Part shown: in pieces, positions 1 to 64,000 of the stretch
Numbering within the stretch: the first letter of the stretch is position 1
How the letters are laid out: each line of letters begins with the position of its first letter
Assembly (NCBI RefSeq): GCF_025024155.1
Contig: NW_026251751.1
Location: forward strand, 186,001-250,000
Direction: 5' to 3'
DNA length: 64,000 nucleotides
Source of the DNA: Gamsiella multidivaricata
Taxonomy: Eukaryota; Mortierellomycota; Mortierellomycetes; Mortierellales; Mortierellaceae
Notes under the pieces: model-generated
The model's database searches: none
The model's input: the letters and a program-made list of their open reading frames with translations, nothing else
Told to the model about the DNA's origin: nothing
Program-made: the position numbers and the translations under genes

Positions 1-80
1 CTTATCTCTCCTTTCGTCCAGCCGTCGCGGTTACAGCTCATTTCGATAAAACGAGTTATATGTTCGAATGGCCAAGATGA
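1..80 (+). CDS. F-box/LRR family protein, C-terminal end only (partial at window edge)
   Basis: The first bases read in frame 3 as the last 25 codons of an F-box family member, ending at TGA 78-80. The core PAVAVTAxxDxxSYMxxWP is shared with the C-terminus of the intact F-box gene at 38990-40657. The rest of the gene lies left of the window, so its integrity cannot be judged. It is followed by the same downstream sequence that follows the other two members of this subfamily. Confidence 0.6.
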   Translation, partial: YLSFRPAVAVTAHFDKTSYMFEWPR

Positions 81-440
81 GCCCTAGATTGAGAAGTCGT
101 GCTACATCCATCTAAGCGGGTCATCAAACTGAGAAATTCAACCGGCCGAGCTTAATAAGTCGAAGACTCGATAGTATATCTAACCTAGCTTAGAATAAGA
201 ATCAGACGATCCTTTGCAATCCAGGCTTGTTCTCTATATCTCAAACAAGAAGTGTGCATGTACATACGGCATTCAGAGATCGAGCTAACTGTATGTAAAA
301 AAAAGGGGATGTTGTGCTGATAGTCTACGAGTCGCGGTACTTCGCTTACGCTCGATCAAAATAGCAGCTCCAAAAAGAGACTCCTACACATGATACCTTG
401 AGCTGGGCTGAGCTGTTCCTCCACCCTTTTGTCCTTTACT
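1..440 (+). repeat. F-box 3' tail repeat, copy T1
   Basis: About 440 bp that recur at 10628-11065 in the same orientation and at about 38640-39055 inverted. They cover the C-terminal codons of the F-box gene, its 3' flank (for example the shared stretch around gtctacgagtcgcggtac) and a segment ending near cttttgtcctt. At 10.6-11.1 kb the same sequence forms the upstream region of VPS9, so the repeat joins an F-box 3' end to what is elsewhere a promoter. Here it runs into an antisense F-box fragment instead. Confidence 0.75.
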
Positions 441-902
441 CGGCCTTTGACGGGTGCAATGTTGAACCTGCTTTGGCCCGACAAAGTTAACCCATAGTTT
501 CAAGATCACATCCTTCCAGGTCAGAAACCGAAGTGAGGTATTCGTCCAGCCTTCATCGTCGACTTTGATTAGATCAGGCTTCTCTTCTGATTTTCTAGCC
601 CAAGATCGGCTGAGCCCTTGAACCAGACGGGCATTTTGGAAAGTCACCGCCTGGAGTTGTGTGCATGATTTGAGGACATGTAGGACATCATCGACCCGGA
701 CCTCAATCTCAGCCGTCCATGAGAGCCTTCCCAGGTGCTTGAACGTCGTCAATAAGGCCATTTGGCGATTATAAGTCACCAGACCCCTACTGTCCAAGGT
801 ATTATCGAGAATTCGAAGCGCTGGCGCCCTCTGTACGAGCTCCTGGAGTTGCGAGGCATTCAAGGCTATGTCAAGGAGAACGACGGACCGTAGGTTTGTC
901 AT
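384..902 (-). pseudogene. F-box/LRR family fragment (middle part only)
   Basis: The 172-codon frame from ATG at 902 matches the central leucine-rich part of the family. It holds a VDDVLxVLKSCTQLQ segment (compare IDDILLVLRDC in the intact genes) and a VDDEGWTNTSLR segment (compare VDDEGWMNTSLR). The F-box and the C-terminal third are missing. The last ~18 codons are antisense tail-repeat sequence, so the reading frame is a junction product. No ATG-headed F-box lies upstream. It is most likely a relic; expression as a short protein is possible but unsupported. Confidence 0.6.
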
Positions 903-1469
903 TTGACCAAGGAGGTGAGCGATGCCCTCCCATTAAGAGTGGACGATTTCTAGATGTTAGAGACACTGGCTATATGTCTGCATCATGGGGTAAAGATGGG
1001 TCCCATTATATAATGGGCGGAGCGCAGTTTCTAGTAAAGATATGGGGTTAAGACGTCATTCTACACTTGGCTGACACAGATGGCAGTTCTGAGATCGTCG
1101 TCCCTGGTGACATGGTATCGACATAATTGTCCTGGTTGCCTGGTTGCCCTGGTTACCCTGGTTACCCTTGATCGGGCAAAGATCTCCGAAATTGGTCCCT
1201 GAAGCGAGATCCGAAGCGGCTATAGGACCCCTGGACATAGCTGGGGATGTTGAGAGTGAAGTGGGGGAAAGAAAGAAACGGGACCCTTTGGTCAAGACTG
1301 AATATTTAGATGAACCAATGCGCCTTTTTGATTCTTCCTCCTTCCTCTGTCCATCTCAACTGCCATATGCCAAGATACCATCCGAGCGCAATACAACTCA
1401 GCCAAATTTTTTGCTAAGACTCTCTTGACGGAAACTGCAACCTAGCAATTGTCAGTGCAGCACCAGGAA

Positions 1470-2480
1470 TGATTCAGGACAAAGCCCTTGGTCCGCTACC
1501 TGACTTCGACGATCTCAGGACCGACATCCTTGTCAGCCAAGCCTAGAATGATGTTTGGTTGACTTTATATCTATCAAGGGCTGTGTCTGCGCAGGTACGA
1601 GCGGACTCACGTTCACCGTAAAATCCATAAATACGGCGAGCATGCCAAGGCCCTCGGTTCCTTCGATACAAAGTGGAACAATGATGCCTACTCTCTCATC
1701 CACACGGTCCAACTACAATCTCTTGCCCTCACAGACACCCTCTGAGATACCTCACAGCTTCAGGAGATGATAGGGGATGGTACCACGGCTACGATTTCTC
1801 TAAATGGTCTTCTATCGACAGCCACAGGAGTACCAAATGACACCTTTGGACGCTCTCGAGAGTCTGGAAAGTCTGTAATCGAGGGACTTATAAGGAACCC
1901 ATGCAGGTCATTCATCAACTGGGAACGGTTCGCGTCAAGAACACATTGTTCGGAATCTTGAGGCCCAGAGAGCTGGCGCATGCTCCCTCTTCAACAATCG
2001 TTTCTTCAGAAACATTGTGCGATCTCGTTGAGATCGGCATGGGGGGGGGGGGGGGGGGGGATACACCCAGATTGCCAGCAGCGGTATCACCTTGGTGCTC
2101 GAGAACTGTAAGTTCTTGCGTAGGTTCAGCTCGGGGGCGAACAAGAGAATCACCGACCGTTTTATAGAGAAGAAGCCCTGCCCATGTGTCGACATCATAC
2201 AGAAACTGTGTGTTGATATAAAAGCACTCGATCATCGGCCTCTACCTTCCGGTGCGGTGCCATGCAAGCCGTGGCTCCAAGCAAGCTGTATACGACGGAA
2301 GAAGAACAGTCGATTAAGAAGCGCCTCTGCTTATCCACATTCATGATCGATCTAGAGCTCCAGGATGGTGCTATGACCTGTAAACTTTCGTTCCACGCCA
2401 AACCTCTGCATGTGCCGGTGGGGACGAAATACTATCGGAATGTATTGTCAGGCCGGGGAAGTAATGCTGGAACGTGGTAG
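1470..2480 (+). pseudogene. Decayed F-box/LRR family gene
   Basis: Family similarity is spread over several frames. Near 1510-1590 a frame reads DLRTDILVSQA, then TAG where relatives have Trp of the TWNxxW motif, then NDVWLTLYLSRA. Near 1640-1740 it reads HKYGEHAKAL and VQLQSLALTDTL. Near 2095-2230 it reads LENCKFLR and CVDIIQKLCVDIKALDHRP. Near 2285-2400 it reads YTTEEEQSIKKRLCL and LELQDGAMT, matching the YTxEDQxLIRERLCSF region of intact copies. A 20-bp G run at 2041-2060 sits inside. The order of the blocks is preserved, so this is a full-length copy broken by stops and indels. Confidence 0.7.
2041..2060 (+). repeat. Poly-G run (20 G)
   Basis: An uninterrupted run of exactly twenty G inside the decayed F-box gene. 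It shifts the frame between upstream and downstream homology blocks. Such runs are prone to length error in sequencing. Confidence 0.95.
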
Positions 2481-2489
2481 GATTCTGTT

Positions 2490-2566
2490 TTTTGCTCTAA
2501 AGGGTCTGCTCCGATGAAAGTTATGAAAGCACCTTGTGAACGATCCTACTCTCACTACTGCTACTG

Positions 2567-2626
<60 letters not shown>

Positions 2627-3739
2627 AAAAAAAAAAATCATACGCTCCCCGTAGCAAAGCTACAGAGATCGCGTCCGACATCTGTTGTCGACCCTTTATG
2701 CTCCCTCCCTTCCTTCTCTTCTCTCGGTCTTTATCCACTGTACGTACCAAAAACAAGGTCACCATGTTGTTGCCAGGCTGCATGTGTTTTCATCCAAGGC
2801 TCAAGATAACTGAAATGGTTTGGTCCGCAGGCTGACTGTGAGTCCATTACCTTCAACTTTCTATTGCAAAGGCGCATTTCGACATTGACTCTATTTTAGT
2901 TCTGTAATGGCGTCTGGTTGTGTGCTTCGATTTCTGACCCAACCAAATCGCTTTGGGTAAAGAGAGAACCGGGGAAGTGTCCTTTCTCTGGAGTTGAGGC
3001 AACGTTTCGTGTTTCGGTCGGTTCTTTGTGCCAAAGTGCTATGAAACGTATATTGCATTCCTTTGCCCATCGACAACTCTTCCTATATTCTCTTCTTGTA
3101 AAGGGTAGCAGATGATTACGCTTTTCTGAAGAGCCGTTTACTTGGTTCCAAAATGTCTTCTTTTTTTTTACTTCGGAGTCTTTGCTTTATTCAAGGGCAC
3201 TGTATTGTGTAATGGTCACTACAGAATGACTGATGTCTGAATGAACAAGAGCCTGCGATATGTGTTGTATAGTTTTTACGACGTCCTGAGATCAACTACA
3301 GCTCCGTGATCGTATACGAAGCCCTGGAAGAAGCCGCCTATGGCGCTCCTCGAATGCACCATTTTGGAATCGATTACTCTGGATGATAAGTCCTCTTGAC
3401 TATTGCTCTGTAGTTCTATTTGTCTCGACCTTGAATTGTGCTCCGCCTACCGCTCCTGCGCCTGCTTCAGTGCTATTGTTGCTGCTGCTGCCCATGCTTT
3501 TTTTTTTTTTTTTTTTTACAAAACGACTATGTCGTTTTCGGGTGCTTGATACTGCTCTGGATGTCAGTGTCGCTGTCGATGTCGCTGTCGATGTCGCCGT
3601 CGATGTCGCTGTCATCGTCGTTCGTGGCCTTGATGCTGTTCTCAAAGCGATCGAATGGGAGGCCGGTGGCCTACGACCCGGCTACTGGGGCTTTGATGCA
3701 CTGTCTAGTGTCCAGCACAAAAGAAAAAAAGCCCTGTGA
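2490..3739. other. No recognisable gene; trinucleotide and 12-bp tandem repeats
   Basis: No protein family was recognised in either strand. The stretch holds a (TAC/TGC)n trinucleotide tract at about 2554-2625, a T run at about 3497-3517, and a short tandem array of gatgtcgctgtc-type 12-mers at about 3563-3622. Reading frames here are short or composed of repeat-encoded residues. Confidence 0.7.
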
Positions 3740-3940
3740 GCAAGTAGATCGAGACTCGCAGTGTCATGAATGAGTCCATATGCAGAGGAATAGTGCTTAC
3801 CTTGCAGGCGTTACGTTACGGTTACGGTTCGACTTGAGTGTTGTGGTGCTGCGCCACTCTGTCCTTCTCCTTTGCCTCTTTTGTGCTCCTTTCTGGACCT
3901 CAACTTTCTTCTTCCTTCTGTCTCCCTCATCCTCCTCCTC

Positions 3941-3988
<48 letters not shown>

Positions 3989-6510
3989 GTTTTTTTTTTT
4001 TTTTTTTTTCTTTCTTTTTCATTTTTCATTTTTTTTGTCTTTTTTTTTTTTTTTTTTCTTTTTTTTTTTTTCGGTGTTTTTATACAGCTGTCGCTGCCTG
4101 CCCTTCCCTCCTTTGCTCCTCTTGTACTCTCCCATCAACCCTTCTTAGCCCCCCATCCATTGCACTCCGCCCGCACTCCTTTTGCTATCCCCCTCACCAT
4201 TCTTCCCCATCATCTATGACTTTACCCCATTCGCCCTCTCCCTCTTGTGCCCATACACACTGGTCATCCCCCGCAGAGGACCCAGCCTCGCGACCACCAA
4301 ACCCCGAGGGTTCGGGGCCGTCTCCCCTCAGCTGAGAGAGGGTGGTCTGCTGTGCGGTCACTGACAGCACTGCCCCTGCCTCCTCTCTACCCGCTCCACC
4401 TCTACCTTGAACCCATGGCGCACTTACCTCTTTGCATGTGTCCACCCTAGGACTAGGATCCTTGATCGATCGACGCGCTCTCTCCCTCTCGCTGCCCAGC
4501 TGGGGAGCATTACTAGGCCTGATCTTGCCGAGACATCGCCGCTACCACGAATGGATCAGTTAAATAGTGTGTCAGTATATCGCTGTTTTCTGCGTGCTAA
4601 ACTCAGCACACATACATCTCTTTATCCAAGAAGACACGCGCAAACGTACCTTTGTCTTCTATCTGTCATAGTAGTTTGCCGACCATGGATCCGCCGGTGT
4701 GCTACCTCAAAGACGAAGCCATCTCTGTCGAAGGTCTGTTCCAGAGTCCCTTACTAGGATCAGGACTGCTGGACATCCCTTGACCATGATGTCTTCGCTC
4801 CGAGCCTCACAGTCAGCTGGCCTATGTGTCGGCGAGTGTCCCTTCGCACGACCGTGGTCGAGTCCCCCCAGGACGATGAACCTGGATCAAGTCCAGGATC
4901 GGGGAAAACGGCTGGGACGCTGTCTCAGCATCAGGCCGTGCATCCAACCGGGCGAGCAAGAGAGAGCGTGGGCACGGCGGCGATCTATAGAATCCCTGGA
5001 CACAGCAAAAAGTAAGTGCCTTAGTTTGACCCCAGGAACAAGGAGGGTGGACAGGAGAGAGCCGGCTAGGGTGCAGCACTGGGCGACCAGCACAGCAGGC
5101 ACCCAATCCCAGCTGGGATCAACAGCCCCTCAGCCTCGAGGTCACTGGATCGCGAGAGGGCTCATGCGAGTGAGACCAAGTGCGCAGAGACACTCCAAGG
5201 GAGGGGGTATTTTTTAGATGGGGTAAGGGCAATCATTGATGACAGGGAAGGAGGTGGGAGGGTTGAGTGGGGCGGTGGAAGAGAGGAGGGGATGGAGAGT
5301 ACTTAGCTTTGAATATTTCAATTTGCTTGGTTTGCTTGGTTCACTTGATAGGCTTGACGGGCTTGATGGAATTGCCATGGCCCGGCGAGTCTGGCTCGCC
5401 TACCAGGCTGGGCGGAGCGAGCCAGGGCCTCTTCTCAGCCGAGACTGACAGAGACAGAGGCCAGTGGCTAGAGGAGAAGCAGTTCAGACAGCAGAAGACA
5501 AGAGGACAGTCAGCGTGTGAGTGTGTGAGAAAAGGAACACAGGCACCAAAGTTGACTCCCAGTACAGCAACAGCGAACGGTGCATGTCAAACATACCTTT
5601 GTGACCATCTGGCTCGCTCTTCTTGACCATGGCGAGTCCCGCTGGACTGGGCCATGTTGTACCTGTGGATGTTGTAACGGACCAGCTGATATGGTCGGCT
5701 AGAGGTGCGGACCTTTCTTTGCTAGAAAAGAGGCGTTGACACACAAAAACAAGTGCAGAAAGAGACTACGCCATGAGGATCGAGCCACAAACATAGACAC
5801 AATCTATGGCACCAGGCACAAGGCACCAAGCACCAGGCACAAACAAAAAAGAAAAGAAAGACGAGCAGTGCCACTTTGCAAGGAAAGAAGACCAGGAACA
5901 TACCTTTGTGGACTCGACCGGTCATCGCTGTGGTCGTCGCTGCGGTCCTACTGCGCTGCTGTTGAGGATTGCTGCAGTGGAAATGACGGGCGAAGCAGCC
6001 TAAAGATGCGAGAAATATACAAAGTGGGCTCAGACACTAGTACAAACACGCACAGCCCCAATGGGCTAGAAGAGAACATCCTGCATAAACACAATGAGCA
6101 AAAGCACAATGAGCAACCTCATGAGTGTCGTAACATACCTGGACGATGCTGCCTGGCCATAACATCGAGTAACAGAGTGCACTTTGGTACGGGCGCATCG
6201 GTGGATGTGTGGTTTGGAAGGGTGGAGGAGAGTGTGGGAAAAAGAAAACAGCTGCCCGCAGGAGAATTTTGAATGGAAGGCCACGCGCCAAAATGTAAAC
6301 AAACGAAAATCAAAATGAAGGTGGACGCGTCGAGTGACGTTCTTCATCACCCAAGGGGCGTGTCCTCGCAGTGCGCACAAGTAACATGAACCTACAGTCA
6401 GAGCGCCGTCTGTACATACTCTATCCTTTAATCCTACAAGACCACTGTTGCTGTGCTTTAAGCATAACATCCCTGGGTTTATTATGAATGATAGTCTAAC
6501 GCAATGCGCT
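3740..6510 (-). repeat. Unclassified repeat, copy A (inverted relative to B and C)
   Basis: About 2.8 kb that match, in inverse orientation, 44230-46990 (copy C) and in part 36417-38478 (copy B). Copy A is visibly more diverged from B and C than those two are from each other. On the minus strand it carries strong donor-like sites preserved in all complete copies, for example CACAAAG|GTATGTT and GCAAG|GTAAGCAC. Pyrimidine-rich CTAG/CAG acceptors lie downstream. No reverse transcriptase, transposase, integrase, terminal repeat or target-site duplication was seen, so the class is unknown. It contains the T tract at 3946-4077. Confidence 0.75.
3946..4077 (+). repeat. Long T-rich tract within repeat copy A
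   Basis: About 130 bp almost wholly T with scattered C, G and A. It corresponds to the A/G-rich tract at about 46661-46835 in copy C. Long Phe-, Leu- or Lys-rich frames here are artefacts of the tract. Confidence 0.9.
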
Positions 6511-6849
6511 GGTGTTTTTCAAACGGTGGTGTCGTTGCACACTTTTTGAGTGCGGCCAGGGCACGTTGTCTTTCAAATAAGATTGCCTGCCAAAAAAGTA
6601 ATAAAAAGTACAACACGTCCCCATTTTACTATCCCGCCCCTTATTGATCCTAATCCTGCACAGGCTCCCGAGGTCTAGAGATCTACAGTACACCGACCCC
6701 TTGGATCCAATTTGGAGACAAAGCCTTGCCATACTTCTTTGCCATTTTCTCCTGCCATTTAATGGGACCCAAAGTTGCGGTACCTACGCGAGCGATACCT
6801 ATGCGGGCGAAACTTAAGCGGGCGATCCTCTTAAGACACCAGGTGCGGA

Positions 6850-7165
6850 GGCTCACGCGGCGGAGGGAGAGCGATTGCAGAGTTGGAGATACACCCAGAG
6901 AGATGGAAATGATCCATGCTTTGTATCCAGTATGAAGGCTCTGACATGTCGGCTGTATATGTGAAGCCCTGGATAGTTATCTCCATTGTAATGGCTAACG
7001 AGGATCCTTTCGTAGAGATAGGGGCTCCAGACGGCATTCCAGGTACGACTGTGCACATTGACCACCGCGAACGGAAGTGATTCATAATTCGTACTCTTGG
7101 ATTGTGCCAACATCATATCGTCCATGGTTTTAGTGCGCGCTGTATCATGCAAATAGTTTTTTATA
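6850..7165 (-). pseudogene. Truncated F-box N-terminal fragment (left arm)
   Basis: The minus strand reads TWNAVWSPYLYERILVSHY, then GLHIYSRHVRAF, the F-box and first repeat of the family, before stopping. Relative to the right-arm counterpart (42893-43255) about 240 bp are deleted between two GTGCACA-like sites, removing the start and most of the F-box. The rest of the gene is absent. Confidence 0.65.
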
Positions 7166-7198
7166 CACAAGTTTGTTTTTTAATCATATAGATCATGC

Positions 7199-9000
7199 TT
7201 AAAACACAAGGTGTCCGTCCTTATTGATAACGGCATTGATAAAATAGACACCTCGCGAGGAAATATAGCTGAACCCACCCGCCACAATCCAGTTCGGGAA
7301 CAATGCCGCGCCACGCTCCTGGGCCATTTCTCCTGCCTTCTGAATTATGCTACTGCTATAGTCATTTGACTTGACTGGAACAAACAGAACAACCTTTCGA
7401 AGCTTCGGCGCAAACGAAAAGTCCTCCAAGATTTCAGATGTCATCGCATCCCCCCCGAGTTCGAGACCGAGGAGGGAAGTGAACGAGCACAGCCGCTCCC
7501 TGATCAACTCCTGGTCCTCAAGCGTGTATGGTTTAAGGGGGGGTAAATTTGCTTGTCTCCAACCTACACCGTACGGCCGGGGTTGATAGTCGAGTGGTTG
7601 GATATCCATATGCAGCCTCTCCAGCACCTTGGCACAAGGCCAGGGCTTGCACCCCTTGAAAAGCTCGATTGTACCGGCTCGAGTGCCCAACAGGTTCAAA
7701 CTGCGTAGGAGAGGACAGTTCTCTAATATCTCGATAGCACTATGGCTGGTGATATGAAGACATCCCTCCACATCGAGTTCAACAAGGCTATGCGAGGACC
7801 CTGCTGAAGTGAGTGTTGGAGGGAGACGTGCCAATTGATGGAGTGCCAAGTCCCCAAATTCCGTGTGTTTAACGCTGACCATTTGCAGCCCATGGTTGAC
7901 CCGCATCACCTCTGCAAACGCCTCGTCCGTTGTAGGCGGTATGAGCTTGGCAATAAACTTCTTGAGGTTCGGGCATGATCTTGACACTGCGTTCAAGTAC
8001 CCCGAATCACTGACTTGAAAACCGCGTCCGATGACTGAGACGCGCAAATCAAGCTCGATCTCTTGGACGCTGGCTTGATTATCGAACATACAGTCCCAAT
8101 CCTGAGGGCCGAAGTTGCCCTCACCACTGATCTTGACTTTCTTGAGATTTGGTGTGTGCTGAAAGAGACGGCGGACGCAAGGATGTGGCTGTTTCGAGTC
8201 GTCCAAGCAGGATTGTCGTGGTCCCAACATCACACTGTTCCAGCTCGACGCTCGGAACGGCATGCTTACCCAACTCAATACTCGGAGCGAGGTGCTTGTC
8301 CAGCCGTCATCGTCCACTTTGACCAACTCTGGTACGGCATCGGCTACCAAACTGCTGCTTTTGATGCCATCAATCTCCTCGACTTTGGCCTCGTCAAGTT
8401 CCTCGACTAATAGGTTGATTGTCAAGGCCAGTGACTGGAGTTGAGAACATGATTTAAGCACGAAAAGAATATCGTCGATGCGGACATCTGTCAGGACATT
8501 CCAGTAAAAGTCCTCCAGGTGCTTGAATGCAGACACAGGAGTCATCTGGCACTCCAATGGCTTTAGCGAGTGTTGCTTCAAGGTGATATGCAGAACCCGA
8601 AGCTGCGGTGTTATCTCTGCGAGCTCCTGAGGTTGCAAAGTGCTCAGTTTTGTGCAGTGGAGGAAGAGCGAGTGTAGGCTGGTGGTAAAGTTGAGAAGGA
8701 AGGCGAGATTATTCCATTCTATGGAGAGGAGCTCGAGACTCTTGACATGATGGCCGTATGAGTGCATCTTGGGATAGCTGCGAGTCTGCTGATACTCGCA
8801 GAAAGATAGCTTTTCATAGAGATAGGGAACCCAAATAGTATTCCAGGTATGGTTGACACGGATGGCGGGCTTAAGGTCATTCTGTGTGAGATAGCCAGCG
8901 AGGAGGCATTGAAGTTCAGGGATAGAAAAGAAGGTATCCTGGGGGGCCTTGGTGTATCGATGTCGACAATGCAGTTGTCGGATTTGTTGGCCTTGGGCAT
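7199..9000 (-). pseudogene. F-box/LRR protein gene with a 1-nt frameshift near the start (left arm)
   Basis: The long frame encodes an F-box-like segment (FFSIPELQ, then RVNHTWNTIWVPYLYEKL), leucine-rich blocks and the family C-terminus ending PNWI...HLVF at TAA 7199-7201. It is the left-arm twin of the intact gene at 40839-42650. The start MPKANK lies at 9000 in another frame. At the codons just after VDIDTPR this copy has cccccc where the twin has the 7-nt atctccc, so the start and the body are out of frame. The first ATG in the body frame falls after the F-box (KMHSYG). It is either a recent pseudogene or a homopolymer sequencing error. F-box proteins act as substrate adaptors of SCF ubiquitin ligases; the target is unknown. 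Confidence 0.7.
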
Positions 9001-9200
9001 GGCTGACGGGGAGGGGAAGAGAAAGATGGCAAGAAAAATGGTAAGAAAAGGGGCAAGGGACCAGAAAAAGATGGTGGTGGCAACGGAGAGGGATGAGTCG
9101 ATTGACCTCATGAGACGTATAACATTGCCACAAATGTCTTTTATTTCATGTCCATCCTTTCCCTTTTCACCACTTCCAGCTCTTTCGACCCCTGAACAAC

Positions 9201-10638
9201 ATGCCTAATTTGGCACCAACCGTTCCAGACCATGCTCAAGCAGTTAGGAGGACCAAGAACGACAACAGCGTTGACACTGCTCCAAAGATGTCTCAAGACA
9301 TTGTCTTCTCGATCCCGGAGCTTGTTCACTTAATCGCCAACCACCTGGCAACACGCGATCTCACGGCCCTCATCCGTGTCAACCGTACCTGGAATAGCAT
9401 TTGGGTTCCTTATCTCTACCAAAGTCTATACTTTTCCCTATATTAAACCAACGCCTATCTAAAGATCAGCAAATATGGCGAGCATGTCAGGACTGGAACT
9501 ATCCTTATCACAGCCATCGGACTGTCAGATGGCATCTGTTGCGACCCTCAAGAACCTGGAGGACTTTTCCTGCTGCGTTAATAGCAAAGCCCACATCGAC
9601 GATATTCTTTTGGTGCTCAGAGCTTACCGTCAGCTCAGGTCGTTGGTTCTGCAAAAGGTCATCATAGTAGAGGAGCTCAAGGACACCCGCGACGAGCAGG
9701 AGCCAGAAGAGAAGAAGGAGGAGCGCACTGGGTTGATCAGGGTGGATGACGAAGGTTGGATGAACACATCGCTTCGGTCGTTGACCTTGAGCACTGTGAC
9801 ATGGGACTCTGAGGATTCGAACACTACGCATCCTCACTTTAGTCGTTTTTTTCAGCACCTTCCCAACCTCGAGTGCCTTAAACTCGACCAGAGGAGTAAT
9901 ATCATCGCTCAGGCCTGGAGAGATATCTTCGAAAATCGAACCATCCTGCAGGGAACCATACCAGAGTCCCATGCTGCCACCATCGATCCCGACCATTGCA
10001 TTGGAAGCAGCATCAGGGACGACACTTCAGCGACGGGTGTGATGGTGACGGTGGCGCGTAAAGACCAGGCTCTCACACAACTGACACGTATGCCTCGATC
10101 AGTCCATGTATCGCCAGGAATATCACACAGACTGGTTACCTTTGATATTGAAGGGTGTATATTATTCAACAGCATCAATGCTTCTATACTTCTGGAGAAC
10201 TGCACGATCTTGCGCAAATTGAACTTGTTGGGCACGATGGCGGGGACAATCGAGCTCTTCAAGGGGAGTAAACCGTGGCCATGCGCCAACGTGCTCGAGA
10301 ACCTGTGTATGGACATCCAACCGCTCGAGTATCAACCTCTGCAGTATGGAATGCCCGGGCATCCGCTCAGGCTGTACACGTTCGGGGAAATGCAGTCAAT
10401 TCGAGGACGGCTGTGTTCGTTCACATCCCTAGTTGGTCTAAAGCTCCGGGGCGAAGCATTAACGCTTGATATGATCCAGGATTTTTCATTTGCGCCAAAC
10501 CTTCGGGTAATGCACCTAGGGTTCCCAATGAGCGTGAACAACATCGATACACTTCAAGAGGTGGCTCTCAAGTACGGCCAAGCCCTGTTCCCGAACTGGA
10601 TGTGTCGTCTGATATCACTTACTCCTCCTGGCGTCTAG
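9201..10638 (+). pseudogene. F-box/LRR protein gene broken by a stop, a deletion and a C-terminal frameshift (left arm)
   Basis: Starts with ATG at 9201 (MPNLAPTVPD) and has a good F-box (IVFSIPELVHLIA, then RVNRTWNSIWVPYLYQSLYF). Compared with its twin at 38990-40657, CAA (Gln) after SLYFSLY has become TAA. A stretch of well over 100 bp after the KYGEHV codons is then missing and the frame changes. The downstream frame (about 9475-10638) is open and family-like through LRLYTFGEMQSI and LFPNW. One T is then lost (ATTGTG to ATGTG), replacing the normal C-terminus with MCRLISLTPPGV. Three independent lesions argue for a true pseudogene. It is divergently arranged with the neighbour at 7199-9000, 200 bp between starts. 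Confidence 0.8.
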
Positions 10639-11065
10639 CCGTCGCGGTTACAGCTTATCTCGATGAAGAGAGTTTTATGTTCCGATGGCCATGATGAGCC
10701 CTAGATTGGGAAGCTGTGATACATCCATGTAAACGGACCATCGAACTGAGAAGTCCAACTAGCCGAGCTTAACAAGTCGAAGACTCGATAAGATATCTAA
10801 TCTAGCTTAGAACAAGAATCAGACAGCCCTCTGTAATCCAGGTTTGTTCTCTATAGCTCAAACAAAAAGTGTGCATGCACATACGGCATTCAGAGATCGG
10901 GCTTGCTTCATGTAACAAAAAGGAGGCGCTGTGCTGACAGTCTACGAGTCGCGGTACTTTGCCTACGCTCGATCAAAATAGCAGCTCCACAAAGAGACTC
11001 CTACACGTGATATCTTGAGCTGGGCTGCACTGTTCCTCCACGCTTTTGTCCTTTCCTCGACCTTG
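10628..11065 (+). repeat. F-box 3' tail repeat, copy T2; also VPS9 upstream region
   Basis: Same ~440-bp sequence as 1-440. It ends about 65 bp before the VPS9 ATG, so the proximal VPS9 upstream region lies in or next to repeated sequence. No clear TATA box was seen. Confidence 0.7.
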
Positions 11066-11129
11066 ATGGCGACAGACGACCAGCTTTCTTCTCCAATTCT
11101 CCTTTCATTCATACGCTTTATAGTCAATA

Positions 11130-14083
11130 ATGTCTTCACGGGCGGGTGATGAGCAGGACACACTCCAGGATGCAATGCGGCAAACGACATTGAATGACAA
11201 AGACCACGCAACCAGTAACGCCAAGACCACAGCCGAGAAAGACACTAGTGCGAGCCCAGCTCTGGATAAGAGTGAACAGGAAGGTGGACAAGACAAAGTC
11301 GAACCAAAGACCGAGGGCAGCGATGAGGATGAGCAACACAGTAAGAAGGAAGGTGATAGTACCTCACCTAAGGATGTCGCCACCAGCAGCGTCTCATTCG
11401 CAGAAGGCATATCGAATGCTGATGATGGGGCTCAAAAGCCCGGTCTGACACGCCGAAAATCTTCCTTGAGTACCATCGGGTATGTTTTACAGATGGATTA
11501 CTGAAGTTTATTGATTGAGCAGAAAGCTGTCGCGTAGCATCTAATCAGGAGTCTCGTTGGTCTTTTGTCCCACACAGGAGTCGATTGAGACGAGCCTCGT
11601 CGATGGAGAAGCACGTCACGATCGTGGACGCGACGGACGACACCACTGCCGGCGAGGAGAAGAGCAGCGCTACCGACGAGCCATCGGAGGAGAGGAACAA
11701 AGATGATGAGGCCACGAAAGAAGAGTTGGCAAAGATCCTGATGCAATTTGATCCGCTTGCGGAGTCCAAGCAACAACAAGGTGAGAACGCTGCCTCCATT
11801 TATTGGGCCCCATGCTATATGCAACATCACTGCTAGAGCCTAATCATTTTAATCTTGTGTTGTGAATAGAAAATAAACCATTAGAGACAGTCATTGAAAG
11901 AGGCATAACTGCTAGTAAGCCGGTCTTGAATCCTTCAGAGACCGTTGCAGCTTCACCAAATCTCTCGCTTTCATCCTCATCCTCGCCAAAAACACCACAG
12001 TTGATGGATTCGCCAAAGATTTCACACGACGTCAAGGTTGCAATGGCCGAGAAGGCTAAAACCGGATCGTCCAAGAAGAGGAGTGAGAGTCGGCAAAAGA
12101 GCTCCCTATCATCAGAGACACCCCGGAGCAGCGAGAAAGGGGCTAGTAATGGAAACAACAGCAACAGCGGCAATCGATCTGAGCCCCCGAAACCTAAAGA
12201 CATTCCGTTCGACTTTCACAAGTTCCTGGAGCAAATGCGGCACAGGAGTGCAGTTCCCATCACGCGCTACTTCCACAGGTGAGGAGCGGATCGAATTGTT
12301 TGAGTGCTCATACATTTGACTGAGTTCATGAAGACGTACTTGTCGCTGACATTCTGGTTTGTGGGGTTCAGCTTCTTGAAAGAGTTTGATAGAAAACCTT
12401 GGACAGTGAACGAGCAGATCAAGATTATCCACGACTTTTTGGACGTAAGTCGTTGCTGTTGTATTCATGCGCGGAAAAAATCCCTCAGAAGGAAGGCGTG
12501 GAAACAGGCGTTAACATACTTATTTTTCGGTTCTATTTTTTGTACAGTTTATTACGGGTAAAATGGAAATGTGTGAGCTATGGAGGAATGCATCCGACCA
12601 GGAGTTTGAGAACGTGAAGGAGGGCATGGAGAAGCTGGTGATGAATCGTCTCTTCGCCTAGTAAGTCCTGCACGCGAGAGGCCTATCCACTTGCAACTTG
12701 ACGATGTGCTTACCAACATTTCAACTATTTATTTACGTCCATAGTACTTTTTCGCCTTCGACAACCGATGATGCTGAGCGGGACGAGGTTCTCACTCAAA
12801 AGATACGGATTTTCCGGTGGGTCAGGGAAGAGCACTTGGATATCCCTTACAGCCCGCACAATGAGGCCTATCTGAACAACGCCCAAGCAGGTAGGAGCAC
12901 AGTGGATTCTTTGGGGCTTTTGCGGACAGACAGGGGCGGACGAATGTACTTACGGATGGTTTTTTTTCCTTCTGCGTTGTTAGAGCTAAAAAAAATCAAC
13001 AGTTACAAGGCCCCGCGCGATAAGGTCATTTGCATTTTGAACTGCTGCAAGTTCATCTTTAGTAAGTGGCTGCAATTGGCCTGAATATGCTGTCTGGTGG
13101 TCCACAGCTGGTACTCATCGTGGTATATGTCTCTAACTTTGTACGATAGCGCTCATCCGGAGATCAGAGGGCAACTCCAAAGGCGCAGATACATTCCTTC
13201 CGATCCTCATCTATGTTGTTTTACGTGCCAACCCTCCAAATCTCGTCTCTAATGTTCAGTATGTATCCATTTCGATACACGGAGGAAAAAATGATAATGA
13301 TGCTTCACGTGGGATATTATAGACCCTAACAGCATTCGATATTGTCTTTTGGGCTGTTTGTTGCATAATTGCACTAGATATATTTCGCGGTTCAGGAACC
13401 CGGAAAAGCAGCAGGCTGAGGCCGGGTATTATCTGGCTTCATTGATGGGGGCGATTTCATTTATCGAGAACCTGGAGGCGAGCTCGCTGTCGATCACACC
13501 CGAGGAGTTTGATCAACAGATTGAGAAGACAATGAATGAGCTCAGTCAAGAAAAGGCAGACGCCATGGCAGCAGCGGCCGAGGCGGCCAGGTCCGCAGCA
13601 GCAATCTCAGCAGCAGCTTCACCGGAGCCAACGATTGGACATAGGAAGCAGAGCAGTAAATTGGCGACGCTCGTTGCCGGGACTGCGGCGATGAGGAATA
13701 GTCAGCAGCGACCAGCTATCAATGAGAAGCAGTATTTGACGGCAGAAGCAGCGCAGCATCAGCAGCACCAACAATATCAGGAAAAGAGCTCACGTCAAAA
13801 TGGCCGGGATTCTACAAGAGCATCGCCAGCGCCTTCAGGGTCTTCGATTTTAAATCCAGCGGCGTCTTTAATCGAGCGTGGGGCAAATTTCGCGACGAAG
13901 ACGATTCAGAAGCCGCTGGATCTGATCGAAAGAATGTTTCAGGATAGCGGCGATGAGGAAGAGATGGCGAAACCGTACCCGCCTCGTCCTGTACAACCAC
14001 AGCAGCAATCACAGCATTTTGGCAGATCTGCTCCTCCGTTGGCTCATCAATCACAGCAGCAGCAGCATTATCATCATCAGCAA

Positions 14084-14119
<36 letters not shown>

Positions 14120-14272
14120 GTTCAGAGGCCGGATACATTAGACAGGGACGATTCGTTCTCGGAATTTGTGTATGTGCCCGCAGGACAACAGATCCAACAG
14201 CCTGTACCACAACAGTCTGGCGGGTTCTTTCAGCAGCAACGAGGATACCCAGGGCTAGGAGTTCAACACGCT

Positions 14273-14308
<36 letters not shown>

Positions 14309-14828
14309 CAAGGGATGGAAGAGTATTTGCAGGCACTGGAGACACTGACAGACATGTTTCCGACATGCGAGCGACAAGTGTGCGACGTGATTTTACAAGC
14401 GAATGATGGACGGCTCAGCCCAAGTATTGACGCGTTGCTTGGTAAGTGAATGTATAATGAGCATGGCAATGTCAATATCACTGTCACTGTCAATATCACT
14501 ATCAATGTCAATGCAGGTGCAAGATACGGATTGAGATACAGATGTTGGGGTTTCTGATGGAATGCTAAAATATGATGGAGGGATTTTACTTTAAAATTTT
14601 TTATTGTGGACCATGATAGAGATTTCATCTGTGAATGATAATCATAAGGGACAGTACGGCAGCCCTGGACTCGACCTTCAAGCGGAACATAGTCAGGAGC
14701 AACAGCCGCAGCCACAGCCACAGCCACAGCAGCCACAGCAGCCACAGCAGCAACAACCGGAAAATCTGATAGAGATTGACAAGGGGATGACGACGACTGA
14801 GGCTTCTTCAAATAAAGAGGATGCATAA
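11130..14828 (+). CDS. VPS9: VPS9-domain guanine nucleotide exchange factor with CUE domain
   Basis: Predicted Rab5/Vps21 exchange factor acting in endosomal and vacuolar sorting. Ten exons fit in phase: 11130-11479, 11578-11780, 11870-12278, 12372-12444, 12548-12660, 12745-12890, 12984-13061, 13150-13258, 13378-14441, 14620-14828, giving 917 aa. The N-terminal third is charged and low complexity. The VPS9 domain is encoded by exons 4-9, with RVRE-like FRWVREEHLDI, NSYKAPRDKVICILNCCKFI, ADTFLPILIYVVL and the tandem-Tyr GYYLASL motif. A polyQ/H-rich linker follows, then a CUE domain (LQALETLTDMFP, then VCDVILQANDGRLS) for ubiquitin binding, and a QP-rich tail. The domain order matches yeast Vps9. 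An alternative last exon from 14517 would end at 14557. The Thr of the usual YYxTN segment appears as Ala here. Confidence 0.88.
14273..14312 (+). repeat. CAG/CAA tract encoding polyglutamine in VPS9
   Basis: Near-pure CAG repeat, then CAA, encoding about 13 consecutive Gln just before the CUE domain. Shorter CAG/CAT clusters precede it from about 13990. Confidence 0.9.
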
Positions 14829-17248
14829 AGGGCGGAGAACAGTCAAGAGACAGAAAAAAAGATGTTCCTGGTGGTGAATAGACTACTTTTTGTTGGAGGC
14901 ACAGGACAGGGCGCCATCCGTGGCGGTACACGTTTGAACAGAAGACCAGACAGTGGTGCGTGAACTTTGATGATCTTTTGGTTTGGTTTATGTTCGTGTG
15001 AACAAAGCATATATTCAGCGCATCCAGCCCAGCACATACCATAGTCTAAGGACCGTAACAAACTGCACATAGCCTTAGCGCGTAAGCACACACACATACA
15101 AGTGGTCTAGTGCAAAGAAGACACAAGGCATACAAACACAAGATGTGCTTGCTTTGCTGTCTTTGCTTGTTTATATTTTTTGTCTCTTCGGGGCTAACGC
15201 TCAGACCGAGACCCGAGATCGAGATCGAGATGCGGCATTTTTGTTTGTTTGTCTGTTTGTCGTCTGTGTCAGGCACAGTCAGCGTTAGGGGGTCGATTGG
15301 ATTGGATTGAGGGTTTTATTCTGTGGAGCAAAAGAATTTGTCGAGCGTGACAACTGGCCAGACTTTGAGAGGGAGCGGTGAGGATTGTTGGTATCCAATT
15401 AGATCATGGTGCGTGAATTCCTATAATTATTATTATTATTATTATTATTGTTGTTGCTATTGTATGGCGATGGAGATAGACTAGCAGGGCGATGCTGTTG
15501 CTGTTGCTGTTGCTGTTGTTGCTGTTATTGTTGTTGTTGTTCGTTATCTGGAATTTACGGAACGATGGCACCATGGGAATGGATTGATAGGGAAGATGCA
15601 AGGTCCACCCCCTGTACTTGATTTAAGGTTGAGCAATGGTCATCTTTTGGCCGAGAGAAGGGTGGACGCAAACGAAGGGAATGTAACGGAGCGAGGAAGG
15701 AAAGGAAAGGAAGGGGGGATATGATGCGGTGAGTGAATGAGTGGGCGAGTGAGTGAAAGTAAAAGAGAAGGAGCGAGAGACAAAGGAGTGGGAGAAGGAT
15801 GAGTACGGGCACGTTGCGAGAAAGAGCGAAATAGAGAGACATTCGCCGCAGCCGAAACAAAAAAAAAAAAAGTGTCATGACCACTTGTTACTTATTTATT
15901 CCCCTTCTTTTTCTCTTTTCTCATTCCTCATTCTCTATTCTTAATTCTCCATTCTCCTTCTCCATTCTTCTTCTCCATTCTCCTTCTCAGCAACCCATCC
16001 CATTCTGACTACGCCCTCAACTGTAATCAACATCATCCACAACAAAGCTACATCGTCCCCTCCCCCTCTCTCTCCCCTCTTCACCCCCCTTTCCCCCCCT
16101 GCTGGATGCCCACAACCTCTTGCACCAGACACACTTATCAATGAAAAAATCTGATCGGTCTTCTTTCTGTCCTCTCCTCTCTCTTCTGTCCCTTTCCCGA
16201 AGACCCGCTGCTGGAGACTCCCTCACCCTCACCGCGTTCCTCTCCCAATTCTACTCCACCTCCTGTCTCGACGATCCTTAAGACCTCGTCTTGCTCTCTC
16301 TCTGTTCCTCTCTCTGTCCTCCTGTACTCTTTGTCTCGTTCTTTTTGTTGCAGATTACTTTTTTCTTTTTAAACCACACGCCGAGGAGGGATCATCTTCA
16401 CCCCTACTCCTTTCATCTACTGCCCCTTTAGACCCCAGTCTCCTCTGACTCCCCTCCCCCCTTCCTCTTTCCGATCTTTTTCTTTGAGTTGGGACCAATC
16501 CTACTCTTGAGGCCAAAGCAGACATCTAGAAGGACAAAGGAATCCACGCGGTAAGTGGCACAGCTGATTGTTTCCTTTCTTTATTTTATTTTTTGCAGAT
16601 CAAGGGTTCAACTGGGGTAGAACAATGGACAATAATACCCATGGGGATGAACTGGAATGGTGTTGTGTTGCAATGTGTTGTCTTTGTTGTCCGCTTGTTA
16701 TTTTTATATCCTGGTGAAGAGGTGGATGAAGCATACAGCAACTACACGAGGTGTTCTATGTTATGCAGATCGCATGTGCAGTTGGTCCCCTTCCAGTGGC
16801 CACTATGGAGGAGGTTATTATCCCTCATCACTCTGTTCTTCTGTTCGCTCTTCCTTCCTTCGTTCCCTCGTTCCCTTATTCCCTCATTTCCTTCCTCCCT
16901 TCCTCCCTTTGCCTTCCGAGTGGGTATGTATGTGTGCGTGTGTGTTCTCCCTCTTACTTTTGTCCACTTGATCCTATCTGCTCCTTTTTTGTCCCCAGTA
17001 CTCCTCTCCTTCGGGAGCAGACGAGGCAGATAAGGCAGAGTGCAAGTGGAGGGATAGGCATGGCCGAATGAAGGCGTTTGTTGTCGATTGAATAGGACTG
17101 AATGGGATTGAACCACATGCCTCTCGCCATGCGGTCTGATATGCTCTGTAAGCATGCACCTGTATCTAACCAGAGTCTTCTCTCTCTAGCTCGCCCGTCC
17201 TCAACTACGTCTCTCCTCGTAACAACCAGCTGCCAACAACCGCCAGCA
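14829..17248. other. Long gap between VPS9 and the phosphatase; simple repeats and possible 5' UTR
   Basis: No conserved coding region recognised. It contains a (TTA)n tract at about 15426-15450, GTT/GCT trinucleotides at about 15490-15540, and a strongly pyrimidine-rich plus strand from about 15890 to 16500. A GTAAGT...TTTTGCAG pair at 16551-16598 could be a 5' UTR intron of the downstream phosphatase. ATGs at 16620-17190 open only short or unconserved frames. Confidence 0.5.
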
Positions 17249-18605
17249 ATGAGCATCCTCGCCAACATGCCCACCCCCAACATGCCTGCCGCCATGTACC
17301 GCTCCTTCTCCTCGGACAGCTCCTCGGCCCCCTCAGCCATGACCGCCATCAACCCCACGACCACCGCTCGACTCCAGCGACTGCCCACCCCACCACGCAG
17401 CCCAGGCCTCGCCCCCCTCGGCAAGCAGTTGACCCTGATCGAACCGCCCATGACTAAGGGCATCCGCTTCCTCATCCTCGACTGCCCCACAGATTCAACC
17501 CTGCCCTTCTACCTCGCGGAATTGAAGCGACACAATGTGACTGATGTCGTTCGCTGCTGTGAGCCAACCTACAGTGCCACCACACTGCAGGCTGAACGCA
17601 TCTCGGTCCACGACTGGCCCTTCCGTGATGGCGCCGTGGTATGTATACACCCCCCTCTCAACACCCTGCTTTTTTTTTTTTTGCCCTGCCCTGTCCTGCC
17701 CCACTATCTATTTTTTACTTTCTGTACGCATGCATGCAAGAGTGCAGGCTGGTTTGTGCCGTTTTTTTTTTTGTCGGACCAATCACCTATATTACTTTTC
17801 GTCTTCGCCTCCAAGGTCAAAAATCTTAATGTTATGACACCCATGATATGTGTATACAATTAACGATGGTTCAATCGGCCATACGGCTGTATTGTCAACT
17901 CGCGAAGGGAGGGGTGAAATGGAAATGAGCAGTGAGATACTTCAACAAGTGAATGAAATCCGAAGAAGACGGACACAGCTCTCTCTCTTTCAGCATTTTT
18001 TTTTTTTTTTGTGGAAGGGTTGTGAAACAGTGCTTATTTTTTGGTGGCGCACAGAGTGATCTGTGCGCGGGAAGGACCTGCAACACCTCCGCCATATCTT
18101 CATACCCTTCCTTATATGTTACTATAAACATACAACGGTACATCAATGGCACATATTTACGGTATTCATTGTACATATTAATGACTAGCCACCAGCCACG
18201 ATTATCAAGAACTGGCTGCAGTTGGTCGACAGCCGCATCGTGAAGCGTCTTCGCCAGCAGCGCAGTGGCTCTCCATCGGCGTCAGCATCGGAGGAGGAAG
18301 ATGAGACACAGGTCCCGACAATTGCAGTCCATTGCGTTGCAGGACTCGGCCGAGCCCCGATTCTGGTGGCGATTGCGATGGTTGAGCTCGGAATGGCGAA
18401 CCTGGACACGATCGAGTTCATCCGTCGCCGTCGCCGTGGATGCTTCAACAGCAACCAGATCCAGTACATTGATGGATACAAGCGCGGCAAGATCTTGAAG
18501 CACGCGCTCGGCAGCGGATCTGCTTCGTCTGCGAATGGAGAGGGAGGATTGATGGCAGGAAGCATGAAGAGCGGATTCAGCAAGATGTTCAGACTCAAGG
18601 CTTGA
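17249..18605 (+). CDS. PRL-type (type IVA) protein tyrosine phosphatase
   Basis: Two exons, 17249-17638 and 18189-18605, phase 0, 268 aa. The general-acid loop reads VHDWPFRDGAVPP, with the first PP supplied by exon 2. The catalytic P-loop reads HCVAGLGRAP, the CX5R motif with the VAGLG signature specific to PRL phosphatases, followed by ILVAIAMVE. These phosphatases act on phosphotyrosine, or bind CNNM magnesium transporters in animals; the fungal role is unsettled. Compared with animal PRLs (~170 aa) this one has a ~68-residue Ser/Pro/Thr-rich N-terminal extension. It also has a Ser/Glu-rich insert (GSPSASASEEEDE) just before the P-loop strand, and it ends FRLKA without a CAAX prenylation box. 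The start was chosen at the first ATG after a likely upstream UTR intron; ATGs upstream in the same frame exist. Confidence 0.88.
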
Positions 18606-19656
18606 CTCTGCGTGGTTGAGCTTCTGAGGAGTACCTGCATCTTGGTGGATCGTTTGAGGGAAGGATGTGACGGAGGACGGAGGAAGGATATGAAAAAGAT
18701 GAATATCTGTAGGCAGGATGCGAGTGAGGCCACAGGCATGGAGCGGAGGAAACTAAGAATGGAGATGGAGATGAAGATGAAGATGAAGATGGAGTTGTTG
18801 CTGATGTTGGCGCCGTTCGAGATGGTTCAGAGAAGGGTGTTGGATCAATGGCGACGATCCAAGAAGGAACAGTGTGAAATACAGAGACATCGAAGACGGC
18901 GACAACGGCGACAACGGCGACATGGGAATCAAAAGCAGGAAAAAGAACACTATGGGCTGTGGAGGAGGAGGAGGAGAAGGCCAGGGCTGGAGAGAAGATT
19001 CGGTCGAGAGAGGGAGCAGGGACGGTTTGTGTATGGCAGCCGTAGTATCGATGTGTTTCAGCAGAAGCACACAGATCAGATCAAGGCAGCAGTTGCTGTG
19101 TCGATAATAAATGAAATCAAAAAAGCAAAATCGACTGCAGGTTGCAGACATGGACCGGAGAACGCTGCACAGGAGCATGAGGAGGATGGGGGAGGAAAGA
19201 AGAAAAGAAGAAGAGAAGAAAAGAGGAAGAATGTGCATTGCAGGAGTTCTTGGGAACGTTGACGCGTTTCTTACTCGTAAACGGTTTGCATTCCTTTTTT
19301 GTATGGGATGGAAATGAATGACAAATCAGACGGGGGCTCCAACGGCGTTTTTGCGTGGGAGATTAAAGCTCCTTTTTTTTTTTTTTTTCTTTTCTTTCCC
19401 TCTCTTTCATTCCACTTCATTCCATTTCCTCACTTCGCTTGCACTCCACTTCATTCTGCTTCATTCCACCTCTCCACTCTCATTCCTCGCCTTTACCAGA
19501 ACTCCACTTGCGGACTTGTGCACCTCACAATTCGACGTTGTCTTTTGAACAGAGTGTTCGTTTTATATATTTTGATCGTTTTTTTTTTTTTTTTGACAAA
19601 CATCCAGTCAATTGAACAGCGGAGAAGGCAGAGTGTTTGTTGTATAGACCAATTCC
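18606..19656. other. Intergenic, no gene recognised
   Basis: Purine-rich plus strand (gatgaagatgaag tract at about 18760-18795), then a T-rich stretch near 19370-19390 and a T run at 19579-19594. Long frames here are Glu/Lys/Arg- or Leu-rich by composition and match no family known to me. Confidence 0.5.
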
Positions 19657-22328
19657 ATGGCCGCGGTCGCATACTCGGCCGTGCCCTCGTCAGAGGAGGA
19701 CAGCCATCATGGGCCACCCGTCAAGGCTCCTCCAGAACGACACCCGCACCAGGACCTGCCGCAGTTCACCGTGAGTTTGCTCGAAACCCTCGATTCGGTT
19801 CGATGTCTTGTATCTCTGTTAGTCCCATCTTCTCATACTAGCGACAAACTAACTAATATTCTCTCCACCTCCATCACCCCCCATTGAACTTTCGTTGCTG
19901 TTTCTTTTTTTTTTTTTTTTTTTTTTTTTAATCGCTTGTCGCTTGCCGCTTGCCGCTTGTCATTTCATAGTGGCGCGCAGTATGGGTCGGAATCGCGATT
20001 GGAACACTGCTCTGCTTCACCAACATGTACTTTGGTCTCCAAACCGGCTGGATCTCGATGATGTCGCTCCAGTCCTCCCTCCTCGGCTTCGCCATCTTCA
20101 AATCCCTCCCGGCCTCCTACTACCGCACCCACCCTCCCTTCGGCCCTGCTGAGAATATCGTTCTCCAGTCGATTGCGGTCGCCACGGGGACGATGCCTCT
20201 CGCAGCCGGGTTCGTCGGTATCATCCCAGCCTTGCAGATGATGACCAAGGAGGATAATCCGCCCCTGGGTCCGATCGTGCTCGGGGCTTGGGAATTGATC
20301 GGGTGGTGTCTAGCGATCGCCTTCTTTGGGGTTTTCATCGCAGTGCCCTTGAGGAAACAGGTGGTCGTGAAGGAAAAGCTGCCGTTTCCGAGTGGGACGG
20401 CTACGGCCCAGATGATCGGGGTCTTGCATAATGCGCCGTTGGTGGTCAAGGAAGGGGTCGAAAGCTCGAGAGGGGAGATCAGGAGAAGAAGAGGGTGGGC
20501 TCCGGAAGATGAGGATGAGGAGGCGACGGTTTTGCACGTAAGTGATGACCAACTGGCGACGAAGACAAAGACAAAGACAAAGACAAAGAAAGGATATGAA
20601 AGCACGGGGAATAGTAAGCCTTTGGGACAGATGGCTCCATTAGGTTCGTCCTCGGCATCCTCTGGAACCGTAAGAGCAACTGCTATAGGATCCAATCAAG
20701 AGAACCAACAAGAGGACCAACAAGACGACGACGCAGAAACAGAAACAGAAGGCAGGATTGAGATTGGAGGCGAGGACGGTGAATTCTCGCTCGACAAGAG
20801 CTTTCTCCAGGAGGACAACTGGCGGATCAACATGGCCGCCCTCGGGGTGTCCTTCACCCTCTCTGGCCTCTACACCGTCCTCTCCTACTTCTTCCCCGTG
20901 ATCGCAGCCATCCCGGTGTTCGACTGGATCTCGGGGATGACGATTGCGTTCGGGGGTCGGTGGCAGTGGTTCTTTACACCATCGCTTTCTTATATCGGTC
21001 AGGGCGTCATCATGGGTTTTCCGACCACGGCGTCCATGTTGTTGGGATGTATTGTTGGATGGGGATTGCTTTCGCCGCTTGCGACGTTGAATGAGTGGGT
21101 GACGGGACCGGTCTGGAGCTCGACCACGGGCGCGAGAGGATGGATCCTTTGGATTTCGCTAGGCGTGATGATTGCGGAATCGATCGTGTCGCTCCTGGGT
21201 GTCGTGGTCCTGTCGCTCGTGGCCCATCATCGGTACATGGTCAAGTCGAGACGATATGAGGAGCGCAGACAACTTTTGGAAGCCAGAGCTGCGCTCGAGG
21301 GGAACGCACATATGGAGGAGTACCATCTACATGACGACGAAGACACCGAGGACGAAGACTCTCCCCCGGATCAGTTGGTTCCACTCAAGGTCTGGGTCTG
21401 TGGATTGATTCTCTCCTCTGCGCTGTGTTTGCTGCTCATCTGGATCGTGTTCAAGGATCAGCATATGCCCGTGTACGCGACCGTACTCGCCTTGGTCCTC
21501 GGATCCTTACTCTCCGTCCTGGGCGTGCGAGCTCTGGGATCCACAGACCTGAATCCCGTCAGCGGCATCGGGAAAGTCTCCCAGTTTGTCTTTGCGGCCG
21601 TCGTACCCGGCGGGATCGTCGCCAACCTCATCGCCGGCGGCATCGCTGAAGCAGGAGCCCAGCAGGCCGGAGACCTCATGCAGGATCTCAAGACTGGTCA
21701 CCTAATGGGCGCCTCGCCCAAGGCACAGTTCTGGGGCCAGCTGATCGGTTCCCTGGCCTCGGTCTTTATCTCTACGGGAGTCTACAAACTCTACTCGTCC
21801 GCTTATGAGTTACCAGGCCGACAGTTCGCAGTCCCGACTGCCAAGGTCTGGTTAGACCTCGCCCGACTCGTCAATGGCCATTCCCTGCCAGAGCACACCG
21901 GTCCCTTCATCCTCGGGTTCTCCCTTCTCTTTGCCGGACTCACGATCCTGACTACTGTCTACTCTGACGCCGCCATCCTCAAGAAACTCGACAAACACGG
22001 CAAGGGCGATGGAGGACGCCCGAAATGGCTGGCCTACGTCCCCTCAGGGATCGCCTTCGCCATCGGGATGTATAACCTTCCCAATTTCACTTTGGCGAGG
22101 TTCGTTGGTGGATTGGTCTCGGTCTGGTGGGACTGGCACTGCAAGCGGTACGCTCACCATCCGCGTGCGAGGTTTGCGAAACTCGGACGCGTCTTTTTGA
22201 TTATCATCGCTTCCGGTTTTGTTCTGGGCGAGGGCACGTTCTCAATTGTGAATCTTATCCTCAAGACCTGTGATGTCCACTCATGGTCTTGTGCTGGATG
22301 TGTCGAGAGTATCTGTGTTTGCAACTAA
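19657..22328 (+). CDS. OPT-family oligopeptide transporter (YGL114W-like)
   Basis: Two exons, 19657-19770 and 19971-22328 (phase 0), 823 aa. A polytopic membrane protein. Exon 2 begins WRAVWVGIAIGTLLCFTN, continues MYFGLQTGWISMMSLQSS (typical first OPT segment), FGPAENIVLQSIAVATG and FPSGTATAQ. Later it has NPVSGIGKVSQFVFAAVVPG and ANLIAGGIAEAGAQQAGD, both characteristic of the OPT/YSL superfamily. A long hydrophilic loop with KTKTKTKTK and acidic repeats splits the N- and C-terminal halves at about 20460-20800. Family members move oligopeptides or metal-peptide conjugates with protons; the substrate here is unknown. It converges on the GH63 gene, 425 bp apart. The last ~20 residues (CDVHSWSC...CN) are unusual and a further short intron there is possible. 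Confidence 0.88.
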
Positions 22329-22706
22329 ATCCAAGGTCCAAAGTCCAAAGTCCTTCCCCTCCCCCTTCCCCATCCCCTTCCCTCGTTTTTTTTTTTTTTT
22401 TTCTTTTTTCTTTTTTGTACATTCATACCCGCTCACTCACTCTTCACTCTTTACTTCTTTTCGCACCTCTTTATTTTTCATACACTTACACTTAATTAAA
22501 GGCTCTGTTTATGAAGATACACGTAAGAACAGTATTGCTCGTCTTTCTTCTTTATTCACATGAATATGATGTCTTTTCCGCTTTGAAAGATTGCGCCTCA
22601 AAGACTGAGTGGAAGGACTATCCGATTCGTCGTCTCGCATAAAAGTATCTGCTAAGAACCGGATATGTTTATAATGACTATATTGATGGACATCGAATGA
22701 CAAAAG

Positions 22707-22737
<31 letters not shown>

Positions 22738-22753
22738 GGGCGACAAGTAAAAT

Positions 22754-25700
22754 TTACTCCACAGGTCCCATTTGCATGATCTTAACCACCATCGAGGTCC
22801 AGCCCGTGAATGGATGGCTGCGATTGCCCACTCCCGTATTTTCGGTATAGTGCTCCCACACGTATCCTGTGCGTTCATATTCCTATGAGAATATGGGAAT
22901 CCAATAGAAAAAAGGTTTCCGATATGAGTCGACTAAGGCGAAAAGCAATAGCAATGTAGGGTCAAATAGTCCTAAAAAAAACATCCTTACCTTGTAAACG
23001 TTATTGATAATGTTCTCGCGAAGCTCGTTATAGATCTTCTTGCTCTTGTCCTGGTATGGCCCTTTGCCAATATAATTCTATTTTCACAGTGTCGTTCACA
23101 AGCATAAGCAAATTAACTTATATATCAAGACACATCGCAATCTTACTTTTTCATAAAGCATGTGCGGAGTAAATTATTTTCCACATAAAACTTACAGTCT
23201 TCAAAGAGTGCAGCACCAGGTAGTTGATATTAACCCACACAGGACCCCTCCAGTAGTTCTCGCCCGTTCCTGCAAACTTATCTTTCGCCGACAGCGAACG
23301 CAAACCAAATGGCGTCCACAGCTCCTCAGGATCATACATCAGATCGAGAATATATCCCAACTTCTCAGATTCGGGGTCCAGGATTCCAAGCGACATCGGG
23401 AACAACGAAATATATCCCTTGTGACACACATGGTAGCTTTCGTCTTCCTCATCCACAGTCAGATCGCAGTACACCTTCTCTTTCTCGTTCCAGTGGAGGT
23501 CTAGTAGCCAAAGGCAAAAACATGCATAAATAACGTAAACATTCGCCTCTCTCGCTATGGCGCTCACTTCGCGTAAAGTCATTAACGTACCATCGATATT
23601 GGCAGCGATAGCTTTGTAGTGATCTTCGAGCTCTTCAACATCATCCTCTTCCCCAAGGATTTCGGCAATGTTTTTCAGATTGCGGCTCATAAATCCGATC
23701 CACGACAACAGGTCCACATGCAACTCTGCGACACTAGGCCGCGGCGCTCTGGGATAGTCATCCAATCCAGATGTCAGCGTATGTGTCGCCGTACGACCTC
23801 CCCAGCGGTATCCCTCAACACGAGATCGCGACTCGCGCCCGTATTCTCGAATACGTCCACGCATCGTTTTCCTCATCCAGTGATAGTTCGTAATTAGCTT
23901 GGGATACAGTCTGCTCAGGTACTCTAATGCAAGTTTGGGATTCAACAAATGTGCGTTCGTGACATCCTGCTCCTGGCTGCTCTTCGCACCGAACGGCGTC
24001 TGATTCGATTCTCCAAATGCATCCACCGCGAAGCTCTGGGTCACGTTCTGGAGACGATCCAAGTACGAACTGATAGCCATAATGAGCGTCGGGGGATTGG
24101 CATGCTCAGGGTATTGGACATGAAACTCTGATCGGACACGACCTCTGGCCTCATCACCCAAGATCTGCTCTCTCTGGATCCATCCGTTATAGTCCTGTCG
24201 GTTGAACCAGCTCTCGATAATCTCCAGACTGAGATCGTTGTCCCATTGACCAATCATCGTCTGGTGGAAACCTTCGTCCCAATAGAATCCTCGAGGGAAA
24301 AACGAGCGGGAGGGAACGGCACTGAAAAGAGAGGCTGGAGGAGTGGGCTGTGGGTCGGGGTGGGGACGACGTGCGACGGGCCCTTCCAGATGGTCGTACT
24401 GGCCGTCTTCATACGTCGGCGACTCGTCAATAATTGATGTTCCATAAAAGTACCTTGACACACACCAACGACAAAAGGTTGAAGTCAGTATAAGCTGATC
24501 GTGAATTGTATCCCATACTCAGCCGCCACCACTACTGCTAGTCATTTCGCATGTACCCAATGCCTCCGATCAGGTTGCTGAAGGTCGCCTTGGCAAACTC
24601 GACCATTGAATCATTGAATCCATGGCGCTTAAGCTGGAGCGTCTTTTCAAAGCGCTCGTCAAAAGCATTCTCGGCCATATCAATTTTTGAGGTGATAACC
24701 TGACTCGTCACTGGATGTTGCGAGGATTTCGAGCTGAACCTGACTTCGAACTAGAGTAAACAGAGATAAATAATGGAAATGTGTTGCTCAATACTAATCT
24801 CATTGTGGCATGAGCTGGCGCCTATGAAGTCGCTCCACGACACCCTCTCACCCTCACCTCAAACTCAGCATCGTAGTGCATTTGAAAGACCAGGATAGTG
24901 GGCTGTCCATCGATGAATTCGTCTGGGAAGGAAAATAAATCCTTGGGTGGCAGTTCGGCCTTTCCAGACCGTTTAAGTTCTTGGGCTCCTTGGATGATCA
25001 CATTCCGTACATAATCTACAGTTGCGAAAAGGTATGAGGTATGCGAGTAAGCTGGATGTTCAGCATCGAACTCGAAGCCATGTCGATCGTCGTAAAAAAA
25101 AAAAAAAATCAAGGGTGGGGGATGTACCTTTGACACGCCAGACAGTTCCTGCGGGTGGGCTTGCACCAAAGAAGTGGATGGGATCATCCTTGTTAGACCC
25201 TTTGGCTATACAAAAAATATCCACGGTCCAGACTTAGTATGTCGTCCATTCATGATCTGACCTGGTACGCTATCCCGCATCGGAGATAACGAACGTACTC
25301 TGTTCGAGGACAAACTCAAAATCGCCGAGATCCTTAGCATCTCCATCAAACACGATCGGCGATGTCACCTTCTATAATTTCAGAGGATCAAAGGAGCATC
25401 ATGTTAGTATATAATGATCTGTCCAATCTCTTTTTACAACCCTTTGCCCTGTCGCGATCATGAAAACAGGTAACGTACAAAGTTTTCCGGGACCAACTTA
25501 AATTGCCCCTCGCCATCGATCCCGATATAATACAATCCAGCAATGGACATTGGCTTCTCTACATGCACAAAACGTGACACAGAATATCGATGAGTAAGCA
25601 AAGTGCGTCCAATAGTCTCAGCTGTCGGCGATTTCGCAAGCCATCCATCCAGTCAATTCCGTGTAACGTATGATTACCTTTACGAATCGGCTTTCCCGAG

Positions 25701-26439
25701 ATCCTCACTCCCCACGATCCACCTACAAAGTCCCCTCCACACACAAAAAAAAAAAAAAGAAAAAAAAAAGATTGCAACAGATCAGAAAATCAGATAAGCC
25801 CAGCCCATAGGTCCGATCTAGAATCACCGAAAAACACGAATATCTTGCCATGATCGCCCCCAGGAACCTTGATAAACTCTGTTTTGAGCTCCACATTGTT
25901 ACGAGTGTCCTTCAACTGCTGAACGCCAAATGTCCGTCCATCGTTCTTGAGCCAACCATATTTCTCAAATCCATCGCGTTCCTCGCATCCGTGTCGTATA
26001 TCTAATGTTCATTCCATACAAATAACAAAATATGTCCATATAAGGACCATTTGTTCTTTTCTCCAAAGCGTAGCCAAATCAAACATGAAACTTTGGACTT
26101 ACTGTTGACGCCAGCGTAATTCTGGGTACCGTACCACATCAATCCCGTCATGACCGTATCCGGCAACCGTGGTCGGGTTCCAAAATAGAGGTTTGGTCGA
26201 TAGAGTCCCCAGAGCAAAGACTGGTTCTGGGCTTTGGCGGCTGCGAGGGCAGAGTTCTCGTCGTTCAAGAGACTTGGGTCGCCATGGGTGAAGCGGATGT
26301 TGTTCAGGAACGAGTTGGTGGCGTCCATGGAGGAATCCTCTTGGGCGGAATGAGACACGACGGCAACGCTCAAGAAAAGCGTGCCCACGGCGACGAGGGG
26401 GCCAAGGGAGAGCCAAGACCGTAGCTTGGGTCTGTTCAT
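22754..26439 (-). CDS. CWH41: Mannosyl-oligosaccharide glucosidase (ER glucosidase I, GH63)
   Basis: Removes the terminal alpha-1,2-linked glucose from N-glycans in the ER. Twelve exons fit in phase on the minus strand: 26439-26103, 26001-25828, 25722-25678, 25558-25479, 25371-25299, 25205-25128, 25015-24858, 24750-24557, 24453-23591, 23500-23196, 23077-22991, 22882-22754, giving 840 aa, close to the yeast enzyme. The N-terminus MNRPKLRSW is followed by one hydrophobic signal-anchor (LGPLVAVGTLFLSVAVV), as expected for a type II ER protein. Motifs include LLWGLYRPNLYFG, RPRLPDTVMTGLMWYG, FPRGFYWDEGFH, GWIQREQILGDEA, the catalytic LTSGLDDYPRA and ENYWRGPVWVNINYL. A T-rich intron after exon 6 includes an alternative open frame that was not used. 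Confidence 0.92.
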
Positions 26440-26779
26440 GGTTTGAAGAGGGGTGGTTTTGGGGTGAAGAAGGGGGATGAAGCGGAAGGAGGGAAGGACG
26501 AGATGATGGTGGAGCGAGGGGAAGAGGGGAAGAGGAATCACGTCGAATCGGCCAATCATGCGTCGTTTAGTTTTCGACGTTATTTTCAAAGGTACACACA
26601 CTTTCTATGTATTGACATACTCTAGAAGCAGTGGGTCGAATCTACCTATAGCTCTCGGTGCTCAATCTGCTGACGGTGACGACCATCGGTCCTGGTCCAC
26701 TTCTTGCTGTAATTCATGTTGCCATTGCCGTTGCGCCGCTTGGTCGTATATGGGTTTATCGCTCGCATTCGAGATACTG

Positions 26780-27820
26780 GTCGCCTTGACCGCTGGATCC
26801 TCCTCCTCCCTACCCTTTCAGAGCCGCCCCATCTTCCTCATCTCCACCGATATTGCTTCCGATTGTGGTCGTCCCCATGGCACGCTCAACCTCCTCGTTC
26901 ACGTTCTTCCGTGTGAATCGACAGACTTGGTCTCTTTGTCATTATAATCCTCATTACTCACACTCAACCTCTCCCCCCTCCCCAAAACAGCAACCTACAC
27001 TCGTCCAGGTCTTTCTTTTTGGCCCTGTGGACCTTCTTCATTTGCGTATATCTGTTGCTATGCGAGTCAAAGGCGTCCTTTGTCTGTGAATAACCGCTCA
27101 CGCTGCTGATGGGCATGCTCTTTACGCCAAACAGGTCCGAGAACAAATCCTCGTCGTCGGCCCACACTCCTGTTGCCTTTATCGTCCTTGAGAAATCCGA
27201 GATCACGTCGGTCAAAGAACGCATATGTCCATGAGAATGGACCAACTCGAGTCCAACCTCGGTAACAACCCGCATGTTGTTCCTGCATCGGTCCATAGTC
27301 CGCCCGTGCTCCGAACTATCTTCCACATTACTGATTGAGGTTGAATCACCTCCAAACAACAGCTCGCACGCCCTCAACATAATATCATCCTCTCCTCTCT
27401 CCATCAAGGCTATGTATCCATCCTTTGTCTCTCAGTTCATGTCTGTTGAGAAACTCCTCCGACGACATCTTAGCACCATGAGACCCCTCATGCGCCTTGC
27501 CAATCTTCATACGCCCATTCGAGTTATCGTTCACACTGCTGGTCAAGTTACTGTCCTCTCTGAACAAGTCCCAAACAAACTAGGGCACTCGAATTCAAAT
27601 CGGTCCTCTTTCTCCTTACGACAATTGTTCAAGTCGTAGAGTAAGCCCTTGTGGACCAAAGAGTCACCACTATGATTAATCCGGAAAGATCGCTTGCCGT
27701 GCCTGATTTTCGACCGTTGCGTCCGTCGTCGATCAGCGTGCTGCGGTTCAATTCTATCGGTACCGAGCCTGCCATGGTGGTGAACGCGATTAGAAGCAGA
27801 GACAGGAATTGGAACTTCAT
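26780..27820 (-). pseudogene. Secreted-protein gene with apparent frameshifts
   Basis: ATG at 27820 opens a clear signal peptide (MKFQFLSLLLIAFTTMAGS) and ~48 mature residues. Coding-like sequence then continues in other frames: HKGLLYDLNNCRKEKEDRFE, a SNLTSSVNDNSNGRMKIG block, LNRHELRDK followed by KDGYIALMERGEDDIMLRAC after a one-base shift, then a 140-residue stretch to about 26970 with LVHSHGHMRSLTDVISD. A possible last piece with NVNEEVERAMGTTT lies near 26820. One GTAAGG...TTCAG pair exists but does not restore frame. Either a secreted-protein pseudogene or a gene with unusual introns or sequence errors. No family recognised. Confidence 0.4.
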
Positions 27821-28424
27821 ACTGGATGCTTCTAAGCAGGGTCTGCTGGAGATGCCGTGTTGTCAAAGGTATGTGGGTGGGGTCGCGCGTTGTTGTCGGT
27901 GTTGATGATGAATAATGCTAAGCGTTATTGACTGGTTGACAGTCTGAAGTCGCCATCTGGGACCATATTTATACAAGCTACTCAGCTGATTGCCAGCTAT
28001 GTGAAAAGGTGTGCCCCCTCAAGGATCGTCATTGTAAACGCGTCCTGTTCGTAATTTGCGTATACCGACTGGTAAAGATACTAAGGGCTGCCAATAAGCT
28101 GACGCCCGATACAACATTGCAGCAGGTGGCTGCACATCCGCGCTCTTTTGTTGCCCATGAGAGACCCACACCTCCTTATTTTCGTTCAGAAAGACATCCA
28201 AGGACACTTCAGAAAGGAATCTCTGATAGCCCTGGCAGGGATGGCCACGACAGATGATTGGCAAAGAGAGTCATGTCCACAGCCTGAAATGAAGAGTGTG
28301 CTTTTGCTAGATGATATATATATATATTTTTTTGGTGTTTTAATGAAATTACATGGATAAAGCGCAAACTGGTAAACAAAAAGAGTGAACAACGCATTCG
28401 TTGCTGCTCTCTCCCTTCTTTATC
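27821..28424. other. Intergenic, nothing recognised
   Basis: About 600 bp between the damaged secreted-protein gene and PHO88, both on the minus strand. It serves as the 3' flank of PHO88 and probable upstream region of the other gene. No conserved frame seen. Confidence 0.5.
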
Positions 28425-29003
28425 TTACAAATCCTTCTTCGACTCTGACTTTCCGGCCTTTGTCTCGGCCTTCTCGGCCTTCTTGATCGCAGCCTTCTCA
28501 GCAGCCTCGGACTGCTCGTTGCTAGCTCCAGTCAAGGCCGCAAATGGGTTATCGGCCTTCCAAGGACGCTTCAGGTCGCCCTCAGCGGGCTTGCCAAACA
28601 GATGAACCTGTGCCCACTTGCTCTGCAGCGCATTCTTGACGGGCAGGATCGACTGGACGACCAAGGGACGGATCACGCCAAACTGGAAGTGCAAGAAGAC
28701 CATCAGGGCCAAGCCAATGAGGGCCTGCTTCTGCGCCTGGGCGTTCTGCTCAAGATCGTAGGCCATGTTTGTGGTCGTCACCAGCTTGGGCTCCTCGCCG
28801 GACATGGGCTTGGGCTGGTCGAGATACTTGAGAACAGCCGTGTCCTTCTTGGCCATAACCCTCTTCTTGATGATGAAGGAGATTCCGAGAACGATGACCT
28901 GGGCGGTAACGTAGGCTCCCAAGATGAGCTGCTTAGTCTTTGTGTCCTCGAGATCCAGACGGTTGGTGATCTGCATCGAACCCATCACCAGGGCCATGTT
29001 CAT
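28425..29003 (-). CDS. PHO88: PHO88/SND3 family ER membrane protein
   Basis: 192 aa from ATG 29003. In yeast Pho88/Snd3 is an ER membrane protein of the SRP-independent (SND) targeting route, first found through phosphate uptake. The sequence has MQITNRLDLED near the start, a hydrophobic segment (LGAYVTAQVIVLGISFII), the family landmarks LDQPKPMSGEEPK and VHLFGKPAEGDLKRPW, a second hydrophobic stretch (LIGLALMVFLHFQFGVI) and a Lys/Glu-rich C-tail. Family proteins usually begin several residues earlier. The base before this ATG follows a CTATTAG acceptor, so a tiny upstream first exon is likely but was not located. Confidence 0.85.
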   Translation of the reverse strand: MNMALVMGSMQITNRLDLEDTKTKQLILGAYVTAQVIVLGISFIIKKRVMAKKDTAVLKYLDQPKPMSGEEPKLVTTTNMAYDLEQNAQAQKQALIGLALMVFLHFQFGVIRPLVVQSILPVKNALQSKWAQVHLFGKPAEGDLKRPWKADNPFAALTGASNEQSEAAEKAAIKKAEKAETKAGKSESKKDL

Positions 29004-29239
29004 AATCTAATAGAGAATCGATGAGATAGCCTGTAAGAATTTGCGCTTCACTGAACAATGATCGTACATTCTTGTTGGCAACGGTCGGTCGTGTTTGGTA
29101 TAAAGTGCTTTCCCCTGATGCACTGTTTGGAGGAAGGGGAAATGGGTCCTTTCAGGTTTCCTCAATGGCCTATAATAGCGACCAGATCCTCACAACAGCG
29201 AGTTTTCAACTTTGTCCGGTTGTATTCCCTGCTGATGAT

Positions 29240-29270
<31 letters not shown>

Positions 29271-32200
29271 CGCAGTGTTGTTTCGGTCACTCTGCGATGT
29301 TCCTGAAGTCCCATGATGAAGTTACGGTCGTATTATGTTCTTATGAGGCTCAGATGAGTCCTGATCCTGCAAGATGAAAGATCTGTTGATCATCCTATGC
29401 AGTGTGCTTCCTGTGCTATTCCTGTGCCCAGTGTCAAGCCGCTCTTGTGGTACATCTGCGTTTTCTCACCTGTGCGTTCATGTTGGCTGTGTTGGCTTGA
29501 CGTTGCGGGAGGGGAGGATGAAGAAAGAAGGATGGATGGGAGGGGGGGGGAAAGAAAGGAAAGGGAAGACGCTGGATGACCGTGGGATGACCGCAAAAAG
29601 AACAAATGGAACGAATAAGTCAGAGAGCTAAACAGGTCCTGCTTCCATCTCGACCAATCAGATTGCTTAGAATGGCGCGCTGTCCCTCGATTGATTTTGT
29701 GCCACGCTCTTGTGCGATCGGCTCTTGTACACCTCCAATGGTCAGTAGATAACTTTGATCCGCATAGAAAAACCCAGCCTGGACATTAGCCTTTTTTTTT
29801 TTCTTTAAAGAACTGGTATAAGCTGAAAGTCCTCTGGTGCTATGCTGTCCGATCTACGCCATCGATTGCTGCATTGGCAGGTATCGTCTGTACAGATCAG
29901 GGATTTGATTTAGAGGGTAAAGACATGGCCCTGCTCCTGCTTGTGCAACCTAGCTGATCTTTTATTCAGCATCAGTTGATCGAAAGCAGCTGTGCTGTCG
30001 CCTTTAATGCTCGGTAAAAGCTGCACACGTGGGGTGGAATGCCTGACATTCCTTAGCTTCATATTTATTCCGCTATCCTTCTCTATCCGCTATAAGTTGC
30101 CCGCTCCAATGTATTCTAACAAGTATGCAACATACATGAGTCGGGGAGGAAAAGGGGTTTCTATTTCATGACGAAGAACAGCTGGACAAATATCATTGAC
30201 AAAAGTGGGAGACGCGGCCCATGGGACGGATAAAACAAATTCCCCGTATAGAAAACTACATGCGGGTCATTCTGTCTTTTTTTTTTTTTTTTTTATTCTA
30301 GTAGAACGCGTTACCAGAAACGTAGGAACACGACTACGTGAGGAGCAAATGTAGTCCCGCTGCTGTTGCACAAGCTGTGTACATAAACCTTATTGCACGT
30401 AAAGATGTGTAGCAGACGTGAAGAGTATGGTTCACTCCGCGGAGACTAGGGCCATCAATGCGCTTCAGCCAAACCACGTACTATGCGCTGTAGGCTGATT
30501 TTCCACACGACTCTTGGCGGCGTTGTCGTGGTTCAGCTTAGAATACCTATCTCCGACCACCCATGGCGAATGACATACTAGAAAATATAAATAAAAAAAA
30601 GGAGGAGGTAAAAAAGCAATTGCTCTAAACATGTATCGATCAAAACAATGACGACCCCTGTACCCTAATAAACGTATCTCATATCCCAATGTAGTGGTCT
30701 TTCATCTTTTGCTGCACGTCTTTTTTTTTTTTTTTTTTTTTTTTTTGATGTAACACAATTCGGCGTTCTGGGTTGAAGAAGTACTCAAGAATATTTGATC
30801 ACCGCGAAATGAACAATTCGTCTTGTTTTTATTAGACCAATAAAGATGGGAACTTGGATCAAATCCCTAAATTGGTTTTGCTCACTTTGTATCTTTGAGG
30901 GAAATATAGTCTAGGAGTTGTAGAGTTGTTACGCGTCAGCATTCCAGAGCGGTGGAGGCATCGGATCAAAGATATGTAATACGGTACCTATGAGAACCTG
31001 CATACAAAGTGATGTTAAGTAATATGGCGCGCAGTAAATATTTTTGTTCCGACTGCGACTGCAGGCAGGACATTGGCGTCAAATGCCAAGGAAATACGCC
31101 TAGCAAGAAAACAACCAAAGGCGATGGGTGGCGCATACAGAAGATCGAGAAGGGTAAGCCAAGGGCGGACCTAAGAATTGCTGGGTGTGCAGGATTGTGC
31201 AATGCCGAGGAGTGGGTCTCATTCGCGAGGAATGACACTGCGCACTCCACCCCTCCGATCGTGCCGTAGCCGAGAGAATCCATCTAGTGGGACGAAAGAA
31301 AGGAAAGAAGGCATCAGATGTGGCATTGCTGTCAATGTGACACTGGGACATGGGACATTGCCCATCGGATAACGTGCGTAGGTCACAGGAAGGGCGCTAG
31401 CCAAGGCGATAAAAATACTAGGGGGGTGCACCGCATGAGAACGGAACGAGGCCAAGGACAGGAATAGGCTTTCCCCAGAGGAGTGATCGGCACGAACGGT
31501 TGTAGTCAAAGGACTAAAAAAGTGTACGCCCGCAGCATGAAATGCGGACAGGCAAGTCGTCTAAAAAAGGAAGGGAGGGAGGGAGGGGCATGAAAAAGAT
31601 AAGGAGGAAAGACATTGTGCCGTTGCGGCCGCATCATCGCATGACAAGATTCTGCGCTAAAATGGAAGACAAGGACCGTTTCACCGAAAGGGCGCTTTCC
31701 GCTTTCCATTGGCCGCTGTAGTAGTCTATTATGAGCATGCAATTAGAGGGCAGGAGTGAGAGCAATCATAGTCAAACACGTCTTCCAGATGTTTTATTTT
31801 TGTTTTTTTCGACGCCCACTCAGCTCACAGACATTTCCCCCTTCCTTCACAAACAGACAGCACCGCCCGCCTGCACACATGGCCGGCGCATGTGCGCCAC
31901 TGCCGCATCTGTCCGCTGTCTCTGTTCAATACATTGGATAGATAGTTAGGTAGTCTAAAGCACAGCTCCGCCTTCTTTACTTTTATCAGTGTTCAATACG
32001 TCGATGGATGGATGCGTGCGTGAGTGAGTGAACGGGTCGGGGGAACGGAATATTCAGTTCCGTCTGGGTGCTCGGATGAGAATAAGTTCCTTTGCCGCAA
32101 CATATTCGGGGCAGATTGAGTGAGTAACAGTAGCATGATTATTTGATTATTGAGAGAGAGCAAAATCGACGAAAGTCTTGGCATTTTAAGGTTCTGTTTG

Positions 32201-33597
32201 CCAAGAAATCGATGTTACACAGGGGAGGGAGCAAATCAGACGAGCGGGACACAGGGGAGTACAGGGAACGAAGGATTTCTTGGCAGCGCCAAGAAATAAA
32301 ACATTTATCGCTTTATCGTTGTACTTGCTCAGTGCATATGTCTCGGACAGGCAGAGGAAAACCATAATAACCTGCTGTGAAATGAGCGAATGGCACCTCA
32401 TCCAGGGTGCAAATGCAAAGGGGATTATCACGCTCATGCTACATATCGTACATGCAGTCGATTCAACGGATGCCCTTCCGCCACTTGCCCAACTCAGATG
32501 CGCTCTACGTGTACAGTAGCCGATTACGAATGGCGCCATGTACGACCCACATCCACAAGCAGATGGCGAAGGAAGGGAGGCGTACAAAGTGGGTGGCCAA
32601 GTCCTCCGATCCACCAGTCGATCCAATTGTTTGCTGCCAAGAGAATCCTCTGCTCCGCCGAGTGCCAAGGCATCTGGGTTTTCTTTTTTCGGTTCATTTG
32701 ATTTCATTTCAGGTCATTAATGTCCTACGCCAGCTTTGCTCGTTTCGCCTTTGATCTCCTTTCCTCGGAGACACCGGCATGTGGCATAAAATAAAATCAA
32801 AGAGCAGTAGACGAGAGCAATTGAGATAGCAGATATCTACCAAAGATAATTGAATTGGCCCTTTTGTACGCACTGTAGACTGTTGTCGATCAAGAAGAGG
32901 GCGATCAGCGTACCAGCGTGCGTGCGCACGAATACTGTCTGCAGTGCAGGTGCATGAGACAACCCTGTCGGTATTCCGTCTACCCTTTCTTTTTGCTCAG
33001 AGTCGAAACTGGACGAGTATCCGAACGCTGGGATTTCCATCGTGGAGAAGAAAGAATGAAAGGGTCGACAGAGGCAGGCGAAGGGTGTGTGTGGGTGTGG
33101 GTGTCGCACTAGACTAGCAAAGTGTCTAAGTGTGTAGGTGTCTCTTTCATTTTGCTGTGTGGGTGGGTCACTCACTCACTATAGAAAAACACACATAAAA
33201 CATATACAACGCTACAACACACGCGCGAAGACAAGAAAGGAGGGAACGGCAGGAAGGACGTAAAAATAGACGGGTATTCAATTTTCGACTCGATTCAATT
33301 GGATTCAATTCGCAGTTTGTATTCGAAACGGGCGACAACAAACGACGCACAAAGCGAGCGAGGGGACGAACGTGCGTTATTTTGCAGGTCTAGTTTCCAG
33401 TAAGAGGAACAACTTTGTCTGCCGCATTCAATTGGGACAGAGTACTCGGCATGACATATCACTCACCGGATATGCATCCGTAGCAACATAGTCTCTATCT
33501 CTATTCACTCCCTTAGATTACAGCCGATACACACCTTCTCGCCCGTGGGTTTCCCTTTCCCTGGACGCCCCCTCCCTCTCCTCCTCTTCATCCGTCC
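29004..33597. other. 4.6-kb gap without a recognised gene
   Basis: No conserved domain was recognised on either strand. It has A runs at about 29241-29270, T runs at about 30279-30294 and 30720-30747, and scattered short frames such as 31009-31269 that match nothing I know. tRNA-like and rRNA-like sequence was looked for by eye and not found. The right-hand 500 bp are the probable upstream region of the zinc-finger gene. Confidence 0.5.
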
Positions 33598-33605
33598 TAT
33601 AAAAG
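33598..33605 (+). promoter_or_regulatory. TATA box candidate for the zinc-finger gene
   Basis: TATAAAAG, a good TATA match, 207 bp upstream of the chosen ATG at 33812, leaving room for an untranslated leader. Most genes in this window lack such a clear box. Confidence 0.5.
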
Positions 33606-33811
33606 GAACCACCACTGCCTTCCTCCTTCCGTCTTTTTTTGTTCTATTCTCTCTTAATCATCATTCTTCACGCAAACCAAAGACGCAGCTTGCAAACAGA
33701 CACGCAACTCGCAAACGCAGAAACAACCGCAAACAACCTTCTCTCCGAACGGCATCCCCACACACCTCCACGCTTCACCACTTGAACTCGACACCGCTCG
33801 ACACCTCTTCA

Positions 33812-35020
33812 ATGCAAGTCTCAACCTTCTCAAACAGCACAGCAGCACAGTATCCCTACAATCCCGACATGTTCTCTGCCACTTCTCCACAGCAGGCCCC
33901 AGCCCAGTATACCCTTCGCTCCCAGCCTGAGCAGAACCAACAGCAGCAGAATTCCGAAGACATGTTCTTCGCCCTCGAGCGCCTTCTGATGGGCATCTCC
34001 CCCTTCCCCCCTTCCATGCCCACGCTCGCCAAACCCACCTGCCCTTCCCTTGACGACCAGATCATGGCTGATATCCAGGCCGCGCCTTCCTCCATCCCCT
34101 CCATCATCCTCAACGAGCAATCTCTCGATCTCCTCCAGCAGCAGTACGCTCCCGTCTCCACTCACACCAACTCTGCCTTCCACTTCCCTCAGCACGATCA
34201 GTCCGACTGCTCCTCGACCTCCAGATCTGTTTCCCCTCCTTCGTCCCCTTACAGCATCTCCTCGTCCTCGGTCTCCTCCCCTGCCATCCCCCTACTCGAT
34301 AGCAACAGCAGCCCCATGTCCTCGGATTTGTATTGGATGGCTCCTTCCACCGCAAACACTCCGATGGTTGCACAGCAGCAAGCACAACAACAGGAATGGG
34401 AGTACTCGCTCTTTGACCAGATGAGCCTGCCCTTGACCATGACCGACTTCCAGAACTATGTTGCCCCCTCCGCTACCGAGAACACACCCTCGTTCTTGAG
34501 CCAGCCTCAACAACAGCACACTTCTCAGTTGTCGGCAAAGTCCTCTCTCAAGCAGGCCATCTCTACCAAGCAATCAAAATCTCACCACCGCCGGTCCTCC
34601 TCGAGCTGCTCCGCGATCTCCGCCTACGAGTCCACGGCCCACCGGGAGCACCGCGCCTCCTCAATCTCCTCCGTCTGCTCCGCAGCCTCCTCTACAACCT
34701 CGTCCTCGAATTCGAACACCCGTCCCGTCAAATCCTACTCCTGCGAGACCTGCGCGAAGCCCTTCCCGACGCGTACGCAGCTCAAGTCCCATATGGCCAT
34801 CCACACAGACTTGTTCCCCTTTCCCTGCGTGTATGCCGGTTGTGAGCTGCACTTCAAGCGCAAGCACGATCTCCGTCGCCATGTCGATGCCAAGCATGCG
34901 CTCGTGAAGAAGTACATCTGCACCGGTGGTTGCGGTGAAGGATTTGGTCGTCGCGATCAGATGGTCCGTCATCTCAGAAGGGGAAACTGCGGTCAGGGCC
35001 AGGGCTTCCAGACCGAGTGA
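33812..35020 (+). CDS. C2H2 zinc-finger transcription factor, Crz1-like finger arrangement
   Basis: Intronless, 402 aa from MQVSTFSNS; an upstream in-frame extension to 33545 spans the TATA box and is discarded. The N-terminal 300 residues are rich in Ser, Gln and Pro, typical of activation regions. Three C-terminal fingers follow: YSCETCAKPFPTRTQLKSHM (C-x2-C-x12-H-x3-H), FPCVYAGCELHFKRKHDLRR (C-x4-C-x12-H-x4-H) and CTGGCGEGFGRRDQMVRH ending in Cys rather than His (C-x3-C...H-x5-C). This set of a classical finger, a second finger and a last CCHC finger resembles calcineurin-responsive Crz1 and its relatives. No clear PxIxIT calcineurin-docking motif was seen, so the Crz1 assignment is tentative; a nuclear DNA-binding role is secure. 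Confidence 0.8.
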   Translation: MQVSTFSNSTAAQYPYNPDMFSATSPQQAPAQYTLRSQPEQNQQQQNSEDMFFALERLLMGISPFPPSMPTLAKPTCPSLDDQIMADIQAAPSSIPSIILNEQSLDLLQQQYAPVSTHTNSAFHFPQHDQSDCSSTSRSVSPPSSPYSISSSSVSSPAIPLLDSNSSPMSSDLYWMAPSTANTPMVAQQQAQQQEWEYSLFDQMSLPLTMTDFQNYVAPSATENTPSFLSQPQQQHTSQLSAKSSLKQAISTKQSKSHHRRSSSSCSAISAYESTAHREHRASSISSVCSAASSTTSSSNSNTRPVKSYSCETCAKPFPTRTQLKSHMAIHTDLFPFPCVYAGCELHFKRKHDLRRHVDAKHALVKKYICTGGCGEGFGRRDQMVRHLRRGNCGQGQGFQTE

Positions 35021-36416
35021 AAGGAATGAGAAGGAGAAGAAGGGAGGAAGACTTGCTTTGTAACATCATCTGCCATATCTACGTAGCAAAGTGCTTGCTA
35101 TTAACCTGTACATTAAAAAGAGACATAACTTCAACCATACACACGAACTTATAATAACCATTTGGCTCAACTGAGCGCGCGACATCTTTGATGCAAAATG
35201 ACATTTAAAACGCGAACCTGGCAAAAGCTGAATAAATATATATAAATCTGTTATTTTCAAAGCGCCCACGCTTTGATGTCGATAAACTATCCGTTATTTA
35301 AGAGAAGCATGCATATATGAACATGGTGGATGCTCCATAGACTCCACCTAGTGCGATTTTGTATACCGCGTCTTGCCGTGGTTTCCGATAGGCACCTCGA
35401 TTCAGTATCTAAGCCCATTGTGCATTGCCCAAATCTACCTTCAATCATGCTGGTTCACTAACACGACATTTCCTTTTAATACCATGAAGCCCTGCGTGTG
35501 CAGATACTGGATTTCACCTTTGAATAGATCGTTTACGAACTTGAGTAGCTCTAAAAAAAAATGTTTTTGTTTCAAAGTGCTTAAAATGTCAGCAAATAGT
35601 ATTTGTTACATTTTTTTTGTTGTTGATGTTGTTGTTGTTATTACAAAGCTCGTTCAACTTGCCATACCACACCCTCGGTTTAGACGATCGACCTTCTAGA
35701 AGATCCACTAACGATCCCTTCACTCCGCATCCGGGCTTGATGGCTTCTTGCTGGAGAACACAATGCTTGCATACGACTCTTTGACGAAACGAGGACTCTC
35801 GGCAGATCTGACAGAGTAGAAGGACGAACGTTGTGAGGGAAGAGAATGAAACAGAGCAGGCGCAGTAACCGACGACGACAACAACCACATGGACGAAGGC
35901 GAGTATGTAAAATCGCGTGGGTTTGATCCTGAGTTTCGGAGTCATCATCATACGAAAGAAGAGCGTGCGGGCGGCGATAAGCAGGCCTTTTGGAGGGGGC
36001 AGGATCTGAAAGTGGAAAATATGCTGGAGGGGAGGAAAGGAGGAGAGGGGGGAGTTGGGAAATGTGATGAACGTGAGGCCCATAGCATCCGTGCACGCGA
36101 GACGTTTCTGTCAGAACTCAATCATGGTGGAGAATGTCAAGTTGTAATACTGAAGGCGCTCCAGGGACAGCCCCCCGAGTCGTTACCGAAAACCTCGTTT
36201 AGTGGTAGTCGATATCGTCAACGTTTAATCATTTCTGTCGGGACCTGCGTATCTGGATGGACTCTCTTTCTTGTACCATCTTATTGTCGCCCCACTCCCC
36301 CTTTAAAAAGAATAGAAAAAAGGGAATAGGCGACTGCAGCGGCACTGGCACTGCAACAAGCGCAAGGGCAGTAAGCGGAGCAAAGTTCAGGATCAAGAAC
36401 AGCAACATCAGCACTC
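35021..36416. other. Intergenic between zinc-finger gene and repeat copy B
   Basis: Single-copy sequence with no recognised domain. A GTT-type trinucleotide stretch lies near 35618-35642. The only long frame is the uncertain minus-strand one at 35589-36083, listed separately. Confidence 0.5.
35589..36083 (-). CDS. Hypothetical small membrane protein (uncertain)
   Basis: 164 codons from ATG 36083. It has one strongly hydrophobic segment (FYILAFVHVVVVVVGYCACS, continuing to FVLLLCQ) followed by a Cys-bearing hydrophilic tail (CKHCVLQQEAIKPGCGVKG) and a poly-Asn end derived from a GTT repeat. No family recognised. The frame length and composition make a real gene possible but not convincing. 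Confidence 0.22.
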   Translation of the reverse strand: MGLTFITFPNSPLSSFPPLQHIFHFQILPPPKGLLIAARTLFFRMMMTPKLRIKPTRFYILAFVHVVVVVVGYCACSVSFSSLTTFVLLLCQICRESSFRQRVVCKHCVLQQEAIKPGCGVKGSLVDLLEGRSSKPRVWYGKLNELCNNNNNINNKKNVTNTIC

Positions 36417-38478
36417 TGCGTTAAAGCATCATTCATAATAAGCCCATTGATGTTATGCTTAAAGCACAGCAACAGTGACCTTGTAGGGTTAAAGGATAGA
36501 CGCATGTCCAGACAGCGCTCTGGTTGCGGATTCATGTTACATGTGCCCACTGCGAGGACACGCCTTTGGGTGATGAACATCACTCGACGCGTCCATCTTT
36601 ACATTTTGACGCGTTGTCTTCCATTCAAAATTGTCCCACTGGCGACTGTTTTCTTTTTCCCATACTCTTCTCCACCCTTCCAAACCACACATCCACCGAT
36701 GCACCCGTACCAAAGTGCACTCCGTTACTCGATGCTATGGCCAAGCAGCATCTTCAAGGTATGCTACAGCACTCATGGGGCTGCTCATTGTGCTTTTGCT
36801 CATTGTGTTTGTGCCTGTGGTTGCAGGATGTTCTCTTGTAGCCTATTGGGGCTGTGCGTGTCTGTACCAGTGTCTGAGCCCACTTTTTATATTTCTCGCA
36901 TCTTTAGCCTGCTTCGCCCGTCATGTCCACTGCAGCAATCCTCAACAGCAGCGCAGTAGGACCACAGCGACGACCACAACGATGACCGGCCGAGTCCACA
37001 AAGGTATATTCTTAGTGTTCTTTCCTTGCAAAGCGGTACTGTTCGTCTTTCTTTTCTTTTTTGTTTGTGCCTGATGCTTGGTGCCTTGTACCTGGTGGTT
37101 CTGCTTCTGCGCCTAGTGCCATAGATTGTGTCTGTGTCTGTGACTCGATCCTCATGGCGTAGTCTCTTTCTGTACTTGTTTTTGTGTGTCAACGCCTCTT
37201 TTCTAGCAAAGAAAGGTCCGCACCTCTAGCCGACCATATCAGCTGGTCCGTCACAGCAACCTCGGGTACAACGTGGCCCAATCCAGCAGGACTCGCCATG
37301 GTCAAGAAGAGCGAGCCAGATGGCCACAAAGGTATGTTTGACATGCACCATTCGCTGTTGTTGTACTGGGAGTCAACTTTGGTGCCTGTGTTCCTTTTCT
37401 CACACACTCACACACTGACTGTTCTCTTGTCTTCTGCTGTCTGAACTGCTTCTCCTCTAGCCACTGGCCTCTGTCTCTGCCAGTCTCGGCTGAGAAGAGG
37501 CCCAGGCTCGCCCCACCCAACCTATTGGGCAAGCCAGACTCGCCAGGCCATGGCAATCCCATCGAGCCCATCAAACCCGTCAAGTGAACCAAGCAAATCA
37601 AGCAAATTGGAACATTCAAAGCTAAGTACTCTCCATCCCCTCCCCTCTTCCACCGCCCCACTCAACCCTCCCACCACCTTCCCCGTTGTCAATGATTGCC
37701 CTTACCCCATCCAAAAATACCCCCTCCCTTGGAGTGTCTCTGCGCATTTGGTCTCACTCGCATGAGCCCTCTCGCGATCCAGTGATCTCGAGGCTGAGGG
37801 GCTGTTGATCCCAGCTGGGATTGGGTGCCTGTTGTGCTGGTCGCCCAGTGCTGCACCCTAGCCGGCTCTCTCCTGTCCACCCTCCTTGTTCCTGGGGTCA
37901 AACCAAGACACTTACTTTTTGCTGTGTCCAGGGATTCTATAGATCGTTGACGTGTCCGTGCTCTCTCTTGCTCGCCTGGTTGGATGCACGGCCTGATGCT
38001 GAGACAGCGTCCCAGCCGTTTTCCCCGATCCTGAACTTGATCCAGGTTCATCGTCCTGGGGGGACTCGACCACGGTCGTGCGAAAGGACACTCGCCGACA
38101 CATAGGCCAGCTGACTGTGAGGCTCGGAGCGAAGACATCATGGTCAAGGGATGTCCAGCGGTCCTGATCCTAGTAAGGGGCTCTGGAACAGACCTTCAAC
38201 AGAGATGGCTTTGTCTTTGAGGCAGCACACCGGCGGATCCATGGTCGGCAAACGGCTACTGACACATGGAAGACGAAGGTACGTTTGTGCATGTTCTCTT
38301 GGATAAAGAGATGTATGTGTGCTGAGTGTAGCATGCAGAAAACAGCGATATACTGACACACTATTTAACTGATCCATTCGTGGTAGCGGCGATGTCTCAG
38401 CAAGATCAGGCCTAGTAATGCTCCCCAGCTGGGCAGCGAGAGGGAGAGAGCGCGTCGATCGATCAAGGATCCTAGTCC
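36417..38478 (+). repeat. Unclassified repeat, copy B (truncated)
   Basis: Direct repeat of copy C (44230-46990), almost base-identical over long stretches (for example 37184-37900 against 44984-45700, offset 7800 bp) and more distant from copy A. Splice-like signals are kept: CACAAAG|GTATATTC near 37003, TTTTCTAG near 37205, CACAAAG|GTATGTTTG near 37330 and CTCCTCTAG near 37460. It breaks off at about 38478, where copies A and C continue. There it joins a fragment of the VPS9 5' end at a ctaggactagg-like junction. Confidence 0.75.
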
Positions 38479-38563
38479 TAGTGCCTTCCTCGGCTGTGGT
38501 CTTGGCGTTACCGGTTGCGTGGTCCCTGCCATTCAGCGCCTCACCACCCGCCCGTGAAGGCAT
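38144..38563 (-). other. Chimeric reading frame: VPS9 N-terminus joined to repeat copy B
   Basis: 139 codons from ATG 38563. The first ~30 residues (MPSRAGG, then DHATGNAKTTAEE) are the VPS9 start with an internal deletion. The rest (TRILDRSTRSLPLAAQLGS onward) is antisense repeat B sequence. The upstream sequence is the VPS9 upstream region, so transcription is plausible. No function can be assigned. Confidence 0.5.
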
Positions 38564-38640
38564 TATTGACTATAAAACGTATGAGTGAAAGGAGAATTGG
38601 AGAAAAAAGCTGGTCGTCTGTCGCCATCAAGGCCGAGGAA
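38479..38640 (-). pseudogene. Displaced 5' end of VPS9
   Basis: Inverted copy of the region around the VPS9 start (11044-11240): same leader (tatagtcaataatg), same opening codons for SSRAG-like residues, an internal deletion of about 40 bp, then the codons for DHATxNAKTTAE. The rest of VPS9 is absent. It marks the outer edge of the inverted duplication. Confidence 0.75.
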
Positions 38641-39055
38641 AGGACAAAAGGGTGAAGGAACAGCCCAGCTCAGCTCGAGATATAACGTGTAGGATTTTTT
38701 TTTTTGAGCTGCTATTTTGATCAAACGTAGGCGAAGTACCGCGACTCGTAGACTATCAGTTACAGCACCTCCTTTTTGTTACATGCAGCGAGCTTGATCT
38801 CTGAATGTCGTATGTACACTCCTTGTTTGAGCTATAGAGAATAAGCTGGGTTGCAAAGGATCGTCTGATTCCTGTTCTAAGCTAGATTAGGTACCCTATC
38901 GAGTCTTCGATTTATTAAGCTCGGCCGATTGAACTTCTCAATTCGATGGCCCACTTATATGGATGCAGTACGGTTTCTCAATCTAGGGCTCATTTTGGCC
39001 ATTGGAGCATATAACTCATTTCATCGAGATCAGCTGTAACCGCGACGGCTGGAGG
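38640..39055 (-). repeat. F-box 3' tail repeat, copy T3
   Basis: Inverted counterpart of 1-440 and 10628-11065. It contains the last codons of the F-box gene at 38990-40657 and its 3' flank, and borders the displaced VPS9 5' end exactly as T2 borders VPS9 itself. Confidence 0.75.
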
Positions 39056-40657
39056 CCAGGGGGAGTAAGTGATATAAGACGACACAATCCAGCTCGGGAA
39101 CAGAGCCTGGCCGTACTTGAGAGCTACCTCTTGAAGTGTATCGATGTTGTCCACGCTTTGAAACTCTAGCCTCACTACCCGAAGGTTTGGCGCAAACGAA
39201 AGGCCCTGGCTCATATCAAGCGTTAATGCTTCGCCCCGGAGCTTTAGACCAACTAGGGATTTGAACGAACACAGCCGTCCCCAAATTGACTGCATTTCCC
39301 CAAATGTGTACAACCTGAGCGGATGTCGGGGCCTTCCATACTGCAGAGGTTGATACTCGAGCGGTTGGATATCCATACACAGGTTCTCGAGCACGTTGGC
39401 GCATGGCCACGGTTTACTTCCCTTGAAGAGCTCGATTGTCCCCGCCATCGTGCCCAACAAGTTCAATTTGCGCAAGATCGTGCAGTTCTCCAGAAGTATA
39501 GAAGCATTGGTGCTGTTGAATAACATACACCCTTCAATATCAAAGGTAACCAGTCTGTGTGATATTCCTGGCGATACATGGACTGATCGAGGCATACGTG
39601 TCAGTTGTGTGAGAGCCTGGTCTTTACGCGCCACCGCCACCGCCACCATCACATCCGTCGCTGAAGTGTCGTCCCTGATGCTGCTTCCGACGCAATGGTC
39701 GAGACCGATGGTGGTAGCATGGGACTCTGGTATGGTTCCCTGCAGGATGGCTCGATCTTCGACGATATCTCTCCAGGCCTGAGCGATGACATTGCTCCTG
39801 CCTCTGAATTTAAGGCACTCGAGGCTGGGAAGGTGCTGGAAAAGACGACGAAAGTGAGGATGCATAGTGTTCGAATCCTCAGAGTCCCATGTCGCAGTGC
39901 TCAAGGTCAATGACCGAAGAGATGTGTTCATCCAACCTTCGTCATCCACCCTGATCAACCCAGTGCGCTCCTCCTCCTCTTTTTCTGGCTCCTGCTCGTT
40001 GCGGGCGTCCTTGAGCTCCTCTATTATGATGACCAACGACTTGAGCTTACGGCAATCTCTGAGCACCAAAAGAATATCGTCAATGCAGAGGTTGGCAGTG
40101 GTGTTCCAGGAAAAGTCCTCCAGGCTCTTGAGAGTCGTTACAGGAGTCATCTGACAGTCCAACGGCTGCGGTAAGGATCGTTTCAGGGTGATATTCAAGG
40201 TTCGAATCTGTGGCACCATCTCCGTGATCTGCTCGAGCTGTGAAGTGCACAAGTCCATTGATCGGAGTGTGAGCGATTGCAGGTTGTTTGTAAAGTAGAG
40301 AAAGTGCTGGGTGCTGGCCCATGTTGTAAACGAGAGACAGAGGGTCTTGACATGCTCGCCATATTTGCTGATCTTTAGATAGACGTTGGTTTGATATAGG
40401 GAAAAGTATAGACTTTGGTAGAGATAAGGAGTCCAAATGCTATTCCAGGTACGGTTGACACGGATGAGGGCCGTGAGATCGCGTGTTGCCAGGTGGTCGG
40501 TGATTAAGTGAACAAGCTCCGGGATCGAGAAGACAATGTCTTGGAACATCTTTGGAGCAGTGTCAACGCTGTTGTCGTTCTTGGTCCTCCTAGGACGTAG
40601 AATCATCCGATTAACAGCTTGAACACGGTCTGGGACGGTCGGTGCCAAGATGGGCAT
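38990..40657 (-). CDS. F-box/leucine-rich protein, intact (right arm)
   Basis: 555 aa from ATG 40657 (MPILAPTVPD), chosen because the same start is present in the left-arm twin; a longer frame upstream has no ATG support. The F-box lies at about residues 45-90 (IVFSIPELVHLITDHLATRD, then RVNRTWNSIWTPYLYQSLYF). Leucine-rich blocks follow (LQSLTLRSMDLCTSQLEQI, LRTLNITLK-like, IDDILLVLRDCRKLKSLV, VDDEGWMNTSLRSLTL), then the conserved IEGCMLFNSTNASILLENC and LNLLGTMAGTIELFKGSKPW. Expected to be a substrate receptor of an SCF (Skp1-cullin-F-box) ubiquitin ligase. It is divergent with the next gene across 181 bp. The C-terminus reads PAVAVTADLDEMSYMLQWPK, matching the copy at the left window edge. 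Confidence 0.78.
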   Translation of the reverse strand: MPILAPTVPDRVQAVNRMILRPRRTKNDNSVDTAPKMFQDIVFSIPELVHLITDHLATRDLTALIRVNRTWNSIWTPYLYQSLYFSLYQTNVYLKISKYGEHVKTLCLSFTTWASTQHFLYFTNNLQSLTLRSMDLCTSQLEQITEMVPQIRTLNITLKRSLPQPLDCQMTPVTTLKSLEDFSWNTTANLCIDDILLVLRDCRKLKSLVIIIEELKDARNEQEPEKEEEERTGLIRVDDEGWMNTSLRSLTLSTATWDSEDSNTMHPHFRRLFQHLPSLECLKFRGRSNVIAQAWRDIVEDRAILQGTIPESHATTIGLDHCVGSSIRDDTSATDVMVAVAVARKDQALTQLTRMPRSVHVSPGISHRLVTFDIEGCMLFNSTNASILLENCTILRKLNLLGTMAGTIELFKGSKPWPCANVLENLCMDIQPLEYQPLQYGRPRHPLRLYTFGEMQSIWGRLCSFKSLVGLKLRGEALTLDMSQGLSFAPNLRVVRLEFQSVDNIDTLQEVALKYGQALFPSWIVSSYITYSPWPPAVAVTADLDEMSYMLQWPK

Positions 40658-40838
40658 GTTTTTCAGGGAATCGAAAGAGCTGAGATAAAAGACATTTGTG
40701 GCGGTAATTATATATCTCATGCGGTGAGCCCAGCAGAGGTCAATCAACTCATCCCTCTCCGTTGCCACCACCATCTTTTTACCCCTTTTCTTCTCACCAT
40801 TTTTCTTGTCCACCTCTCTCTTCCCCTCCCCGTCAGCC
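40658..40838. promoter_or_regulatory. Shared divergent promoter of the intact F-box pair
   Basis: 181 bp separate the two ATGs. The left-arm pair has an equivalent 200-bp spacer (9001-9200) that is clearly related. No TATA box seen; pyrimidine-rich leader (tttctttccc-like) on the plus side. Confidence 0.5.
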
Positions 40839-42650
40839 ATGCCCAAGGCCAACAAAATCGCATCAAATCCTGCCCCAGGGACCCTTCACCGAAGTCTGCG
40901 GCTCAGAACATCCGATAACTACATTGTCGACATCGATGTACCAAGGATCTCCCAGGATACCTTCTTTTCTATCCCTGAACTTCAACACCCCCTCGCCGAC
41001 TATCTCACACGGAATGATCTTAGGGCCGCCATCTGCGTCAGCCATGCCTGGAATACCATTTGGGTTCCCTACCTCTATGAAAAGCTATTCTTCCGCGAGT
41101 ACCAGCAGACTCGCAGCTATCCCAAGATGCACTCATACGGCCATCATGTCAAGAGTCTCGAGCTCCTCTCCATAGAATGGAACAATCTCGCCTTTCTTCT
41201 TAACTTTACCACCAGCCTACATTCGCTCTTCCTCCACTGCACAAAACTGAGCACTTTGCAACTTCAGGAGCTCGCAGAGATAGCACCACAGCTTCGAGTT
41301 CTGCATATCACCTTGAGGCAATACCCGCCAAAGCCATTGGAGTGCCAGATGACTCCTGTGTCTGCATTCAAGCACCTGGAGGACTTTTACTGGAATGTCC
41401 TGACAGATGTCCGCATCGACGATATTCTTTTCGTGCTTAAATCATGTTCTCAACTCCAGTCACTGGCCTTGACGATCAGCACACTAGTCGAAGAACTTAA
41501 CGAGGCCAAAGTCGAGGAGATTGACGGCATCAAAAGCAGCAGTTTGATCGCCGATGTCGTGCCAAAGTTGGTCAAAGTGGACGATGACGGCTGGGCAAGC
41601 ACCTCGCTCCGAACGTTGAGCTGGGGCAGTGCTATGTTGGGACCACGACAATCCTACGACTCGAAACAGCCACATCCCTGCATCCACCGCCTCTTTCAGC
41701 ACACACCAAATCTCAAGAAGGTCAAGGTCAGTGGCAAGAACAACATTGGCGCTCAGGATTGGGACTGCATGTTCGAGAATCAAGTCAGCATCCAAGAGAT
41801 CGAGCTTGATTTGCGCGTCTCAGTAACCGAAGGCGGTTCTCCAGTCGGCAATTCGGGGTTCTTGAACGCAGTGTCAAAATCATGCCCGAACCTCAAGAGG
41901 TTTATTGCCAAGCATATGCCATTTACAACAGACAAGGCGTTTGCGGAGGTGATGCGGGTCAAACACGGGCTTCAAAAGGTCAACGTCAAATACACGGAAT
42001 TCGGGGACTTGGCACTCCATCAATTGGCACACCTCCCTCCAACACTCACTTCAGCAGGGACCTCGCATAGCCTTGTTGAACTCGATGTGGAGGGATGTCT
42101 TCAGATCACCAACCATAGTGCCATTGAGATATTGGAGAACTGTCCTCTCCTGCGCAGTTTGAACCTATTGGGCACTCGAGCCGGTACAATCGAGCTTTTC
42201 AAGGGGTGCAAGCCCTGGCCTTGTGCCAAGGCGCTGGAGAGGCTGCATATGGATATCCAACCACCCGACTATCAACGCTGGCGGCGCAGTGTTGGATCTA
42301 AACAAGCAGATATGCCCCCTCTTAAACCATACGCACCTGAGGACCAGGACTTGATCAGGGAGCGGCTGTGCTCGTTCACTTCCCTCCTCGGTCTCGAACT
42401 CAAGGGTGAAGCGATGACATTTGACATCCTGGAGGACTATTCGTTTGCGCCGAAACTTCGAAAGGTTATTCTGTGTGCTCCGTATAAGTCAAATGACTAT
42501 AGAATGAAGCAAGAGATGAGAATAATGACCTTGGAGCGCGGCAGGGCATTGTTCCCGAACTGGATTCTGTCGAGTAAGGACAACTATATTTACTCGCGAC
42601 CCACCAGTGTGTTCACTGCCATTGTCAGTAGGGACACTTTTGTATTCTAA
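40839..42650 (+). CDS. F-box/leucine-rich protein, intact (right arm)
   Basis: 603 aa from ATG 40839 (MPKANKIASNPAPG). The F-box is at about residues 35-85 (FFSIPELQHPLADYLTRNDL, then VSHAWNTIWVPYLYEKLFF). Leucine-rich repeats follow (LHSLFLHCTKLSTLQLQELA, LRVLHITLRQ, IDDILFVLKSCSQLQSLALT). The distal part has LVELDVEGCLQITNHSAIEI, LENCPLLRSLNLLGTRAGTI and the family end LFPNWI. Presumed SCF substrate adaptor. It is a diverged paralogue of its head-to-head partner and a close duplicate of the frameshifted 7199-9000 gene. Its codons for VDIDVPRISQDTFF keep the base lost in that twin. Confidence 0.78.
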   Translation: MPKANKIASNPAPGTLHRSLRLRTSDNYIVDIDVPRISQDTFFSIPELQHPLADYLTRNDLRAAICVSHAWNTIWVPYLYEKLFFREYQQTRSYPKMHSYGHHVKSLELLSIEWNNLAFLLNFTTSLHSLFLHCTKLSTLQLQELAEIAPQLRVLHITLRQYPPKPLECQMTPVSAFKHLEDFYWNVLTDVRIDDILFVLKSCSQLQSLALTISTLVEELNEAKVEEIDGIKSSSLIADVVPKLVKVDDDGWASTSLRTLSWGSAMLGPRQSYDSKQPHPCIHRLFQHTPNLKKVKVSGKNNIGAQDWDCMFENQVSIQEIELDLRVSVTEGGSPVGNSGFLNAVSKSCPNLKRFIAKHMPFTTDKAFAEVMRVKHGLQKVNVKYTEFGDLALHQLAHLPPTLTSAGTSHSLVELDVEGCLQITNHSAIEILENCPLLRSLNLLGTRAGTIELFKGCKPWPCAKALERLHMDIQPPDYQRWRRSVGSKQADMPPLKPYAPEDQDLIRERLCSFTSLLGLELKGEAMTFDILEDYSFAPKLRKVILCAPYKSNDYRMKQEMRIMTLERGRALFPNWILSSKDNYIYSRPTSVFTAIVSRDTFVF

Positions 42651-42892
42651 GTACGATCTATATAATTAAAAGACAAACTCGTCTATTTGTATGGTACAGC
42701 GCGCACTAAAACCATGGACGATACGATGTTGGCACAATCCAAGAGTCCGAATCAAGGATCGCTTTCGTTCCCGGTGGTCAATGTGCACATCGCACAGGCC
42801 TTGAATGTCCATCCTTTTTGCGGTCGCTTAAACTTGTATAATGCCTCTGCCCACTGTTACTCCTCTCTTTTTATTCCGTTTTCGGTTTCCAA

Positions 42893-43255
42893 AGATGTCC
42901 GCGGAAACAGAAAGCAACACTATTGGCAGCACGCCGCTCAGAACACCTGTTGAGATGGTCTTTTCGATCTCCTAGCTCGTGCACATCATCGCCCGTAACC
43001 TATCGCAACACGATCTTACAACCGCTACCCATATCAGTCATACCTGGAATGCCGTCTGGAACCCTATCTCTACGAAAGGATCCTCGTTAGCCATTACAAT
43101 GGAGATAACTATCCAGGGCTTCACATATACAGCCGACATGTCAGAGCCTTCATACTGGATACAAAGCATGGATCATTTCCATCTCTCTGGGTGTATCTCC
43201 AACTCTGCAATCGCTCTCCCTCCGCCGCGTGAGCCTCTGCACCTGGTGTCTTAAG
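42893..43255 (+). pseudogene. Truncated F-box N-terminal fragment (right arm)
   Basis: The ATG-headed frame reads MSAETESNTIGSTPLRTP, VEMVFSIS, then a TAG, then LVHIIARNLSQHDLTTATHI and SHTWNAVWNP. After that the frame slips (ISTKGSSL where PYLYERIL is expected). Only the F-box and first repeat are present. It corresponds to the more deleted fragment at 6850-7165. Confidence 0.65.
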
Positions 43256-43524
43256 AGGATCGCCCGCTTAAGTTTCGCCCGCATAGGTATCGCTCGCGTA
43301 GGTACCGCAACTTTGGGTCCCATTAAATGGCAGGAGAAAATGGCAAAGAAGTATGGCAAGGCTTTGTCTCCAAATTGGATCCAAGGGGTCGGTGTGCTGT
43401 AGACCTCTAGACCTCGGGAGCCTGTGCAGGATTAGGATCAATAAGGGGCGGGATAGTAAAATGAGGACGCGTTGCTGTACTTTTTTTTTTTTTTTTGGCA
43501 GGCAATCTTATTTGAAAGACAAAG

Positions 43525-44170
43525 GTCGTCCAGCATCGGAACAACCACAATGTGCATAGCAATAAAAACAGGAAATGCTGTTGACTCATACTTAACCTGC
43601 TACTGCCTTGACTCAAAGCTCGATCACTGAAAGCTACATACATTCATATGTGTTACCGACATTAGCCATCTCTCCAAAATCCACTCCATCACCAACAGTT
43701 TTGTGTCCCCGCACCAATAATCACATATCAATAGAGCTTGGCTTTTGAGCGCCATGCCGAAATCAAGTCTAGAATAAACTGGATGTCAGAAACATGGTCA
43801 AACCCACATAGCATTTGAAAAGAGCTTAGTCAAATGAACTCTCCAACACCCTCTCGTCGTCGTCAAATATATATTTTGACGAACGGACTGGATCGGTGCT
43901 ACACAGGCTCTCGCATAGCCGGGCCTCATTGTTGGTCGGAGAGGATATCTCTCTTCTTTCTCCACCCACTTGCGTAAACTACATTATCGACGCTTGAGGG
44001 TTTCCCTTCTGCTTGGTCCATCGCCGATGCTCGAGACTCTATATTCAAACAAGAAACCGTCTCCTTCTGTAGTGAACATTACCGTACTTTTCAGATCGAT
44101 TTTTTATTATTCTCCCCACAACCCAAGGTGATATTTTTCGGAACCATTGACCTATATAATGGGAAATATG
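43525..44170. other. Segment present only in the right arm
   Basis: The left arm runs directly from tttgaaagacaa to the sequence ctggccgcactcaaaaagtg (around 6555-6575, minus strand). In the right arm these two sites are separated by about 650 bp. No coding frame, terminal repeats or target duplication was recognised. It is an insertion in the right arm or a deletion in the left. Confidence 0.55.
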
Positions 44171-44229
44171 CATATCCTGGCCGCACTCAAAAAGTGTGCA
44201 GCGACATCACCGTTTGAAAAACACCGGCG

Positions 44230-46661
44230 CATTGCATTAAAGCATCAATCATAATAAGCCCATTGATGTTATGCTTAAAGCACAGCAACAGTGATCTTGT
44301 AGGGTTAAAGGATAGACGCATGTCCAGACAGTGCTCTGGTTGTGGATTCATGTTACTTGTACGCACTGCGAGGACACGCCCCTTGGGTGATGAAGAACGT
44401 CACTCCACGCGTCCACCTTCATTTTGATTTTCGTTTGTTTACATTTTGACGCGTTGTCTTCCATTCAAAATTCTCCCGCGGTTGTCCTCTTTTCTCACAC
44501 TCTCCTCCACTCTTCCAAACCACACATCCACCGATGCACTCGTGGCATAGTGCCCTCCGTTGCTCGATGCTGTGGCCAGGCAGCATCGTCCAGGTATGTT
44601 ACGACGCTCATGAGGTTGCTCATTGTGCTTTTGCTCATTGTGTTTGTGCCTGTGGTGGCAGGATGTTCTCTTCTAGCCTATTGGGGCTGTGCGTGTCTGT
44701 ACCAGTGTCTGAGCCCACTTTTTATATTTCTCGCATCTTTAGCCTGCTTCGCCCGTCATGTTCACTGCAGCAATCCTCAACAGCAGCGCAGTAGGACCGC
44801 AGCGACGACCACAACGATGACCGGCCGAGTCCACAAAGGTATGTTCTTGGTATTCTTTCCTTGCAAAGTGGTACTGTTCGTCTTTCTTTCTTTTTTTGTC
44901 TGTGCCTGATACTTGGTACCATAGATTGTTTATGTGTCTATGACTCGATCCTCATGGCGTAGTCTCTTTCTGTACTTGTTTTTGTGTGTCAACGCCTCTT
45001 TTCTAGCAAAGAAAGGTCCGCACCTCTAGCCGACCATATCAGCTGGTCCGTCACAGCAACCTCGGGTACAACGTGGCCCAATCCAGCAGGACTCGCCATG
45101 GTCAAGAAAAGCGAGCCAGATGGCCACAAAGGTATGTTTGACATGCACCATTCGCTGTTGTTGTACTGGGAGTCAACTTTGGTGCCTGTGTTCCTTTTCT
45201 CACACACTCACACACTGACTGTTCTCTTGTCTTCTGCTGTCTGAACTGCTTCTCCTCTAGCCACTGGCCTCTGTCTCTGCCAGTCTCGGCTGAGAAGAGG
45301 CCCAGGCTCGCCCCACCCAACCTATTGGGCAAGCCAGACTCGCCAGGCCATGGCAATCCCATCAAGCCCATCAAACCCGTCAAGTGAACCAAGCAAATCA
45401 AGCAAATTGGAACATTCAAAGCTAAGTACTCTCCATCCTCTCCCCTCTCCCACCGCCCCACTCAACCCTCCCACCACCTTCCCCGTTGTCAATGATTGCC
45501 CTTACCCCATCCAAAAATACCCCCTCCCTTGGAGTGTCTCTGCGCATTTGGTCTCACTCGCATGAGCCCTCTCGCGATCCAGTGATCTCGAGGCTGAGGG
45601 GCTGTTGATCCCAGCTGGGATTGGGTGCCTGTTGTGCTGGTCGCCCAGTGCTGCACCCTAGCCGGCTCTCTCCTGTCCACCCTTCTTGTTCCTGAGGTCA
45701 AACCAAGGCACTTACTTTTTGCTGTGTCCAGGGATTCTATAGATCGTCGCCGTGCCCACGCTCTCTCTTGCTCGCCCGGCTGGATGCACGGCCTGATGCT
45801 GAGACAGCGTCCCAGCCGTTTTCCCCGATCCTGAACTTGATCCAGGTTCATCGTCCTGGGGGGACTCGACCACGGTCGTGCGAAAGGACACTCGCCGACA
45901 CATAGGCCAGCTGACTGTGAGGCTCGGAGCGAAGACATCATGGTCAAGGAATGTCCAGCAGTCCTGATCCTAGTAAAGGACTCTGGAACAGACCTTCGAC
46001 AGAGATGGGTTCGTCTTTGAGGCAGCACACCTGCGGACCCATGGTCGACAAACTGCTATGACAAATGGAAGACGAAGGTACGTTTGCGCATGTCCTCTTG
46101 GATAAAGAGATGTATGTGCGCTGAGTGCGGCACGCAGAAAACAGCGATATACTGACACACTATTTAACTGATCCATTCGTGGTAGCGGCGATGTCCCTGC
46201 AAGATCAGGCCTAGTAATGCTCCCCAGCTGGGCAGCGAGAGGGAGAGAGCGCGTCGATCGGTCAAGGATCCTAGTCCTAGGGTGGACACATGCAAAGAGG
46301 TAAGTGCGCCATGGGTTCAAGGTAGAGGTGGAGCGGGTAGAGAGGAGGCAGGGGCAGTGCTGTCAGTGACCGCACAGCAGACCACCCTCTCTCAGCTGAG
46401 GTGAGACGGCCCCGAACCCTCGGGGTTTGGTGGTCGCGAGGCTGGGTCCTCTGCGGGGGATGACCAGTGTGTATGGGCACAAGAGGGAGAGGGCGAATGG
46501 GGTAAAGTCATAGATGATGGGGAAGAATGGTGAGGAGGGATAGCAAAACGAGTGCGGGCGGAGTGCAATGGATGGGGGGCTAAGGAAGGGTCGATGGGAG
46601 AGTACAGGAGGAGCAAAGGAGGGGAAGGGCGATGACAGCTGTATAAAAACACCAAGAAAGC

Positions 46662-46692
<31 letters not shown>

Positions 46693-46990
46693 AAGAACAA
46701 GAACAAGGAAACAAAAGAAAAAGGAAAAGAAAAACAAACAAAAAAAAAAGAACAGAAAGAAAGAAGAAAAAGAAGAAAAAGAAGAGGAGAAGGAGGAGGA
46801 GGAGGAGGAGGAGGAGGAAGACAGAAGGAAGGAAGGAAGTGGAGCTCCAGAAAGGAGCAAAGGAGAAGGACACAGTGGCGCCAGCACTACCACACTCAAG
46901 TCGAACCGTAACCGTAACCGCCAGCAAGGTAAGCACTATTCCTCTGCATATGGACCCATTCATGACACTGCAAATCTTGATCTATCTGCT
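44230..46990 (+). repeat. Unclassified repeat, copy C (full length)
   Basis: About 2.76 kb. The plus strand has a series of strong donor-like sites: CGTCCAG|GTATGTTAC near 44593, CACAAAG|GTATGTTC near 44838, CACAAAG|GTATGTTTG near 45131, GACGAAG|GTACGTTTG near 46078, AAAGAG|GTAAGTGC near 46300 and CAGCAAG|GTAAGCAC near 46928. Acceptor-like GGCAG (44660), CTTTAG (44750), TTTTCTAG (45005), CTCCTCTAG (45260) and GTGGTAG (46185) lie between. Joining them gives no single long ATG-headed frame, because stops occur in each frame before the join. It may be a spliced non-coding transcript, a decayed gene or a non-autonomous element. No mobile-element protein was seen. Confidence 0.7.
46661..46835 (+). 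repeat. A/G-rich tract in repeat copy C
   Basis: A run of about 28 A followed by GAACAA and GAAAAAG units and a (GGA)n run at about 46793-46818. Counterpart of the T tract in copy A; the length differs between copies. Confidence 0.9.
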
Positions 46991-47386
46991 AACAAAGTCG
47001 TTTTCTTTTATGATGGACAGACAAGGCGCGAGCTGTGCCATTGCCGCGTTTATTTGTCTCCAATGGCGTGCGATACATACTAGCTATCTCGCTACCTGCC
47101 ACATTCATAAACAATACAACCAGCAGCGAACAACACAGGGATGTGTACAGAACATATGTTACATTACTAGACTACAACACGCGTTCTACAAAATAATAAA
47201 GAAAAAGTAATGTGTCAAGGTAGGGAGGGGAAGGAATACAATAGTTGCCATATATCACAAAAAGACCAAAAACAAAGACGCTAAAAAAAAAAGTCGATAA
47301 AGTAACGCCCCTCTTAAAAAAGTGTTCAGACAAACGATCAAAAAACGGATCGCTTAACGGTAGTACTCCAAAGAACTTTGACCTTT
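46991..47386. other. Single-copy gap, 3' flank of the Pumilio gene
   Basis: About 400 bp between the edge of repeat C and the Pumilio stop codon. No frame of note; it presumably contains the Pumilio 3' UTR on the minus strand. Confidence 0.5.
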
Positions 47387-50300
47387 TCACATGTAAGGAT
47401 AAGGGTTGTTGTACTCGTTCATGCCGATCATGCCGGCATTTCCAAAATGGCCGTTCATCCCCTGGAACCCATAACCTATCATGTTATTGTTCATCGTCCC
47501 GTTGCCGTTCATACCGTTCATGTTGTTGACGTTGTTCATGTTCACGCCCATACTTCCGTTCATCGTCCCCGCCATACCGGGCATCGGCATTCCTCCGCTC
47601 ATAGCGTTTATCCCGCCATTCATAGCCATGTTGTTCATCGTCATGTTGTGTCCGTGCTGTCCATGTCCGTGTCCGTGTCCATGTCCGTGGTTGGGCATAC
47701 CATTCATCCCGTTCATGCCTGCCATAGCCATCGCTCCGTTCATGCCGTTCATCCCATTCATGACCGCCATATTGCTGTTCATGTTGCCCATACCGCCGTT
47801 CATGGCTATGGCTCCACTGATAGCGAGATGGTTCATCGGACTGTTGAGTCCCGACATTTGATCGCGGTGCAGCTTGCTCTGGATGCGCTTGCCGTAGGGC
47901 GTATTGCGGATCGCGGGCAATAAAGGACGGATGCATTCTACAAGCTGAGCACGCTGGATCGGGTCCGCGAAATCGAGCGACGTCTGAACAACATAATTGG
48001 CGTACGAGTCGCGCAGCAACTTGTCCAGGCGAGACTTGTTGATCATCTCCTCAATCAAGAACTTGCGCGTCTCCGGTTCAGCAACACGAATGCACTAGTG
48101 CCGAGAAAATATAGTGTTAACATGACGGTTCCCAGTATTCTCAGCCAATGAACGGTCCTTCAGACCATCTAAAAATCTTTTAAGGCCTTACCTTCTCCAT
48201 GACATTGGAGCTGAACTTTTGCACTGAAAGAACGCAGACATTGCCGATGAATCGACGGATCAACGCATCCGTAAAGCGATTATCGGCCAGATCCAAGACG
48301 TACTGGACAACATAGTTCCCATAAGGATCCTGTACAAGTGTCAGAGCATTGTAGGTAATCTCACGAACCAGCTGAATCTTTTGCGACACTGACGCATGAT
48401 CAATACATCTCTGAAGGACGCAACATCCGTGGCGATGTGTCGCAACCTCGACACAATGGGCGCTGATGGCATTGTAAATGAACTGGTTATCCTCGGACGC
48501 GAATCGGTTCAGGCACTTTTGGATAACATGATTGCCGTTGAGGTCCTTGATCAGGGTCACAACGCTCGTGTTGAGCGCGACCACCACAATCGCTATCTGC
48601 TGGGGTGTGGACAAGAACTCGATCATCTTTTGAACGGCGCGGGTGCCATGCATGTTCAGTGAGATGTTGACCAACTCCGGGGCAACGTTCTCCACAATGA
48701 TGGTGCGCTGTTCATCACCACAATACTCCAGAAGCTTCTGACAGAGATAGTTGCCAAAAGGATCTAGATGGTTTTTTGTTAAAAATATAATTTTTCACAA
48801 TAAAAAACAGATCAGACACCCATTCGCCTTCTCAACGTCGACATAGATATTACTTGATGTGCAGCAGGCAACAACTAGTTCTTACCAGTCATCAGCTCAA
48901 CGAAGTGACCAAACACCTCTCCAAAGATAATGGCCAGGTACTTGTCATTTTGTTCCTCTAATTTCTTCTGGAGGTAACGGCAGCCGTGCTGGTCCTTGCA
49001 CAACGAATAAATCTGTCCTACAAATCCCTCGAGAGCTGCTCCAGCAAATCGATTAGCCTCAACATCGGCGATAGGACGCTTTTGGTTAGCCTTGTTTGCT
49101 AACGCTATGCTGTTGGAGCTCTGCGGTTGCTGTTGCTGCTGTTGCTGCTGTTGCTGTTGTTGCTGTTGTTGCTGTTGTTGCTGCTGCATTCTCAGCAAGT
49201 TGTTCGAGCCTGCAGGTGGAGTGCTGTAACCACTTGGTGTCACCGTGAAGGGAAAGCTGGTACCCCCTACAAGTGAATGCCCCGTTCCCGCAACACTTGA
49301 CCCGTTGACGCGCACATAGAACGAAGCCGAACTGGCCATAGTCCCGACAGTCATACCGAGGCCGGGACTAAGCGGCATTCCTGCAGAAGAACGGGTGGTG
49401 GTGGGCAGGACATGTGTGTGTGTATAGGGACAGAGGTCACCACGTGAACAGTATCCTTGCTGGAACTGCAAACAAATGTCTCCAGTGCCTAGGTCGGTCT
49501 TCAACAGGAGGCTTTGGTGATGCTCACTGTCGTTGAGGTTATCAAAGGCCGACAAGGCCGAGCCCTTGCTGAACCTAGTGGGGATCTCTGATGTCGAATA
49601 CGAAGACGTCAGTTTCGGTAGCGCCGACTTGAGGGATTCCTCAGGGTTGTTGGTGGTCAAACCATAGCCAACGAGGCTGTTGGTGCGCTGGGGCATATGG
49701 GGCACCGTGGGAATGCGTTCAGTCAAGGGTTTAGTGTACTGCGGCCATTCGGATGTCAATCCCGACTCGAGTCCACCAGGATGGCGCAGACCATTTGAGT
49801 GCGGAATCTTGGCCAGGTCTAGAGCACTCGAGGAGGTAGATAACTAAGGGCATAGATAGTGAACAAAAATGCAGAGGAGCACACACTGGCCTGTTATGAA
49901 GTTGGACGGCGCTTACCATGGTCGGGAAACTGTCATCGTCATTGCTCATTTGAAGATAGCGATGGAGGTAGGAAGTGCTACCGCCGAGTCCAGAGGAACC
50001 AACACCGAGCCCTTGCTTGTCCTTCCAAATACCATCATCATGCAGGACCCTGTTCATTTGCAGCGAAGGGAGACGGCTAGTCGAGCTGTCGTTGTCGTCG
50101 TCAAAGATTATGCGCTCCGTGAACTTTGAGAGATGAGCATTGTCATCATATGTGGACTCAGAGGGGGACGAGCCTCCATCCCTCCCTGATCCGGACCTGC
50201 TGCCGATTGTTGGCAAACTGCTGAACGTGCGCAATTCATACAACAAAAAAAAAAAAAAAATCAGTCGTCCGTCTCTTTGACATTGCACCATGCACTGCAT

Positions 50301-50974
50301 AGCTTGCATAGCCCAAAAAAAAAAAAAAAAAAAAAAAAAAGACTGCATGCGTGTACTTACTCAACAGAGGGCTTCGTCCTGTCGCCCCCAATCGATAGCT
50401 TTTCCATTTCGCCCCAAAGGTTAACTGCATCGTTTGAATTGCGCCTAGAGACAGGCTGGGACTTTAGGCTGGTCATGGACTGCGAGGTTGAGGTCGAGTT
50501 TGAAGGGCCCGAGATCGATCCAGCCTTGGGCTTGTTCGGTCCTGAGGAAGTACCGTTGCTCTTGGCAGCCAGCATTGCCTTTTCCTCCTCCATTTGTTGG
50601 ATCTCCAGCTGTTGCATTTGCTTCTCGAACATTTGTCGCTTCTGCATGCGTTCACGTTCGTGCTCCAGACGCTTTTGCTCTAGCTTCTCAGCCTAAGATG
50701 AACAGTTGATAAGGACAGCGTTGAGTGATATGAGCAATTGCTGATGATGATGAAAACGAAGGAGTTAATTAGATGGCGGTAAAGGAGGAGAGGAACGGGT
50801 ACAGAGACATACCACTTCGCGGTCTTCCTTCTCCAGGTCTGTCTCATTGGTCAGAGGTCCGTCGGCTTCGTCGTTGTTGTTGTGCGACGAGCCGATGGCC
50901 CTGGACTGTCTCTGTTGCACAATTTCGTCACGATTGAAGCCCTCAACGGCGCGCACTTGAGCTTTCATGACCAT
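47387..50974 (-). CDS. PUF3: Pumilio-family RNA-binding protein with CCCH zinc finger (Puf3-like)
   Basis: Represses or destabilises target mRNAs by binding 3' UTRs. Six exons fit in phase: 50974-50813, 50692-50361, 50220-49917, 49843-48886, 48763-48192, 48094-47387, giving 1011 aa. The first in-frame ATG is used; the open frame continues upstream to an acceptor at 51055, so the true N-terminus may be longer. It has a CCCH finger (CLQFQQGYCSRGDLCPYTH), a polyQ tract, then eight PUF repeats. Their recognition residues are CRxxQ (GCRYLQ), NYxxQ, TRxxQ, NHxxQ, CCxxQ, NYxxQ, SNxxE and NYxxQ in order. Read by the established code from repeat 8 to 1 this gives UGUA-U-AUA, the Puf3/Pumilio site. The C-tail is Met/Gly/Asn-rich. 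An N-terminal CCCH finger with UGUAnAUA specificity points to Puf3 rather than other yeast PUFs. Confidence 0.88.
49127..49188 (-). repeat. CAG/CAA tract encoding polyglutamine in the Pumilio gene
   Basis: Mixed CAG/CAA codons for about 20 Gln between the CCCH finger and the first PUF repeat. Confidence 0.9.
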
Positions 50975-51055
50975 ATCGTTTGATGTGATATCAATTGCTC
51001 CAGAAAGCACAGCAGCGTTTTGTTTAGGCACGGGTCTTGTTCTTGTCAGGGTATG

Positions 51056-52587
51056 CTAGGGAACTCTGGGTCATTTATCAAGAAAGTCTGAAATGGCTCG
51101 AGGTAAAGGGAGGATCCAAAAGTAGGATAGCAGGGTAGGCTTGCACAAAGGCTCTATTGGATCGTCGATAGAGAATGTGGTCAATCAGCAAGAGAGCAAT
51201 TGGATAAGAAGCGCATGGGTGAGGAAAGGGCAAAGGGCAAAGACTGCAGAGGTATTATGCCGTGTCCTGTAGGTATCCAGGCAAGGTGGTTGCCATGCAA
51301 GTGTGACAAGACGCATGATATGTGAGATTAACACATGCAAGGGGTACATGGTCGTGATAGACAGTCGTTTGCAGCGCATTCTCCGGACAAGCCCAGGCAG
51401 CAACTCCATTTGCATATCCCAATGCCTAATGGCTTGGGAGGGCAAATGAATATCGCAGGCAAAATGTAAAGGAATGCAGGACAGTCCATGGCGGGCGCTG
51501 TGCAGTTCAATGCGGTGCAATACAGAGCCAAAGGTAACTGAGGCTCGTTCAGGGTACGGAGGAGAGAGAGAGGGGGAGGGATGCTGGGAACAGCGACCCA
51601 GGATTTCCTTACCAGGGCGAGCGAAAGAAAGGTGTAATGGATATTAGGGTTCTTGTCCACGCACTCGAGAATAAGGTCGGGAGGGGCAGGACAGGTCCTT
51701 TCGGTGATCTCTTTTTTCGATCGAGAGAAAAAGCTGACTAGATGATCTGGTCCGTTTAAAAAACAGGAAGGTTGCGGAGCGGACAAGTGAGAAGAGAGGG
51801 TGGATGGAAGGGTAGAACACAATAGACAGGCACGAATGCCTTTAAAAAATAATAATAATAACAAACACTATACAAAGAGACACAAATTGATAGTAAAATA
51901 CAGACAAATCGCAATTGTACACTGGCAACGAAGGGAAAGATGCAACGAACAAAAGAAAAAAAGGAAGAGAAGAAAAAGGTCGGGCAGGCGAAGGAGACAG
52001 ACAAGGAAAAGAAGTAAAAAGTGACGAGGATGCTGCGTGATATGAACTGTTTACCCTTGTCTGTGCAGGTGCAGGACAAAAATAAAAAGGTAAAATGATA
52101 ACAGGAAAGGGTAAAAGGTAAACAGTTCGCTCTGCACACACTTGTCGAAAGAGGCAAGTGAATGGGAAAAGAGATGACAGTGATGAGGACCCGGATCCTT
52201 GTCCTTGGTATGCGATATGTCTCTCTTTTTGGCTGGGTTCCCAGGCAGTGAAAAGAGATAAAGTGTGAGGGACGGAAAGAAGAGGAGCACTCAAGACGAG
52301 AGAACGACTTTGTTCTTGCTCGTCGGTAGGGGGCCATTGGAACTCGAATCAACAACAACAGAATATTTCCGTACACACAGCAAACTGCAAGGCCGTACGT
52401 GAATTTACCGTTCATTCTTGAACTTCACACTGTTGCTGACACACAACGCTTGTCGATGCAACTGTAGGTGATTGGAACGTGAGTGTCGGCCACAATGTTT
52501 ATTATAAACACCCTCTCACAATGTTCCTGGGTCCTTTACCAGTTCAAATGTGTGCTCTTTGTTCCGCACCATTCGCTTTTATCGCCA
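51056..52587. other. Upstream region of the Pumilio gene; possible untranslated first exon
   Basis: A GTAAGG donor on the minus strand at 51612 and the acceptor at 51056 would join an upstream open stretch (with ERTCPAPPDLILECVDKNPN) in phase to the Pumilio frame. No ATG heads that stretch. It may be a 5' UTR exon or carry a non-AUG start. The rest shows no recognised gene. Confidence 0.35.
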
Positions 52588-53292
52588 CTAATTCTTTCGG
52601 TCCTCCACCATGATGACATGGTATCCGTGTTGGGTTTTGATGGGTGGGTCTGTGTAGATCGGCTTAGCCGTTGAGCTGGGCTGAAGCTGGAATGCTGCGT
52701 CCTGGAATGCACCGACCATTGAGCCTAGATGCAAGTAGTCATTATTAGTTCCCAGAACAACCCTGATAATACGATGGCCGCCAATAGATCAACAGATTTA
52801 ATCTTACCTCGCACCATCCAGCCCAGACTTCCTCCTTCCTTGGCTTTGTCTTCACTGTATGCCTCAGCGACCTATTGAGAGCAATAAGAGAGCGCATTGA
52901 ACGTGAGTCGTATGAATCAGAAAGGACGTCGGGCTTACTGTCCACAGCATATTTGGTACTGCACCTTGTTGAACGCGAGCCCTGACTTCAGTTTCTCAAT
53001 GGCTTCCAGTGCTTTACCCTGCTTCTCGCACAGAATATGGCGGACTTTTATGCTGTTGGCAGTCTTGAGGGCCTTGCCACCTTTGGAGTCGTCGTCTATG
53101 ATAAGAGCGAGCGCGAGACATGGTGAGCTCAGTCGTTCCTTGTTCTGACCTGCCTCTTGTTCATTCATTCGTTCAAGTCCATGTCCATCAAGTTCCTGTT
53201 CTCATATCGAAAATGTCTCGGTTACCGTCATTGTTGCCCTTCTTGCCCTTGGCTGCTGGGGCCTTTCCTTTGGCTGCTGACTTGGGCGGCAT
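52588..53292 (-). CDS. PIN4: Parvulin-type peptidyl-prolyl cis-trans isomerase PIN4 (Par14)
   Basis: Four exons in phase, 53292-53226, 53095-52965, 52871-52808 and 52724-52588, 132 aa, the usual length for Par14/PIN4. The N-terminus [20 protein letters not shown] is the basic, Gly/Lys/Ala-rich tail typical of PIN4, linked to nucleic-acid and pre-rRNA association. The parvulin core follows: [20 protein letters not shown], then [40 protein letters not shown] and the C-terminal [15 protein letters not shown]. The active-site His of VRHILCEK and the HGYHVI His are present. The intron after FNK uses a weak donor (GTGCAG). Confidence 0.92.
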
Positions 53293-55662
53293 ATTCTTGT
53301 TCTTTTGGATGTGAGTTCTCGGCAACGATGCGCCCATATCAAAATGACAGCAAAAGGAAATGTCGACGTCATCCTCACCCACTTTTTCAGGGACGTGAAA
53401 TGAACAACTATTTCATTCACATTTTTGATACCTTGCTGAACAACATCTTGCCAATGCATTGCCTTCTCGACACGGGCGATTTACAAGTACATTGGGTCGT
53501 CTATGCAGCTGGAATGTGGTCTGATGGTCAGTTGTCGTTAGGCCCAGCCAGCCTCTTGTGCCCTGGGATTTTCGGCATCTGATAAAGCTAGACTATCTCG
53601 CTTCTACGTCTCATACACTCTTCATAATAGCTACCAATACTAATGTTATCTCTCCCATTTCTTGTCATTTTTTTGCCTGACTGTCTGTATTATAACATTT
53701 CCTGAGGCGAATAGACCGTGTGCATTATCTCATACCATGGAGAACCCAGACCACATCGGGTGGGCTTTAAAGGAAGGCAACGCCGAGCACGTCTCTATTA
53801 AATCTTTTGCAGACATACAGCTGAGAAGAATTTTCTGAGGCTCATCAACAACCCCAAAATCGTTAAAGCTCGTCACCAACGTCTACTAATGAGTTTCGAG
53901 ACATTCAAAGCCAACCAGCCTGGTGTAATAGCTTTAGGTGGTCAAGGGGCAGGGGCAGGGCTGGACAGGATGGAACGCGTATATGTATTGGGGTGGCAAC
54001 TAGCTGGTCTATATATCTATGTCTACGGCCCGGTTCCGGTCGGTGGTCTATAGCCGGGGCCTCCAGTCCTTTCAGAGTCGGGGCTATAGTCGGGGTTATC
54101 CTGTTACACCTGGAGTCTTATGGACAAAGCACACCGCCATTACCAAAGCAGGTATTATTGCTATGGAGGCTGCTGTCGACTCAATGGAGGTGGGCCGTCG
54201 ACAGTCGAAAATCATTCATCAAAAGCGTTTGAAAAGGATGAAGTTGATGCGGATGGGGAGGAAGGCGGTGAGGACAGAGAAGATAGTGTTAAAGTAGGCA
54301 AGAACATTAGGGTAGGTCTGCAATGGTTTACAGCATGATCTGTACCCGCACAGACACAATTATTTAAGAGCACTGCTGCCAATTGATAGAACCTCAGTCT
54401 TTGTCTAATAAACATATACTCAACCACACCCCCAGACTTGAACCTCTTCATTTTCAGTTTCTCTTGCTCTTCTCTACGCTTCCTGCTGTTCAGTTCTCAT
54501 TGCTTGTAGTTGGAGACAGAGTTATGGTGAAAGCAAGATTTCAAGAAGGGGTCCGAGATCGTTTTCGAAACCGTTTTCAATACTGATCAGTTCTCGTGGC
54601 TCTTGAGGAAGTACAGGTTCCCTGTCGTAGTTGATCTCCATACCTCTGTAGATCCTTGGTACCAGATATATGTGCTTGAAGGGCGCCTTGTGCTGAACGC
54701 AACCAGGACACGTACGAGAAAGAAGAAGGGTCCTGTCCATGTTCACAATGATGGAGTACTCTGCATTGGGTCGAGTGAAAGACTCGACTAAGAACTGTGG
54801 AGGATAACATTGATCAGAATGAAATTTGTGGGTATTTACGTGTTGGATACTACGACAGAACAATCCACCCGCAGTTAGTTATGAGTCAGGTCAACCACTT
54901 ACTTTGGATGTCACTATCGATCTTGCCTCTCTCTAGGCCAGATCGCTTGGCTACATTGTTGTAGGTGTGGACGAATACTACACCTCGAAAAAGTTCGAGC
55001 TGTGAGGATTTCGTTGGTCAGGTCAATATCTGCCGGCCTTATTGTTCAACGTGCCACAACATCAGCAATGCAGTCCGTAGCCATCTGATTAGCCAGCAGC
55101 AGCCTCTGTATCTCCAGCCCAAAAATATAGATGGGAAGCTGCCCATCGATACAAGAGCCAAGTCCTCGCTTAGCGGGCAGCAGTAACAGAGGCCGCCAAA
55201 ATCGTGTTGGACATAGTGGAGTCAAGCGACAAGCACCGTCTGAGTGGATGGACTCTCCAAGGCGCAAGTGTGTAGAGGGTGTGTGGTTCGTCACTTCGGT
55301 GACGTAATTTTCGCACCCATTATCCTAGAATCACGCCATGAGAAAACAGGGCGACCACTCCTCAGCGAACTTTGGTTTCTCTCCTTTGTTCACCCGCCTG
55401 CCATCAATAAACCGAATCACTCAAAGTACGTACCATGGTCCTTGCTCGAAATCACTTCCACCTCAAGCTACCCTTTTTTTTTTCTCAATTTGAATCTTGA
55501 ATGTGTATCGCAATTGCAGCCCTGGGAAAGGAAGGCGCACAAAAACAAGGTCCAAGGGGTCCATTCGACTAAACACGCGTCCCCATCACCACTTGTCCTC
55601 CTAGACCCACGCTAAACCCCCGGAAATCAAGCAACTCAACAGCATCTACAAGGTCCTTGAGA
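53293..55662. other. 2.4-kb gap with degenerate coding remnants
   Basis: Between divergent PIN4 and LSM14. Near 53840-54050 the plus strand reads NPKIVKARHQRLLMSFETFK then RVYVLGWQLAGLYIYV, and near 54060-54300 another frame reads TKAGIIAMEAAVDSMEVGRR. I recognise no family; these may be exons of a small unidentified gene or remnants. A SWIM-type finger relic at 54522-54863 is listed separately. Confidence 0.4.
54522..54863 (-). pseudogene. SWIM zinc-finger relic (possibly from a MULE-type transposase)
   Basis: The frame reads FLVESFTRPNAEYSIIVNMD, then LLSRTCPGCVQHKAPFKHIY. This looks like the SWIM pattern CxC-xn-CxH, with the third Cys replaced by Phe (FKH where CKH is expected). The flanking upstream sequence is interrupted by stops. 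SWIM fingers occur in MULE transposases and in other proteins, so the origin is not proven. Confidence 0.35.
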
Positions 55663-57481
55663 ATGAGCGGTGGGTACATTGGCTCAAAGATCAGCTTGAT
55701 CTCACGCTCTGATATCCGCTACGTTGGAATCCTCCATCACCTGAACCCCACGGACTCCACGGTTGCCCTCGAGCAAGGTAAATAATGCCACAGTGTTTAA
55801 CAAGTCCCATACCATATCACGAATATGAGGGCTTCCAACCAGTTAACGACTATCTTTATTGGACTTTCTCTTGTCTTTGTTATATAACTACTAGTTAAGT
55901 CTTATGGAACAGAGGGCCGTCGTGGCAACCCTTCAGAGGAGATCCCCCCGAACGACAACATTTTCGAGTACATCGTCTTTCGTGGTTCGGACGTGAAGGA
56001 TCTGCATGTATGCGAGCCCCCAGCGCCCCAGCCTCCAGTACGTCCCCAGGTCCCAGATGACCCTGCAATCCTTGGTGTAAGTCTTGTTAATCGACTTGCA
56101 ACAGCTGCGTTATCATCTATTTAATGATGAGTCCTTGTGTGAAGGAAACATTTTTGACCATACTTTCTATTCTCTATCCCATATTAGACCACAGCACCTC
56201 CTCACTACTACAACCAGCATCAACAGGCACCACCTGCCGGTTACTACCAGCCTCAGCCCCAGCAGCATCCAGTTCAGCCTCAGTATCAGCAGCAGCCCCA
56301 GGTTGCCCAGCCACCCCAGAAGTTGCCTTCGCCTCCCCACCATGTCATCAGCACTCAGGTAAGCATACTTGCACGTTTATCGTCCAGGTTTCGTTCGCGA
56401 ACGAGATACAATTGCGTTGGACACTGTGTTTAACATCCATATGACCTCTTCAACTTTTCTGGTATTAGGAGAACGATGATCCCAAGCGTTCGCCAGCTGC
56501 TGATGGAAAGGCAATGGCTAAAGAGACGGATCAGCATGACAAGTCCGACTCTGAGACCATCAAACCTGCTCCCCCACCAGCCCGCTCAGGCGCCAAGACC
56601 CAGCCTCAGGAACTTCGCAAGTCGGTTGAAATCCTTGCCAAACAAGTGAGCGAGCTGAATGTTACTAAGGATGCGACTGAGCATGTGCAGCATGAAAATG
56701 ACGGCAAGTTTACCAACAACCGTCTTCCTGGAATGGGTGGTCATTTGTTGCAATCAAATAACAATCGTCGAGGCGGTCGTGGTGGACGTGGTGGAGCCCA
56801 TGGACACACGAGCAATGCTCGTTCCCCAGCTGTGCCTGCTTCTGATTTTGATTTTGAGACTGCAAACGCCAAGTTCCACAAGGACGAGCTCGCCAAGGAA
56901 GTCATCAAGACTGACGACCATCAAGTCGAGGCTGAAGAGGAGGAGGAGGTAATCATTCCTCAGGCGGAAGAGTTTTACGACAGGTCCAAGTCCTTCTTTG
57001 ACAACATTTCGTGTGAGACCAAGGAGCGTATGAACAAGGCTGAGCAAAGGTTCGTCGACATCCTGATTACAATGGCATGACAACGAATAGGGTTATTCTT
57101 ATGACCGTGATTGCTAACATTATGGTCTCGATTTATCCTCGTAGCCAAGGGAATCGTCTGAGCGCACCCGAGAGACGGGCCAAGCAGTCAGAGGAGCGTC
57201 AATTAAATCTGGAGACATTTGGCCAGACTTCAGTCGACCAGGGCCGTTTCCGTGGTGGATATCGTGGCGGCTATCGCGGTGGTTACCGCGGAGGCCCGCG
57301 TGGAGGTGGTGGTTACCGCGGAGGCTATAACGGAGGCTACAACGGAGGCTACAACGGAGGCATGGGATACAACAACAGTGGACGTGGGGGTCATCACTAT
57401 AACACCAACCGCGGCGGGCACCATAACCAGCAGTATCAGCACCAGCAACAAGACCAAAATCAACAGCAACAGCAAGTATAG
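55663..57481 (+). CDS. SCD6: LSM14/Scd6 family mRNP protein
   Basis: Translational repressor and P-body component that binds eIF4G and decapping factors. Five exons in phase: 55663-55777, 55895-56076, 56188-56358, 56469-57049, 57145-57481, 461 aa. The N-terminal LSm domain starts [20 protein letters not shown], then [27 protein letters not shown], and [20 protein letters not shown] Gln/Pro-rich linker follows. The FDF region reads [20 protein letters not shown]; the FFD-like box reads [17 protein letters not shown] and the TFG-like box [18 protein letters not shown]. The protein ends in an RGG domain (repeated RGGYRGG then NGGYNGG) for RNA and eIF4G binding. All expected domains are present in order. 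Confidence 0.92.
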
Positions 57482-58032
57482 GCCTAAAGCGGTTTCAACG
57501 TGGAGAAGGTGAAAGGGAGGGGTGAGTGTGCCAGGTCTGCAAAATGTACAGTAATGAACGTTAGTTTATCTTGCGGAATGGAAAGTACAAAATAAAGCAA
57601 AGGAGTAGAGGACACATTGATACAAGGATGAGAAGGACGTGTTTGCTTAACCCTATTTGCAAGTCAAGCCAAGGGGTCCACGAGGAACGACATGGGTTTC
57701 GTACATTGCTCTCTGGTACAACTATTCGCGAGGTTGGACGAGGCATTACCAAGAAAGAGGGGACGAGGAGAGAAGAGTAAGGACATTCCCAGCCGTGTTT
57801 TTAAGTATGAGCAACACCACAACCCAAACAATTTATCTATCCGCTGTGACATAAGAAGGGGTTCATACCCCCATAAAGCCCATTTCACTGGCGCGTTCTT
57901 TTTTCCTTCTCTCCTCACTCTACCCACAACATCCTTCTCGCCAATTCTTTCCTGTCTCGATTGTGTCCCTTTCTTTTTCAGCACAAACAGGAACGACACC
58001 TCTTCACCTTCCTCGCATAGGATCCCTTGCGA
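57482..58032. other. Intergenic between LSM14 and PMT
   Basis: About 550 bp between two co-oriented genes. A pyrimidine-rich leader lies at about 57890-58020, just before the PMT ATG. No other feature seen. Confidence 0.5.
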
Positions 58033-61000
58033 ATGTACAACAACGACATCAAAAGGCGTCTTCCAGTGGGCCAGTCTGGCACGGCGAACTTCAGTGACGC
58101 CACCACAGATGAGTTCCAGGCATCAGATCCTTATGGGCCTAATCCACTGAAACCCGCATTCCAACAACACCAACACCAACACCAACACCCAAACCAGCAT
58201 CTGCACCTTCGAGAACACCCATCTCAACGAACGCACATCTATAAAGAATACTCGTCTAACAAGGTACAATAAACGTTTTAAAACGAAAGAGCAATTAATT
58301 TAAGGCAGGGCTGTTTTCTTTGGAGGAAACGGCCCAGGATGATATTGCCGTAACATGTGCCTTCGCTGCTCACTCTACGCCCTCGCATCCAAAGCGCCGA
58401 GGGCTGGCATTGTCGATGGCGCGTCTGGGGAAAATGAAAAGAAACGGTCTGCTAAACGAGCTCTTTCCGCTGAATTACTTAGTTTATTCGTTTTTATCAA
58501 GAAAACGACTCGATTCTGATTCCTCTTATTCTCACACTGCTGTCGTTCTGGACCCGTTTCAGGGACATCAAGGCATCGGATTATGTCGTCTGGGACGAGG
58601 TATAGTTTGTGGTATTGTCTTTCTTATCGTGATCAAATGCGATCCGACAGCAGATCGCCAATTTGGGCCCTGGGCTGTAAGAGATCGTGTACTGACGCAA
58701 TAACCATTCCCCCTGTTTACATTTGTTTGTTTCGTATGTTCTCAGGCGCATTTCGGCAAGGTAATAGACTATACGATGCTTTGATTTAAGAAGGGGAGTA
58801 CAGTTCGATGGAATCAATTGTGCAGATGTGCTCACCATGATTGCTCTTATCTAGTTTGGATCATACTACATCAAGGGCGAGTTTTACTTTGATGTGCATC
58901 CGCCCTTGGGGAAGATGCTTGTAGGCCTTTCGGGAGCCTTGGCCGGCTATAATGGATCGTTCGGATTCGAGTCCGGGGCAACGTACCCGGACATGAACTA
59001 TGGATTTATGCGCCTCTTCAACGCTTTTTTTGGTGCCATAATGGTCCCATTCGCCTACTACACCGCCCAAGAATTGAGGATGTCGCGCACTGCCTGTGCC
59101 TTTGCTGCCTTCCTTGTACTGTGCGATAACGCATATTTGACCATCAGCCGATTCATCCTCCTGGACTCAATGTTACTGGGATCGACCTGTTTTGTCGTGT
59201 TCTGCCTTGTAAAGTTCAGGAACGAGCGCCACGAGTAAGTTTGCTTCGCTCTCTCTTGAGCTGTGCCTATGTTTCCCCCTGCATCCCAGCCGCGTAACAT
59301 TTGACTGATATGCCCTTTACTGCTTTCCCCCCTCCCATAGCCCTTTCTCTCTGGACTGGTGGCTCTGGCTTGCGATGACCGGTGTGGCTATTGGAATTGT
59401 GACCAGTATCAAGTGGGTCGGCTTTTTTGTCACAGCCTTGGTTGGTTTGGTTAGTTCTTCATGCTGTCCTGCTGTTCTATCCGACTTTGACGGCGCGAGA
59501 TTAGTACTGACTGAGGGATTGCATATGGCCATAGTACACCATCGAGGACTTGTGGGATCTCTTCGGTGACTTGAATATGCCTAAGGTATATATCTGACTA
59601 GCACTGTTTGCGTCATCTTTGGGTCGAAAACAGGAACCGTACACTAACAATGTTTGTTATTTCACCCTTTAGCCCACCTACATTAAGCATTGGGTTGCTC
59701 GTGCAGCGTGCCTGATTGCTCTGCCCTTTTCGGTTTATGTCGCCTCGTTTGCGTTACACTTTGCTATCCTCAGGAACAGCGGTACTGGTGATGCCCAGAT
59801 GAGCTCGCTCTTCCAGGCGGGTCTCCGAGGAAACCAGTTCACCAGTAATCCCTTAGGTATGTCTGTTAAATGTGCTACTTTTTTATTATTGCTGTTATCG
59901 TTGTTATTGTTATTAAATCCCCCATTGACAAGGCAAGCATGACTAACGTTTTCATCATTCACATCACTACTCTCAGAGGTTGCCTATGGATCCAAGGTCA
60001 CGATCAAGAACACTGGATATGGCGGCGGCTTGCTTCATTCGCACGTCCAAACATATCCTGAAGGATCAGGACAACAGCAGGTCACTTGCTACCATCACAA
60101 GGACAGCAACAACAACTGGATCATCAAGAGGGCGCACGGTTTGTCGACGGATTTTGAAGAAGTTCAAACTCTTCGCCATGGCGATCTTGTCCGTCTGGTG
60201 CACGAGGGAACTGGGCACAACTTGCACAGCCATCGCATCAAGGCGCCGCTGACCTCTAACCAGTGGGAAGTCAGTGCCTATGGAAGCGACGATGTTGTGG
60301 ATTCGAACGACGAATGGAAAGTCGAGGTTGTCGAGGAACAGAGCTCACACCCGAAGAATGGAGTCGTCAGATCGTTGTCGACCACTTTCAGATTGAGACA
60401 CAACATATTGGAATGTCTTTTGACGGCCGAAAACAAGAACTTGCCCCAGTGGGGTTTCCGCCAGATCGAAGTCTTTTGCGATCAGCGCAATCGCACTACT
60501 TCACCGCATTCGATCTGGAATGTCGAACAGCACTGGAACGACAAGCGTAAGGGCTACATCTGAAACCGGAGTGACAGCTCACGGCATTCTAGTAGATCGA
60601 GTGATTGATTAACATTGACTATTCTTACGATATTGTTAGTGCCTGCTGGTGGCGACTCGACATACAAGTCCAAGTTCTGGAAGGATTTCTGGCATCTGAA
60701 TGTAGCGATGATGACTTCCAACAATGCATTGATCCCCGATCCGGACAAGGAGGACGTCCTAGCCTCGAACCCCAGCCAATGGCCTCTTCTTGCAGTGGGT
60801 CTCCGCATGTGTGGATGGGGCGATGACAAGATTAAGTTCTATCTGCTTGGCAATCCAATTGTGTGGTGGAGCGGTACATTATCAATCCTGGTGTTTATGT
60901 CGACATGCGCCCTTTACATTATTCGTCGCCAACGCAAGTTTCAGGATATTTCGCCTGCGGAGTGGGAGCAGTTCCAGTACGCTGGCAAGATTCTGGTTGG

Positions 61001-61316
61001 AGGCTGGTTCCTGCATTATGCGCCATTCTGTATCATGGGACGAGTAACGTACCTGCACCATTACTTCCCAGCCCTGTATTTTACATTGCTGCTGTTCAGT
61101 TACATACTGGATCATTTCCTGTACAGACCCGCAGTCAGTGCCAGGACAAGGGCAATTGTTTGGGTAGTTGCATTTGCGGCAGTTGCAGGAACGTTCCTCT
61201 TCTTCTGGGACACGAGCTATGGCATCAAGGGACCGGTGTACCCAAGGATGAAGAACCGCCAGTGGCGTGCAGCATGGAACATCATTGATGACCACAAACC
61301 GAATACGTTTATTTAG
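58033..61316 (+). CDS. PMT2: Protein O-mannosyltransferase, PMT2-like
   Basis: ER membrane enzyme that transfers mannose from dolichyl-phosphate-mannose to Ser/Thr of secretory proteins. Ten exons in phase: 58033-58263, 58305-58349, 58483-58599, 58746-58760, 58855-59234, 59341-59449, 59535-59585, 59673-59856, 59977-60546, 60640-61316, giving 792 aa. The Asp-Glu of the first luminal loop is in DYVVWDEAHFGK, split so that AHFGK is a 15-nt exon. FYFDVHPPLGKMLVGLSG and RLFNAFFGAIMVPF follow. The MIR domain lies at about residues 340-510 (KNTGYGGGLLHSHVQTYPEG, LRHGDLVRLVH, VEQHWNDK), then CxW-type GLRMCGWGDDKI and LHHYFPALYF. The exon 2 boundaries are the least certain; exon 2 uses a GTAACA donor. 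Confidence 0.9.
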
Positions 61317-61464
61317 GAAGACCTTTTCACCCCTACCCCCTTACAGGTCGGCATCGACTACTACAAATGCATACATACATTATCTGCTTCTTCGAAAGGA
61401 AAATGAAGGATGTGCCATGCTATGTTTCATTGATGCTCAGGAACATAATGTATCAATTGCAGCC

Positions 61465-61495
<31 letters not shown>

Positions 61496-63532
61496 TGCTA
61501 CCAAAACGGAGTGTTGCGCCATGAGGTTGGGCGTAAAAACCAAAACCATGGCCCTTCCTCGCGGGTGGGTGGGTGCTCTGATCGCTTGTGCACAAAGTGT
61601 GTAAAAATAGGGGGGGGGGGCGAAACGATGGTCATTCTTTTTTAATTCTACGCGATCAAGAATTTTTGATTACCTGGGATATGGACTTGGAAAGTAAAAT
61701 CGTGATTGTAGCACCCGCTTGTCCGCCCTGCTAAACAAACACAGTTATCGATGCTGTTGTTGTTGTTGTTGTTGTTGTTGTTGATGTCGGCGTTCACTTA
61801 TAGGATGCGGAGCAAACAAGACCTTAGTTTACATCTGTTAGAGTTTTTTTTTTTTTTCAAGACAGAAAAGGTGTGCGCCCAGTTTAAAAACGATCAAGTT
61901 GAACGGATGAACAGATAAGGGCACATGTACGCTGCATGTCCATGTATTCAGCGTGTCTGTGTCTACGCGTAGTATTTCATTGATATGCAAAGCTCGACTG
62001 ACTGAATTCTTCAGTCGATGGTCCGTTTACATGAATACAATCCGAGTATTTTTCGAATGAGTCCCAGTTGAAAAGGTTCAGTCGGTCAGAAGGGCTTCTC
62101 AACAGTAATCGGTATGGATACGAGGACTTAGAATCGGGGTTGGGATTATCTAAAATAATAAGTAGCCTGTCTAGATCTAGAATCCAGGGCCATCCCCCTC
62201 GGCCACGCGACGTGTGAGCGTGAACGTTTCTGAGACCGTAAGAAGAATAACAAAAAGAATAGATGAAGTGGATAAACGGTTTCAGTAAAGAAAAATGGCA
62301 CCCTGTGTCCATTTTTCCGATTAGTTTTACATACTGAAAGTACGGGTCCAGTAACGATCCTGTCGATCACCAGTGTTTATTCCTCTTGCTTGATTAGTTT
62401 TCTCCGAGGGAGAAGAGAAAGAGCGGTCGAGACTTTTGGCCGAGACTTCATATCCAGGCCCTCGCGGAAATTTTTTTTCATAATTTGCACCCTCCAGATT
62501 GAGAAGATCAAAAAGACCAGAGGGACAGAAAATACTATGCAGGGAAGTCTGAATCATGTTGATGCATGACTCTGAAAGGACACAAATGCAAATGCATCTA
62601 CCTGCAAAGCAGAGAAGGCAAGTCTCAAAAGAGGGGATGAAAAAGGAGCATAGCCATCCAGCTAGCCCAGGTCGTTCTCCTTTTGGACATTGTTCGCAGG
62701 GCAAACGGTGGTGGTATGGCAATTGAAAGAAAGGAATAAAAGGAGGGCAGTGCCACGGAACATAACGAGAGCAAAAGAGGAAAAAAAAGAAGAAAAAAAC
62801 TGCGTCCCCCAAGTGTAGCCAGTAAAGAGTGACAAAGTGGGCAAGAAAAGAACTAAAAATACTCACCCAACCATCGTGGCGATAGAAGAGGAAGCAGTGT
62901 GCCTGGGCGCCCGACGAGTGGTTTGATCTCCCTCTCTCCGCGCTCACTTTCATTTTTGTGCCACACAAACGCCTTGTTTGTCTTGCCTTGCCTTTTTTAT
63001 TCTTTCTGAGAATAGACAAGCATACACATTGTGCTCGACTCTCCACCCTCACCCGCGCCTTTCTCTTCCTCTGTTTTCTAACAACCTACATCTCTTCTTT
63101 CCCCTCTCCATCATCTCACATCTCCTCCTCACACCATCACCTCACACACTCCACATTCATACAATCTCATACTTCTCCCCTTACAAGAGTGATTCGATCA
63201 GGGTGGTGAGTGTTTGCAACAAACAACAACAGCTACGCAACAAGGAACAACAATTGCCCATCTGCTGCTATCCTGTCCTATCCACGTTGCTGCCTAGAGT
63301 CTTCCCCGACCAATTGAACAGCCTACTGAAGACAACTCTCAACTCAGCTTGCTCTTGGACTTCGTCGACTAACCCTTGTTCTCACCTCTCTACCAGCCCT
63401 TTCTTGTTCCGAAAGCCAGGACTTAAAATAAGATTCCGAGGTCCCTTGAGCTGATCAAGCACATCCTCCTCGTTGGACAAATCTCACACCGAAATCACAT
63501 CTCACTTTGGCACGACAATCAGCTATTTCGCC
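61317..63532. other. 2.2-kb gap with simple repeats
   Basis: It holds an A run at about 61465-61490, a short G run near 61611, (GTT)n at about 61757-61785 and a T run near 61845. A 241-codon minus-strand frame at 62327-63052 has no recognised domain and a GTGAGT donor inside; it could be a small spliced gene but no consistent model was found. The last 500 bp are a C/T-rich leader for the next gene. Confidence 0.45.
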
Positions 63533-64000
63533 ATGGCCATAAAACGCTTCACCTCACTTCATTGCATCATTTTCTTGTCAGCCTTTGCCATATTCTGGCT
63601 GGCCTGGTCTAGCTTCAGGTTACGAGGTAAAAAAAAACCCCCCCCCCCATTATTGTCACAGTTGGCTGTGCGACATGGTCTGCTATTTCTTGTTCCTTTT
63701 GTTGCTGTGCAGAGTATACTAATGCCATGGAGAATCAATTGTTGGTTCTTTTCGTTGTAATAGATGGTGATTCGTTAATGTCATCGTCGTCAAAGGATTC
63801 ATACAGAGGCAATAATGGAGGCCCAGGGATGATCAACGAAAACTATGTCAACGTCGGCTCTGAAGGCTCTGAGCACGACTTGGCCTCTGTGACGGATCGC
63901 ACGAGCTCATCCCTGGAAACGCTCCACAAGCCCTACACGATTATCACCGCGGCGTCCTCGAACCATTTCTGCGCACTCGAGTCCTTCCTCTATTCCCTCT
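63533..64000 (+). CDS. Type II membrane protein, possible glycosyltransferase (5' part, runs off window)
   Basis: Exon 1 63533-63626 encodes MAIKRFTSLHCIIFLSAFAI, continuing FWLAWSSFRLRG: a short cytosolic tail and a signal-anchor segment. A 137-bp intron (GTAAAA...TAG) is followed by exon 2 from 63764 in phase, with a Ser/Gly/Asn-rich stem and then YTIITAASSNHFCALESFLY at the window end. A signal anchor, a stem and an IITAAS-N-H block suggest a Golgi or ER lumenal glycosyltransferase-like domain. The catalytic part is outside the window, so the function is tentative. Confidence 0.5.

Follow-up and report, generated by a model that had tools for sequence, protein, structure and literature searches.

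The two mirror-image arms of this locus probably belong to a low-copy segmental-duplication family, an F-box/LRR gene cassette that evolves by birth and death with gene conversion. The arrangement looks like ordinary gene-family duplication, not like a special inversion switch. The window (the whole stretch of 64,000 nucleotides that was analysed) corresponds to positions 186001-250000 of contig C119 in the 37.5-Mb, 180-contig assembly of Gamsiella multidivaricata. Its features are listed below; L and R denote the left and right arm, and I, III, IV, C114, C122 and C152 denote related copies elsewhere in the genome.

8..447, plus strand: block T belonging to the adjacent cassette I, oriented like the left arm
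1459..3708, plus strand: block a, outward continuation of the left cassette, wholly or partly common to I, III, IV, C114 and C152
3709..11254, plus strand: left arm (copy L), with blocks b-E-C-F1-F2-T-V; matches 38471-47019 in inverted orientation
4152..4454, plus strand: conserved core of ~300 bp, common to 12 other loci without an F-box-pair match
4447..6516, plus strand: E block, left
6566..7051, plus strand: C block with F-box gene fragment, left (right counterpart 43035-43522)
7199..9000, minus strand: F1 F-box/LRR gene, left, frame shifted near the F-box
9201..10638, plus strand: F2 F-box/LRR gene, left, with a TAA within the N-terminal part and a 158-bp gap
10625..11064, plus strand: T block (tail repeat), left (right copy ~38629-39053, third copy 8-447)
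11065..11254, plus strand: V block, VPS9 5' end, first exon open from a presumed ATG at 11130 (the gene model is presumed)
11255..36403, no strand assigned: inner block with VPS9/CUE, OPT, GH63, Pho88 and C2H2 genes
36404..38481, minus strand: E3, an extra E copy abutting the right arm's inner end and joined to V at CTAG
38471..47019, minus strand: right arm, copy R, blocks b-E-C-F1-F2-T-V
38478..38628, minus strand: V, truncated VPS9 5' fragment in the right arm, from genome search and junction reading
38990..40657, minus strand: F2 F-box/LRR gene, right, open frame of 555 aa
40839..42650, plus strand: F1 F-box/LRR gene, right, open frame of 603 aa
43523..44175, minus strand: segment of ~650 bp that L and C152 lack and R, I, III, IV and C114 carry
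44220..46280, minus strand: E block, right, from self-BLAST and genome search

Global alignment placed L (3709-11254) and R (47019-38471) in colinear order and opposite orientation, with 6,700 of 7,368 paired bases identical (90.9%). A further 1,202 bases were unpaired in R only and 178 in L only, and identity varied along the alignment, with stretches of 150 columns lying between about 70% and 99%. Self-BLAST of the window returned four inverted matches: 44176-47019 with 6560-3709 (90.7%), 43035-43522 with 7051-6566 (97.1%), 40344-42789 with 9493-7050 (82.9%), and 38478-40186 with 11248-9493 (86.5%). The longest minus-strand self-match in 10 dinucleotide-preserving shuffles measured 16-34 bp. 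The window therefore holds two colinear copies in opposite orientation well above chance, that is, an inverted segmental duplication. An earlier note, made from the sequence alone, had described colinear inverted arms and had suggested comparing the window with itself; both self-BLAST and global alignment bore the description out, and the arms hold the content first listed for them (E and C repeats, F-box fragment, F-box pair, tail repeat and VPS9 5' end). Equally, the arms do bracket the block from VPS9 to the zinc-finger gene. Ten ORFs of the window were scanned, and those between the arms represented parts of the VPS9/CUE gene, an OPT transporter, a GH63 glucosidase, Pho88 and a C2H2 gene. 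Self-BLAST of the window detected no repeat of 100 bp or more within the inner block.

The same note had read the locus as a single two-armed inverted duplication, and this part needs revision. The inverted match near its left limit of ~3740 is real, but the left cassette runs outward to ~1459 through block a. This block is represented in C152 by a short piece and is missing from the right arm, which stops at 47019. On the right side, the third E copy E3 (36404-38481) adjoins the arm on its inner side and is oriented like the arm's own E. At least six other genomic places carry the cassette or parts of it. F-box/LRR gene remnants were also seen between cassettes I and L, at window positions 387-929 and 448-1459.

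In the whole assembly, the cassette was found complete or in part at at least eight places, five on C119 and one each on C152, C114 and C122. The genome was searched block by block with the best candidates scored, so that all copy counts are lower bounds; at the other copies, the flank beyond the matched blocks was examined over ~1.5-2.5 kb. Apart from the two arms, the copies are as follows.

C119:175766-186447, direct relative to L: copy I, just upstream of L
C119:109.1-115.7 kb, inverted relative to L: copy III, without the F-box pair
C119:274.8-283.7 kb, inverted relative to L: copy IV, with F1 and F2
C152:35.6-45.5 kb: copy with F1, F2, V and an extra E
C114:172.4-181.0 kb: copy with truncated F2
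C122:17.4-21.8 kb: copy with F1 and F2

Both F1 and F2 were present at no fewer than seven places (L, R, I, IV, C152, C122 and, with F2 truncated, C114), and E-C with at least part of a-b likewise at seven or more (L, R, I, III, IV, C152 and C114). Two extra E copies, at window positions 36404-38481 and C152:43764-45524, each lie beside a VPS9 fragment. More distant F-box relatives occur elsewhere in the genome, for instance on C117.

The F1 and F2 genes are arranged head-to-head. Both frames are open in R, and the pair in L is broken, with the F1 frame shifted near the F-box and F2 carrying an internal TAA and a deletion. F1 is open also in I, IV and C114; F2 is open also in I and, for the greater part of the gene, in C122. 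Gap lengths were divisible by three in 33 of 37 cases for F1 and 26 of 30 for F2, compared with 29 of 130 for b and E together. Pairwise dN/dS was 0.33-0.69 for F1 (21 pairs, with only partial frames of L, C152 and C122) and 0.51-0.88 for F2 (10 pairs cut to the start codon, with only partial frames of L and C152, and IV and C114 left out as broken). Judged by these substitution patterns, F1 and F2 are fast-evolving but constrained genes. Diversifying selection was considered and rejected, as dN/dS was below 1 in all 31 pairs, with intervals extending past 1 in four of them (F1 R-C152; F2 R-I, R-L and I-L).

The Pfam evidence for an F-box is weak. Right-arm F2 matched PF12937 with an E-value of 2.3e-4 at 21.3 bits, under the cut-off of 24.3. 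Right-arm F1 gave no Pfam match at 0.01, and the near-identical protein P0004 has an F-box match at E 0.046. An NCBIfam search with four proteins returned no match. A ten-sequence profile, on the other hand, matched FBXL2 (E 1e-10), FBXL17, FBXL3, TIR1, FBXL5 and SKP2 in the PDB. The predicted model showed alternating strands and helices at moderate confidence (mean pLDDT 64.8), and its best Foldseek matches were COI1, FBXL2 and TIR1 (E 2.3e-9 to 5.5e-7), with TM scores by query of only 0.26-0.44 and further LRR proteins lower in the list. The C-terminal leucine-rich repeat fold of FBXL proteins was thus recovered by both profile and model, and on these predictions F1 and F2 are F-box/LRR genes.

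Block V was found at three places, namely L, R and C152, and continues into VPS9 only at L. In R and C152, V breaks at the same base and runs into E through a CTAG overlap. This join is base-identical in the two copies (...GGCACTAGGACTAGGATCC...) and absent from L, which reads GACACTAGTGCGAG at the corresponding site in VPS9 and CCCTAGGACTAGGATCC at the b/E boundary. In L coordinates, position 11248 is connected to position 4447, which is how the ends would be joined if that segment had been duplicated in tandem or had formed a circle. As R and C152 share a V/E junction that L lacks, L is suggested as the source. L also has gaps of 247 bp and 158 bp, and none of the five other copies spanning each site has them. 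The direction and order of events are read from one assembly, and coding constraint presumably acts on V in L, so that its branch is not clock-like. About 65 bp separate the end of the T block from the presumed start codon of VPS9 (window 11065-11130), and the VPS9 upstream region would thus be made of cassette sequence.

Block trees (IQ-TREE, ultrafast bootstrap) conflicted among b, E, F1, F2 and T, and pairwise identities agreed with them. L paired with C152 in the E, F1 and T trees (support 100 each); in E, the closest relative of the left arm was the C152 copy with 98.5% identity, compared with 93.1% for the right arm. R grouped with the neighbouring E3 in the E tree (support 100). In the F2 tree L paired with R (support 100), and in the b tree R paired with IV (support 100) and L with I/III at a support of only 66.

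Exchange between copies was assessed by permutation of polymorphic sites (400 permutations, complete columns only). III and the extra E copy of C152 (C152_E2) were left out in all three regions, and C122, C114 and E3 in some. The test treats sites as exchangeable, and blocks that evolve at different rates may mimic tracts. Of the 15 pairs compared over b-F1, 6 had a global P ≤0.005; over F1-T, 3 of 15 had P ≤0.0125, and over E, 3 of 21 had P ≤0.025. None of the 400 permutations was as extreme as the tracts L/C152 5515-6062, L/I 3845-3977 and L/R 6848-7022 (all over b-F1) or R/E3 5312-5616 (over E). The tract R/C152 8422-8631 gave P 0.005 over b-F1 and 0/400 permutations as extreme over F1-T. 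Over E alone, the L/C152 tract was not significant (P 0.055). Together, the conflicting block trees and the significant conversion-like tracts indicate that the arms are mosaics.

Based on these results, we propose the following history. The family unit would be a head-to-head pair of fast-evolving F-box/LRR genes with its neighbour blocks a-b-E-C. The cassette beside VPS9 was probably copied elsewhere with the VPS9 5' end attached, following a join of tandem-duplication type at the 4-bp CTAG overlap, and its descendants would have landed in inverted orientation at the right-arm site and on C152. Later non-allelic gene conversion or unequal exchange may have partly homogenised the copies, and F-box genes appear to have been gained and lost since. 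The mirror orientation around the inner block would then be a by-product.

A single local inverted duplication that led directly from L to R, with the other copies older or separate and the arms able to flip the inner block, is unlikely. The colinearity over the full 7.4 kb and the V block shared by both arms would fit such an event, and so would the sister relationship of the arms in F2, which a direct duplication predicts and which counts against the family-first history. However, one event should have left the arms mutually closest along their full length, and L pairs with R only in F2. In contrast, E, F1 and T place L with C152, the b block of R pairs with IV instead of L, and R and C152 have in common both the V/E junction and the extra E that follows it, of which L has neither.

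Recombination between L and R could in principle invert the inner block. At ~27 kb, this block lies within the range of about 4.1-102.6 kb given for nine, mostly predicted, repeat-mediated inversions of Candida albicans in an excerpt of PMC6591007, and the repeats described there are similarly ORF-containing, low in copy number and separated by tens of kilobases. Their median identity, however, is 98.3%, and some of the inversions were checked by PCR (PMC6591007, same excerpt), whereas the Gamsiella arms are 90.9% identical and known from the reference orientation. Furthermore, the longest exact tract between L and R measured 176 bp; six tracts reached 100 bp and none 200 bp. The arms therefore look like a mediocre recombination substrate. 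A second inverted pair on the same contig, formed by III and I, contains exact tracts of 1,398 and 986 bp and would, by length and identity, be the better substrate for inversion. This pair comprises C119:109473-115658 (loci L008, L037 and L047) and 175821-182038 (L007 and L046), is 95% identical over 6.3 kb and brackets ~60 kb.

A more far-reaching proposal, which we consider decidedly improbable, is that the V/E junction is the signature of a unit that can be used repeatedly (E - F-box pair - VPS9 tail - E). Recombination from one E to another would copy this unit from chromosome to chromosome, making it a composite duplication vehicle that needs no transposase. Such a unit would spread fast-evolving F-box receptor pairs and, upon inversion of the inner block, could supply the core trafficking gene VPS9 with a new upstream region.

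Transport of the cassette by a transposable element, of which E with its conserved core would be the mobile part, is very improbable. Three observations point in that direction: E or the core is present at dispersed loci without an F-box-pair match, R and C152 share an E-genes-E layout in direct orientation, and in IV (11054), C122 (11059) and I (11064) the matches to L have inner ends no more than 10 bp apart. Despite these close inner ends of three copies, the terminal repeats of a DNA transposon or retroelement were not found: a search of two stretches yielded no long terminal inverted repeats, only nine pairs of 14-23 nt with 73-88% complementarity. The outer ends differ as well, with R stopping at 47019 and the others continuing. 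The similarity of I and C122 persists past block T, and the endpoints of the two extra E copies do not coincide. None of six stop-to-stop frames in E and b contained a transposase, integrase or reverse transcriptase domain, and the core shows no codon-position signal, with stops in 15 of the 24 protein-level matches to it.

A protein-coding nature of E was rejected, as the same six frames had no credible Pfam match; the sole match was a weak one to wnt (E 0.027). Substitutions in E showed no codon-position bias in a test that was near flat in F1 and F2 too and thus has little power. Single bases made up 76 of the 130 gaps in b and E, many of them probably in a poly-T run. Overall, E is not obviously coding as far as its sequence can be read. 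In the dispersed copies of its core, polymorphic columns were spread evenly over codon positions (120, 107 and 107). Diverged matches to the core were located at 12 loci on C1, C34, C38, C57, C63, C102 (2), C146 (2), C161 (2) and C169. An old, dispersed repeat forms the E core, and many of its copies have stops or shifted frames. Rfam gave no match at the gathering score in the window. Insertion targeted to a tRNA was rejected, since no tRNA was found in the window (bacterial settings).

An assembly artefact, with one arm a false duplicate or an uncollapsed haplotype, is scarcely credible even though there is one assembly of the contig and the relevant proteins of the second annotation set lie on a contig of 3,245 bp, shorter than an arm. 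Of the paired sites, 9% differ between the arms, which also have unequal indels and different flanks. Right-arm F1 recurs in the second annotation set (locus tags BGZ54, P0004) with 2 differences in 603 residues, and P0002, a piece of 343 aa listed on a contig of likewise 3,245 bp, matches right-arm F2 without a difference; both speak against an artefact in the right arm.

The reading of the arms as members of a duplicated cassette family has parallels in other organisms. F-box expansions in Caenorhabditis likewise involve mainly local duplication, loss and changes in gene structure, according to the part of PMC8665587 considered here. In Gamsiella, a soil fungus of the Mortierellaceae, the duplicated unit is instead a head-to-head F-box/LRR pair with a multi-kilobase neighbour lacking a coding signature, and it occurs in both orientations and on several contigs. 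Similarly, ectopic gene conversion in Aspergillus, as outlined in an excerpt of PMC12844118, involves regional paralogues that exchange tracts, with gene loss and new structures. That case concerns other genes in another fungus, and the tracts reported here were deduced within one genome without an outgroup. Nothing on this locus or on Gamsiella F-box clusters appeared among the top titles and abstract openings of a literature search, which does not imply absence from print.

The locus shows at base resolution, in an early-diverging fungus, one way in which F-box/LRR genes multiply. A pair of genes has been duplicated with its neighbours into both orientations, has taken the beginning of a core gene with it, and has been reshuffled by apparent conversion. 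It also shows that an inverted repeat within a single window should not be taken as a two-part structure or an inversion switch.

Two further observations were made. The core at window positions 4152-4454 and 46271-46600 is nearly invariant among the cassette copies, with 8-9 variable sites per 200 bp at 4159-4459 compared with 15-60 in the other 200-bp windows over 4459-6959. At C114:172424-172810 (locus L013), where F2 is truncated, the models of both annotation sets fuse the F-box part to an unrelated C-terminal part; the resulting proteins (P0011 and P0012) possibly represent a chimeric gene that arose by duplication, or else a prediction error.
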